A stretch of DNA of 64,000 nucleotides, from contig WBVU01000008.1 in assembly GCA_009192285.1 (NCBI GenBank), positions 806,001 through 870,000 of the forward strand. Reading direction: 5' to 3'. The DNA comes from Morchella semilibera (Eukaryota; Ascomycota; Pezizomycetes; Pezizales; Morchellaceae). Below the pieces are notes generated by a model. That model did no database searches. It saw only the letters and a program-made list of their open reading frames with translations, and had not been told where the DNA came from. This document shows, piece by piece, positions 1 to 64,000 of this stretch (positions within the stretch are counted from its first letter, which is position 1; every line of letters begins with the position of its first letter). The position numbers were made by a program, and so were the translations under genes.

Positions 1-796
1 TGAGTAAAGCCATACTAAATTTACTTTTTCTGGCAAGAACGCGACGCACCGTGAGTAGAAAGCGGCGTTGCGGCGTGCGTTGCTATCTTCCTGACACCGT
101 AGTACATACAATCGCAACTTGAAAATTTGGCAAGCAAGCTTAAGGGGGTCAGCATCAACGAACCATGAAAAAAGGTACCGTACGCGTATCCAGAGCAGGT
201 GCGACATTGTTGTTTTTTGGCTATCACTTTCCCAATCAAGTAATGACTTGGCACTTCCGCCGATATACTCTGTTATGCCAAGACGTATCAATGATATTTA
301 GCGGTAGTCCAATAATTGCCTAATCAGTAATTAAAATGCCCAACGCTCTAGAACTACATAGTGCCTAAATAGGCAACTTTGGGCAACATTCATTTGATCT
401 CTTACCAAAAACCCAACTTTTAGAAATTCAATAACCCCACAACCATAAGTGATAGAATTGATTGGACTCTGTCATGATGTAGAGCGGGGGCTAAAGCATC
501 ATTTGACAGGGGGAAAATGATTGTAGGTATTGTGGTTGGAAAGCCCCTAAATGTTGGGGTCAAATGTCCTCCGGTTGCAGGTGTCCGCAACCATATCAGG
601 CATCCAATGCACATAACTGATCATTACCGATTATGACGTGACCCCTCACTCTGTATTTACCAACTGCACCTTGTTTAAAAGGAACTCTATTCCCTCCTCT
701 CTTGTCCTTTGTCTAAGCCTCGAGAATCGCTGAGTATACAGTATACTTACGGCTACAAGCTATTGTCTAACTAAAATATCTCCGTCCACTTCGACC
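1..796. other. Left-edge intergenic stretch
   Basis: I see no supported gene here. Open frames are short and carry no recognisable domain. The last 150 bases before G1 contain a pyrimidine-rich run and an AT-rich GAGTATACAGTATAC stretch, which may be part of the G1 promoter. Confidence 0.4.
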
Positions 797-1688
797 ATGT
801 CGTCGTCTTTGTTTGGTGCCCCACTACCCAACCGACAGCAGGCCTTTGGTGACCGTAAGTATAGACTCTGCTTCCCAGTCTACCCCAATAGACCTACTCT
901 AACCTAGACTCCGGATTCATGCAGAAGAGGACGACTCCCCTCCGCCCTCCAACTATTACCTATACCCCGCAGCCCCCAGCTTGTCCCTCCCCACTGACGT
1001 CCCCGCCCTCCACTCCATAATCAATACACTCCAAGCCCAGCTCCAAGCCTCCTCCACCGTCAACACCCACCTTGCCGCCACTGTCGCCCGTCTCCAAGCC
1101 GAGCAGGCAACATCAACTAGTTTCACTCCCAACACCTCCGTCCCTACCACCCCCACTCCTGCCACAGCCACCACGACCAACACCCCCGCCTCCGTCCCAC
1201 CCCCACCCCCAAACCACCCGCGGAATATCGAATACGGGCGGGGCGCCGGCTCTCCTGAAACCTTCAAGCGAATCACCGAGACCAACTGGCACGGCCGCCT
1301 TGGGCGCGCGCACATGGTGGACGTCGACGCCTTGCCCCCCGCCGCCCTGATGGAGCTCGATGGCCTCGTGCGGCGAAAGCTGCGCGGCCTGCTCCCCCGC
1401 GGCGCGCCATGCGTCCATTGGATCAATGTGGACGAGACCTTTAGCGGCCTCGCTGCCCTAGGACTCCGGCTAGAGAATAGGGACCGCTATATGTGTCAGA
1501 TACTGAGCGACAGCGCTTCGCTCACGGAGTGCACCACCAGGAGGGCTAGGAACCTCGCCGAGTATTATTATGCGAATGAGAAGTATACGCATCATGAGTA
1601 CATGCGGGGCTTTTTGATCGAGACGTTGGTGGAGCTTGGCAGGTATAGAGGGCTTTTTGATGATGAGGGGTTTCTGAGGGATGAGTAA
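797..1688 (+). CDS. NWHGRLGR-family gene G1, unknown function
   Basis: I do not recognise this family. The model is exon 797-854, a 70-bp intron (GTAAGT donor, CTAACC branch-like site, GCAG acceptor at 921-924) and exon 925-1688, giving 273 residues. The intron falls after the first base of a codon, as in the four paralogues. Exon 1 encodes a short unique N-terminus. Exon 2 has a predicted coiled-coil stretch (around LHSIINTLQAQLQAS), a Thr/Pro-rich low-complexity linker, then the conserved part from about residue 120: GRGAGSPE, NWHGRLGRAHMVDVDALPP, ALGLRLENRDRY and the terminal RYRGLFDDEGFLRDE. No signal peptide or membrane span is visible, so a cytosolic or nuclear protein is likely but unproven. 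Third positions in exon 2 are GC-rich until the last 150 bases. Confidence 0.8.
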
Positions 1689-1959
1689 TGCTGGAATGGG
1701 CATGTAACCATAATCTATCACTTGTAGGCACTGGGGAGATGGGCGCGTTTGAAAAAAAAATCAGGCATCTCATAAGTAGCCCTAACCCCGAGTGACTGTG
1801 GGCCGTTAAGGAATTGTTGTTGTTTGTGGTATGCTGGGCCACCGCATCTGGTAGCTTATACAATGCTATCTACTGTCTCTTGGTCTGGATCACAGGCTTG
1901 CATATTTACCCAAGGTATTCTCAAACCGTCAGAATCGGTAACTCTACCATGCTGTCGAG

Positions 1960-2266
1960 CGGTAATTAACCCCGAGGACTTTGGGCAATGGGAATTTCCA
2001 ACCTTCAACAACCATAAGTCCGCACTCACTCCTACTTATAGCCATTTCGCCGCCAAAAGACCCACTCTAGCCCCCCCGCTTGTGTGCAGATAGGGATGCA
2101 CCAGCAACCCGCCTTCGCAACCATCCCCGCCCCCCGCCAATCCCACCCCTGCATGGAGACCACACGTTCAGTGTCGCCTCCGGGCGGTGCTAGCTCGCCC
2201 CAGATCTCCGTGAGGATAGCCAAGACCGGTTGGCGCGGTCGTCTCGCCGCACGTATATGGGGGTAG
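1960..2266 (+). pseudogene. Truncated relic of the NWHGRLGR family (psi1)
   Basis: The stretch keeps the family order: a short first exon around FGQWEFPTF, an intron-like segment ending in TGCAG near 2090, and a second part ending KTGWRGRLAARIWG then a stop at 2264-2266. The last residues align with the family motif KTNWHGRLGR. The donor base pair is AT instead of GT, the reading frame upstream is interrupted, and everything downstream of the motif is missing. It is a close partner of the relic at 4180-4482, so the truncation probably predates duplication of the gene-plus-relic unit. Confidence 0.65.
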
Positions 2267-2637
2267 TACCAGCTAGGGGGAGGGGGGCCGGAGAGGCAGG
2301 GCGAAATGACCATGTAATCATATATTACAATGGTTCATTCTCTGTTTGTAGGCAATCGCGGTAACTACGGAGGAGTGATGAGACTGTCGTAGTGTTCTCT
2401 GCCTCTGAGCACAGTCAACGATAGTGCCTTCCGGTAAAGACATATGTCATAAACAGGTACAACAGGCATCCCTTAATGTGTTCCAATCCGTGATGTTAAA
2501 CATGTCTCGCAGTGTCGACCTTGTCCGCGCCGCGATGCGGACAGTCTAAACAAAGGGCTATGTAAAATGTATGAATTATGGATTAATAGATGTGTAACAA
2601 TAGACGAATACGGATGAGTCGAGTGATCGTACATGAT

Positions 2638-2700
2638 GCTGTCTTGTGATACCATCTCGGGTATTAACGGGACGCAAGGCATATAAAAAAAGCAAATACA
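2638..2700 (+). promoter_or_regulatory. Shared upstream block with TATA-like motif, gene G2
   Basis: A block beginning GCTGTCTTGTGATACC, containing GGGTATTAACGGGACGCAAG and ending in ATATAAAAAAAGC lies about 155-215 bases before the G2 start. Almost the same block precedes G3 at 4796-4858, and weaker copies lie at 40862-40912 (before G5) and 41968-42005. The A-rich TATA-like motif makes a core promoter likely. Confidence 0.5.
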
Positions 2701-2854
2701 CTCAAAGATCGTACGATTGATTACCCTACCACGACCTGGAATACTTTCGGTTCCTCCCTCTCGACACAGAATCAACTCTTAACTGCATCTCCAAAGGTCC
2801 TCTCCGCTTTAATACCATTCCCCTAACAGGGCTAGATATCCGAGGCACTCAAAT

Positions 2855-3938
2855 ATGAGTTATTGTGGTCCTCCTGGTCCTCCTGGTCTTCCTCCTGGTC
2901 TTCCTCCTGGTCTTCCTAGTCTTCCTAGCCTTCCTAGTCTTCCTCCTGGTCTTCCTCCTGGTCCTCCTCCTGGTCCTCCTCCTGGTCCTCCTCCTGGTCC
3001 TCCTCCTGCCCCTGTTCCTGGTCCACCTTCTGGTCCTGCTCCTGGTGCTCCTGCTCCTGGTGGTCCTTGTCCTTGTCCTTGTCCTGGCCCTGGTGGTGGT
3101 GGTGCGGGCTTTGGGTTATCCCCCATCCGTAAGTCCGGGACCTTCCCACCCGCTTCCCAAACCAAGATCCACATTAACCCCGCCTACAGTGGAGGGCACC
3201 ATCAGCGTGGCCGACCTAGCGAGTTTGATCGGACTCTTCTCCACGCTCCCCAGCGCCCCCCCCCAAACCACCACAACCACCGTCTCACCCCTCCCCACCG
3301 ACGTCGCCGCCCTCCAGTCCAGAATCGACACTCTCCAGGCCCAGCTTAGAGCTACTACCCACCTCGCCGCCTCCGTCGCCCGCCTCCAGGCTGAGCAGGC
3401 GGCCCCCACTCCTATAGCTCCCACCACGACCACCCCCACCCCCGTCCCATGTCTGCATCTAGACCACCCACGTACCATCGCCTCTGGACGTGGCGCCGCC
3501 TCGCCCGAGGTGTTCAAGCAGATGTGCAAGACCAACTGGCACGGCCGTCTTGGCCGCGCGCACATGGTGGACGTTGACGCCTTGCCCCCCGCCGCCCTGA
3601 TGGAGCTCGACGGCCTCGTGCGGCGGAAGCTGCGCGCCCTCTTCCCCCGCGGCGCGTCATGCACCTACTCTCTCAATGCGGACGAGACCTTTGGTGGTCT
3701 TGCTGTCCTGGGACTCCGGCTGGAGAACAGGGACCGCTATATGTGTCAGATACTGGCTGACAGTGCTTCGCTCATGGAGTGCACCACCAGGAGGGCGAGG
3801 AACCTCGCCGAGTATTATTATGCGAATGAGAAGTATACCCATAATGAGTACATGCGGGGTTTTTTGATCGAGACATTGGTGGAGCTGGGCAGATATAGAG
3901 GGCTTTTTGATGATGAGGGGTTTCTGAGGGACGAGTAG
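2855..3938 (+). CDS. NWHGRLGR-family gene G2 with collagen-like proline-rich first exon
   Basis: Exon 2855-3128, intron 3129-3189 (61 bp, GTAAGT to CTACAG) and exon 3190-3938 give 340 residues. Exon 1 (91 residues) is built almost wholly from Gly-Pro-Pro and Gly-Leu-Pro units encoded by a nine-base CCTCCTGGT-type minisatellite, ending in Cys-Pro and Gly-rich runs; no other family member has it. Exon 2 repeats the family plan: EGTISVADLASLIGL, a coiled coil (RIDTLQAQLRATTHLAASVA), a Thr/Pro linker, NWHGRLGRAHMVDVDALPP and the same RYRGLFDDEGFLRDE end as G1. The intron phase matches the paralogues, which supports the start chosen even though exon 1 is low complexity. Function unknown. Confidence 0.78.
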
Positions 3939-3967
3939 GAACGGGCACGTAATCATAATTTATCACT

Positions 3968-4130
3968 TGTAGGCACTGGGGGAGAAATCAGGCAAGAAAT
4001 AGCCCTAACCCTGGGAAACTGTCTTTTTTTTTTTCTTGTCTCATACTCACCTGAGCTACTGTCAGCTATTGGCTGTGGTATATTAAATTATCATATCTGG
4101 CAGCTATCTACTGTCTCTGAATCCCAATCA
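3968..4130. other. Region downstream of G2 shared with G1
   Basis: The sequence TATCACTTGTAGGCACTGGG follows the stop codons of both G1 (1718-1737) and G2 (3960-3979). It is followed in both by a CCCTAACCC telomere-like motif (1784 and 3993). After G2 a run of 12 T follows within 25 bases. It may be a conserved 3' untranslated region. Confidence 0.35.
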
Positions 4131-4179
4131 CAAACTTGCATATTTACTCAAGGTATTCTCAAACTGTCAGAATCGATAA

Positions 4180-4482
4180 TTCTACCATGCATGTCCGGCG
4201 GGAACCCGAGAGCTTTGGGCAATGGGAATTTCCAACCTTCCACAACCGTAAGTCCGCACCCACTAGTCGCTTCGCCGCCAAAGGATCCACTCTAACCCCC
4301 CGCTCATGTGTAGATAGGGATGCATGCACCAGCACCCCCGCCTTCGCGACCATCCCCGCCCCCCGTCCCACACCTGCATAGAAACCGCACGTCCAGCGCC
4401 GCCGCCTGCGGGCGGTCCTAGCTCGCTCCAGATGTCGAAGACCAGCTGGGGCGGTCGTCTCGGCCGCACGTATATGGGGTAA
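4180..4482 (+). pseudogene. Truncated relic of the NWHGRLGR family (psi2)
   Basis: A short exon starting MHVRREPESFGQWEFP ends in ACC|GTAAGT, and an intron-like segment ends TGTGTAG at about 4313. The spliced frame closes after about 21 more codons, but another frame shows QMSKTSWGGRLGRTYMG and then a stop, matching the conserved NWHGRLGR motif. Like psi1 it ends immediately after that motif. Splice signals are better kept than in psi1, so a short product cannot be ruled out. Confidence 0.6.
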
Positions 4483-4658
4483 TACTTGCTGCCTCTGAGC
4501 ATAGTCAACGATAGTGCCTAGGAGTAGTCTTCCGGTAGATACATATGTCATAAACAGGTACAAAAGGCATCTCTTAATGTATTCTACTCTGTGAAGCTTT
4601 ACAAGCCCCGCACCGCCTACCTTGCCCAAACTACGATAGAGACAGTCTAGCTGCCGTA

Positions 4659-4710
4659 GCCGCCATAGCCTAAAAGGCTGGATGCGAGTATGAAGTAAAC
4701 AAAAAAAAAA
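4659..4710 (+). mobile_element. Very short A-tailed retroposed insert, copy 1
   Basis: A 42-base segment (GCCGCCATAGCC ... GAAGTAAAC) plus ten A is flanked by the perfect 15-base direct repeat AGTCTAGCTGCCGTA at 4644-4658 and 4711-4725. The A-tail and long target duplication indicate target-primed reverse transcription, so this is either a tiny SINE or a severely 5'-truncated LINE 3' end. Confidence 0.75.
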
Positions 4711-4795
4711 AGTCTAGCTGCCGTAACCCAAGGGTTATATAAATGTATGAAATATGAATTAATAAATCAATATGTAGCAATAGAGACGATTATGA

Positions 4796-4858
4796 CGCTG
4801 TCTTGTGATACGATCGGGTATTAACGGGACGCAAGGCGTATAAAAAAAGCAAATACAC
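4796..4858 (+). promoter_or_regulatory. Shared upstream block with TATA-like motif, gene G3
   Basis: This is the second copy of the block described before G2: a TCTTGTGATACGATCGGGTA start, TTAACGGGACGCAAGG, then GTATAAAAAAAGC, about 170-230 bases before the G3 start. The conservation of sequence and spacing to a start codon supports a promoter role. Confidence 0.5.
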
Positions 4859-5027
4859 CCAAAGAACGATCAATCGGACCTCAGCCCTCTCATTACCCCA
4901 TCACGACCTGGAGTGCTTTCGCTCCCCGCCTCTCGACACAAAATCAACTCCTAACCGCATCTCCAAACGTCCTCTCCGCTTCAATACGCCTTCCCCTAAC
5001 ACAGCTGGATATCCGAGTAATTCAGAT

Positions 5028-5907
5028 ATGGCCGCATCCACTATACCGAGGCCTGGTCTAGGTAGTTGGTTAAACCCCGCCCGTAAGTCCGAGGCCTTGC
5101 CACCCGCTTCCCAAAACAAGCCCAGCTTTAACCCCGCCCTTAGATGCAGAAGGCATCGGCACGGCCGACCCAGTGAAGTCGGGCGGAGTCCCCTCCACCT
5201 CCCCCACCGTCCCTCCCCAAACCACCACAATCACCGTCTCACCCCTCCCCACCGACGTCGCCGCCCTCCAGTCCAGAATCGACACCCTCCAGGCCGAGCT
5301 TAGAGCTACTACCCACCTCGTCGCCTCCGTCGCCCGCCTCCAGGCCGAGCAGGCGACCCCCACTCCTATAGCTCCCACCACGACCACGACCACCCCCACC
5401 CCCACCCCCGTCCCATGCCTGCACCCAGACCACCCACGCACCATCGCCTCTGGACGTGGCGCCGCCTCGCCTGAGGTGTTCAAGCAGATGTGCAAGACCA
5501 ACTGGCACGGCCGTCTTGGGCGCGCGCACATGGCTGACGTCGATGCCTTGACCCCCGCCGCGCTAATGGAGCTCGACAGCCTCGTGAGGCGGAATCTGCA
5601 ATCCATCTTCCCTCACGGCGAAATGCACAGTACTACCATTCAACCGGACCACATCTTTGCATGTCTCGCTGCACTGGGGCTTCGGCTAGAGGATAGACCC
5701 CGGTATGTGGGTTTCCCGTTAGTGGGCGGTAATACCATCGTGGATGACAGCACCGACAGGAGAGGCAGGCAGCTTACGGGGTATTTCTATGCAAATCTAA
5801 GTTTCAAGAACTCGGGGTACTGGCATGGGGCTTTGTTGGAGACCTTGCTAGAGATAGCGAGGTATAGGGGGCTGTTTGATAATGTGGGATTTCTGAAGGA
5901 GGAGTAG
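5028..5907 (+). CDS. NWHGRLGR-family gene G3, unknown function
   Basis: Exon 5028-5082, intron 5083-5143 (61 bp, GTAAGT to CTTAG) and exon 5144-5907 give 272 residues. The N-terminus MAASTIPRPGLGSWLNPA is unique to this copy. Exon 2 has the coiled coil (RIDTLQAELRATTHLVASVA), a Thr/Pro linker lengthened by ACC-type repeats, ASGRGAASPEVF, KTNWHGRLGRAHMADVDALTP, LGLRLEDRPRY and an ending RYRGLFDNVGFLKEE. Its middle and C-terminal parts have diverged more from G1 and G2 than those two have from each other. The upstream promoter block and intron are nearly identical to those of G2, so the pair arose by a segmental duplication. Confidence 0.8.
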
Positions 5908-6555
5908 TGGTTCATGTAATTACAGTACCAGGTACCAAGGTATTTCCGTCAATAGGCTGGTAACAGAGTCGGGTAGTTTGAACACTAAGTCATGCAGCCA
6001 TTCGGGGTTCCGGGGGTTTTTAAGAATAAAGTACTAGCTCACTATTCTTTCTAGTTATTAATTTCACATGGCCGCTGATCACCCCCTAGCCCTCATACTG
6101 CATACTTAGTCATTAATAACGAAGTGCGGCTATAATATGCCATTTGTAGGCACCAGAGGGCAGTAGGGGCGCAATGGAGTATAAATGGGCAAATAAATAG
6201 ACTCTGATCTCATGAGTCGAGTGAGGTTTCCCATGTGCCGCTATCTGTATGCGCATGTGGAAATCCAATTGAAGTAAACCCTAACCCTGAGTGTAACTTG
6301 ATGTTTTTTTTTTGTTTACATCAGTAATAACTTGATGTTGTAAACTCCAAGTAAATAATTTATAGTGTTCAAAGTTAGCCGCGTATTTTAGCCGCATGTT
6401 TTCTTTTATCTATTAGATCGATGTGTGGAACCCCGCCAGCAAACAGAGATTAGCCAAATCGCTCTATTTATTTATTTATGATCTCCTTAAACTTCATAAA
6501 ATCGCCCTATTTAGACCTGATATGAACAATATCAAGTATCCTATATAACACTCCG
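5908..6555. other. Intergenic stretch downstream of G3
   Basis: No gene is seen. It holds a degenerate copy of the TTGTAGGCAC downstream motif (about 6144-6154), a telomere-like AACCCTAACCCT at 6277-6288 and a tiny retroposed insert at 6304-6327. Confidence 0.4.
6304..6327 (-). mobile_element. Very short A-tailed retroposed insert, copy 2
   Basis: A T-run followed by GTTTACATCAGTAA is flanked by the 12-base repeat TAACTTGATGTT (6294-6305 and 6328-6339, overlapping the T-run by two bases). On the minus strand this reads TTACTGATGTAAAC plus an A-tail, the last 14 bases of the same family as the insert at 4659-4710. It is the most extreme 5' truncation in the window. Confidence 0.65.
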
Positions 6556-7142
6556 TCAGGGTATACTCTGAGGCATGGTGCACCACACCTCCCGCAAGAA
6601 AGTCAAACCAGGTGTATCAATGATCCTCCGTTCGAGAGCCAACTCAGGAACCTTCGTACAGGTCCCCTGCGGCGACACCTCGCTCGCCAACAGAAAACTC
6701 CCTGGTTGAGTCTCGACTCGGTGCCATCCTGAAGTAATTCTCCCAAACAGAAAGAAAGTTGGATCCCTAACAGTGGTGAACTCGCAAGAGGGATCCATCT
6801 CATAAATATATCTTCTGACACGTGGTGGGGAGGACGGTGGTGGGGCATCGGCCAATCACTTGACCTCCGCGGCCAAGCGAGTATTCTCGTCCCCCAGCCG
6901 TGAATTCTCAGCAGTAAGACGCGCAAGTTCCTCCCGGGTGTTTTCTAAATACAATCCCACAGTCTCTTCCGTCAACCTTGCGACGTCGACCGAGTTGTTT
7001 CCGCCACTGGGACCTGCTGCAGGGAAGAAATTAAAATCACACTGCGTACAAAAAGGAAAGAAAGAAAGAAACTCCAACGAAACTCATCGATAGAGATCAA
7101 AGGGTGAATGTCATGGCCCTTACCCAGTGTTTGTCTAGTCAT
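6556..7142 (-). CDS. Small coiled-coil protein; frame continues past a TGA
   Basis: Exon 1 is 7142-7124 (MTRQTL), the intron is 7123-7017 (107 bp, GTAAGG to CTGCAG) and exon 2 starts at 7016; phases match. The first product ends at a TGA at 6858-6856 after about 58 residues and is mainly a Leu/Glu/Arg-rich coiled coil (ENTREELARLTAENSRL). The same frame stays open after the TGA for 99 codons to 6556, with RRYIYEMDPSCEF and TFFLFGRITSGWH, which look like real protein rather than chance. Either the gene has been broken by one stop, or the TGA is read through, or a further intron that I could not identify removes it. I do not recognise the family. Confidence 0.45.
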
Positions 7143-7598
7143 CCCGCGTAAATAGCTGATGAGTATAGGGAAGGAGTGAGAATATGTGATCGCTCGTCCG
7201 TCCTTGAAGGGTTGATTCCGTGCTGTGAGGTGCACTGGGTGTGGGAGGAGAGGGGGGGCGGGTGGGAGGTAGAGAAATCGAAGGTATATTTGTCCTATCT
7301 TTAATTACACAATGGTGACGACATATAGCTATCTTAGTCAGTAACACTTGGGGAAACGCCAAGTCTTTAGCATCTCCGCGATCAGATGTCCCGCTGTAGC
7401 CAACGTACCATCTCGAGAAAAAGGATGGATTTGTCAGGCAATCTGAATTCGGTGTTTTCGGGAAACTAGTCTATTCTCTCTGTGCCAACCTACTGCCACC
7501 GCATGCATACCTCTAATCCCAGCTTTGGAACCCACTACTTAGAAGAGTCTTCGGAATTCACAGCAGACTAGAAACCCTAACCCTGACAAGCCCTGTTC
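7143..7598. other. Intergenic stretch with telomere-like motif
   Basis: No gene is supported. AAACCCTAACCCTGA lies at 7572-7586, just beside the retroposed insert at 7599-7714. Confidence 0.35.
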
Positions 7599-7714
7599 TT
7601 CTTTTTGTTTGTTTACATCCGGCCCTTAGGCTATGGCGGCGTACCAAATCCTCTCCAAGCAACCAGTGCAGGATCTCACCCATAGGAAGCGTTAACCTCG
7701 GGTGTGGAATGACT
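7599..7714 (-). mobile_element. A-tailed retroposed insert, copy 3 (longest)
   Basis: The 10-base repeat AGCCCTGTTC at 7589-7598 and 7715-7724 flanks a 116-base segment. On the minus strand it ends ACGCCGCCATAGCCTAAGG, then GGATGTAAACAAACAAAAAG, matching the other copies at their 3' end but reaching about 60 bases farther 5'. No tRNA-type B box is visible, so a LINE 3' end is as likely as a SINE. Confidence 0.6.
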
Positions 7715-7724
7715 AGCCCTGTTC

Positions 7725-10195
7725 AGTTCTGCTTATATCTAATCAACAACTGCGGTGGTGGTAGGAAGATGAAGAGATAGATGGCGATACGAAGTTATAA
7801 TCTTTCTAAGATTAACCTAATTAGTCAGTGCATATCTTGGTAGGTGGTTAATGCTTCCTCTCCGAACATATTATCTCCCATTGGAGTATTTTTACTGGAG
7901 TATTCGGTCAAATAAAAACTGGTCGAGGGTTGGCGGTCTATGAATCGCTCACTGTCATGCTAGCTGCACCAGAAACTAGGAGTCTCGTGTTTAGAGGCTC
8001 CCGAATTAAGCGCACCGGATACCCATGTACCCCATAACCCGGTACTTAGATGTTGTCTATTTAGGGTGGCAGCCGAATGGATACATGCAACCCGAAGGCT
8101 ATGGCAGGCCCTCAACTCCCCTCTCCCGGACTCGGGGCATTTACCTTCATAAGGCGCACAGGACAGGACAACAAGCAAAGGGCGGAGCGGAGCAAACACC
8201 AGTTACGACAAAGAGTGAAACAAAGATAAAACCCCAATATTTAGTCTGATGCCGCCGTGACCCCGGTCTTAATGGTAACTAAACCTCAATCATCTATATC
8301 TTCACCACCACAATAGACAAGGATCACCGTTATAAAGTCGTGGTTAGGGTGACGGCTGTGGGCCAAACAGACTGCAAGCCTCCAAGGAAATTGTAACTTA
8401 GGAGGATGGATCTCATTTATGGCTGATGCTGAAGTAAAGTAATTAATCGGTCCGTATGGTAGGGAGCACCCCCGGGGGAGGGGGGCATTCGTATCAAATC
8501 TGGATCCCCGACCGTGGCTAACAATGTACAAGATGTTAGTAGAGAATAAGCTAGAGCGCCCCGGAAACCAACACCACCCCATAGCCCCAATATGTAATCT
8601 TGAACGACCAGCTCTTGCTATGGGCCGCCCACACTTCTACCAATAAGCATGTAAAACCGTCCATAAAGTTATAAATAACCGGTGGTTGTCTCCAAATATA
8701 CGTCCAGAGTTAATCAAGCTGTATAAAAACGATGGCATAGTGGTTATGGATCATCCTCCAGCGTCAAATAGCATAAACATGACCTCTGATAGTAAATTCT
8801 AGATAATCTTTTTCCTCATAGGGTTAGGGTTTCTTAAATTAGGAAACTCGTATGTTTGTCAAGTCGTCTAATTTCCTACAACGAATTTATGTACTCATTG
8901 ATTCGCCTACATGATTCATTTCCCGTGCTACTAGAGACTGCGGTGCGTGCGATTCCGCACCTGCTTATCTCGCAGTGCGGAACTGCACGGCACAGGTGTC
9001 TTGGCGTGCAGCATGGGTTTGCTGGCGAGTGATCGCTTGTGGTTCGGGGTGGGTGGTGGGATGGGTTGGTGCTTGGCAGTCGCTACAGCTGTTGTAACAT
9101 TTGTGGGAGATCGTAATGATGGGGAGCGGTGGGGGAAGAATGTCTTTCCCATTCTCCTTCGCCCTGTGTACTTAACTACTACTACTAATATGCAGAAGCG
9201 AAGAAAATAGAGAGGTTGCCGAGCACAATGGGTAAAGTCAACAAGAGAGCTCGGAGGAAGGACTAACGTACATAGTCTCAACCTGGGCCTCTCTCGTAAC
9301 CACATCATGGACCGTAATTAGTCGCTGAGTCACAACTCATGGATCATCTGACCACTCGAGTAGATCCCCGAACATTATTGTAATCACAATATATCGCTTG
9401 GCTGACGAAGACGCAAACCTCTGAGATTTTAATAGTTAGGGAAAGAATATCAATCAGACGGCGTTGATTTACAAGAGATGTCTTATATAGTACTAGTCAT
9501 AAGGCAGCCACATATATGTATACTTGACATAGTCCTAGGCACAATGGTTGACTGCGCTCGAAAGGAACACCTTTTATATTTACAAGACAACCTCAAACTG
9601 GAGCGCTCAGATCCGAGAACCATAGCAATCCTACAGCCAGATAGGGGGTTGACAGGGGAACATAGAACCCCAGTATTAGTGACTGTGGTGTATATTTACT
9701 TGTGGTTTACGATAACTGAAAGTTCAAATCGGCCAAGTTCATAATACTAATTCCTAGTAGGTCCTGAGTCCGTCACTGGCCTTTGAGGTGGGGCTCTTCC
9801 CCGCCAAAGAGTGCCTGTCGAGGCACATGGCAATTATGACAAGATACCAAAAAATCTGCACAAGAGAAGTACAGCTCTAGTGACCATGAACACCTCCACT
9901 AGACGTCGACAGACATCTACTATTTTGTCTTTTTAAAAAAGCTACTAGAGATTGCAAGTAAAGGTTAGCGCCAAGAACTAGTCAAGTGGGATAATATTAT
10001 ACCTATTTATACCCCTATATCGTTTGAAGCCAAGGTTAAGTTAAGTTTTCAGCCGTAATATGGCTGGAATCCAAAGCTCTTATTGGTCACAAAGGGCTCG
10101 AGTGGCTAAAATCAGATTCTAACCCCAACGTTGACTGCGTACATGTGCTTCTTCCACCAGCCAGCTTCTTCCCCCCCCCCCCCCACCCTACCACC
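7725..10195. other. Intergenic stretch without supported genes
   Basis: About 2.4 kb with only short, unconvincing open frames. A telomere-like AGGGTTAGGGTTT lies at 8820-8832. A run of 14 C lies just before the F-box gene (about 10171-10184). I see no repeats, RNA gene or domain. Confidence 0.4.
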
Positions 10196-10804
10196 ATGTC
10201 CACGCCAACTCCTGTAATTCCTGAACCCCGACTCCCTCTTGAGATCCTTCTCGCCATCGCCGAGCACCTCCCCATCCGCACCCTCTCCGCCTTCTCCCGC
10301 ACATCCCACACCCTCCACAACCTCCTAACCCCCCTAGTCGACGCCTGCTTCGCCCGCAGCGCGCCCTGGATCCTCCCTTGGGCCGTCCGCACCAACCGTC
10401 CCCCGCTACTGTTACGCGCACTAAGCGTCGCCCCCGCCCCGCGACGGGGCGACGCCCAGGAGCTCATCCAGGGCGCCATAGCCGCCGGCCACACAGACCT
10501 ACTACGAATCCTAGTGGACCATGGGGTCACACCGGGCGAAGGCAACTTGAGCTACCCACTGATATTGGCAATTGAAACGGCCAATGTGGAGATCACAAGC
10601 ATACTCCTGGGCGCCGGGGCGAGGCTCTATGGGCCCACTCTAGACCGTCGGCCGTGGACCCCGGCAGATGCCGCGCCGGAGGAGCGCAGGAGGGAGGTTG
10701 ACAGGTTGTTGAAGGTGTATGGTATGCAGTATTGGCGGCAGGAGCCGCTGGCTGCCGCGCAACCCGTGACGGGGCCACCGCCGGGGTGGAATGGTTGCAT
10801 GTAG
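10196..10804 (+). CDS. F-box/ankyrin-repeat protein
   Basis: A single-exon frame of 202 residues. Residues about 12-50 are F-box-like (LPLEILLAIAEHLPIRTLSA), the part that would bind SKP1 in an SCF ubiquitin ligase. It is followed by ankyrin-like repeats, the clearest around AIAAGHTDLLRILVDHGVTP and AIETANVEITSILLGAGARL, which would bind the substrate. The ATG at 10196 follows CCACC and starts just before the F-box, so I prefer it to upstream codons. With only about two to three ankyrin units it is short for such proteins. It faces a related gene at 13374-12500. Codon third positions are strongly C/G-biased, unlike the flanks. Family call is firm; the partner and target are unknown. Confidence 0.75.
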   Translation: MSTPTPVIPEPRLPLEILLAIAEHLPIRTLSAFSRTSHTLHNLLTPLVDACFARSAPWILPWAVRTNRPPLLLRALSVAPAPRRGDAQELIQGAIAAGHTDLLRILVDHGVTPGEGNLSYPLILAIETANVEITSILLGAGARLYGPTLDRRPWTPADAAPEERRREVDRLLKVYGMQYWRQEPLAAAQPVTGPPPGWNGCM

Positions 10805-12499
10805 TCGGGGATATGGTGCGGAGGGTCAATGGGTTGTGGGAGGTAAGAGAGGAGTAGTCTGCCAGCAGCGTGGCCGGAGCCCGGGAATGTAACCTTCTCT
10901 CAGCATGTATCTCCTAGTAGGTGGTAATCCAACTATATATACCAGATACGTCCCCAGACTCCCTCCCCTCGCTATAATTGCCTCTGTGGTGCGTAGAAAA
11001 CATTCCAATTGCCACTCATCTCTCTACCACCACAACTAATGCATCGTTTGACGCATTTACTAATATAAAAAGGATCCGCGAATGCAACGAAGGATATTAA
11101 TGCATCACAGCAACGAATTTACTGATGACACCAACACACTCACTGATACCCTGGCTGCGAATAGTCAATAGCATGCCTGAAATGATTGAAATCATATCTA
11201 TTTATAGCATGGCGTAATAGATTAGCTTTTCAGTGGTCTAGTATAATGGTTCAAGATCAATTATCTGACAGTTTTCTGGGATTTTGATGCATTTTGGACG
11301 CATTATAGATGGATTTTCGATGAATTATGAGGTGGTGCATCTTGGATGCATATGCTGATTCATTACGTGGGGTGGTAGTAGGGTGGGACACGACATTTCC
11401 TCACCACCTGGGCGAGTATGTCGCTACGCTGGTGGGTAACGGTAGTCTAAACCCGCTACTACCGGTGTTCCCCCGTATGAGAGGAGCGAATATAATTCCT
11501 TATACAGGGAGGAATTTAGTAGCCCTATAACGATGTAATTGCCTTAACAAAGGAGCAGTAATGAGACAATAGAATAGTGGTCTAGAGTTCTCATAATTCT
11601 TACAGGAAGGATATATTCTCCCCCGCTCGCAGTAATAATCCCAACGGAACTGCCACATGTTGGAGCGGGTGATAATCTATGACGCACCTCCGACGGGATT
11701 TTTTTTTTGTTTACCTCAGTAATCGTATCCAGCCGTAAGGCTGTGGCGATATCGCGCCAACCTCCGACGGGAAGGGACGTTTTACCGAGGAGCAATTTGG
11801 TGGCGCGTGGGGGTGGATAAGGCAGAAAGAGAGGCGTGATGCACGCGTACTCTACTGCAATCATTTGTTGGTACGTTCGTTTATGATTACTTGTCTTTGG
11901 GGTCTGGTGCTTCTTCGAGTATTCGCCTGCACTACAAGGTAATGCAGAGGCTATGTCTCAACATCTCTCGTGGTGTATATCTTTATATACCTACGTAATT
12001 ATGTCTCTTCGGATATACAATCCTTCCCACACTCAGGGCAAAACGAGGTCAATTGCGAGTGCCGTGTGCAGGTTTCTATCACAGCACGGTTAACTTAAAC
12101 CCTCTATAACACGCTACAGGTACAGTAGACTGAATCTAGCTCGACTGATGAGCTTTGGAGTAGAGGAGTACCAGATCAAGCCATGATCGGAATGGGCGGG
12201 GGTGTCTAATGATATGCCGCTGGGCATCTACGATTATATTACATTTGTGGTCATTCTCACCCCACATGTTACATATCTTCTCGCTCCCCCTCTGTCTCGA
12301 AGGAGAACGGGGCCGGCGGGTTTGTGATATCTTCGTCGCTAGTATAAATACCAGCTGCTTGCAAAATCCTCCAGCACTCCAACCTTCCCCGGAGACACTA
12401 GGGTCCTCTCCGGGACCGCTCCAACCACCTGCAGCGGACAGGAAACCAGCAAATACGGTGCACACGTTTCTTCGTCCGTTTGACTAGCACCTTCACCGC
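10805..12499. other. Intergenic stretch between the two F-box genes
   Basis: No gene is supported apart from the retroposed insert at 11699-11759. A short GATGCAT-rich stretch (11040-11350) is repetitive but has no clear unit. Confidence 0.35.
11699..11759 (-). mobile_element. Very short A-tailed retroposed insert, copy 4
   Basis: The exact 13-base repeat ACCTCCGACGGGA (11686-11698 and 11760-11772) flanks a 61-base segment that starts with a T-run. On the minus strand it contains CCACAGCCTTACGGCTGGA, TACGATTACTGAGGTAAAC and an A-tail. This is the cleanest single example of the family and shows a unit of about 50 bases plus tail. Confidence 0.78.
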
Positions 12500-13374
12500 C
12501 TACACATCACCCCTCAACATCGCTACCTGGAGAGAGGACTGGGAATACCGGTTAGGTTCATCGACATCTGCTCCCGCCTCCAGCAGCAGATTCAGCATTT
12601 CCATATTTTCCCCACGCTGCTCGCAGCAGACATGCAGCGGGCGCATCCCTGAGCGTCCTGGTTTCTCGTTGACGTCTGCCTTATGCTTTAGCAGCAACTT
12701 CACCGTGTCCACACACCCAAAGTGTACTGCCCAGGTCAGAGCAGTGCGGCGATAGAGCCTGAGCCACTGGAGATGGTATCCGCGCTCGACAAATGGCGGC
12801 AACAGCCACCGCGCGTGAAACATCGCGAAACGGATAGGCTCGAAGAGTACCATTCCCCAATATGTGCCAGGTGGCCTCAAAACCGCCCCGCGGGCAAGCA
12901 GCGCCTCGATGGTCGCAAGATCGAAAGAACGGGTGGCAACATCGAGCAGCGTATGTAGCATGGTTGAGCTCGAATGGCGGAAATAGGGACGCCAAACATA
13001 GTGTGCCGGCAGGGCGTGTTCGTCGAGGCGGTGGCTTTCGACTTACATGCTCTCGTGAGGTGCTTTAACCCTGGCTTTGCACCGGCGGCGACGGCTACCC
13101 GTAGTTTTGCGGTGTTGTTTTGGAGACAAGCGGCGGTCAGGACCGCGTCCTTCTGCGCGATGAGCAAGGAGTGGAGACTGGGTCCCGGGAAATTGAAGAG
13201 ATAGCGACAGGCCCTCATAAGATGAGAGAGATCCTGCAAATCGAGAGGCTGGACGATGTCGAGGATCAGCTCGGGGGGGAGGGCAAGTAGACGGCAAGAT
13301 CTGACTGGTCGGGGGCTAGCCACTGCGAGTAAAGATGCCGGTGGCGCCATAGTAATGTCACTCTGTTTCTCCAA
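12500..13374 (-). pseudogene. F-box/ankyrin-repeat gene with a broken frame
   Basis: Reading begins at 13374 with an N-terminus carrying an F-box-like segment (LPPELILDIVQPLDLQDLS) and the start of an ankyrin array (DAVLTAACLQNNTAKLRVA). A good donor, GTAAGT, starts at 13046, but the only nearby acceptor (TTCGAG at about 12971) keeps the wrong frame. The ankyrin repeats resume in another frame from about 12961 to 12500, with TALTWAVHFGCVDTVKLLL and MLNLLLEAGADVDEPN, ending in a normal stop. So a one-base shift, or an unusual splice, separates the halves. It is a paralogue of the gene at 10196-10804 and convergent with it. Confidence 0.6.
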
Positions 13375-14410
13375 TAGTCGTTAGGGAGTGGTTTGGAAAG
13401 CAGATAAGGGTAATTGGGTGTTGGGTCCGGTCATGTCGCGGGGAGTATGGTTGGGGACACCTGTAACCGGAATTGATTTCCGAGGATCACTTTCCTAATC
13501 GGGTAGGTCACAGATATACCCTGACCTGCAGATGCGACCTGCAGGTCTGTAGGTCGATCTTCGGTCACTGCTTGCTGAGGGCCCCTTTACCGTTACTCTA
13601 GTAAATGTTACCATATTAGCAAAGCCCTAATTACTTTCTCGGAATAGGAGGTCAAGTGGCGGGTATGTACTTCCAGCAGGGCTTGTTGCACGTTGGTAGG
13701 GTCAGGGTCCAGCCTCCTCTCGTCAGAATTCCCCTTCTCGGTGGAGCCCTGAGAGGAATATCGGTTCATGCACGGTCCCGCACCCCCAAGACGCGAGAAC
13801 TGGACATACCCTGAGTTGCGCAGTCTCCCAAGTGGGAGGGGTTTCTGGCTTGTGCTATCCACCCCGGCCTGCCAAGAGCAATGTCGACTTGGTCTGTCCA
13901 TGCTGGCATGACCCGCCCTACAAGGAAGGAACTAAACTTAGATGGGGAACCTATGATCTGATAAGGGAGGTAAGGGGATCTGTTAGTAAAGCCACAAAAA
14001 ATTTCTCCCTAGGGGATACCGGGGGTACCAACACCACCTGCTAAACTACATTTAGTTTAGATCTGGCCAATCCCTGTTTCTAATTTTGAGCTCAGGTTTT
14101 GAGCTCTTGGCGAAATTCCCACACAAAAGATATCGCCAAGAACTCAATATTTAGGTTCAGAGGTTGTTGGCTAAGTCGCTCTAATGCATCGCTCGCTCGT
14201 AGTTGGACGTGCCAAATGCCATAAAGACTGAGACGAGGTGGAGCGCGATGATTTTATCCAGTGACCCCATATGTCCTGTCTTGTACATACTACCTGTCAA
14301 TGGTCATTTGAGGGGCTTAACTGCGCGTGCATAAGAAAGAAGGAATTAATTTGTGAGACATCTAATGGTCGGATCCCTGCCTAATGGGGACGATACAAAA
14401 GCCTAGCCTT
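13375..14410. other. Intergenic stretch
   Basis: No supported gene. A short partly repeated ACCTGCAGATGCG/ACCTGCAGGTCTG stretch lies near 13525-13550. Confidence 0.35.
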
Positions 14411-14539
14411 GAGTAGAACGTACATGCAAGGCTCTGGGATTAAGTGAGCGAACTATTAAAGGAGTGTTGGTAGGTGAGGATCCGTTCACTCAGTTTATCC
14501 CAGAGCCTTGCATATGTTAGTAGGCCCTGCGTTCTACTC
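14411..14539. repeat. 129-bp imperfect inverted repeat (hairpin or MITE)
   Basis: GAGTAGAACG at 14411-14420 is inverted at 14530-14539, and GCAAGGCTCTGGGAT at 14426-14440 is inverted at about 14498-14512, with a further weaker arm (GTGAGCGAA against TTCACTCAG). The two arms are offset by a 10-base asymmetry. No clear target duplication is seen. It may be a small MITE or a transcribed hairpin. Confidence 0.55.
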
Positions 14540-14758
14540 ACTTTTAGCACAGATACTAGATAAAGAGGGGTACCGAATCAAGAATTTATTTGACAATCAT
14601 AACCTAGGCGCATCGGGTGCATAACAGCTATCATTACGCTCCAACCTCCACGGTGGTTTCTTCAGGTTAGTCAATACTCTCTCTAAAATAAAACTCTTTA
14701 CGGATACTTCCTTACAAAAGCGTACTCATAAACCGTTCTAATTTCTTTTGGTTGTTAC

Positions 14759-14812
14759 TTTTTTTTTTGTTTACATCATTAATTGTATCTAGCCTTAGGC
14801 TATGACAACATC
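14759..14812 (-). mobile_element. Very short A-tailed retroposed insert, copy 5
   Basis: A T-run followed by GTTTACATCATTAATTGTAT and CTAGCCTTAGGCTATG matches the 3' end of copies 1, 3 and 4. I could not find a convincing target duplication, so the right limit is approximate. Confidence 0.5.
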
Positions 14813-15640
14813 ACACTACCCCAGAACTACTAACCCTCCTTCCACCGCCGCCTTCAACAAAGGGAAATCGTACCAAAGAAAATCATAACATAATACGCGC
14901 ACTCATAAAAACATAAAAAACATTCTGTCTCCCCTACTCCCCTTGTTCGCTTGCTCCTTTTCTAGACCTCCCCACCCTCGGTTCAATTCCTTCTCCCTCT
15001 CCGCCTCTTCACCATCTTCTTCACCTTTCTTCCGTCGGTACTCTTCCGTCCTCTGCTTCCCTGGGTGTGTTATGATGCAACGTTCATATAGTATTGAATC
15101 CCACCGATTTTCATGATGCAGAATCTAGTATCGGCAAAAAACACACGGGCGGGTATAGGTAAGAATATGATCTCCAGGTGAAGCCTTCATAAGGGGAAAA
15201 TGTAATATTTAGCTAAACAAGGAAAGGCTTCTTGAGCACCTAGGTGAGAATAAAGTTGCATTATATCTATTAACCAGAGTAACAGAGCTAGCCAGTACCG
15301 GAACTGTATAGCATAATGGCTCCACCGCTGGCCAGAAATACCAACCCCCCTGGTATTGGACGGCGGGAGTTAGGAGTGGCTGTATACAATGTGTCCGTAA
15401 TTACCCATTAATTGGGACCTGTAGGCGATCCTTCTTTCAGCAATTCCTTGTCCGTTGATGTAATACGCGGTTTGGGGTGGCCGCATATTTCAACATTCCG
15501 CATATCGTCCGGATCCGCACTGGAATTAAAGCGGTTGTTACAATTCTGACAATGTCAGATCCTGCCAGATAATGGCCAAAGCAGAAAGCTTGACGGCGCC
15601 AAAAATGGTGGTGCTCCAAGTAAGTTCGAAATTTGGCCTG
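14813..15640. other. Intergenic stretch
   Basis: A pyrimidine-rich stretch (14930-15065) is present but no supported gene. Confidence 0.3.
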
Positions 15641-15778
15641 TTGATTTTCAACTCGCGGGGATACACAGCGGAGGGTTATCTAACTATACCACAAGCTAAT
15701 AACGGAGTACTCGAAAAATTATTATCGCAATAACGGACGGGCGCAGCCTTTGATGAGGAAGGGGGGGACAGGGTTAAA

Positions 15779-16003
15779 TCACTGCTCATAATGTGGGCTG
15801 TAAAGTTTTCTCTTTGTGTTATTGTCGCTGGTACTTGATATCCTGTTGAAGGAGGCTTTAAACTGGTGGAGTTGATATGGAAGTATAAACAAAGGAAAAG
15901 TGTCATATTTCTCATATACGGCGATAGTCTTGGATCCTTTGCGAGCGGCTTCGGACTTTGAAGGAGCCCCGTAAGCGGAACGTCCAATGAATCCTGCCAT
16001 CAT
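15779..16003 (-). CDS. Possible small gene or first exon next to the hAT element
   Basis: From 16000 the frame begins MAGFIGRSAYGAPSKSEAAR and has a basic, Ser/Lys-rich start followed by a hydrophobic stretch (FPLFILPYQL). It matches nothing I know. Its only point of interest is position: its start lies 58 bases from the left end of the hAT element, so the insertion would lie in its leader. It may be chance. Confidence 0.15.
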   Translation of the reverse strand: MMAGFIGRSAYGAPSKSEAARKGSKTIAVYEKYDTFPLFILPYQLHQFKASFNRISSTSDNNTKRKLYSPHYEQ

Positions 16004-16456
16004 TCCATCGATGGATACTGGTATGGTGGGAGTACAGTATTGTTATACAGCTCACGAATCCAAGCCCGGCGACGGGTAGGGGTTTAGTTGGGTATACCCG
16101 GGTAAGGAATGGGTACTTTGGGCTGGGTACGAGATACTGGAAGTTTTGCAGGATGGGTCAGGAGTGTTTTTTACCTGGGTAATTCCAGTTTTCAACGGGT
16201 AGAAGGTAGGAAGTTCTAGAACTTCTTCGAAGTAGATAATAATGAGAAACAAAGGACAATTGCAATGCTTGTGGAGAGTTCTAGGAAGGGGTCCGGGTAT
16301 ATGCTTTAAGTTGGTTTCTTTGGTTTTATGGCAATGCTTTGTTTAAAAGATTATGCTTGGATCGGACTGTATAAATACAATGGATCTTGTCTTTCATATG
16401 AACAACATTATTGATCGCTGTTCACTCTCATTATGTCCTCTCCATCAGAGTCAGAT

Positions 16457-17090
16457 TGTGACGGAGTTGACCGACGCAAAGAAGAAGGTGACAATGATGA
16501 CGCAGATAGGCTCGAGGAGCACAGTCTATGCGACGAGGAGACTGACGAAGACAGGAGCAACACCGAACAAGCACTCGTACCGATACCGGCAAGGGCAAAG
16601 GCAAGAGCAAGGGCACAAGGATGTAAGGCAGGGGACGTGTGGACCGAATGGACCTCAGCGAGAACGATAATAGATACTATGGGTTTCCTCTTCTCAGGGG
16701 GACAGAGTCTTTGGTACGGAAGACTATAGCTTGGAAGTAGGAGTAGATTCCTATGTACTGAGATAACAGAAAGACGAGACAGAGAGAAAAGAAGAAAAGA
16801 ACTAAGGAAAACATCTATCCCCGCTATTTAACATACCTCCTCCACTAGTCCGCTATGACTCACACTTTCGCTTATAGAACCTCATAGAAACCCATCGCTA
16901 CCACACCTCGTAATCCTCCCCACCATCTCCGCTATTCTACATTACCAATCCATCACGCCATCGAACCTCCTAGAACTCAATGACGACAACCTCCACCTTA
17001 CGCTCCCCACTCTCGCTTAACATTACTCTGACAATCAAAACCATACATCGCCTACCAAACTATCGGGACAGATGCTAAGACGCCGGGACA
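16457..17090 (-). repeat. Solo LTR, family LTR-A, copy A
   Basis: A 634-bp LTR with TG...CA ends, flanked by the 5-bp duplication CAGAT (16452-16456 and 17091-17095). The minus orientation is inferred from a TTAAATAG TATA-like box followed by a pyrimidine-rich stretch, and from the paired element at 27520-33992. It sits within the hAT transposase gene. Confidence 0.88.
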
Positions 17091-17597
17091 CAGATCTCAG
17101 CGTAGTTGAGACAGAATCTCAATCACAAGAAATTCAAACTAGATATCAGAACAACAACGAACTAGAAGAAGTAAACCAGCAAAGAAAAAGGAAAAAAAGA
17201 GCGGTAGATCTATTCTCTTGGGTATGGGGCCCGTCTGAAGCTCCTAATGGTACGATTATCAAGGTTGAAGGTGTGGAATACTGGCAATGTGCACGTTGTA
17301 ATGTGAAATATGAGAGAGAGCATGGGACCAATAATGCGCGACATCATCTCAGTACCAAGCATGGTATTGTTGAGGATGGAAAAAGGGCAGTTAATAGGCT
17401 CAACAAAATGATAGGTTCCATTCAAGCATCAATGGAGGTTGCGAGAAAACGGGCTCTTAAACAACAATAAGAAGTACAAGCGGAATTGGATAGGCAGACA
17501 GAGCAGCATCAAACCAGGTTTCCGGAGCTTGACCCAACTGTCATGCAAGATCTGTGGGTTAAACTTGTCAGCATTCATGACCTCCCCTTTTCAGCAC

Positions 17598-18230
17598 TGT
17601 CCCGGCGTCTTGGCATCTGTCCCGACAGTCCGGTGAGTGATGCATGGTTATGATTGTTGTGGTAATGTTAAGCGAGAAGCGGGGATGCGAGTTGGAGGGT
17701 GTCGTAATTAGGTTCTAGGAGGTTCGATGGCGTGATGGATTGGTAATGTAGAATAGCGGAGATGGTGGGGAGGATTACGAGGTGTGGTAGCGACGGGTTT
17801 CTATGAGGTTCTATGAGTGAAAGTATGAGTCATAGCGGATTAGTGGAGGAGGTGTGTTAAATAGCGGGGATAGATGTTTTTCTTAGTTCTTTCTTTCTTT
17901 TCTCCCTGTCTCGTCTTCCTGTTATTTCGGTACATAGGAATCTACTCCTATTTCTAAGCCATAGCCTCTCGTACCACAGACTTGGTCCTCTCACAAGAGG
18001 AAGCTCATAGTATCTATCATCGTTCTCGTTGAGGTCCATCTGGTCCTCACCTTTCCTGCCCTGTGCTCTTGTGCTCTCGCCCTTGCCTCTGCCTTCGCCT
18101 GTGCCTGTGCTTGGGCCTGGCTGGCGTCGCCTTTGTCTTCGTCAGTTCCCTCGTCACGTAGGCTGTGCTCCTCGGGACCTTCTGCGTCATCATTGTCATC
18201 TTCCTCTTTGCGTCGGGTTGCTCCGTCACA
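17598..18230 (+). repeat. Solo LTR, family LTR-A, copy B
   Basis: A 633-bp LTR starting TGTCCCGGCG and ending CCGTCACA, flanked by AGCAC (17593-17597 and 18231-18235). It is a second insertion into the same hAT gene, in the opposite orientation to copy A. Confidence 0.88.
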
Positions 18231-20007
18231 AGCACCTACATGGCCCGAACTACACACAGTAATTCATGCGATCCGGTTAGAAGCAGAGTTACTCATGCCT
18301 CAATCCCCAAATACAGTACGGAATTGGATACTCAAAGCAGATAAAGACCGACAAGATACAATAAAAGTTCAACTTTCTGAAGCTATTTCTGCAATTCATA
18401 TTAGTATGGATATGTGGACATCACCAAATAACCTTGCACTTCTCGCAATTGTTGCTCATTTTGTTAGTAAACGGGGAAATGTATTATGTATTCTCTTAGG
18501 TCTCAGTGAGATACAAGGGTCACATACTGGATCTAATCTGTGTTCTGCTTTTTTTCAAGTAGCAGAGGATTATAGTATTATTCAGAAACTCGGATATGTG
18601 ATGATGGATAATGCTAGTACCAACGACACCATGTTGGTTCACTTAAGAGAATATCTACAGCGATACGCAATTGACTTCAACTGCGAAGAATGGAGGTTGC
18701 GGTGCACAGGGCATATAATCAATTTGACGGTACAAGTTTTTCTGTTTGGTATAAGTAAGCATGCTCTAGAGGTGGAAGGTGATGAGTTGGAATATATTGA
18801 AGAAAATATGGATGAATGGAGGTCACTTGGCCCATTAGGAAAAGCACACAATATTTGTATTTTCTCTCGACGCAGCCCACAAAGAGTGGCACAGTTCCGT
18901 CAGCTAAGCGGTGGGCTCTTAATCAAAAGAGATAATGCAACCCGTTGGAATTCATGGGCAGATATGTTAACATCTATGCTGCAACCGGATATGAAAAGAG
19001 CAATCAAAGACTACACCGATGAGAACCAAGAGTTAGAAAAAGATAGACTGACATGGGAAGACTGGAATCTATTGGAATCTGTCATTAATATTTTAATTGC
19101 TTTCTGTTTAGCTACAAAAGAAACAGAAGGTTTAAACTCCACTCTAACAAAGGTTTTACCCTCCATCGATTACCTTTTACACACCTATCAGACAGCTCTT
19201 GATCCACACCAAACATGTCCTATTTTGTCAGCAATGATAAAAGTAGGTGGGGAGAAATTGGATTTTTATTATTCGGCAAGTTCCAGGGCTCCTGTTTATC
19301 TCGCTGCAGTAGTATTAAATCCAGAATTGAAATGGGTTTATTTTGAGCGTCGTTGGAAGCAGACTTGGGTAAGAGATGGAAAGCGAGCACTGAAAGATTA
19401 CTGGAAGCGATACAAAGATAGTCTGGACGAGCCAATCATTGAAGAGAATGAGGAATTAGAGGAGGAGGAAAACGCTTTTCATGCATGGATGGATTTTGGA
19501 TTATCGACAGCAACACAAAGTAGAAGAGTGGTTGATGACTACGAGAGATACTGTTCTTATTCAGTTCCAGACAGAGCTGTCTCCAATGCATTACTGTGGT
19601 GGCTCAAGCCTAGACAACAAAAGGGGTATCCAGTCTTAGCTCCTTGGGCTGTCAACATCCACTCTATACCAGCGATGTCTTCTGAACCAGAACGTATCTT
19701 CTCAGGAGCGAAGAAAACAGTTTCAGACCGTAGACATAGTATGATTCAGGAAAGCATACAAGCTAGTCAATGCTTAAAGTCTTGGATTAGAGCGGAGGAG
19801 ATCGATAACTAGAGTATCGTCCTTGAGTTGTCTTTGTATGCTTAGTTCTTTTATTTCAATAAAATTTTAACCCGTTAATAGTTCCTTTTTACCCAGATAA
19901 TAGTGAATGGGTTGGGTTGGGTTAGGTAGTTGATTCCACAGTTTTGGTGGGCCGGGTCGAAGCCCTGTTTCTACCCGGGCATACCCACTGCAGGGCTTGC
20001 ACGAATC

Positions 20008-20223
20008 TTTAGCCCGATCGGCCGGGTACTTTTGGAACCCCCCATATAAATAATTAGCCCAAGAAATATCTTCTTTTCCGCTATCTCGCCTATTTTCCAA
20101 GGTCGTTATGATGTCCGGCATTCTTACTCCAACCAACGTATTTGTATTGCTAGAAATATCGTCGCTGGGGAATAATTTGGATCTCAACATGCTCCCTCAA
20201 CCGCCGGGCCCACATTGATATAG
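20008..20223. other. Short spacer between the hAT element and LTR copy C
   Basis: No gene is seen. The expected 5' part of the Tc1-like transposase is not present here. Confidence 0.4.
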
Positions 20224-20865
20224 TGTGACGGAGAAGACCGACCCAAAGAAGAAGATAACAATGATGACGCAGATAGGCTCGAGGAGCACAGTCTACGCGA
20301 CGAGGAGACCGACGAAGACAAAGGCAACATCGGGCAGGTACAAGCACAGGCACCGGCAAAGGCAAAGGCAAGGGCAAGGGCAAGGGCAAGGGCAAGGACA
20401 CAGGGCAGAGAAAGTTAGGACCAGATGGACCTCAACGAGAACGATGATAAGTACTATGGGTCTCCTCTTATTAGGAGGACAGAGTTATTTGGTATGAGAG
20501 GCTATGGCTTGGAAATAGGAGTAGATTCCTATGTACCGAGATAACAGGAAGACGAGACAGAGAGAAAAGAAAGAAAGAACTAAGGAAAACATCGATCCCC
20601 GCTATTTAACACACCTCCTCCACTAGTCCACTATGACTCACCCTATCACTCACAGAATCCCATAGAAATCCATCGCTACCACACCTCCTATTCCTCCACA
20701 CCATCTTCGCTATTTACATTACCAATCCATCACGCCATCGGACCTCCTAGATACCTATGACGACAACCTTCCTTAGCACACCCCTCCCTCGCTTAACTAT
20801 TCCTGAACAATCACAACAGCGCTTCGACTACCAAATCTTCGGGACTGATGCCAAGACGCCGGACA
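20224..20865 (-). repeat. Solo LTR, family LTR-A, copy C, without target duplication
   Basis: A 642-bp copy of LTR-A. Unlike all other solo copies its flanks (TATAG on the left, CACAA on the right) do not match, and the right flank enters a transposase gene whose 5' part is missing on the left. This is what recombination between two separate LTRs would leave. Confidence 0.75.
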
Positions 20866-21516
20866 CACAATTGGGTTGGATCTATAGTAGAAATAAGAAA
20901 GGATATATTGATGGTCAGGAGGATGCAATAGAGTATAGAACAAATATTTTTATTCCCCATTGGAAGGTAAATTTGAATCATTGAATCAATCTTTATGTAA
21001 GAAAACATATGCTTATTCAAATTTACTTATAGGATATTTTCATAACACTACGGGAGTACGAGGATAATGGAGAAATATATAAAAGTTTGCCTCTTGAAAC
21101 GAAGCATCGCATTCTTATTACCTATGACGAGTCAACATTGAATACCAATGATGGAAAATCATATTCTTGGAAACTGAAGGGTCAAGAGTGGTTGAGACCC
21201 AAATCACGGGGCAAAAGAATCATGATATCCGAGTTTTTAACCGAAGCTGGTGGTCGCTTGTCCGTCTATGACAGTGAATTGCAGTACCGGCAATATGCAT
21301 GCGAAATAATAAAATATGGGAGTGGCAAAAATAATGATAGTTGGTGGGACTCAAATAAAATGGTAAAACATGTTTTGGAAAAAGCGATTCCTATATTTGA
21401 AAAGGCTTTCCCCGATTATATCGGCGTCTTTGCATTTGATAACTCAAGCGGACATTCATGTAAGGCTTTAGACGCTCTTGTGGCATGCCGGATGAATCTA
21501 AATCCTGGCAGAAAAC

Positions 21517-22146
21517 TGTCCCGGCGTCTTGGCATCGGTCCTGAGGGTTTGGTAGTCGAAGCGCTGTCGTGGCTGTTGGGGTAGTGCTAAGCGAAGAGGA
21601 GGTATTTTGAGGAGGGGGTGCCGTCATTGGGTTCTAGGAGGTTTGATGGCATGATGGATTAATAATGTAAATAGCGGAGATGGTGGGGAGGAATACGAGA
21701 ATTGGTAGCGAGGGGTTTCCATAAGGTTCCATGGGCGAAAGTATGAGTCATAGCAGACTGGTGGAGGAGATATGTTAAATAGTAGCGATAGAGGTTTTTC
21801 TTAGTTCTTTCTTGCTTTTCTCTCTGTCTCGTTTTCCTGTTATCTCGATACATAGGAATATATTCCTATTTCTAAAACCATAGTTCCTCACCTTCAAGAT
21901 CCTATCCTCTTCAAGGGGAAAACCCATAGTAGCTATCATAATTCCCGTTGAGATCCATCCAGTCCTCACTCTCCCCGCTCTGTGTTCTTGTGCCTTTGCC
22001 CTTGCCTTTGCCTTCGCTAGTGCCTGTGCTTGTACCTGCCCGGTGTTCCTGTCTTCGTCGGTCTCCTCGTTACGAAGGGTGTGCTCCTCGACTTCCTCTG
22101 CGTCATCATTGTCATCTTCTTCTTTGCGTTAGTTTACTCCGTCACA
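21517..22146 (+). repeat. Solo LTR, family LTR-A, copy D
   Basis: A 630-bp LTR flanked by AAAAC (21512-21516 and 22147-22151), inserted in the Tc1-like transposase gene just after the second Asp region. Confidence 0.88.
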
Positions 22147-22280
22147 AAAACAACCAATTATGCACGATACCAATTATGGGGACCATATACAATCAATGGT
22201 TTTCCGTACGGGTAACTGTTATTGGAATATATCAATTCAGGTTTCAGATGGTCTTATTGGAATACCCAAAGGTATGAAGC

Positions 22281-22767
22281 TATTACAGCTCCGCCTCCTG
22301 CACCCCGCCTCCCGCCAAGGCGCCTTCGGAACAGGGTTGTTGGATAGTATCGGTCAATGTCGGAAGTAGAACGATGTATTAGAAAGGAGTTCGGGTAATG
22401 GAATGTAAGCGCTAGGAACGATTGGGTGGCAACGGATAGAATTGGGGGTATTGGGAATGGTATGGGTGGTACGGAAGGGTAGTAGTTTCTATGGGTTTCT
22501 ATGGTATGAGTCAACGGTGCGGGGGGATAGTGGTATATATAGTGTTTGTTCTTTCCTATGTTTCTGCCTCTCTAGACAACGTCTTCTTTCTGTAAAGCAA
22601 TATATTACTTTGGCTTCAGCCCTCCGGTCTGTGCCTTATCCCTGAACCTGATCTCGAACCGGAAGCTGAACCTGCCTCGCCTCGGGTATCTCCTGAGCCG
22701 ACCTCGTCTTTGTCCCTGTCCCTGTACTATCCCGCTTTGCCCCCTGATCCGACCCTACCCCGTTAGA
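22281..22767 (+). repeat. Solo LTR, family LTR-B, copy 1
   Basis: A 487-bp LTR with start TATTACAGCTCCGCC and end CCCCGTTAGA, flanked by GAAGC (22276-22280 and 22768-22772). A TATATATAG box followed by a pyrimidine-rich start region fixes the orientation. The second copy lies at 35245-35733. Confidence 0.85.
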
Positions 22768-23115
22768 GAAGCGTGTTTTACAAGAAAGAGGTTTATGGAG
22801 GATCGGTCTATTAAAGTAGTTTGGATCGGATGAGAGAAACAAAAAAGAAAGAGAAACTGAAGAAGAACGAGATCAAAGAAGGACAGATGAGTGCGTGCAA
22901 GGTAGAGACGGTTGTTGTCTTCGGATTTTAGAGGCTCAAGCCGATTTCAAGAATGAGAAATCTTTGCTGGAGTTGGAGATAGTTAAGAAAGGACATGAAG
23001 TAATCTTCTATCCTAAATTCCACTGTGAACTTAATTATATTGAGTTCTTTTGGACGGCTGTCAAAAGGTATACTAGAGAAAACTGCTCTTACTCGTTCTC
23101 AAAACTGGAGGAAAC

Positions 23116-23749
23116 TGTGACGGAGTAACCCGACGCAAAGAAGAAGATGACAATGATGACGCAGGTAGGCTCGAAGAGTACAGTATACGCAACGAGGTAA
23201 CTGACGAAGACAACAACAACCCCGGGCAGGCGCAAGCACAGGCACCGGCGAAGACAAAGGTAAGGGCAAGGGCACAAGAGCACAGAGCAGGGAGAGTGAG
23301 GGCCGAATGGACCTCAACGGGAACGATGAGAGGTACTATGGTTTTTCTCGTTTGAGGACAGGATCTTGGATACGAGAGAACTATGGCTGAAGGATAGGAG
23401 TATATTCCTATGTACCGAGATAACAGGAAGACGAGACAGAGAGAGAAAAGAAAGAAAGAACTAAGGAAAACATCTATCTCCGCTATTTAACACACCTCCT
23501 CTACTAGTCCGCTATGACTCACACCTTCGCTTATAGAACCCCATAGAAACCCGTCGCTACCACATTTTGTAATCCTCCCCACCATCTCCGCTATTCTACA
23601 TTACCAATCCATCACGCCATTGAACCTTCCAGAACCCAATGACGACAACCTCCACCTCGCGCTCCCCACTTTCGCTTAACATTACCCTAACAACCACAAC
23701 CATGCATCGCCTACCGAATTGTCGGAACAGATGCCAAGACGCCGGGACA
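23116..23749 (-). repeat. Solo LTR, family LTR-A, copy E
   Basis: A 634-bp LTR flanked by GAAAC (23111-23115 and 23750-23754), close to the 3' end of the Tc1-like transposase gene. Confidence 0.88.
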
Positions 23750-23989
23750 GAAACTATATGGGAAGGGCTCGAGTCAGTAGGCCCTCAAACGATTAGGAGA
23801 TTTACAAATCGAAGTAAGCGTTGGATTCAGGTATATGTAGATGGATTAACTAAAGAACAGAAAGATCTTGCCGATAAACAGTATCGATCGCATAGAAGAG
23901 AATACAATAGTAATTTAGTGTAGCCGTATACTAGTATATTTTCTCATAACTATTAAACCATACATATCGGGCAAGAATAAGCAACTTTA

Positions 23990-24566
23990 TATCACGGCAT
24001 ATCACAGAGTTTTTAGGGGAGGAGGATATTTCGGAATGGAGTTCGGATTGCGGTGTTTCTTTTGGGATCTTGGAGTTTCTATGGGTTTCCGTTACACGAT
24101 GTGATGAGTCATGATTGTACAGGGATTAGGAGGAGTATATATACGTTGCTATGGATCTCTCCTTTGTTCTTTTTTTTCTCTTTCTTTCCTTACGTGTTCT
24201 TCCTGTTATCTACCCTACGGTTCAGTTTCGTCTCGTCTTGTGTTCTTAGTCTCTGAATATATTACGTCATAACCATAGTCCTCGCCAAGACCCCCTTGGG
24301 TCTTCCATAGTACCTCGTCCTGCTTTGTCTCGTCTTGTCTCGTCTCGCCTCGTTTCGCCTCGTCCATAGCCCATGACCGTAGTCCGTGTCGTCTACTGGT
24401 ATCTTCGTTTCCACGTCTTCATCAGAGAGGCCATCTGGACCCTCTGCCCCACAACTCTGCTTCTCGGATAAGTTCCCTTGTCTTCGTCTCTCGTCTCCAT
24501 CCTCGTCCCTGCCTCGGTTGTGTACCTCGGCCCTCTTGTCCGTTGTCTCCGTGTTGCTCCGTAACA
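23990..24566 (+). repeat. Solo LTR, family LTR-C, copy 1
   Basis: A 577-bp LTR starting TATCACGGCA and ending CTCCGTAACA, flanked by CTTTA (23985-23989 and 24567-24571). The same family bounds the gypsy element at 25998-38676. Confidence 0.85.
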
Positions 24567-24571
24567 CTTTA

Positions 24572-25997
24572 ATATATTTTATATATAATCTGAGTATATA
24601 AATAACAGCATAACGCTCTTGTAGAAGCTTTCTACTATGTCAAATAGTAAAGTTAGGTTGTGGAAATATATATATTTACGGTAGCAGCAACCTATAGGCT
24701 CATAGCTCAAGAACCGTATATCGTATCAACAAATAGATACTGGGAGATGATTCTGTGGGTAAAATAGACTTATAATTTATATAGTCTGGAACTCTAATGT
24801 ATTGTTGCTGCTCCGTGCAATCCAGGTATGGTTTGTTGAAATATATATATTTGTATAACAGCGTGGAGCATACTTAGTGATGTTGCGGGAAAAAGGATTA
24901 GTCAGAGGTTTTCTACGACGTTCTATGAGGTTCTGTAGCAGGGATTCTATGAGTCACCGTTGGATATTTCCTTGGGGTTATTTCCTTGGGGTTCTATGGG
25001 ATTCTATGGTATGAGTCAGCGAAGGAATTTTAGGGCTATATATAGGGAACTTCCCCCCTTACTTATAGGGTTTCTCTTTCTTTCCTTCTTCTTCACGCAA
25101 CCTTCTTGTCAACTAGGCAATACAATCTTCAGGACTTCGAGTATACTCTTTTAGTTTCCGCTTTGCCCCTTAGTTCTAGTGACCTAATACTCTCTGCCTC
25201 GCTTCTGCTCTCTGCTTTACCCCGTCCCGCCTTGCCCTGCTCCGCTTTGGTGTTATACCTTGGTAGTCTCGACCCCGTCCTCGCTTCACTCCGTGATAAT
25301 TTGCGGTTACAGTATCTATTAAGCTCATAGCTCAACAACCGTTCATCGCTTCTACAAACGGTTGCCAGGAGGTGATTCTACGCATAAAATAGACCCTTAA
25401 TATATACGGTCTGGTACTCTAATCTATTGTTGTTGCCCTACGCGATACATGTATGGTTTGTTGAAATATATATATTTGCGGTTACAGCATCTATTAGGCT
25501 CATAGCTCAACAACCATTGATCGCTTCTACAAACAAACATTGGGAGGTGATTCTACGCATAAAATAGATCTTTAAGTAATGTAGTCTGGTGCTCTAATAT
25601 ATTGTTGTTGCCCCGCGCGATACAGGTATGGTTTGTTGAAATATGTATATTTGCGGTTACAGCAGCCATTAAGCATATAGCTCAACAACTGTTGATCGTA
25701 TCCATAAACGGATGCCAGGAGGTGATTCTACGTATTGAATAGACCTTTAAACAGTATGAACTAATATTCCTATCTGTAGTTCTTGCCCTAACTGAGCTAT
25801 GTATGGTTTCTGAAAATATGTATTTTTACGGTTGCAGCATCCATTAAGCTTACAGCTCTGCAACCATGTATTGTATCAACAAACGGACACTGGGAGGTGA
25901 TTCCACGCATCAAATAGACCCTTAAATGATATAGTTCAGAATCTTTATCTATCTTTATTCATTTGAACGATACAGTCATGGTTGGTGAAAACACATA
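24572..25997. repeat. Tandem repeat, unit about 176 bp, left part
   Basis: Successive units share TTTGCGGTTACAGCA, AGCTCAACAACC, GGAGGTGATTCTACGCA, AAATAGACC and GGTATGGTTTGTTGAAATAT. The TTGCGG landmark recurs at about 25302, 25475, 25651 and 25825, spacing 173-176 bp; an earlier, more divergent unit begins near 24660. The array is cut by LTR-D (24854-25298) and by the gypsy element at 25998 and resumes at 38682. AT-rich monomers of this length resemble a satellite. Confidence 0.75.
24854..25298 (+). repeat. Solo LTR, family LTR-D
   Basis: A 445-bp insertion starting TATAACAGCG and ending ACTCCGTGATA, flanked by ATTTG (24849-24853 and 25299-25303). It has a TATATATAG box followed by a pyrimidine-rich stretch. 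It lies within the 176-bp tandem repeat. Confidence 0.72.
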
Positions 25998-27519
25998 TAT
26001 CACGGCGTACTACGGACTACGGGGGAGGAAGGATATTTAAGACTGGGTTAGGATTCGGGGATTCTCTTTTGGGTTCTTTGGGTTTCTATGGGTTTCCGTT
26101 ACACGGAGTATGAGTCATGACGGACAGGGGTAGGGACTAGTATATATATTCGGCTATGGGTTCTTCTTCTTCTTTTTCTTTTCTCTTTCTTCTCTACTTC
26201 GTCTTCCTGTTACAAACCCTCCTATAAGGGTCTTTGTTTTATCTTTAGTCTTGTCGCGTCTTGTCCTCAGGAATATACGATCGTATCTATAAGTATCCTC
26301 TCGCCTTGGGATACACCAAAACCACGTTACCTCTTCGCCTCGCCATAGTCGCTCCCGCCCATAGTACTCGCCCATAGTCCCTGTTCTCGTGCTCGTCTCC
26401 GTCTTCGCTCCCCGTTTCGCCTTGGTTATGAACCTTGGCTCTTTATTTCGTTGTCTCCGCTTCGCTCTGTAACACTAAGACGAAGTCGCACCCCTGCCAA
26501 CCTTCACAACAATCTCTTAGTTTTGCTTCGCCTCGGTCGCAACAATGACCGACTTCAGCTGGGATGTTCCCATGGAGGACATGCCCCACCCTGTTTACTA
26601 CTCCCCCAGCCCCCTTGATCAGTTTTTTCCTGAACGCAAAGGATTCTGTCATCTCGCTCTCGTCCCCCGCTCTCACTGGTTCGACCTTGGCTGTCGCCTC
26701 GGTTCAGATCCTCACGTCCACCTGCTCCGCAAATATGCCCTCTCCCATGGACTCAAGCGTGCCGATGCCCACTGGGCTAAAGCAAGCTTTACGTAACCCG
26801 CTCCGGGTAAGCTCCATATCGGAGCCCCCACCACCGACGACTTCTACCCTGCCCATGACTCTGAAGCTATCATTCGTGGCCTCAGAGACACTGCCCTTAC
26901 TCAACACACCATCGGCCGCCCCTTGGAAGCCCCCGCTCCTCCCGACTCCGGTACCCTGACCAAGAGACTCGCTAGTTTTTTGGAAAACCTTGGGCCCGTG
27001 GAGGAAGACTTCGGGTATGAGCTCACTGAAGCTCACAACCCTATCGCAGAAGCCCTCGCCGCCCTTACCAGAACCATTGATGTCCCCGCCCCCGCAGAAT
27101 CGGCCCCATGCACGATTCACGATGAGGTTATTGAAGACCTCAACCTGGAACTTGAAGCCGCCAATACCAAAGCAGCGGATCTCTGGCAACGCATGTGCAA
27201 AGTAAATGAAGACTCTGCTGAGGCCATCGAGGACCTCAACCAAGGCATCGCTGACCTCAAGATTGAGGTTGAGGAATACAAGGTTGAGAATGAGCAGCTG
27301 AGTTATCGTCTCGCGCTTCATAAGGAAGCCCTTGCTACTGCCGATGCCGACACCGTACGCATTATTTCCGCCGCAAAGGCTTGGGAATCCCAAGCCAATG
27401 CCGTCATGACCGATCTCCGTAGTCGCCTCGTCCCTGTCTCTGTTTCGACCCCTAAGTCTCGCTATCTCGCCCCCCGTATCCAGGATCCTCGTTCCCTTGA
27501 CAACTGGAGAAAGACACCA

Positions 27520-30500
27520 TGTGACGGGGTAACCCGACGCAAAGAAGAAGATGACAATGATGACGCAGAGGGACTCGAGGAGCACAGTGTACTCGACGAG
27601 GGGGCCGATGAAGACAGGGACAACGCCGAGCAGGCACGAGCACAGGCACTGGCGAAGACAAAGGCAAGAGCAAGGGCACAAGGAGCACAGAGCAGGGAAG
27701 AATGAAGGACCAGAAGGGACCTCAACGAGAACGATGAGAGGGTACTGTGAGTGTTCCTCTTGTCAGAGGATCGAGTCTTTGGTACGAGAGGCTATGGCTT
27801 TTAGAAATAGGAATAGATTCCTATGTACCGAGATAACAGGAAGACGAGACAGAGAAGAAAAGAAAGAAAGAACTAAGGAAAAAACCTATCCCCGCTATTT
27901 AACACACCTCCTCCACTAGTCCGCTATGACTCACACTCTTACTCATAGAACCTCATAGAAACCCGTCGCTACCACACCTCGTAATCCTCCCCACCATCTC
28001 CGCTATTCTACATTACCAATCCATCACGCCATCGAACCTCCTAGAACCTAATGACGACAGCCTCCACCTCGTACTCCCCACTCTCGTTTATCATTACCTT
28101 AACAACCACAATCGTGCTCGCTACCGGATGTCGGGAACGACTGCCAAAGACGCCGGGACAGATTCAGGTTCCCCTCCAAGGGCTAGCTCCTGATAGGCCG
28201 AGGTTTCGAAAGGATATTGATCGTGAAATACTTTCCTAATATCAGGACTATGCTCCAAATCACCCGAAGGTTGCCAGGACGCTTCTTCATATCCAACATA
28301 TCTGACCAAGTACTCCACCCGTCGCCTCCTCTTCCGCGAATCCAATATCTCCGCTACTTCCCATTCAGTTTCTCCTTCAACTTCCACCGGTGGGGGTGGT
28401 TCAACAATTTGTCCAGAAATAGGATCCCCAACTGTCGGCGATAATAATGAAACATGGAATACCGGATGTATTTTCATAGAGGCAGGTAACTCCAACTCGT
28501 AGGCATAAGGGCTCACAATTCGTTTGACCGGGTAGGGACCAATTTGTTTCCAGTCAAGTTTCTTCGAGGGTCGTTTTGTTTCGATATTTCGAGTCGAGAG
28601 CCAGACAAAATCGCCAACTACATATGGAGGTGCCGGAGTCCGGTGTAAGTTGGCCATCTCCTCCTGTATCTTCTGCGCCCTGAACATCTCACTTTTCAGA
28701 AAATCAAATACTTGGGACATCTCCCGTGCCAACCCATTAGCCTAGTCCTCGTTCACCGTCTGTCCGTGCTGTAAGGGTCCGAATGTCATCCTCGGGTGTC
28801 TCCCATAGTTAGCCTGAAAGGGGGACATATTAGTAGTTTCAGAGATGTGATTATTTGGTAAGCAAATTCAGCCAGAGGTAAAAATCCGCCCAGTTTATCC
28901 TGTTGATATGATACATAAACTACGGAGGTACTACGTTCCATAACATCGCATTGGTCTTTCTGTTGTCCATGACGGTTTGGGGATGAAATGCTGTGAGTAT
29001 CGAGGGGGGCTATCTTCCAGCCGGGTTCGGGCAGAGAACCTTTCCAAAATTCAGCAGTAAACTGTGTCCTCGGTTCGGGAAACAATAGTCTTCTGGTAGC
29101 CCATGTAACTTCCATACCGAGGGTATCATCTAGACCGAGCGATTCCCTAGCGTTAAACATTCTCCCCCGGTCGTGGGAAAATCAAAATGTTTCATCTTGT
29201 GTCAACCGATCACCACTACCAGAATGGCATTAAATCCATGACTCTTCACGGAAGTCCCGTTACAAAATTCCCATCGGTGACATCCGTCAGGCGTCCTTGG
29301 GCACCAATAATTGGACACAAACTCGTTTTGTAGGGGATGTATGGGGTTTTGTCTTACTCCGCGACAGGTATGGCAAATTCTGAACAATAGCGTCTGTATA
29401 GTTTTCCGCATGGTTGGGCAATAATATTCCCGGCTAGAGAAGTTCCAAACCGGTCTTTTGATCGGGTCCAGGATGTCCAGCAGAGGGTTTTAATCGGTGA
29501 TCTTTTCGTAGGGCAATAGAGTTTTAGGTTCGTCAATAAATCAGGGACATAGAGTGTATTCCGAAAAGCAATAGCCCCTCCTTGCTCTCACTTGCACTCG
29601 TCAGCCAAACAGAAAATCACTCTTTTGATTGTCGAACGCCCTCTAGAGACGAGTATGTGCCGGAGCGATGATAGGGGTATTTTCCGTTTGAAAGCTATCA
29701 CTCTGGTAAGCTTGTTAAACAATCAAGTGACGAAGACGATCCTTCAGCGGGTTCAATTCTGCCAAAGAAGACTAACGAAACACTATCTTTAATTTCCTTT
29801 CTTCAAACCACTGGTTTGTTGATACTCAATCTCTCATTCCCTTCGGTAATCCCTTACGGTCAACGTATTTGCTCAGGAGAGAGACTATCCTACTTTTGTC
29901 TCGTATTACTGAATCATTTGAGATGTTGAGCCACATGCAACGAGTTTGACAGCATCCTTTTCCGCCTGCTCGTCCCAGGATTAGATTGCGATGATCTGTA
30001 AGTACTTTGACTTGAAATTGAGCTGTCTCCAAATGAGGTCTCTATTCCTCGAAACAACGAATAATGGCCAACAACTCCTTATCATAAATTTCGTAATTGC
30101 ATTCTGCTGGCGACTGTGTCTTGGAGAAAAAAGCAACCGGGTGCAGAATTCCTTCATCATCTCGTTATGATAATATCCCTGCCGACACATAATCCGACGC
30201 GTCGGTTTCTACAATAAATTCTTTCTCGGAATCAGGATGCATCAATATGGGAGCGGTGGTAAAAGCAGTCTTGAGTTTCTGAAAGGCTTGTTCAACTTTT
30301 TGGGTCCACTCAAATCGTACATGCTTTTTTGTTAAGGTGTTCAATGGCCGAGCCACTCGGGAATAAGCATAGATAAAACGTCGATAGAAATTGGCAAACC
30401 CAAGAAATTCCTGAACCTCCTTCACTGTCTTTTTGGCGCTTTTCACACAGTCCACAAATTGTCTGTACCTTAGCAAGGACCATCTTCCAGTTCCTCCAGG

Positions 30501-33500
30501 GGTTCAAGATATAGCCAATTTTTGGGTCTCTTGTACGCTGAATTCGCATTTCCTCGGTTTTAGCGGTGGAAACTCATTAGCTTCCAAGGCTACCAGTACT
30601 TGTCGCACAATACTGTTGGTGGTTTTGGTTCCAGGTCTCCGAATAAAATAAAGAATATCATCCAGATAAGCAGTAGCGCAAGCGATCCAGAGGGGCGAAG
30701 ATACGTTCAATCCAACGTTAGAAAAGGTAGCAAAGGAGAGATTAGTTAGACCAAAAGGGCATCAAGCCAATAATTTCCCAAATGTGCCATAGGCGGGGGG
30801 TGTTCGAAAAGGCCGTTTTCCACTGCATCCCCTCTTTAAATCCTAATCTGATTATATCCCCATCGTAGGTCCAGCTTGGTGAAATAATTAGCGCGGGCTA
30901 AGTTGGCCATCGTCTCTGGTGTAAGGGGAAGAGGGTATCGATCTTTGACCATAATGGCATTTAGCTTTCGATAATCAACACACAAGCGTAGAGAACCATC
31001 AGCCTTTTTAACAAATAGCACCGGGGCGTCGGCTGGAGAATTACTAGATCTAAGAAATTCTTTCTGCAAATTATCGGCCAAATAGTCCCTCAACGCCTTC
31101 AACTCTTCCCGTGACATACTATACATGGGACCAAAGGGTGGGACTGTTCCTTCCTGAAGTTTGATCTCATGGTCATAGGGACGATGTGGTGGTAGTCTAG
31201 AAGCTGCTGGTCTCAATCGAACAGCTGTCCCGGAACCAGCTTTTTATTAATCATGATCAATTCCCATTCAAGGGTGACAGGCTCTCCAATACTTTGTTGA
31301 TAGCATAGAGGGTAGTCGAATAAATTTGCACAGTAGGGTCTTGCGAAAGTTTCTTAAACGATCGAGGAGTAATTGCCGAAATATTTGTAACAGGCCTTTC
31401 GGGTGGTGAAGTTGAAATTCCCCGAGCAACAATAGGTTTGTGGTTGGCTATGCAATGTTCAAGACACACTGATGACTGAAAGCGAATCTCATTCCTTCCA
31501 CTATCAATCAAAACTCCATGCTTCCTCAGCCAAGGGATTCCCATCACAATCGAGTAATGTCCCAACTTTGTAACAAAGAAAGGACACTCCTCCACATGTC
31601 CATTAATTTCCAATTCCAACGTCACCTTCCTGGTCAACTTCCCAGACTGATTAGGCCTTGCCATGCAATCACATCAAATCTCCCTCTCTAGTTCCGTAAA
31701 ATATTTCTCTTTTAATTCAATGGCGGCGCACAAGAGTCTATCAATCAATAAGAATGCATATCCTGACGCCCCAGTATCAAATCAAGGCATAAAGGGGTTC
31801 AATGGTTTTTTATTTTTGTGAAATATAGAACACAACTACAATCAATTGATTCCCATCCATCTCCCCCTTCTGATACTGAAAACGTGAAAATAGACACCTG
31901 AGAGAAGAACCTTTGGGAGGTCCCTTGGGTCTATAATGCCGCCTAGTCCAGAGGAGGATGATCTTTTTAACTTCCTCCTCATCCGACAATACCTCTCTTC
32001 CTTTTCCTCTTCTTTTCCCTTTCTTGCTTCCAACAAAACGCTCCCCTCATCCTGGGTGCTGCCCTTTCCGAGGGCGAAAGCTACAATCACTAACCAAATT
32101 GTCCAACCCCCCCGCAGTAATACAACGATTCCTTCCACACGGACGTGCCTCCCTTTATCTCTGGATCCGGGCGACGATAACTATTAGTACAAGTCCATGA
32201 GGGAAACAGCTCCCCAGGAGTATAAGGAATGGGTGGGCGCGCGCACGCATTCTGCGTGGTGGTGGGGGTGGTACCTCGTACGAACTGGGGCGTGTTGACT
32301 GGTGTGCAAACGGGGGGACGAGGAGCAAAGGGACGTGGGCGGAAGCAGAGAGCGCTTTGAATCAGAAAACGAATCTCCCTCCACTGGCTGTAAGGTGCCG
32401 CGTTGCGTTAATTGATCAGACGTTTGAGAGCAGCGCCCCGCAGTCCTTAATTGTAGTTGGTGTTCATGTCTGAATCCATCAGGGGCCATTAGGTTCGTGG
32501 TTAAGTCCTTCCAACAACATTTCAATCTTAGCCGGCTTGGGTTGGAACTCAGGGAGTCGGGGCAGCATATCGCTGGGGAACTGACTGCAAATAAACAGAA
32601 AAGGTGCGTGTGGCGCTGCCTGATCTCTCAGATTTTCGAGCAACAGTGGCGGCCGCGGTCTGGTCCCCAAAAGCATTATCCAAATTTTAAAAACCAAGCC
32701 ATGGAAATCCGAGAGCCCGGATTTACGTCACCTTCATCTGTAATGATAAACTAAAAATTGTGCGCCCCCGGTCCACCTTCAGTCGAGAAATAGAATACGC
32801 AAGTTGTTGGGACCGGGCGGTAAGGAAAGCAATCCCCAGGATTTAAGCCGTGAGCTTAATTCTGAAGTTGGTCTTCTGGAAGGTCCTGAGAAGTCTTAGC
32901 GATCGCCCGGTATTTCTCCGGGTCCGGGTAACTTTCTCGGATTTGGCATGCTTGGTTAAGTCGTCGTGGGAGCTCCCTCTAAACTCTTTGACGTCCTTCT
33001 TTGCAGCTTTTAATCTTACCCCGTAGTCCCCTGGGATTTTCTTTGTGGGACTCGGGCCCGGCCTTGTTCGGGTTCGGCAAGTGATGGTGGGTGTGTCGAC
33101 CCGCGGCATATTCTGGGACCCCTCCGTGCGCTCTTTGAGGAGGGCATGTACGCTTGTTTCGCTTCTTCGTTGCCGGCGGGGTCCACTTCAGGGTGAGCGA
33201 CAAAGACCTTCGAGATCCGTATGGAGCTTTTTGATAATTCAAATGCATGGTAAGTAGTGGCGGTCATGGTAAATCTGTGATGCCACGAGGAACTCGGACC
33301 TGTGCGTAGTCGAGTAAGGGTGGCTCGGGGTCTTAGTGTGACGGGGTAACCTGACGCATAAGAAGAAGAATGCACAATGATGAGCGAGGGACTCGGAAGG
33401 AGGCACAGTGTAACTTCGACGAGGGGGCCGATGAAGAAGACAACGCGGGCAGGCAAAGCACAGGCACGGGCGAAGACAAAGGCAAGAGCAAGGGGGCCAA

Positions 33501-33992
33501 GTAGCACAGAGCAGGGAGAATAAGGACCGGAAAGGGACCTCAAACGAGAACGATGAGGGGTACTGTGAGTTTCCCTCTTTGGTCAGAGGATCGAGTCTTT
33601 GGTAGGAGGCTATGGCTTTAGGAAATAGGAATTAGATTAACCTATGTACCGGGAGATAACAGGAAGACGAGACAGGAGAAAGAAAGAAGAAAGAACTAAG
33701 GAAAACACCTATCCCCGCTATTTAAACATGCACCTCCTCCACTTAGTCCCGCTATGCTCACATCTGTACTCATAGAACCTCATAGAAACCGTCGCTTACC
33801 AACCTCGTAATCCTTCCCCACCATGCTCCGCTATTTTTTCTAGCATTACCAATCCATCACGCCATCGAACCCTAAAACCTAATGACGACAGCCTCCACCT
33901 CGTACTCCCCACTCTCGTTTATCATTACCTTAACAACCACAATCGTGCATCGCCTACCGGACTGTCGGGACGACTGCCAAGACGCCGGGACA
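27520..33992 (-). mobile_element. Second gypsy element, inserted in gag of the first
   Basis: This element runs on the minus strand: 5' LTR 33337-33992, 3' LTR 27520-28160 (family LTR-A). The flanks CACCA (27515-27519) and CACTA (33993-33997) form a near-perfect 5-bp duplication. Parts on the minus strand: a poorly kept gag region (about 33250-32180), protease (31660-31260), reverse transcriptase (31200-30500), RNase H (30480-29830), integrase (29500-28750) and chromodomain (28730-28165). A purine-rich tract (GGAGGGGAA) precedes the 3' LTR. It is badly broken, with many breaks along its length. It is the only paired LTR-A copy in the window. Confidence 0.87.
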
Positions 33993-35244
33993 CACTAGTT
34001 GAACAGGTGACCCCCAAGCCGGCGTTAAAAGGTCAGCCCCTTTGGTAAATATCGGCAAACCAAAGGGGCTAGTCCCGCCACCCATTTTTTTTCTTTCATC
34101 CACCGCCGTATCCGAAGACCGAATGTCTGAGGACAATCTCGTTGTCGCGTGCATGATTACCCAGGACTCCGGAAAGCCTATTGCTACCCACGCGCTCATA
34201 GATACAGGAGCGTCCGGGTATGCTTTCATCGACCAGGACTTTGCATTACGGCACAATATATCTCTGGTACCGTTAAAAACCTCTCGACTTCTGGAAGTGA
34301 TCGATGGTCGCCTGATTGAATCAGGCAAAATTACTCACATTGCCAAACTTTCGATGGACATCAATGGACACCAGGAAATTGCTCCCTTTTTTGTCACCAA
34401 GCTGGGTCACTATCCACTGGTCATGGGAATCCCTTGGATGCGACGCCATGATTTGGCTATCCGTCCTAAGACGAACAAGGTCATTTTCGACTCTGACTTC
34501 TGTATCTAGAACTGCTCCTTGTCTCATGCTTTGGTCACCGCCAAAGGCATCTCTGTTTCGTTTCCTGACGCACCAGCCATACAGATCTGCGCAATCGGAG
34601 CTGTACCCTTTGTAGGTCTTGCGCGACGGAAGCAAAATCAATTGTTTTGTGCCTCTCTGAAGGCAATTGACGAAGCCCTAGCTGGGAAAGTCAATATTGA
34701 TTGACTGTCTCATGTGCCCCAGGATCTTCGGGAATTCATGACGTTATTTAAGGAATCAAATGCCGTTGCACTGCCGCTACACCGCCCACATGATCTGAAA
34801 ATAGTCTTGCAGGATGTAAAGGCACCTCCGTTTGGTCCCCTCTATGGAATGTCTAGGGTGGAGTTACAGGCTCTTCGAGACTACATCACGGAGAAACTCT
34901 CAAAGGGGTTTATTCGTTATTCCGAATCTCCCGCTGGCGCTCCCGTACTCTTTGTTAAGAAATCCGATGGCTCTCTTCGACTATGCGTGGATTACAGGAA
35001 ACTTAATGAGATTACGGTCAAGAATCGCCACCCCCTACCCTTGATTCCCGAGACACTGTCCCGCCTCTCCAAGGCCAAGTACTATACCAAGTTGGATCTT
35101 CGTTGGGGATATCACCAAATTCGGATCCAGGAGGGCGACGAATGGAAGACCGCTTTCAGGACCCGCTATGGTCACTTCGAATACAACGTTATGCCATTTG
35201 GACTTACCAATGCCCCTGCCGCATTTCAACACTGGATTAACGAC

Positions 35245-35733
35245 TCTAACGGGGCGGGGTCGGGTCGAGGGCTTAAGCAAGGTAGATCCAGGGACGAGGA
35301 CAGGGACAGGGTCGGCTCAGGAGATACCCGAGGCGAGACAGGTTCAGGTTCAGGTTCAGGTTCAGGTTCAGGGACGAGGCGAAGACAGAAGGGCCGAAGC
35401 CAGAGTAATATATTGCTAACAGAAAGAAGAAGTTGCCTAGAGAGGCAGAAACATAGGAAAGAACGAACACTATATATACAACTACCCCATCACACCGCTG
35501 ACGCATAACCATAGAATCTCATAGAACCTCCCCCACTTCCGTACCACCCATACTATTCCCAATACCCATACTTCTATCCCGATACTACCCCTTCCTTCCT
35601 AGCGCTTACATTCTATCGCCCGAGCTCCTTCCTAATCCATCATTCTACTTCCGACATCGACCGATACTATCCAACAACCCTGTTCCGAAGACGTCTTGGC
35701 GGGAGGCGAGGTACAGGAGGCGAAGCCGTGATA
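35245..35733 (-). repeat. Solo LTR, family LTR-B, copy 2
   Basis: A 489-bp LTR, reverse orientation to the copy at 22281, flanked by ACGAC (35240-35244 and 35734-35738). It lies within the reverse transcriptase region of the outer gypsy element. A GGTTCA microsatellite of about five units lies at 35340-35370. Confidence 0.87.
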
Positions 35734-38681
35734 ACGACCTTCTGCGCCCCTTTCTCGATTCTTTTGCTACGGCCTATCTCGACGACGTCCTGATATACTC
35801 AGAGTCCCTGGAAGAACATAAACAGCACGTCAAGGAAATTCTTAAAGTGTTTCAGATCCATAGTGTACACCTCAAGCCAGAGGAATGCGAATTCTACGTC
35901 CAACAGACTAAGTATCTGGGACTCATTATCACTCCGGAAGGGATTAAGATGGACCCCAGTAATGTATCTACGATTAAGGACTGGGAAACACCCACCAAGC
36001 TTCGGGAGGTTCAGGAATTTTTAGGCTTTGCCAACTTTTACCGACGGTTTATTTATGCGTACTCCAGAGTTGTGGCACCGCTCACCGCCCTGACCAAGAA
36101 AAACGTAAAGTTTGAATGGTCTCAAAAAGCGGAGGATGCATTTCAGAAACTCAAAGACGCGTTTACTTCGGCTCATATTTTGGCTCACTTCAATTTCGAG
36201 AAAGAAGTTATAGTGGAAACCGATGCCTCTGATTATGTCTCCGCAGGTATTATGTCCCAGTACGACGACAATGGAATTCTTCACCCAGTAGCGTTCTTCT
36301 CCAAGAAACACTCTCCGGCAGAATGCAACTATGAGATCTACGATAAAGAACTACTCGCAGTCATCAGGAGTTTCGAAGAATGGCGTCCGCACTTGGAAGG
36401 CTCTCTCTACCCTGTTAAAGTTCTAAGTGATCACAGGAACCTGGAATATTTCATGTCAACTAAGTTACTTAATCGCCGCCAGACTCGGTGGGCAGAGTTT
36501 CTATCACAGTTTAATTTCGCTATCCAGTTCAGGCCAGGCAAACAAGGAGGCAAACCAGACGTACTTACCAGGAGATCAGGAGACCTCCCTAAGGAAGGGG
36601 ATGAACTCCTTATGCATCAGTCGCAGATTGTGTTGAAGCAGGAAAATCTGAGTCCTGAAACTAAGCTAAGTTTGTTGGCGGGTTCTTTGACAAATGAACC
36701 CGCTGAAGGAATGTCCACTGTGAAAGAGTTATTGACTCAAGCTTACCAAATTGATAGCTTCCCCGATCAAGTTCTCATCATGTTGCGCAACGGTACCAAA
36801 CATTCCAAGAAGATATCACTAGCGGAATGTACCGAGACCGAAGATGGCTTTTTATTGTACAGGAATGTAATCTATGTACCAGAGTCCAATGATCTCCAGC
36901 TTTGATTGCTACAGGAACACCACGATAAACCCTCCACTGGTCATCCAGGTCGTGCCAAGACTCTTGAACTCCTCAGTCGTAGTTACTACTGGCCAAACAT
37001 GAGGAAGTACGTTGATCGCTATGTGCAGAACTGCAACGTCTGTTCCCATAGCAAGACTTCTCGTAATGCGCTACAGGGCATTCTCCGACCTCTCGCAGTA
37101 CCTAAAGGCCCCTGGACCGATGTGTCAATGGACTTCGTAACAGGACTTCCGGACAGCAATGGCTTCAATGCCATTTTGGTAGTTGTGGACCGACTCACTA
37201 AGATGCGCCATTTCGTACCATGCACTGAAGAAGCTAATGCCAGAGACGTCGCCAATATGTATCTCGACTCAGTCTGGAAACTTCATGGACTTCCAGAAAC
37301 CATAGTCTCAGATTGCGGTACTCAGTTTACGGCCGAGTTTTGGAAAACCCTATGCGATCGTTTGGAAATAGCTCCTCGCTATAGTACCGCCTTTCATCCA
37401 CAGACTGACGGACAAACGGAAAGGATTAATGCAATTATGGAGCAATATCTCAGGGCCTATGTTTCGTATCAACAGGACGATTGGATACAATATCTGTCAA
37501 TGGCGGAATTCGCAACCAATAACCATGTATCCGAGACTACCAAGATGTCACCGTTTCAAGCCAATTACGGGCGAAGTCCTCGCATGACCTTTGCACCCTT
37601 GCAACACGGGAAGACCACGAACGAAGATCAGGCCAACGGTATGGCTAGGACAATGGCACAGATCTATGACTTTCTTCGCAATGAGATGGCCCGGGCTCAA
37701 AAGATACACGAAGACGCGGCTAATAAGAATCGAATCCCCGCTCCTCGATACTCAGTGGGTGATGAAGTCTTTCTCTCAACCAAGAATATTAAAACTAAGC
37801 GACCCTCGAAGAAACTCGATTGGAAACGCATTGGTCCCTTTGTTGTTAAGAGAATGGTTAGCCCCTATGCCTACGAACTTGATCTCCCGGCTTCGATGAA
37901 GATTCATCCCGTCTTTCACGTTTCGCTATTGTCCCTTGCAGCAAGCAACCCAGTTCCCGGCCAACAACAAGTCCCGCCACCACCGGTAGAAATTGAAGGA
38001 GAATAGGAATGGGAGGTGGATCAAGTTATGGATTCTCGGCGACGCTACGGACGATTAGAGTACTTGGTAAAGTATGTTGGTTATAACGAACCCTCATGGC
38101 AACCTGCCTCGGACCTCGATCACGCCTCTGATCTCGTTAGGGATTTTCATACCAGGTATCCACGGAAGCCTAGGCCTATCAGGAGTTAGGCCTGGAGGAG
38201 GACCTAATCTATCACGGCGTACTACGGACTACGGGGGAGGAAGGATATTTAAGACTGGGTTAGGATTCGGGGATTCTCTTTTGGGTTCTTTGGGTTTCTA
38301 TGGGTTTCCGTTACACGGAGTATGAGTCCATGACGGACATGGGTGGAATAGTATATAATATATTCGCTATGGGTTCTTTTCTTCCTTTCTTCCTTCTTTT
38401 TCTCTTCTACTTCGTCTTCCTTTACAAACCCTCCTCATATAGGTCTTTGTTTTATCTTTAGTCTTGTCGCGTCTTGTCCTCAGAAATATACGATCTATCT
38501 ATAAAAGTATCTTGCTTGGCATACCACCAAGAACCACGTGACCTCTTCGCCTCGCCATAGTCGCTCCCGCCCATAGTACTCGCCCATAGTCCCTGTTCTC
38601 GTGCTCGTCTCCGTCTTCGCTCCCCGTTTCGCCTTGGTTGTGAACCTTGGCACTCTGTTTCGTTGTCTCCGTAACAACATA

Positions 38682-38870
38682 GTAGTTTCGAGTACCATAT
38701 TCTTTAAGCTTATAGCTCAACAACCATACATTTTATCCACAAACGGATGCCAGGAGGTGATTCTACGCATGGAATAGGCCTTAAACAATATATTCTGGTG
38801 TCTTTCTTTGTTGTTGTTGTGGACATGAACAATATAGGTTTGGTCCGCTAGGTTTGGTACAATATGCTGC
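38682..38870. repeat. Tandem repeat, unit about 176 bp, right part
   Basis: TTATAGCTCAACAACCATAC, ACGGATGCCAGGAGGTGATT and CTACGCATGGAATAGGCC match the monomers at 24572-25997, showing the array continues past the gypsy insertion. It fades after about one unit. Confidence 0.7.
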
Positions 38871-39385
38871 TTCATAGGATGTCACTCGGTTTATCCCTGC
38901 ATAACAACCCTGCACCTATCTCTTGGCGTAAAATTTCCCCTCCCCCTCGCCTAAACTGAGGTATCTTTACCCTCTTACTACACACTTCCATGTAAATTAT
39001 TTCTTGAATTAAGGCCATGAGTCCCTTATTCTAATCATAAATATTTAAAGTACGGCCTATATTTACTAATATCTTGTGTTTTGGTTGACAAGAAAGCTTT
39101 AGTGTTTGTTAACTTTTACCGACCCCGATATCGTGTCGCCCACCATATAACCTACCTGCCCTGAACTTTGGATGGGAGAGCAGGAGCGGAGTTACACGAG
39201 AGAGGCAAATATGGTGTAATCAGCCACTCGGCGCCACCCAGGGCGATTACCCCTCTTTTGCCAACATCTTCACCATAGGTGACCGCTCTCTCTATATAGG
39301 AACCAGCCCGACCTTTTATATTATACAATACTGTCTCTGCCTCTGAACCTATACACAACACCCTCCCATTCAAGGTCCTTCTACC
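38871..39385. other. Intergenic stretch before G4
   Basis: No gene is seen. CTCTATATAGGAACC at about 39289-39303, some 90 bases before the G4 start, is a plausible TATA box. Confidence 0.4.
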
Positions 39386-40277
39386 ATGGGCGAGTCCGTT
39401 TGCTATGGCTCCGAGGGTCCTGGGGACATGGGGCGAGCCGTGAGCTACATGTGTAAGTCCACACTCCTACTTGCCGCTAATCCATCACACAAACTAGTTC
39501 TAATCTGCTCTTATAGATAGGGAATTCATTCCCGTGAGTGTGCAAGGCCTGGCGGATGCGGCGACCTACGCCACTCTACCCCCCATCTTTATCCAGCCCG
39601 CCGCCACCACCGACCCCCGCCTGTCCAACCAGTCCGGACCCACAACGGCCCCCGACGCTCCCGTACCCTTAAACGCCACCAACATCTACTCTGTAGTCAA
39701 CAATCTCCAGGCCGAGGTCAGAGCCATCGCTAGATTCCAAGCGGAGCATGTACCCCTCACCCCTACCATCACCACCGCAACAACAACGACATCCACTGCC
39801 CCCCTCCCTCGTACCGTCGCCTCAGGACGCGGCGCCGCCTCTCCTGAGGTCTTTCAGGAGATGATTAAAACTAACTGGCATGGCCGTCTCGGCCGCACGC
39901 ACATGGCCGACGTTGACGGCCTCCCCGATCCTGCGCTAACCGAGCTCGACTGCCTCCTGCGGCGAAAGCTGCAAGCCATCTTCCCTCGTATCGGCGACTT
40001 CTCCGAGCCGGATGCAGACACTATTTTTGCCAGTCTTGCGGCGCTGGGCCTGCGCATGGAGGATAGAGGCGGGTATGCAGATGTGCTTGTGGTGGATGAT
40101 AGCACACTACCCAAGGAAGCCACGGCCAGGAGGGCGAAGAACTTTGTGGCGTATTATTATACGTATGGCAGGAGTAAGTATCGCGAATACTGGCTGGGGT
40201 TCGTGCTGGAGACGCTGTTGGAGCTAGCGAGATATAGGGGTTTGATTGATGATGAGGGCTCTTTGAGGGTCGGGTAG
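39386..40277 (+). CDS. NWHGRLGR-family gene G4, unknown function
   Basis: Exon 39386-39452, intron 39453-39516 (64 bp, GTAAGT to TTATAG) and exon 39517-40277 give 275 residues. The N-terminus MGESVCYGSEGPGDMGRAVS is unique. Exon 2 has a coiled-coil-prone stretch (VNNLQAEVRAIARFQAEH), a Thr-rich linker, ASGRGAASPEVF, KTNWHGRLGRTHMADVDGLP, LGLRMEDRGGY and an ending RYRGLIDDEGSLRVG that departs from the acidic DE end of the others. It and G5 share RTHM after the core motif, and so form one subgroup against the AHM of G1-G3. Function unknown. Confidence 0.8.
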
Positions 40278-41073
40278 TTGGGCGAACCAAAGTAAGAATC
40301 GGGTATTAAAACGCCACTTGGTCAATCATTTATTAAGATTTTTGCCCAGTTTTCGACAGATTGTGCTTGGTTGGAGTTGATCGGCGGCATCCTAATCCTG
40401 GCGCAAGTGTGTAAATGAGAGGGGGTGGGGGTGGGGGGTACTCAGAAATGGGAATAAAATCAAATCATAGTGTATCTCTCGTACACCCAATACCACAATA
40501 CCACAATGAAGTAATACTAGGGGTTGAACAAAGTATTTACTTGCACTGATAATGCAGAGAGAAGCGGTCCTAAAGGGCCCTCTCAAACAAGCTTCTAGTT
40601 AACTATCCTTTGTGATCTTGCCCCTACTAGACATCCTTAGAAAAAATATATCTTCTAGTGTCACCGTGATGTGGATGGTGGAATATGGTGGAGAAACACC
40701 TTTCCTCTTCTTTATGCAGCGGACCTGTCATGCTTGTCTCTGGTAGAGTATTTTTCTTATCTCCTTCGTTGGCATTTCCTATTTGGTCTCATATCTCCGT
40801 CCTGTTTAGTTTTAGGAGTGGGGCATACTCTAAACCTCAGGAAAACTGTTGATCAACTGTGTCGCCGTCTTGTGTTACCATCGGCTACTTACGGGATACA
40901 AACACATAGATTTCAGGCATCCAATTCAGATATCGGATTTTCGAATCCACATCTACCCCGCACTTCCACCACCCAGACATAATACTGTGTGTCCCCACCC
41001 CGCCCTTTCAAAAGCCCCAACTGCACGACTGACTCTGTTTTCAACAACCCGCATCACTTCCGTAGATAGAAAC
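40278..41073. other. Spacer between G4 and G5
   Basis: No gene is supported. A degenerate copy of the family promoter block (GCCGTCTTGTGTTACCATCG ... ACGGGATACAAACACAT) lies at about 40862-40912, roughly 165-210 bases before G5, matching its spacing in G2 and G3. Confidence 0.45.
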
Positions 41074-41857
41074 ATGTACGGTACGTCTTCACTTCTGCAT
41101 CTAGTTCTACCACATCATACCCGCTCTAACCCTACATGTAGCTACCAGGGTAAGGGACTTTGACGCGTTGCAAACGGGGGAGTATTCCGCTCCACGCCAG
41201 CCATCGATCCCCACCAATACAAAAACACCCGCCCCCCCCCTCCCCACCGACATCGCCGCACCCCACCGCTTAATCAACACTCCCCAAACCGAGCTCAGAG
41301 CTACCGCTAGTCCCAAAGCCGCACAGGCACCACTCACTCCTACCACCACCACTACCACAACTACCACCACCACCACCACCACCCCCCTCCCATCTACAGC
41401 CGCCTCCGGAAGAGGTGCCGGCTCTCCCGAGGTCTTTCGGGAGATGATCAAGGTCAACTGGCACGGCCGTCTTGGCCGCACGCACATGGTCGACGTTGAC
41501 AGGCTCCCTGCTGCAGTACTCAGCGAGCTCGACTGTTTCCTGCGGCGGAAGATTCACGCAATTTACCCCCGCGGCCGCGATAGGTCAGACCCTGACGCGG
41601 ACACGATCTTTGCGGGCCTTGTGACTCTGGGCCTGCGGCTTGAAGACAGAGGCGCGTATGCGGACCTACCTGTGGTATATGATGCTAATGTGTTGCGTAC
41701 ATTGCCTACGATCAAGAGGATGAGGAACAATGCGGCGTATTATACTACCCATGAGAAGTATGGTGACTACTGGCGGGGTTCCGCAGTCGAGACCTTGGTG
41801 GAGCTGGCGAGGTATCGGGGGTTGTTTGATGATGAGGGATATCTGAAGGAGGAGTAG
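41074..41857 (+). CDS. NWHGRLGR-family gene G5 with a seven-base first exon
   Basis: The best model is exon 41074-41080 (ATGTACG), intron 41081-41141 (61 bp, GTACGT, CTCTAAC branch site, ATGTAG) and exon 41142-41857, giving 240 residues. The intron keeps the phase and place seen in the other four copies, which is why I accept so short an exon. Exon 2 has a His/Thr/Pro linker with an ACC-repeat run, ASGRGAGSPEVF, VNWHGRLGRTHMVDVDRLP, LGLRLEDRGAY and the tail RYRGLFDDEGYLKEE. The coiled coil is reduced compared with G2. Function unknown. Confidence 0.75.
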
Positions 41858-43190
41858 TGGCGGGCGGGGATGGGTCACGGGGGAATGGGAATGTAGTCAT
41901 ACGATACATCATTCAGTAGAGAATAGAAATGAAAAAAGGCGCGACTGAGTCGAGTGATACCGCGTGCTACTTGCTACCATTGGCTATTTACGTGATGCAA
42001 CGCATCGAGGAATGGGAATAAATCGGGCATCCTGTTCAAAGATCGAATCCCCCCCCGCACCCCTACCACCAAGCGTACCTACTATCCCTCTCTTTGAATA
42101 CAAACTCACCTTCAACAGACCCAGCTAGCATGTTTTAATCTATTCTCCGCTTCTCCTTGCCGTCTCCATGGCCATCTAAGGAGGCCCCCGGTTCTTCGGG
42201 CATGTCTGCTTCCGGTGGTGGTAGTGATGGGGTGGTAACCCCGGTGTTTCATGGCTAGGATGGTTTCCATCCCCGTAAATATCTAGTCCTTAGCTCCCAG
42301 TACCGCGAACACCCAGCGGCACCTCCGTTGGGGTAGTTCAGGCTCGAACAAATACGTTTTCCTTCTGGTCTGCACCCACAATGTAATGTGGGAGCTCCCT
42401 TCGGCTAAATCCGGTTTGGTTGGTATTATAATCCGGTACTCTATGCACTAGAAGACACGGTGAGTTTGTTTCCGTTGGGGGCTCTGTATCACTCTACCTT
42501 TTTTGTGGACTCTTGATGTGATTAGAGGCCTTTAACGAGAGAATCTCTGCGGGAATTTGAAAACCTTTCGGTACCAATCCTTCATGAATCCTATATATTA
42601 AATCATCTTATAACTTACCATCCCCACTGGTCTTTCGTCCTATACTTTGTCCTCTATTGGTTTCCCTCATATTGTTGTATTGTTGATTTGTCTTTCGCTA
42701 CAAAGCTCCCCCCGCCCCAAATGGGGTGTTAATTTCTTCTCTCATTCCTGGATCACAATTCCGTACCGGCATGAACAGACAGGGTTTCGAGGGGTCAATT
42801 TCAAGGCTAGCTAGGTCCTTCTCCCTGTACATACCAGCTTATACAATCCACTAGCCTGGATAGTAGTATCTGATCATGAAAGGAAAATACTATCTTGGAG
42901 ACGCAGGCTATGCTTCAAAGACCGGATTCTAACACTTTATAGAGGTATTAGATATCATTTACGGAAATAGGCTATAGTAGGCCTACGGTATGTAATCTTT
43001 ATTAACAGTTTCAAAAATATTCCCTCTCAAGAATTTTAAAAGACCTCAAGCCAAATAAGAACTCTTCAATTAAGACATGTACAATTACGAAATAGCATTC
43101 AACGTATATTCGGTGTCTTCAAGAGGCAACAACTCCAAAGTGCCCATTTTCTACCTAAATAAAATTAGTATATACTTTGGTCACTTTGCA
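41858..43190. other. Intergenic stretch with a promoter-block relic
   Basis: TTGCTACCATTGGCTATTTA and CGTGATGCAACGCATCG at 41968-42007 resemble the family promoter block, and an ATG about 160 bases later (42130) closes at once (ATGTTTTAA). This suggests a sixth, dead family locus. The rest holds no supported gene. Confidence 0.35.
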
Positions 43191-43194
43191 TAAT

Positions 43195-43425
43195 TTATCA
43201 GGAGGACGAGATCTACGGGGATTTCGGGGAGGAGAGCAACCTTGGCTGTCAATAATGCCTCTGGGCTCAAGAGCTCAAACAATAGTGAAGGTTTAGAGGA
43301 CAATAGTGAGGTTGAAAATTGATCTGAAACAGACGAGCATGACATCAAGAATCTGCTTGAGCGGATAGCAGACAAAAGGTGGGAGGACTACCAGAGTATC
43401 ATGATCAGATGCAATAGATAGGCTT
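43195..43425 (+). pseudogene. Unrecognised coding relic
   Basis: One frame reads RRTRSTGISGRRATLAVNN, then a Ser/Asn/Glu-rich stretch, one TGA, then DIKNLLERIADKRWEDYQ. The composition looks protein-like but I know no match. Confidence 0.2.
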
Positions 43426-43646
43426 AATCAAGTTTCTGTATTTATACAACAATCTAGGTTGAGGTCTTAATCCTATAGGCACAAGTTTTCTTCCTAAGCT
43501 ATTCATTACGAAATACACCCTCCTTGATAACACAGGGCATTTTCGCTTTTGCTTCGTTCTCAAAAATGCTGATCGTAGCTACATATCTTGGGTCCCCATA
43601 TATATCCGCGTAATCCTCCTACAATTCCAATATCGCATTTTCATAC

Positions 43647-44345
43647 TTACACGCTGCCAATTATGTAGCAGCTACTGCCATACTGGCCATCTCCCGGGCT
43701 ATTGTTTTTCCGGCACTTGTCTTTCCTTAGTTGGCACCTTTCCTTTAGCCTCAACCATCGCGGGTTTTGTTTTCTTCTGTTTGACAACATCCGTAGTACT
43801 TCTAGAACTTTTTCATCTGTTGAAGAAGCAAAAAGCCTCGGATCTATCAAATTCTGATGCTCTGCATCATCTGAATCATCCCCTTGGTGTGTCCCAGGCT
43901 TCCACGGTTCGTTTAGAGTAACTGCAAAGTCACCAGTGGCCCGAGTGCCAGAAAAAGAATACTACCGAACGCAAAGTTCCAAGCCAAAATTCTTTACCTC
44001 CACCATATCTCTAGTAATTTTATCAGCCATTTTATTCTTCCCTCGGCTCCCTACCAGTCTCTAACTTTAATAATCCTCTCCCATACTTCATCTAGCGCAG
44101 TCGTTACCCTCCTAACCTCATCCCACCCAGGTCCGCTATTACTCTTCAACATCAAAAGGACACCATACCCACCTTTATCTGGTTCGTTATCAGTGCGGGC
44201 ATCGATCCTAGTGGAACTTGGCAGGAGGTAGCAGCCGCCTAAATTGGTGATCTTATTTTTAATTTGATCGAGCGTCATACCTCCTTTTAGAAACTCGGCA
44301 TTGGCAGATGCTAACACGTTTTTCCAGGCTTACTCCTTGATACAA
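43647..44345 (-). pseudogene. Myb/SANT-like DNA-binding domain relic
   Basis: On the minus strand, AWKNVLASANAEF, TLDQIKNKITNL, LKSNSGPGWDEVRRV and TALDEVWERIIKVRD follow the order of the Myb/SANT-like domain of PF12776, common in transposon-related proteins. About 27 extra codons between KITNL and LKSNSG may be an unspliced intron. A stop follows at about 44053, and a related C-terminal part (NEPWKPGTHQGDDSDD, then LIDPRLFAS) continues in the 43647-43930 stretch. The N-terminus is missing. I take it as decayed. Confidence 0.5.
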
Positions 44346-44465
44346 CTTACTGCCCGCTTGCCCTGTCTGTCTAGGCTCGAGCTATAAAGACAATATATAT
44401 ATTCGCCCTAACGACTGACCCCGGATCAAATCAAAACTAACGAAACTCCAAGGCTAAAATACATC

Positions 44466-45551
44466 CTATAAATGAGGAAATAGTGTGGCCCAATGTATAG
44501 TCATATAGGTCTCGGATGGTACCTCACGAAGTGATAAGAATGGTTCTAGGACGAGGAAAAAGCGTGCAGCGAGAAACAAAGGTACCACAATGATAAGAAA
44601 TAAAGTAAAGAAACCAATAAAAAGCAACCTCTTGACCCCAACTCCAACGTATCCCTGCGCCAGAACTAGAAATGGGTCTCCCAACATCAGGAAGGGCGGA
44701 AGTATCAACAACACAGACGATATCCTCCATAACTCCCGCTCTGCCGGTGTAGGAAACTTTCCGTTCCAAAGAACGCAATGAACTGCGCCGACAACGAAAG
44801 CTACGGTAATGGCGATAATCGCGGCCGAGTTTGAGCCACCCATGGTGTTCTTCATTCGCCTTACGCCCACTAATTCCCTGATACTGGTGATCACCGTTAT
44901 AGGAGTCATGACGTCCTGTGGCTTCTGCCACCAAAAGAGATAATTGGCCAATGCGCAAATGACGTAGCCCAGGGTAACAATCTCAAGCGTTGCTAACGGA
45001 AGCCTCTGTATCCCCCTCGCTATGCACTGGACAACAAACCATGTTGCCTGGACGCATGCAATGAACTTCACAATATAGCTTGCCTTACTTCTGTCGTTTA
45101 TGGCCTTGGCGTTGCTGTCACGAAAGCTTTCATTTGCAGAGTCCTCGTGAACTATAAATATATCCGACGCTGTCAATGTTTTCCCATCCGTTGTAGCCCA
45201 TCCGCCCATGTTTGCAAAGAACCCGTGAGTCATCGTCCACCCGTAATGCTGTGCGCATGCGGTCTTCACGGTGAGACGGGCATCGTTCCACTGCTTGATG
45301 GCGACGTACACTACAAACTCTGGCGCAAGCACGCCAATGATCAACCATTTGAGCTTTCGACAGAGAATCCGGAGTTGCGACTCTTGTGGCGAAGGTAGGT
45401 TGAGATGGAGAGATGCCCAAACACAGATGAAAATGGTGGTCACGCAGCCCCAGATGATGTCAAGTGTTCCTCGGGGTAGCCTTGGGGCGAACCAGCCTTC
45501 AAATGTTGTAGATTCGGATAGCGGGTCAAAAGGATTGGGTAAGGTAGACAT
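44466..45551 (-). CDS. Fungal multi-span integral membrane protein
   Basis: An uninterrupted 361-residue frame. The N-terminal stretch GWFAPRLPRGTLDIIWGCVT, then FICVWASLHLNLPSPQ, is the hallmark of a large uncharacterised family of fungal membrane proteins. About seven hydrophobic spans are visible, near residues 28-48, 67-87, 167-187, 192-213, 246-266, 284-306 and 314-341. The polar stretch between spans two and three (about residues 90-165) would face one side. No catalytic motif is seen and the role is unknown. The start is chosen because the family usually begins shortly before GWF. There is no obvious operon-like neighbour. A poly-G run lies upstream at 45655-45673. Confidence 0.85.
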   Translation of the reverse strand: MSTLPNPFDPLSESTTFEGWFAPRLPRGTLDIIWGCVTTIFICVWASLHLNLPSPQESQLRILCRKLKWLIIGVLAPEFVVYVAIKQWNDARLTVKTACAQHYGWTMTHGFFANMGGWATTDGKTLTASDIFIVHEDSANESFRDSNAKAINDRSKASYIVKFIACVQATWFVVQCIARGIQRLPLATLEIVTLGYVICALANYLFWWQKPQDVMTPITVITSIRELVGVRRMKNTMGGSNSAAIIAITVAFVVGAVHCVLWNGKFPTPAERELWRISSVLLILPPFLMLGDPFLVLAQGYVGVGVKRLLFIGFFTLFLIIVVPLFLAARFFLVLEPFLSLREVPSETYMTIHWATLFPHL

Positions 45552-46225
45552 AGAACTTGAGGATATGGATTGTTAGGAGCTGTTAAACTTCGTCGGTTTC
45601 AGTGAGGTCGTATAATTGAAGTTGATATCATGAATATATCCCTCTAGCTACCTTGGGGGGGAGGGGGGGGGGCGCCCTGGTCGACACGTCACGCGAGGGC
45701 TAGGGTAGTTCCGTATGCATCCGGGTACATCCTTCTTAAATCCTGGCCATACAGGCGAAAGACAAAGCGAATTTACTTGGATGGTGCGGGGGTATTCAGA
45801 ACTTGATTTTTATAGGTTGACGATATGCAAGGAAATGCGCGCGGGTCCTGCGAGCTGGGAATCCAATCAAGGGCGCCGAGGGTTTGTATTTCTAAGAGGG
45901 AAAAAGGTTATCAGAACTTAAAATTAAAGTTAAATGATCGACATTGAGATAATAGCGGGTATATTGTTTTCCTTTATCGACTAGGCTATAGGGTACAGCG
46001 CCTCCACCAAGGCAACGAGGCATGCTTTTTACTAGGTTATCCAATATTTCTCGTGTAATAATATTATCGCAAGTGCTTTTTAAACATAGCCCAGCGGATT
46101 GCTGTGCATATATGGGATCGGGGTTGCTATTGTACCCGACCTACACCGTTCAAATCATTAAGGAGTCCTTGCGGTAGTCCTCTTCCGGAGACGTCGCGGT
46201 GGTAAACGAGGCGGCACGGATAGTT
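45552..46225. other. Intergenic stretch
   Basis: The presumed promoter of the membrane protein gene (TATAATTG near 45611, on the upstream side) and nothing else that I can support. Confidence 0.3.
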
Positions 46226-46368
46226 ACAGAGTCTGGTAGAATTATTGTGAAAGTGGGTTTTCCGTGACCCGATAGTCCCATGGGCTCTTGAAAGGACCTT
46301 TGCTGTGAGCACGGACCAAGAAACCCTCTTTTAGTGTTGACTTTCGCAATAATTCTACCAGACTCTGT
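46226..46368. mobile_element. 143-bp inverted-repeat element (MITE-like)
   Basis: The ends ACAGAGTCTGGTAGAATTAT and its inverse pair over about 28 bases with one mismatch (TTGTGAAAGT against TTGCGAAAGT). The inner 85 bp is unique. No certain target duplication is visible. Confidence 0.7.
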
Positions 46369-47131
46369 TCTTGGGCCGTGATATCAGTCAACCAAGCTGC
46401 ATATTAGAGACTTTCAGTTGACTTATCAAACTGTGCATTGAAATGTTTAAAATCAGAAACCATAGTTCTTAATGGTGGCTAATGATTAATTCAATACTAG
46501 GTGTTCGTGATGTTTTTATTCTCTGTTATCAAGTTTCTATAAGTTACCGGGTTCTACGAAATAGAGAAGGTTTAACCTATTTTGTATATAGAAGCTTACC
46601 TTAAGGAACATACTTACTTTCGAAGTCAAGGTACTACCAGCGATGTGTAGACCAGGGTGTTCATCTCCTAGAGAAACACTTATCACAGTGGGCCTAAACT
46701 GAACTAAGGTGATGCAGGCCAACAACAACCGTAGTACATGCTACGAGACGTATTCTAATTAAAGCAATAATAAACCGCCCAGGTTACTATCCAGGAACTA
46801 CGTGAGCGTGGGTGAATCGACTGCTTATAGGGGATATATTCGGGCATTGTTTAGATATTTATTGTGACTGACGGGAATGGATCTTAACAACCTGCTTAAG
46901 AACGATTATGTGCAGGCCCAGGAGAGGAAACACCTCCACCTCGCCAGTGTTCTTTGGCACCTTCGGCTATAAAGGACAGGCGGTTCCCCGGGTATCTGCG
47001 GGGTACGCACCCCCGCCCCTTACCCCACCAACCTGGTCTGTGCACCATCGCATGGCGGGTCCCTGCATAAGTGATTGATCGACGGGGGCAGGGAGGCACA
47101 TGCCGATGACGTAATGTGGGCTACTTGGGTA
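46369..47131. other. Intergenic stretch
   Basis: No supported gene or repeat. Confidence 0.3.
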
Positions 47132-47304
47132 CAGCAGACTCTCGCTATAAGGATATGGTCGGGACCAAGAATACGTATCCTTATAGCGAATTAATCCTTA
47201 TAGAAAGGGGAATGCTAGCAAACGGCGGTTGCGACCGGCCACTTGGTATTCCTTTATAGCCGAGTATATCCTTATATAACAATATCTTATATCGAGAGTC
47301 TGCG
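47132..47304. mobile_element. 173-bp pogo/Fot1-type MITE
   Basis: The left end CAGCAGACTCTCGCTATAAG and inverted right end CGCAGACTCTCGATATAAG are nearly the same, and TA lies on both sides (47130-47131 and 47305-47306). The GACTCTCGCTATAA type of end and the TA target are those of pogo/Fot1 transposons. There is no coding capacity. CTTATAGCGAATTAATCC repeats occur inside. Confidence 0.72.
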
Positions 47305-47313
47305 TACGGCAAA

Positions 47314-47433
47314 AACTCGAAAGAATTGGCTATCTCCGGCCAGGGATTACCTTCTTCACGATTGGCTGTAGGGCGTAGATCAGGTCTGCTTATAGTAATT
47401 TTGATCTCATATGCATAGCCAATTTTTCGAGTA
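47314..47433. mobile_element. About 120-bp MITE, copy 1 of a small family
   Basis: ACTCGAAAGAATTGGCTAT at 47315-47333 is inverted at 47415-47433 as ATAGCCAATTTTTCGAGT. A related element lies at 63579-63685. It abuts the pogo-type MITE with nine bases between. Confidence 0.6.
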
Positions 47434-50400
47434 ATGGCGGTACTCGAAAAATTCGCTAGCGCCGCCGGACCAGGATGTACTCAGGGTGTTTGTTTTTTTG
47501 GTGTCCCAAAGGGTAAAAACGCTGGCGAATTAATCGGATAACTATGGTAGGTCATGAAATCGATGAAACCCCATCTAATGGTAGTTAGGGCAGTACAGCG
47601 CCTCCAGAGCTCCATAAAACGAAACATATGCGCCTTACTCGTGCGTGGGGGCGGCTTTAGGCGGGGGGTGGAGGGGCAGCCTCCCGGGGTTGGGGGCGTA
47701 TTTGGGCAATTGAAGGTCATGAAATTTTGATTTCGCACTTGACGACGGCGGGGTTTGGTGGGCGAAGAGATCTTTACTTGTGTTTGGGGTACAGATACTT
47801 CCAATGGGTGTCAGGCCCCAAGGCTACTAGCGGTGAACACCAGCCCTCTCCGCTCGATGGGGCGCGCGACGGCTAGCTAGTCCAGTTGGCATTCGTATCA
47901 TAAGCGGGGAACCATTTCCCTCTAGAGTCCCCCCCCCCTTGGGCAGTGATTCAGCTACCACCATAGCCAGTGTAACGTTCAGGGGAAAACAACGGGAACG
48001 TGTCGGAGACCCCTTAGCATACACCCTACATCCCCCCATGAATCAAGGGATCAGAATTGTATACCTTGTCCCACATGCAGCAGGAAGGCTGGCGGCGGCA
48101 GCTTGTCTCCTGAGGTGTAATTACTCTCCCAAATGTCCTATCCAGGCCTAGCCCCCTCATAGTACTATGTCTTGCCCTAGATACCTACTATTGCCCTAGA
48201 TACCTACTATCGCTCATAGATCGGTGCCCCTCAGCGCATGCACTCGCAATCCTGAGCGGTGATAATGAGCCATCTCCCTCTCTCTGAAGTTTAAGCATAG
48301 ACCATAATCTCATGCGCATACAAAACCACCCTCACCCCCGAGGCTTCCTACCGCGACACATATGTGCCGGGACAGGTGCCAGACCACAGTGATAGCTCAT
48401 AGGCAGTGAATTTCCATCATCCCACTCCACTTCTTTGAAACGATACTAGGGACAAGAAGGACTCAGGCAGCCTCATAGCCCATCCATCTAGAGCCCCACC
48501 AGGACATCCACAGATATCCATGGACCGGCTGGCCCTTACAAACATCGGAGATTGAGATTATAAATGAGTGGAAATATACCCCAAGAAGTCCCTCTTACTC
48601 AGCGCGGTAAGCGTTCCGCTCATGGGAGCTACACCGAGGCTAGTCAGTAGCTTCAACGGGCGTACGCTGGGAGGGGGGGGTGTATCTGGAACTATATCTC
48701 AAGGCATGCGTTCCTGGGTGGGGAAAGCGTTGGTGAGATCAGGGTACGGTCAGGTGGCGGGTGGCTCCAATGGCCTTTTGAACCCGTAGTAGACACGAGC
48801 TCCCAGGCCACGTGGCGTAGCCAGCCTCGGGGTGCCCACATCGGCTAATTAAGAGCTGAAAAGGGTTTTGGGGTGTGCTAGTAGGCAAGTGATGCACATA
48901 GCCATCAGTAAGGTCAAATAACTATAGACGGCGATACAATATCGGGCTTGGCTTGAACATTTATCCTGTTCATGTGTTAATGAAGCTTTGGGCACCACCG
49001 CAGTGGCTCAGGTAGATGAGGGAGGAAATATATTAACAGACCTGAAGTATTTGGTATGTCTGCTACTACACTAGGGATTATAGGCGGGAAGTGGGGCGCC
49101 AGAGAAGGGTCTCGGGGGAGAAGGTCCGTGGCCCCTAAGAGAGGGTGAGACGTACTACCAAGGCCGCAAGCAAATACATAGTTCTCACCAAGATCTTGCG
49201 TGCTAAACCCCGCCCGTAAACTCATATTCAAGATCTGCAATATGTGTTCTCTTGGCATAGTGATTGTGTGTGGAGTGCCAGGTGTGCTCCGGGGATTGGG
49301 GGACCTTGCATGCACCTCTAAATACATATTGATTGGCGGTATCGGAAATTAAACGCAGATGATCCCATCACCATAGATCCAGCTGGTACTAGTATCCTAT
49401 AACTCTAAGGGTCTCCGGTCCTGCACCACTGACTCTGTTGCAAAAGATAGGGGGTGACAATTTTTAATAATTTCCCCTGTGACACTAGATCTCTTGACAT
49501 CTTTTGCCTGCACACCTACCAAGCACTTTCCACTTTCATACCCTTTCCTATAGCCCCACCTTCAACCAAGTTTCTCTCTTTTTTTGGATTGTGAAGGGAT
49601 AATTGAGGGGTTTACACCTCAGATAGAGTAATCATAATCGACCATTGTAGCCTACTCAATTATTCGCAGTAGCAACTGACACGCCACAGATTAGACGCTC
49701 AAGTCCTATAACATAAGGGCAACTAGGTAAACGGAAAGGTCTCGAAAAAAGGCCAAGTAGGGTTAGGGTTCTGTCATCGGGGCCAGATGAGGGATAATAG
49801 ACAGCTAGCTAGGAGCAAGCTAGAATGGGAGTAGCGTGGGTGGTTTCTCGGAGAGGTGAGAGAATATAATCAACGACCGTAGTGCACACGGGGAGGTATC
49901 GTAGAGTGTTTTGCATGCCTGCGATGTATTCCTCTCCTGTTCCTCATTAGGAGCTAGTAGAGCGTGGAGTTGTGTATCCGCCTGAATACTGAGATCCCGG
50001 GTATTGCCCAAAGGTATAGCGATTTTATATGAAACCACGGGATGCCATGAGTTAGTGTGTCTGCCAATTATGATCTGCACTCTGCAAATCTGTAATGGGG
50101 TGAAATCTTACTATGTGTACCTAAAATGCAGTTTCAAGGCTAAGGAATGTCTTTTTGTGGGTAAATAGCTGACACAAAGGTCAAAATGAAATTGGTAAAG
50201 CCAAGAGATTATACCATGTTTCCTTCCCACTGACGCCATTGGATTATACATGATAAACGTTTCAGGGCTTTGTTGTGCTCTCAAACATTCTTTTATGATA
50301 GCTCAAAGAAATGCTAAATGAATTCATCGGACGAGGCGCCACCAGAGTGCGCGTTTGCGGGCAACATTGTCGTTAGGCCATCCGATGACTTATTACCCAT

Positions 50401-51019
50401 CGCTGTACTGACAATATATGACAATTTCTAAAGGTTGGAGATATATTAAAGGACGTTTTGACAATAATGTGAGGAATCTCGAGGAGAAGGGTGAAAACCC
50501 TGTTGACACTAACAAAGACTATAAAAGAAGGGCTGGATGCGCAATATGGACACACTGGTACCGGTGATCTTCCTTTCCTCTTGACATCTTTGCTCGATTG
50601 GTTCTGTATCTGGGGGGTCGTACGTATTAAGAGTATCTTAAACTCTGAAATATTATCCTTGGCTGAATACCTGCAATGGACTGGGCAGATGGCATCCATT
50701 CATTGTAAAGAACTTCAACTAACCTACATGTTATTGAAACAGCAGTGGAACTACCCAAGCAAGTTGTATGTGAGGATTCTAGTTTACCACTGACCTGTTC
50801 AGTGCTGGGGTGCTGACAGGGTTTTGAACTTTACCGTCATTCACTTATTACCAGGCGTCTTGATGTCCACCATATCCCAAGTATCGGATACGATACATTT
50901 CATTCTGGAGACTTGGTTGTTAGTGGGTAGGAGTATTGTAATATATTGCCATCTGAGGACTCTGCTTTCATTACGCTCTCTACATCACACTTTGTAGCTA
51001 TAGTAACTAGTACAGAATA
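47434..51019. other. Intergenic stretch of 3.6 kb
   Basis: Many short frames but none with a recognisable domain, start context or intron. GCCCTAGATACCTACTAT is repeated in tandem twice at 48172-48210. A telomere-like TAGGGTTAGGGTT lies at 49757-49769. I see nothing else. Confidence 0.4.
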
Positions 51020-51039
51020 CACCGTGGTGCAACCACGAA

Positions 51040-51520
51040 CACAACCTTATTGTGTTGGTTTTACACAGTAAAGGTGTGTTCAAGACGCTGTGTAAAAGTT
51101 GTGTAAAAGCTGTGTAAAAACTGTGGCAAAAGTGTGTTTAAAACTGTGTAAAAGTTGTGTAAAAACTGTGTAAAAACTGTGTAAACGTGTATACCCTAAA
51201 AAAACATTTTACACACCAAAAGTGTGTCTGAACACAGTAAAAGTGTGTTGCTTTAACTCGCCAAAACTGTGTTAATCTCAACACAGTAAAAGTGTGTTAC
51301 TCTTGACACACCAAAAATGTGTTACTACTAACACATTAAAACTGCGTTATCCCGTCACGCACACACTAAATATGTGTTACTTTGACACACTAAAATTGTG
51401 CTACATTTGTGTTACTTTGACACACTAAAATTGTGCTACATTCGTGTTACTTTGACACACTAAAATTGTGTTACATTCGTGTGTTCTTTGACACACCAAA
51501 ATAGTGTAAATAGTGTATGA
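51040..51520. repeat. Left subterminal repeats of the tnp2 element
   Basis: Many copies of GTGTAAAA and of ACACACTAAAATTGTG-like units, spaced about 20-40 bases. They are mirrored in inverted form at 60125-60625. In CACTA elements such repeats bind the element's own DNA-binding protein. Confidence 0.8.
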
Positions 51521-51783
51521 AACTAGTAATATAATTGGCAGCCGCCATCCACGGGGCCGCCCCCCCCTTCGAGCCCCAACTAGGCACACGCTGACGTTAA
51601 TGTGTATATAGAAAATAATATCCACCGTAATAATATCCACCTCCACCATGCATAATATCCACCGTAATATCCATCTCCTGTATAACAATATCTACCACCA
51701 GCCCAATTATTATAATATATATCAGCCCCCATCTAATGATATCCTCCTCTATTATAAGAATATACGCCCCCGGTATAGCCGCC

Positions 51784-52243
51784 TCAATCGCTCCTTAATA
51801 GATATTTCTCCTATTATAGTCAATATATATATATATATATATATTGGCGAGGATGGTGGGTATGCAGTACTCACATAAGCAGGAGGATGTTTCGCCTCGA
51901 ATTCATCCCAATCACTCTTTATACGTTTCTTCCCGGAGGCGAGTTTGTCAGCACGCATCTTAATCTCCATCAATTCCTCTGCTTCCCGGATCTTCATACT
52001 TTTAGCCTTAGCCCGACCAGACTTCCGCGGTTCCATAGCTTGGCTATCTGGAAACTGACTCTCAAACTCTGGGAGGATTTGGCTCTCTGGTATTCCTCCG
52101 GAAAGGGTTTGGCTGTATATTTGGCTCGCTGGAACTTGAATATCTGGGATTTGGCTCTCGAAAGCCTGGCTCGCTGTCGGCTGAGTACCACTTCCTGACT
52201 TATTCTTCGACCCCTTAGGCCGACCCGGTTTCTTTTTGATCAT
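51784..52243 (-). CDS. AT-hook accessory protein of the tnp2 element
   Basis: Exon 52243-51875, intron 51874-51811 (64 bp, GTGAGT to AATAG) and exon 51810-51784 give 131 residues. The N-terminus MIKKKPGRPKGSKNKSGSG is a typical AT hook, which binds the minor groove of AT-rich DNA. A run of SQIPD/SQILP-like repeats follows (about residues 25-70), then a basic helix-prone stretch (RKSGRAKAKSMKIREAEEL). In-frame open sequence upstream of the ATG (to about 52380, with LDAATT repeats) and splice-acceptor-like sites at about 52744, 52915 and 53035 suggest the true gene begins farther 5'. It could bind the subterminal repeats, as TNPA does in plant elements, but that is inference. Confidence 0.55.
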
Positions 52244-52379
52244 TGAGACGCCGGGATTAGTAGCACTGTTAATAGGTGGGTTAGGGACGGCAGCACCGAG
52301 GACAGGTAGGTTAGTGGTGGCAGCATCGAGGACGGGGGGTTTAGTGGTGGCAGCATCGAGGATAGGGGGGTTAGCGGTG

Positions 52380-53040
52380 ACAGTATTGACAGGGTTGTTG
52401 CATTATGGCGGGGTAGTTGGTGACAGTTATTGGCGGAGGGTAGTTAGCGGAGTTAGCGCAAGCAGTGAATTGGCGGGGATTTAGCGGTGACAATGGCGGG
52501 GGACGTTGCGAGTTAGCGGCAGCAGTATTGGCGGGGGAGTTAGCGGTGACAGTATTGGCGGGGGAGTTAGCGGAGTTAGCGGCAGCAGTATTGGCGGGGG
52601 AGTTAGCGGTGACAGTATTGGCGGGGGAGTTAGTGGTGGCAGTATTGGTATTAACAGGTGAGACTACAGGCCGTTTCTTGAGGATCGACTTTTGAACATG
52701 GGGTAGTTTTTTGACAACGACTTCGGTGGTAGCAACTTCAGCAATCTACGGAATATTAGTATATCTTAGTTGTAATATGGTATTTGAGAATGGGGGGGGG
52801 GCAGACCCGGACTCTCTTCGTTCGCATTAGGCCCATTTCTTCTTCGGCTTCGCTTGCTAGACCCATTTCCTGCCCTCCATCAACAATAATGTCAGGATAG
52901 ATTTTTTTCTATAAATACCACGTTAGTTACTGAAAATCTTACGCCAACACTAATGAATCCATTCTTCAACAACCCGCGAGCCCATTTCTTCCTTCCCCTG
53001 CCCTCCGGTACTGGTAATGTTAGGATAAACTTGACTCTGT
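52380..53040 (-). other. Repetitive, exon-like segments between two accessory genes
   Basis: On the minus strand, an acceptor-like CCGTAG at about 52744 opens a frame with VVVKKLPHVQKSILKK and then SPANTVTANSPANTAAANS repeated, ending near 52390. Two upstream segments (about 53035-52965 and 52915-52855), each after a branch site and AG, read VYPNITSTGGQGKEEMG and IYPDIIVDGGQEMG. They look like duplicated exons. I could not join them into one model with confidence. Confidence 0.35.
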
Positions 53041-53095
53041 AAACAACTATGTTAGTGTACCGCATGTTTGTTTCATACCAAGACTATTTAATTAA

Positions 53096-54884
53096 TCACT
53101 TCTTCTTCATCATCTTTATCGAATGACCAGTGTTCCTTCTAAAGGCGGCATATATCAGTACAATACTCATCAGTCGAAACAATACCTCCCGTCTACGTAC
53201 CTCTAAAACACTTTTAACCTCAATCTCTTTGTACTTGTAGAAATTGAGGATCTTGCTAAGTTCGTCGGAATATTGAAGCGGTTTCCACTCCGAATCTTTT
53301 CCAGCCCTAAAAACACGCATTGAACCAGACTCAAGCTTCAGTCTCCGGTTAACCACACGATCAAATTCAGCCCAAGTGATATCCCTATCAAATGTAAATG
53401 TTCTAGAGCCAATAAGCACGTCCAAGAAATCGCCATCACCGTTATCATCATCATCCACATTTCCGGCCGGGGGTGGGGGGGGTGGTGGAGAGGGAGCAGG
53501 GGGAGGGGGTGGGGGTGGTTTAGGTTTCGAAATGCTCCTGGATTCCAGAGGGCTCGATGGGAATGGAGAATCAGAACCGGGGGTCTTAGAATGCGTAGGG
53601 GCTGTATCATTGAGTGCTGCCGCGGGCTTCCAAAGCCTTTTTCTAATAAATGCAGAGGGGGTGGGGGTGGGGGTGGGGGTGGGGGTGGGGGTGGGGGTGG
53701 GGGTGGCTTCTCTGTCAGATTCTCCAGTCACAGCGGCATTGTCTTTCACCGCCGAGACAGGTGCAATTTTCCTTCTTGGGACCGACTTGGGGGCTGGTCG
53801 CGGGGTCTCCTCCACGTCACTGCTAAATGCCTGAGAGTCCTCCGATTCCTGAGTGTTGGTAATAGATTCCTGTGTGCTGCTTTCCTGGGTACTGACCTCA
53901 GACCTATGCCTGCCCTTACCAGATGTCTCACCAGGACCGTCCTTGTGCCTCTTGCCTTTGTTGCCTTTGCTTCGGCGATTAATAGACCTCACCCTATCCA
54001 AACATAACGTTTGGATGATATCTCTGGTAACCGATTTATCCCAACCCCAGTCTTCCGGGGCATCCTCCGTTATCTTCTTGATGGCCGGATACATTTTGGT
54101 CTCGTATGGATAGGACTTGAATCTTCTTGTGAGATTCATGCCTCTCTTCATGCACTCTTCGAGGACCCAGATACGGCGCGTCCGCTTGACTTGCTCTATC
54201 ATGGTCTTATCCGTCTCGGGTATATTCATCCGTCGTACCAGATCAGCACGGAAAGCTTTGGAGTTACCCCTCAGCACGGGCTCATTTGGGATCTCAGGTG
54301 ATAGTCTAGACCTTGAGGATGACCCAATGGTAGAAATTTGCGCTCGACGTCGTGCAGAGTTATTAGGCGTTTTGGGTGTTTTAGGAGTATCGGGTATCTT
54401 TGGTGATTTGTCTACTACTACGTGGTTAGATTGACCATCAACTACATTTAGGGACGCGTAACACAACTAACCTCGACGTGTTCCCTTTGCCGAACGTCTT
54501 CCCCCAACACCAACATCATCATATCCATCATCGTCTTCATCGCCTTCATCATCCTCTACCCCTCTACCTAAATGGCTTTGTTTGCGTTGATGTTGAACTC
54601 GGGATGGGCGATTGTCAGCCTGTCTATCGTGTCGCAAATGAGGATCTAGGGCCGGATTTATCAGAAACAACATCAATTCACGAACTAGACACAAGTATCC
54701 TCCTACCTATATTAATAAGGCTATCATCATCTGATTCCCCTTCTTGAACGCCGCCAGTTGATGAACTTGATGACTTGGTCGCGATGTTGGATGGCTGGTT
54801 TCTGAATCTCTCCTCCAGCTCACGCGCCTCCCTCTCGAACTTCAATCTTAGAGCTGCTAGCGCCAATCTCTTTTCTTGATCCAT
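53096..54884 (-). CDS. Large accessory protein of the tnp2 element
   Basis: Exon 54884-54707, intron 54706-54646 (61 bp), exon 54645-54472, intron 54471-54418 (54 bp, branch CTAAC, GTAG) and exon 54417-53096 give 557 residues; all phases agree. The N-terminus MDQEKRLALAALRLKFERE is a coiled coil. A conserved-looking basic domain follows in exon 3 (FRADLVRRMNIPETDKTMI to WGWDKSVTRDIIQTLCLDR), then low-complexity Ser/Glu, a Pro-Thr run encoded by GGGGGT repeats (about 53650-53708), a Pro-rich run, and a C-terminal part (TFTFDRDITWAEFDRVVNRR). I do not recognise the domain. A DNA- or transposase-binding role is plausible only from its place. Confidence 0.7.
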
Positions 54885-55620
54885 AACGCAAATATATACG
54901 GCGTCTAATATGAGATGAAAGTACGTAGAAAGAAGGGGGGGATGGAAAAGCACGGTGGTGGTTGACTGAACAGGCACGATCGCGAGGTGAGAAGATGAAC
55001 ACGAGCGCGTCCTGCAGGGAGGTGCGGGGTGGCCTGTAGGCGGTTGGGTACTCTTAGGCAACACAATGCCTATGTATATACTACACGAGGCTCGCTCCGA
55101 CACGAAATATAATGAATTACAATTATTCAATGATTTTACCTCTTTTTCATAGTTATGAATAGCTAAATAATATTTTAGTTGTATTTGAAACAACATTTTG
55201 CGCTAAACGTTACATTCTGATTCATCACGCTTTATCACTCGGTTTGAGCCCTTGCAGGTTTCAACCCAACATAAGATTTACATGTCCGCGTGCAAAGTGA
55301 ACTACATATACACAACCGCATGTACATAGGTCTGTATCAGCCATATACAAACTAGCACAATTACACTTCGAATCATGCATGTTGCTCTTATTCGCATTCG
55401 CTGAATGATACACAATACGAGCATATAAATAATTTTGTTACATTTCTCTATTGAAGGCATTATATATAATTATATTTATATATTAACTTTAGGATCAAAT
55501 GGTGGGACACATGCACAATTGAACGAACAAAATCTTTGCTCAACTTATTTATTACAAATTCACAGATTCATGCAGCAAAGCAGTGATATTACTAGCTCTA
55601 CTTTCTCATTCATTTTGTAA
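54885..55620. other. Spacer inside the tnp2 element
   Basis: AT-rich sequence between two leftward genes. Probably promoter of the 557-residue gene and the end of the 105-residue gene. No further coding signal. Confidence 0.4.
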
Positions 55621-56012
55621 CTACTCAGCTACCCCCGGCGGGTTAAAGACAAACCAAAACACATTCCCCCAAAAACAACGCTCCCCACCCCAAATGAATT
55701 CCTGCAACTCAAGGACCTCGCACCAAGCTGAATTGCCCTCGCTGAGAAGCACCATGATTTCCATCTTGTCGGCGTCACGGATCCAGCCAGATCTGGCACC
55801 AGCACGTTGAAGTTGAACACCAATTCGAGGGGAAGGGCCACCAGAAAGAACGCGGCGAAGACGATAGCAGTGACCAACAACAGGCTCCCTGCCCGGCTCG
55901 AGGTCTCCTCCGATAACTGCGCGCAAAGATGTTAATATATAAATACACAGCTATGCGACTATAAGTGAGTGATAAGCTTGTACTACTTACAAACCATACG
56001 AGCTTCAGACAT
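55621..56012 (-). CDS. Small accessory protein of the tnp2 element
   Basis: Exon 56012-55991 (MSEARMV), intron 55990-55917 (74 bp, GTAAGT to GCGCAG) and exon 55916-55621 give 105 residues. The body is compact and Trp/Arg-rich, with GGDLEPGREPVVGHCYRLRR, SGWIRDADKMEIMVLL and a final WGNVFWFVFNPPGVAE. I do not recognise it. It lies 500 bp from, and divergent to, the transposase start, so the two may share a promoter region. Confidence 0.6.
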
Positions 56013-56511
56013 CGTGACTGAATCGGAAAGCAAGAATTATGATGAAAGAAGACGGTGTTGTACGTAATTTGATGGAGTTAGAGATGAACTTGTTTGAGAT
56101 GAACTTGTTTGCGGTATTGAAAGTGCTACATCTTGATACTGGCAGCACAGCATACACTAGAGCCCATGATCAAGCTGTAGCAATTGATTGCGCTCCGAGC
56201 TGCATGTATGCACCTTGTTAGCTAAAAGGGTCTTGACCCCTGTAGGATCGCTTCCTATTACAGATTAGTTGGAGCTGGTAGTAGTTCACTTAGCTAAACA
56301 AAGCTAGTGTACCCATCCACTAAGCCTATTATAATTTTCAGTTTCTAGATTAGGCTTAGCCTTAGTAGAGATACAACTGCGGTCGCTTGAAGTGGGCCCA
56401 GCTGCGCCGGTCAATTTTTTGCCTGCGCATGCGGGGGCCGGATATATTCGATCTTAATTCGATATCGATCCATATCGATAATCATCAACATCATCACGGT
56501 GCGCAAAGTTT

Positions 56512-59500
56512 ATGATGTCTAAATTTTACCGAGAATGTTTCTGCTCTCTCTTAGACGTCCGACCACATCCTGTGACTAGCCGCATCGAATGGAAAAGGCA
56601 TAGAGATGTCAGGGAACAAGATCGAGTCGCGGAGCTGTTTGCAGAGAGATCACCGAGCCCGGAGGTTGAGACAGATCCAATTGTGTATACAGAGGATGAT
56701 ATGGAGTATGTCGAAGATCAGATTGAGTATATAGAGGATCAGGAACAGGATAGCGAGAGCGATACTGTTATGGAGGATGATTTAGAGGTTGTTGAGGATG
56801 AGCTGGAGCTTGTTGAGGATGAGCTAGAGCTCGTTGAGGATCAAGTAGAATATTACAATGACATGTTGGAGAACCTCCCCGGCCCCCATAACGATGCTAG
56901 CAACGACGCACAGCAAGCCTTGAGTGGGGACGAAGGAGACGACGAAAGAGGTGACGGAGATGAGTCGGATGACAATCGCGAAGAACTAGATTGCATTAGT
57001 CAGATGGAGACACAATTGCAAACAAATCAGCCTGGAGACGGCGAGGAAATCATACCGGAATACGAATACCAAGATGAATTAATTTCCGATGCTGAAAGCG
57101 AAGAGTCATATCGTCCGCCTAGTGAGGGTATAGGTCAAATGCAGCGAGGTTTTGTCAGCCCTGTGGAGGATGAGTTGGACACCAGTGTGGATATAGATTT
57201 CGAGTCATCGTCTTCGTCAAGCTCGGATACAGATGCGGAGGATAATGCCTTTCCATATGGACAGATCAAGGGCACTTTGAAGGAGGAGGAAATCCTTTCT
57301 GTTGCGATACACGACCTGAAGCTATCCCATAGAATATCAAGGGCCGCGAGTACTGATTTCACGAGACTTATTGAAAACTTCACCGACGTTTCTTGTTGGG
57401 ACTACCGAACCACAAGGAAATGGATCGCCGCCCAAACGGGTATTCAACCGGTGATATATGATTGCTGCAAGAACTCTTGTATGTCATTCGCTATGTACCC
57501 TGACAAGGACATATGTGATCATTGTGAGAGCCCTCGGTGGAGGGGTCAAGAGGGTGAAGGAGCCCGTATACCGTTTGCAACATACGAATATATCCCGGTT
57601 ATTCACCGCCTTATGCTTTGGTACGCCAATCCAAGCCGTGCTACAACGCTTATCTCATATAGACGCCGGGCGGAGCAAACAGATAAATATACAGATTATT
57701 GGTCCGGCGAGTTGTGTGGGGACATGAAGAAAAAGGGTTTATTCAGTGCTTCGACCGATCTCGGATTTCTTCTTACCACCGACGGAGTGCAAGTCTTCAA
57801 GGCAAAGGCTCGATTCTCCATATGGCCTATAGTTTTAGTCTGTCTTAACCTACCCCCAGAGATCCGAACGAAACGGCAGAATTTGCTCTGTGTAGGTTTT
57901 ATACCAGGCCCCAAAGGACCGAAAAATCTGGATTCCTTCCTGTATCCGATGGTAAAGGAGTTTGAAAAGTTGCAGGACGGTGTTCCTAAGGTTCTCAATG
58001 CCTCAATATCGCAGTCCCTGCCAATCTCAGATAGGCAATTCTGCTTGAGGGCACATATCTGCCTTGTAGGTGCTGACATGGTTGCTCGTGAGAAGGTATG
58101 GCCATTCGATCCGTGATACATGTATATATGTATGTGCGCGTGTGCAACTGATACTGACGCTATCAAAGATTATGAAGGTGACCGGGAACCGTTCATACTG
58201 CTACTGCGAGTATTGCTTGATTCATGGAATCTGGAACAAGGCCTTATATTGCCCGATATCTCCACCTACAGACGCTCCCAGGAACGCGAAAGGGTACCCT
58301 TGGCCTAGATGGGATCGTCAAAACCTACCAATGAGGAATGATCAAGAGTTTCGTATAGTTGCGCATCAAATTGCGGCCAAAGGGGCTACAGATAGGCAAA
58401 AATCAAAGTATGGCGTTAAAGGATTGTCAATACTTGGAGTTCTCAAGTCCATAGATTTCCCAAGGAGCTTTCCGCCAGACTCCATGCACCTCTGGTTTGA
58501 GAATGTGATTCCGGACATGGTGAAACATTGGAGGGGGAAATATAAGGTAGATGCCACAGCCGAGCAAGAGGGTGACGGTTCCCAAGGCGAAGGGACACAG
58601 AGGAGGGCAGCGCCTGCAAGGCCTAAAAGGCCTGCACCTGGGTCGTCCGGGCGGCAAAAAGTTAACGCGACAGACGACCCTTATAATATAAGTTTGGCCG
58701 ACTGGGAGTTAATTAGTAAAGAGATAGCCCTTAGTGCGCCAACTTTCCCCTCTATCTTCGGGCCCAACCTACGAAACTTCATCGAGCACATACACGAACT
58801 CACTGCGGCAGAGTGGCAACTGTTCACCTTTACTCTGGGCCCCGTTTACTTAAGGGGCGTGCTTGAGGATGAAGATTATAAACATTTTATCTCCCTCGTA
58901 GAAGCAATTCAGATATGCTGTGATTATGAGTTGACAGAAGAGGATATCGAAGAGGTCAGGCAACGTATAGAGCGTTTCAGTATATACTATGAGAAACGTT
59001 ACTACCGGGAGGAGTGGGAAAGATTGAAGGGTTGTTTACCCGTGTTCCATCAAATTCTACACGTGTCCCAGGCGCTGAAATGGGCGGGCCCCATGTACGT
59101 CTACTCCCAGTGGGCAATGGAACGCTTTTGTGGAACGTTATCGGGAATGGCCAAATCAAAGGTATCAACGAATAAGAATTTGGCAAATTCTTTAGCGATG
59201 ATGGAGCAAAAGAGCGCGTTGGTCTATGTTCTACCCACTCCGGATGACGTTAATCGGGTTCCTAGCTATGGGTCAAGCGACGAAGATGGTGACGGAAATA
59301 TAAAACTTGCTTCGTTCCTAACGAAACGCCTGAAGAAACCACCAAACACAACCCCCCGGAGCTTTCACGGTGACGTCATGTGCTTCTCTGGACCATGCAA
59401 AAGACATACACTGACTTCGCATGAACGGATCCGGCTGAAAGCTTGGCTGACTGATGAAGAGCTCGCGCCTGAGCTGGTGTCCGAGACACAGGCGGGGGTG

Positions 59501-60040
59501 CTTTCGGATGATTTTGATATACCAACGCAGTGCATGAAGTTCAACTCAGCTGCTTTTTTCAGAAGAAGCGTTTATGATTTCAAGTCGACGTGTGCGTCAG
59601 GCAAAATAGCCGGCACTAATAAAACACGCTCCACTTCTTTTGTCCGATATGAGAAGTCAGGCCACAGTCATTTCGCTGAGGTCCAATTCTACTTCATAGT
59701 GGAACTAGATATTCAGGGGCGGTACAGCGGCAATTGGTGGGATTCGACACACCGAGCAGGTGGTATGCTAGGACTTAAGGTGCGGGAGAATTCAAAGGGA
59801 GCAGGAGGTCTTGCGGGTGCAAGGGATGCTAGAAGGGATGAAATTCTACTGGCATATGTCCGCCACTTCCCGGTTTGTCAAGACGAACGACTTCTATACC
59901 GTCAAACAGGGCGTGTTAATGGTGTTAATGGAGGCGGGGTTTTGAAGGTAATACAAGCCAGCAGTATTCAGGAGTTAGTTGGTTTGTTGAAGAAGGGGAG
60001 GCGTGAGTATATAGTTAGAAAGGGGGGTGCTTTGTTTTGA
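56512..60040 (+). CDS. Tnp2-family transposase (Transposase_21 type)
   Basis: Exon 56512-58095, intron 58096-58168 (73 bp, GTATGG, branch CTGAC, AAAG) and exon 58169-60040 give 1,151 residues. Residues about 55-150 are strongly acidic with EDELELVEDELELVED repeats. A Cys-rich segment (YDCCKNSCMSF to ICDHCE) lies near 316-340, then the DDE-type core with LLTTDGVQVF near 420 and LNLPPEIRTK, GFIPGPKGPKNLDSFLYP near 450-485. After the intron come a CYCEYC motif, PWPRWDRQN, and the strongly conserved FPPDSMHLWFENV near 630. These are signatures of PF02992 transposases of CACTA and Plavaka elements. The frame is open throughout, so the protein may be functional. The start is the first ATG of a long open frame. 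Confidence 0.88.
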
Positions 60041-60124
60041 TAGAGATGCATGTGTGTCTATATCTATAGCTATGCATATGTCGTGGGGTTGTATAATTAT
60101 TATTATATATATTATTAGTACTAG

Positions 60125-60625
60125 TCTTTGTTGTGTGTGACAAAAGATGCACATTTTTGTTGTGTCACTTACACAGTTTTAGTTGCGTGACTCAGGGCGC
60201 ACAACTTTAGTGTGTTACTTTTACACAGTTTTGGTGTGTCTGTTTTATTACACGTTTTTGCTGTGTTACTTTTACACAGTTTTGTTGTGTACACTCACGT
60301 GTCAGGGGTGCACAGTTTTAGTGTGTAAATGTAACACACTTTTACTGTGTGGGCAATTTACACACTTTTACTGTGTTAAACTTACACACTTTTGATGTGC
60401 GTCCTCCAGGCCGTCACGTAACACAGTTTAGATGTGTATTATTTACACACTTTTTGAGTGTCGGCAGAGAAACACACTTTTAGTGTGTTTAGAAATTTGG
60501 CAAGCACACTTTTAATGTGTTTTTAAGAATAACACATTTTTACTGTGTAAAAAGTGTGTTAAGGCGAAAGCAACACACTTTTTAGTGACCTAACACACAA
60601 GAGTTGTGTTACTAACACACTCCCC
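60125..60625. repeat. Right subterminal repeats of the tnp2 element
   Basis: Many copies of ACACACTTTTAGTGTG-like units, inverse to those at the left end. Confidence 0.8.
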
Positions 60626-60651
60626 ACCACACGTTTGTACCGCGGTGAATA

Positions 60652-62155
60652 GAGATATCTGGGATAGCACAGGAATTTGGTTATTTATTAGGAAAGCAGG
60701 AGTTCCCAGAGAGCCTCATACATTCTAATGAACTTGGTGCGGTGTAAGCATAGCACTGGCCTGCACTTGCACTCTTCTTTTAACAGGGTTGAACATGTAG
60801 TATGGAGTATAAATAAATAATAATAGCAACGTTGAGCCCCTTTACACCCATGTACTCACGATGTGGGCGACTTACCAAGAAGGCGGAAAGTTATATAATC
60901 TTTATATGAGACTAGGATTCCCTCTTTTTCAATTACGGGTGAGAAAAGGAGCCTCTGTAGTTCTAAATATTGGCGGTATCTGGTGTAATGCCAACCCTAA
61001 CCCTAAAACACGAGCCTTTCTTTTTTTGTTTAATTCATTAATTGTATATAGCCTTATATAAGTACTTACTTTTCACTCAGGTATCACACACAGCAACACT
61101 CTTCCGACGTAGTGATGGCCCCTACAGTTGAATTAGCAATCGAACTAGACTAGAATATTAGACTTTATATTAGTCAAATGCCTATTGAGCCTCGATCCAG
61201 CAAAGCCAAAGCGTAACGTTTAGTTGTCTTGACCAATAGGTAAGTGGTATTCAAGCCTAGTCCGATGAGATTCTGCGGTATATAACTAAAGGATGGTCTT
61301 AGCACACCCCCACCCAAACAGCTTTCCTCCTCAAAATGTGAGCTTGAATGCTGTATTGCCTGCCTCCAAGGTATACTATCAAAGAATGGACAACTCTAGA
61401 CCGATGGCATGATGTGGGTTGGTTTCTTTTCACGGATAGGTTAGTTGTGTTCTTGTATCATATTGTCACTCAAAAATTCATTAGTTACAAGAATGAAATA
61501 TTGAGCGGGGTGCATGATAAGTTGGCGCATGCAGGAGGAGCCCATGATTCAATACGCACACTTCGCACTAACCAACCAAAACTCCCTCACCAAACCAATG
61601 TCCTCACCAATAGGACTACCCTGTTACTTTTAGACAAGAGATCACAGCCAACCTCCCGATTCCTGTAACTTTGAACATACATAAAGTGTGGGGTCACCTG
61701 GAGCCTGGATCCTATGTACATGACTGATTTGAAGCATTTCCCCCGATCTAGAGAGTTGGAATGTGAGGGCTAACTAGAAGCAATGCAACCACCATGTACA
61801 GGAATAACACCACATTAGAGCTGGATCCCGACTATCTCTCCACCCGCACACGCACTAATACCACCACACAATATGTCATACGTAAGAGCTCCAAACAAAC
61901 ATTCGTAGTAGGCCCTTTTCCAGAGCCTTTTCCACTTGGGATTGGTTGATGGGAAGGCACCAATCCTGTTACCGGAAGAAGACCCCGGACCCTCCCGCGC
62001 AAAGGGCCTAGTATGAGAAGAATACCATATATATATTAACCTCCTTTATCACCTCTACCTCTCTCCGTAGATCCTCCTCGGCAAACACCCCTGGCCCCAC
62101 TCAGAAGGACTTCATAAGAGAACCCTATCTCGAACGAACGAGAATCCCCCTTGAT
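60652..62155. other. Intergenic stretch before the carbonic anhydrase gene
   Basis: It holds a retroposed insert at about 61018-61065 and a telomere-like AACCCTAACCCT at 60993-61004. TATATATATTAACC at 62028-62041 is a likely TATA region about 120 bases before the next start codon. No gene is supported. Confidence 0.4.
61018..61065 (-). mobile_element. Very short A-tailed retroposed insert, copy 6
   Basis: TTTTTTTGTTTAATTCATTA then ATTGTATATAGCCTTAT matches the 3' end of the family on the minus strand. A target duplication is not clear. Confidence 0.45.
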
Positions 62156-62878
62156 ATGGCGTCTGAGTCCCCGTTCAGCAGAAAGGCTATAGAGGAAAGT
62201 TTGCACTGTCCTATCCCAAAGAAAAGTCTTGCAATAGGTCCGTATTCCATGGTCGCCATGATATTACCATGCTTAACATCTTTACCAAAGTACTAACGAT
62301 ACCTCCGACACTCCATAGTAACATGTATGGATGCCTGGATTCATGCCGCTGATGCGTTTGATATTGAGCTCGGTGATGCACATGTGATCCGTAACGCCGG
62401 AGGAAGCGCAAAGGAGGCCTTAAGGAGTCTCATTGTCTCACAGCAGTTTCTAGATACCCATGTGATTATGGTAGTCAAGCATACAAGTAAGCAAGACTCT
62501 TGTCCTCCAAAACTTTGGTAGAGCCTCATGGGAAGTCCGTATGAAACATAGCAAAACTTGCTGACTCGGCTACCTTGAATAGAATGTGGCATGGTTGGAC
62601 TCACCAATGAGAAGGCACGGGAGGTGGTCAGAAAAAACCTCAACGCATCCGCTGACCATATTGACTTTCTGGGGATCGAAGAGTAGGTTTTGCTACCCGG
62701 CCAGTTTGATGTGCAGTTTCAACAAACCCTAATGCCTACTAGATTGGTGAAGTCGGTAAAGGAGGATGTCGCCTGGCTCAAGGAAAGTCCTCTCATCGAT
62801 AAGAGGTCGAAAGATAAAATCAAGGGCTATATTTTCCACGTCGAAACGAATCCAAGAAAGCTGGTCCCTGTGGATTAG
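62156..62878 (+). CDS. Beta-class carbonic anhydrase with Trp at the motif Arg
   Basis: Four exons, 62156-62237, 62319-62486, 62583-62682 and 62743-62878, give 161 residues with all phases in agreement; intron 1 carries a perfect TACTAAC branch site. The product matches the short fungal beta-carbonic anhydrases, which hydrate CO2 to bicarbonate at a zinc held by two Cys and one His. The first ligand is in VTCMDAW, followed by GDAHVIRNAGGSA, and the His/Cys pair is in KHTKCGM. The C-terminus has VKEDVAWLKESPLI, as in the family. The usual CxDxR motif reads CMDAW, so the Arg that pairs with the catalytic Asp is Trp. The protein may bind zinc but be weakly active or have another role. No targeting peptide is evident, so cytosol is likely. 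Confidence 0.85.
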
Positions 62879-63578
62879 TCTATGACAACCAGGCTTCATC
62901 CTCGATAGCAGGGTACAGGCTCGTCCGACGGATATCTATGTGCTGTGTTCCGACCTTGATGGTCACATATGGCCGTGTATATGCTACCTCTTTGCTTTTC
63001 GGGATGTATCTCAGTTGCTGCGATTCCTTTTCCATTCAGATTTCTGTATACATTGATCGACTTTTAAGAGAATATTGAGCATCAAATTTGGCAAATTGGT
63101 TAGTCATTCATGAAGGGAAGGGTGAAAGACCCCTGGCATTTTGTTTATTTTCCAACTTGATGTTTCAGAGCTTGGCTATAAGACTATACAAACACTACGG
63201 GAAAGGAAGTGTTTCATGAATGGATGCTGGTCGGCAATGAGGCCTGATAGCACCATATTTGTTTTCTGGCCTGAATTTGACAGAAATCCTTTGGAGAATG
63301 GTTCTCAGTAGATACCTGAGTAAGACCTCAGGGCCCTTTCATATCCATACATATGCTGGTAACACAAAGATATCATATTTCTTCCGCTCTCACGAAATAT
63401 CATAATACCCAGCTTTATCAGGGTACGCGCTAGCCCATACTTCAGTAAGGCTGTATATTGTTCAGTTAGGGCATTTCCAGCCCTGGCCGGTGTCTGGATT
63501 ACACACCTGTTATACTAGGCCTACAACCTTACATAGACAGTATCTGAGTACCGGATGATGATATACCCGGCCCCAAAA
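62879..63578. other. Intergenic stretch
   Basis: No supported gene or repeat. Confidence 0.35.
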
Positions 63579-63685
63579 CTGAAAATTGGCTATCTCAGAC
63601 CAGGCATTACTTACTTGAACGGTGCAGATTATATCATGTCTGCTTATAGCGATTAATCTCATATGCAGAGCCGATCTTTCGAGTA
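63579..63685. mobile_element. About 107-bp MITE, copy 2 of the family at 47314
   Basis: GAAAATTGGCTATCTCAGAC, GCATTAC, GTCTGCTTATAG, ATCTCATATGCA and TCTTTCGAGTAATGGCG follow the same order as in the copy at 47314-47433, with the right end starting AGAGCCGATC. The left arm is slightly eroded. Confidence 0.6.
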
Positions 63686-64000
63686 ATGGCGATAATAGAG
63701 CTAGAGGCTTTGGGTTAGCCCGTACTCTCCATTTCCAAAGCGAAAGGGAACTCTTGCATATCCCATAACAGGTGATTCATTCCGGTGTGCACAGCACCGC
63801 GCACCGACCCCGCTTCACCACCTCCCACCCCCGACCCCCCCTAAACTATAAAAGGCACTCACTCCCTCACCGCCGATACCCACAAACAGCACCACCACCT
63901 CACCCTCACCCCCGCGACTCTGAGGAGGTGCATCTAGCTCCTGCATCCAACGGAATCCCGCCCTCTACTCCCCCGTATCCGCACTCTTACCCCACATGAT
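63686..64000 (+). promoter_or_regulatory. Probable promoter and leader of a gene beyond the right edge
   Basis: AACTATAAAAGGCACTCACT at 63844-63863 is a good TATA box, followed by a C/A-rich leader-like stretch to the window end. The ATG at 63996-63998 could be the start of the next gene. A frame opening at 63772 is Pro/His-rich and probably chance. Confidence 0.35.

What the first reader, a model, noticed from the sequence alone, without database searches (positions are those of the whole stretch)
797..41857. Unrecognised five-member gene family: one conserved body, five unrelated first exons
G1-G5 share a phase-1 intron at one position and an exon 2 with a coiled coil, a variable Thr/Pro linker, an invariant NWHGRLGR core and a conserved RYRG(L/F) tail. 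Their first exons encode wholly different sequences, from two residues to a 91-residue collagen-like run. Such a plan suggests exchange of N-terminal modules onto a fixed body. No known domain is recognised, so this may be a new family.
Basis: partly seen in the sequence, partly recalled or inferred. Interest (0 to 1): 0.75.

Follow-up and report, generated by a model that had tools for sequence, protein, structure and literature searches.

The report
Morel gene family with recombining core
The window holds five members of a larger, uncharacterised, probably morel gene family whose differing front ends look mostly like one fast-changing exon, and one gene is a hybrid made when two neighbours recombined inside their most conserved stretch.

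Summary
The five genes are real. They share a phase-1 intron at one position, a heptad segment (broken by prolines in G5), a Thr/Pro linker, an identical NWHGRLGR core and a YRGL tail. They are not a five-member family: the same assembly has 18 alignable exon-2 loci plus damaged copies. Its statistics fit Morchella crassipes. The first exons are not five unrelated modules. Eight of 17 modelled first exons have an early FG motif (1.3 expected), on both sides of the body tree. The 5' ends of G1, G4 and G5 match nothing else in the assembly except contig C21, a redundant copy. G2's "collagen-like" run is a 12-nt repeat in an exon whose flank and intron align with G3's. Exchange did happen, but at the core: G2 is G3-type up to NWHGRLGR and G1-type after it (325 of 368 informative sites; 0 of 2000 permutations), and the core-to-core unit is duplicated. 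One unequal crossover inside the core explains the array. The body is under purifying selection. No convincing family or fold match was found; function is inferred only.

The parts
797..1688 (+). G1: exon 1 797-854 (MSSSLFGAPLPNRQQAFGD), intron 855-924, exon 2 925-1688
   Evidence: phase-1 GTAAGT...CAG
1949..2248 (+). truncated relic of a family member after G1 (exon-1-like part with damaged donor ATAAGT, then a ...KTGWRGRL remnant)
   Evidence: sequence; D9, D11 pair this region with 4103-4264; tblastn 2117-2248
2855..3938 (+). G2: exon 1 2855-3128 (91 codons, 12-nt repeat), intron 3129-3189, exon 2 3190-3938; hybrid of G3-type 5' half and G1-type 3' half
3534..3553 (+). core DNA (AACTGGCACGGCCGTCTTGG) holding the inferred crossover point of G2 (best breakpoint 3548)
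4187..4476 (+). truncated relic after G2; exon-1-like MHVRREPESFGQWEFPTFHN resembles exon 1 of member o on C5 (SFGQWGFPTNYN)
   Evidence: (sequence, translated by eye); (tblastn 4429-4476)
1284..3533 (+). duplicated unit A (G1 core to G2 core)
   Evidence: aligned with unit B, 83% identity over 1966 aligned positions (alignment includes short flanks)
3534..5499 (+). duplicated unit B (G2 core to G3 core)
5028..5907 (+). G3: exon 1 5028-5082, intron 5083-5143 (or to 5149), exon 2 to 5907
39386..40277 (+). G4: exon 1 39386-39452, intron 39453-39516, exon 2 39517-40277
41074..41857 (+). G5: exon 1 41074-41080 (MY plus one base), intron 41081-41141, exon 2 41142-41857

Best explanation
This is a tandemly arrayed, birth-and-death gene family of a fungus, very probably a morel (assembly statistics match Morchella crassipes). 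SHOWN: the modelled full-length members encode proteins of about 240-340 residues without a clear signal or membrane segment. The plan is a short leader in exon 1, a phase-1 intron, a heptad-repeat segment in most members, a Thr/Pro linker of variable length (an ACC repeat in G5), and a C-terminal body of about 155 residues under purifying selection. SHOWN by sequence comparison: G2 joins a G3-type 5' half to a G1-type 3' half within the core DNA, and the segment from one core to the next is duplicated. INFERRED: a single unequal crossover between the cores of ancestral G1 and G3 made the G1-G2-G3 array, so the core DNA acts as a recombination hinge that can put one paralogue's promoter, leader and coiled coil on another's C-terminal body. 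INFERRED: most first exons descend from one leader (M-[SA]-x-FG...) that has diverged by substitution, shortening and repeat growth. INFERRED and weak: the proteins are intracellular oligomers whose helical body binds a conserved partner, and paralogue turnover diversifies the disordered front and its regulation. A role in recognition or defence is only a guess, at about 0.15.
For: Family size. Gene models: (17 of 19 loci modelled have a phase-1 solution; p and c do not). Hybrid: 190 of 211 informative sites up to 3548 agree with G3 and 135 of 157 after it with G1; 0 of 2000 permutations reach this. Core-to-core duplication including intergenic DNA and relic, 83% identity. Tree: G1+G2 bodies 100/100, G3 elsewhere. 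Exon 1: early FG in 8 of 17, 0 of 20000 shuffles as high, on both sides of the tree; m and r, paired in the body tree (83/85) and on different contigs, have similar exon 1 (0 of 400 shuffles). 5' ends not shared with other genes. Selection: dN/dS 0.19 for the G1-G2 C half, 0.13-0.63 among the body pairs listed (those with dS below 1.2); 1.07 for the G2-G3 N half. Highest 19-residue mean hydropathy 1.70 in 15 models, of which o and u are cut at their stops.
Against: Exon-1 similarity does not track body similarity (Mantel rho 0.08, P 0.29), nor does intron similarity (P 0.43); only the 5' flank does (150 nt P 0.002; 250 nt P 0.013). Only 4 of 91 exon-1 peptide pairs reach P<=0.01 (0.9 expected), so G3, G5, d, l, q, u and others could have leaders of other origin. 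The FG and TTC[GT]A[AC]C-ATG motifs were chosen after looking at the same sequences. The deep tree is weakly supported: 1 of 15 inner branches passes the tool's 95/80 mark and the main split has 90/78, rooted at the midpoint for drawing only. Silent divergence is unequal between the two halves of the duplication (dS 0.28 versus 0.09), so later conversion or two events are possible. No second clear hybrid. No expression data. Structure models are poor (mean pLDDT 58 and 55).
Confidence: 0.6

Rival explanations
1. Exon shuffling through the phase-1 intron: unrelated first exons were exchanged onto a fixed exon 2.
For: The shared phase-1 intron in 17 of 19 modelled loci would allow it; many leaders show no similarity to each other; exon-1 similarity does not follow body similarity.
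Against: The only demonstrable exchange has its breakpoint in exon 2, about 360 nt past the intron. 5' ends of G1, G4 and G5 match no other place in the assembly apart from redundant contig C21. FG-type leaders occur on both sides of the body tree. G2 and G3 introns are homologous.
Confidence: 0.12
2. Mobile-element or domesticated gag-like gene: coiled coil, linker and helical body carried to several sites by transposition.
For: Dispersed clusters on two contigs with fragments on two more; transposon ORFs in the window and a Gypsy-like polyprotein next to one cluster (read by eye).
Against: Copies are mostly in head-to-tail arrays; 5' flanks of four window members are not shared between clusters; the intron is kept, unlike a retrocopy; no gag or transposase among the Pfam matches of 17 members up to E=1; no confirmed relative in IMG/VR contigs.
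Confidence: 0.08
3. Non-self recognition, defence or selfish (killer-type) gene family whose arrays generate diversity.
For: Tandem arrays, damaged copies, a crossover hybrid, repeat growth in leader and linker, weak constraint in the G2/G3 N half.
Against: No NACHT, NB-ARC, HET or patatin domain among the Pfam matches of 17 members up to E=1; one weak PADLOC match only (DruD, E 0.017, 1 of 5 members); no polymorphism data, because C21 looks like a redundant copy of C22 rather than a second haplotype.
Confidence: 0.15
4. Decaying ORFs without function.
For: Damaged members: c, n, o, u, fragments on C7 and C14, two relics in the window.
Against: dN/dS well below 1 across listed body pairs; 13 members with intact two-exon models by my reading.
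Confidence: 0.05

Closest known systems
Birth-and-death tandem gene families (as a kind; recalled)
   Same: Arrays, pseudogenes, paralogue recombination
   Different: The protein body gave no convincing match in the libraries searched; the crossover sits in the most conserved codons
Collagen-like proteins (considered for G2 exon 1)
   Same: Rich in Gly and Pro
   Different: Four-residue period, at most 3 consecutive G-X-Y triplets
Fungal NLR/het-type allorecognition arrays (recalled)
   Same: Tandem paralogues with recombination and repeat variation
   Different: No NACHT, NB-ARC or HET domain among Pfam matches; small coiled-coil protein
S. pombe wtf killer genes (recalled)
   Same: Multi-copy, recombining, repeat-expanding, lineage-specific
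   Different: wtf proteins are membrane proteins with alternative starts (recalled); the 15 models here show no clear membrane segment

Membership tests
Birth-and-death tandem gene family | head-to-tail paralogues in clusters | tested here: met
   C22 near 231-236, 807-812, 845-848 and 1561-1566 kb, C5 near 208-216 kb
Birth-and-death tandem gene family | pseudogenes and fragments among intact members | tested here: met
Birth-and-death tandem gene family | recombination between paralogues | tested here: met
   G2 hybrid; no second clear case
Collagen | long uninterrupted G-X-Y triplets | tested here: not met
   longest run 3 triplets
Exon-shuffled modular family | exchange boundaries at introns | tested here: not met
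   for the one exchange found: breakpoint 3548 in exon 2, intron ends at 3189
NLR/het allorecognition protein | NACHT, NB-ARC or HET domain | tested here: not met
   Pfam scan of 17 members, nothing of this kind up to E=1
NLR/het allorecognition protein | between-strain polymorphism and incompatibility phenotype | not testable with these tools
   one strain only; C21 copy looks redundant
Retrotransposon gag or domesticated transposon gene | gag or transposase domain | tested here: not met
   Pfam scan of 17 members
Retrotransposon gag or domesticated transposon gene | shared element ends at dispersed copies | tested here: inconclusive
   5' flanks of G1, G3, G4, G5 not shared between clusters; 3' ends not searched

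The most novel reading that the evidence does not exclude
The near-invariant NWHGRLGR DNA works as a built-in recombination hinge: selection keeps it nearly identical between paralogues, which lets unequal crossover repeatedly re-pair regulatory and coiled-coil fronts with C-terminal bodies, giving morels a combinatorial set of intracellular recognition proteins of a new domain type.
Probability: 0.1. Interest if true: 0.75.

Novelty: new member of a known kind. Interest (0 to 1): 0.36.

Why it matters
It is a fungal gene family without a recognised domain in the libraries searched, with an unusually clear record of how one crossover in a conserved stretch produces a hybrid gene with a new promoter and front end, and of how a short repeat can make a homologous exon look unrelated. 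It warns against reading different first exons as module exchange without checking flanks and introns. If the bodies prove to be recognition proteins, it would give morels a candidate self/non-self system to test.

Tried and rejected
The second model was not searched. No fungal proteome collection was at hand, so the family's spread among fungi is untested. Text search for the string NWHGRLG: 0 papers. Other paper searches listed no paper that I recognised as describing this family; most subscription journals are not held. Papers seen: PMC7014384 (abstract, passages, part 1 of the Results, section 3.1); PMC8329594, PMC13208314 and PMC6164635 (passages only).

Rejected: a repeat-induced mutation or allelic-divergence story for the C21 copies of G4/G5. 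The stops there come with 34 gap openings and 1 mismatch in 4.9 kb, while of the four other C21/C22 stretches compared three are identical and one is 99.5% identical, so C21 is taken as a redundant, partly poorer copy. Rejected: shared neighbour genes as a clue. Flanks of three other clusters, about 4 kb each, hold no ORF of 120 aa (C5), a kinase-like ORF (C22 at 226-230 kb; by eye) and a Gypsy-like polyprotein (C22 at 1.57 Mb; by eye), not the F-box/ankyrin genes seen here. Corrected: the first Mantel test used a truncated body for member r (there: 150-nt flank P 0.011, exon 1 P 0.16, intron P 0.49); it was repeated.

Dropped rows: a has no modelled exon 1; c, n, o and u were left out of A4 (17 rows); p, a, c, n and u were left out of the Mantel test (16 genes); c, n and u were left out of the body alignment, codon and tree scripts (18 rows); G2, G5 and l were left out of the exon-1 pair test (14 peptides); C21 copies were left out of my family counts and.
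Full report
OBSERVATION. The core motif DNA occurs five times in the window, against 0.11 expected. The five exon-2 proteins align with 45-76% identity to G1. Splice modelling puts a phase-1 GT-AG intron at one place in all five, with first exons of 19, 91, 18, 22 and 2 full codons.

SIZE OF THE FAMILY. The window lies at C22:806001-870000 of an assembly of 56,756,124 bases in 23 contigs. Protein and DNA searches of that assembly find family members on C22 near 231-236, 807-812, 845-848, 870-871 and 1561-1566 kb, and on C5 near 186-188 and 208-216 kb, with fragments on C7 and C14. C21 carries the same loci. Of five C21/C22 stretches compared, three are identical, one is 99.5% identical, and one differs by 34 gap openings and 1 mismatch in 4.9 kb. 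I therefore count C21 as redundant. Eighteen exon-2 loci can be aligned. By my reading, thirteen (G1-G5, j, k, l, m, q, r, s, t) have intact two-exon models with a canonical acceptor at the homologous place. Members b and d would need another acceptor, a has no clear exon 1, p fits only a phase-0 model, o has a stop, u has a frame break, and c and n are remnants.

ORGANISM. Size, 23 scaffolds, a first contig that reaches at least 7.26 Mb and short introns (52-128 nt in the models) fit the published Morchella crassipes assembly (56.7 Mb, 23 scaffolds, longest 7.34 Mb, median intron 63 bp; PMC7014384, abstract, passages, part 1 of the Results and section 3.1 seen). A fragment of ribosomal protein uL3 from this genome scores best against the entries 7r81, 8oo0 and 7olc, which I recall as Neurospora and Chaetomium. 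The identification is likely, not proven. That paper reports expanded and contracted families without annotation, but what I saw does not tell whether this one is among them.

FIRST EXONS. Among 17 modelled first exons, eight start M-x(0-7)-FG (b, G1, r, m, t, s, k, o), against 1.3 expected, and no shuffle of 20000 reached eight. Eight (b, G1, m, s, G4, j, k, o) have TTC[GT]A[AC]C directly before the ATG, and these are the only eight occurrences in the 4250 upstream bases examined. Both motifs were chosen after looking at these sequences. FG leaders occur on both sides of the main split of the body tree (t, s, k; and b, m, r, G1, o; split support 90/78, midpoint root), so the simplest reading is an ancestral FG leader. 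Against this, only 4 of 91 peptide pairs are similar at P<=0.01 (0.9 expected), and exon-1 similarity does not follow body similarity (P 0.29), nor does intron similarity (P 0.43), whereas 5' flank similarity does (P 0.002 for 150 nt, 0.013 for 250 nt). Several leaders, including those of G3 and G5, remain unplaced.

G2'S LEADER. G2 and G3 have homologous sequence before exon 1 (86% over 96 nt) and around the intron (82% over 71 nt), and the last 28 nt of their exon 1 agree at 17 positions, the best of all ungapped placements of G3's stretch in G2's exon 1. G2's exon 1 holds a 12-nt repeat array. The peptide has a four-residue period and at most three G-X-Y triplets in a row. I read it as a repeat expansion, not a collagen module.

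THE HYBRID. In a three-way alignment of G1, G2 and G3, 368 sites tell which neighbour G2 follows. A single breakpoint at 3548 explains 325 of them: up to it 190 of 211 follow G3, after it 135 of 157 follow G1, and 0 of 2000 permutations do as well. Position 3548 is inside the core motif DNA (3534-3553). Aligning the stretch from G1's core to G2's core with that from G2's core to G3's core shows one duplicated unit that includes the C half, 3' flank, truncated relic, spacer, promoter, exon 1, intron and N half, 83% identical over 1966 aligned positions, with gaps in the relic-spacer region and in exon 1. The block at the first core's upstream edge is only 67% identical. An unequal crossover between the cores of an ancestral G1 and an ancestral G3 gives exactly this order: N1-C1, N3-C1, N3-C3. 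The dS values of the two halves differ (0.28 and 0.09), so later conversion is possible. The body tree groups G1 and G2 at 100/100, its only branch above the 95/80 mark, and puts G3 elsewhere. No second hybrid of comparable clarity was found. Members of one cluster do not group in the body tree (11 label changes, 11.9 in shuffles, as low in 59 of 200), so the clusters are old or have exchanged members.

SELECTION AND PROTEIN PLAN. Body pairs with dS below 1.2 have dN/dS of 0.13 to 0.63, so the bodies appear maintained. The N half of G2/G3 shows 1.07. Heptad hydrophobicity is better than shuffles at P<0.05 in 13 of 18 members (not b, d, G5, l, t); b, d and l carry a one-residue deletion in the segment, and s and k a duplicated segment. 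The highest 19-residue mean hydropathy is 1.70 in 15 models, of which o and u are cut at their stops. Two low-confidence models show six and seven helices. No convincing family or fold match was found.

NO SIGN OF BORROWED MODULES. DNA searches with promoter, exon 1 and intron of G1, G4 and G5 find only themselves and their C21 copies; G3's finds only itself, G2 and the C21 copies. A DNA search would miss old exchanges.

MECHANISM AND FUNCTION. The birth of G2 by a core-to-core crossover is well supported. Function is not shown. I think most likely these are intracellular coiled-coil proteins with a helical partner-binding body. A recognition or defence role is possible (about 0.15) because of turnover and recombination, but nothing here tests it.

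VERDICT. Real genes, a larger family than reported, leaders that look mostly diverged rather than exchanged, and one clear hybrid with its breakpoint in the core. Moderate interest.

Noticed in passing
window 6279-6290, 7575-7586; near-matches 1780, 4003; C22 231507, 232645, 1560795, 1564515; C5 186040, 189147: A telomere-like motif CCCTAACCCTGA lies in and beside these clusters: 8 exact copies in 99,686 bp of family loci and window, 0.66 expected from the genome rate of 375 in 56.76 Mb. Some copies may be shared by duplication. Genome-wide it is about 20 times commoner than its reversed control (375 versus 18). It recalls TRF/Tbf1-type sites (recalled).
   Followed up: partly
contigs C21 and C22 of the assembly: Matching stretches on two contigs (of five compared, three identical and one 99.5%), with C21 carrying many small indels around 842801-847730: probable assembly redundancy with a low-quality patch.
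   Followed up: partly
window 10196-10801 (+), 12503-13380 (-): F-box and ankyrin matches beside the G1-G3 array: one gene with both, and one whose F-box-like and ankyrin parts lie in two frames.
   Followed up: no
window 17965-19809, 34003-38006, 56482-60040: hAT-type, Gypsy-type and tnp2/Plavaka-type transposon ORFs between and beyond the arrays (parts of the last two by eye).
   Followed up: no
window 25299-25925: A tandem array with a 175-nt unit, 3.6 copies.
   Followed up: no
members s and k (C5:212362-213093, C22:1561505-1562254): Both carry a duplicated heptad segment (LQAELNATTSVN.HLAA.VAR), so the coiled coil has doubled in these two members.
   Followed up: no
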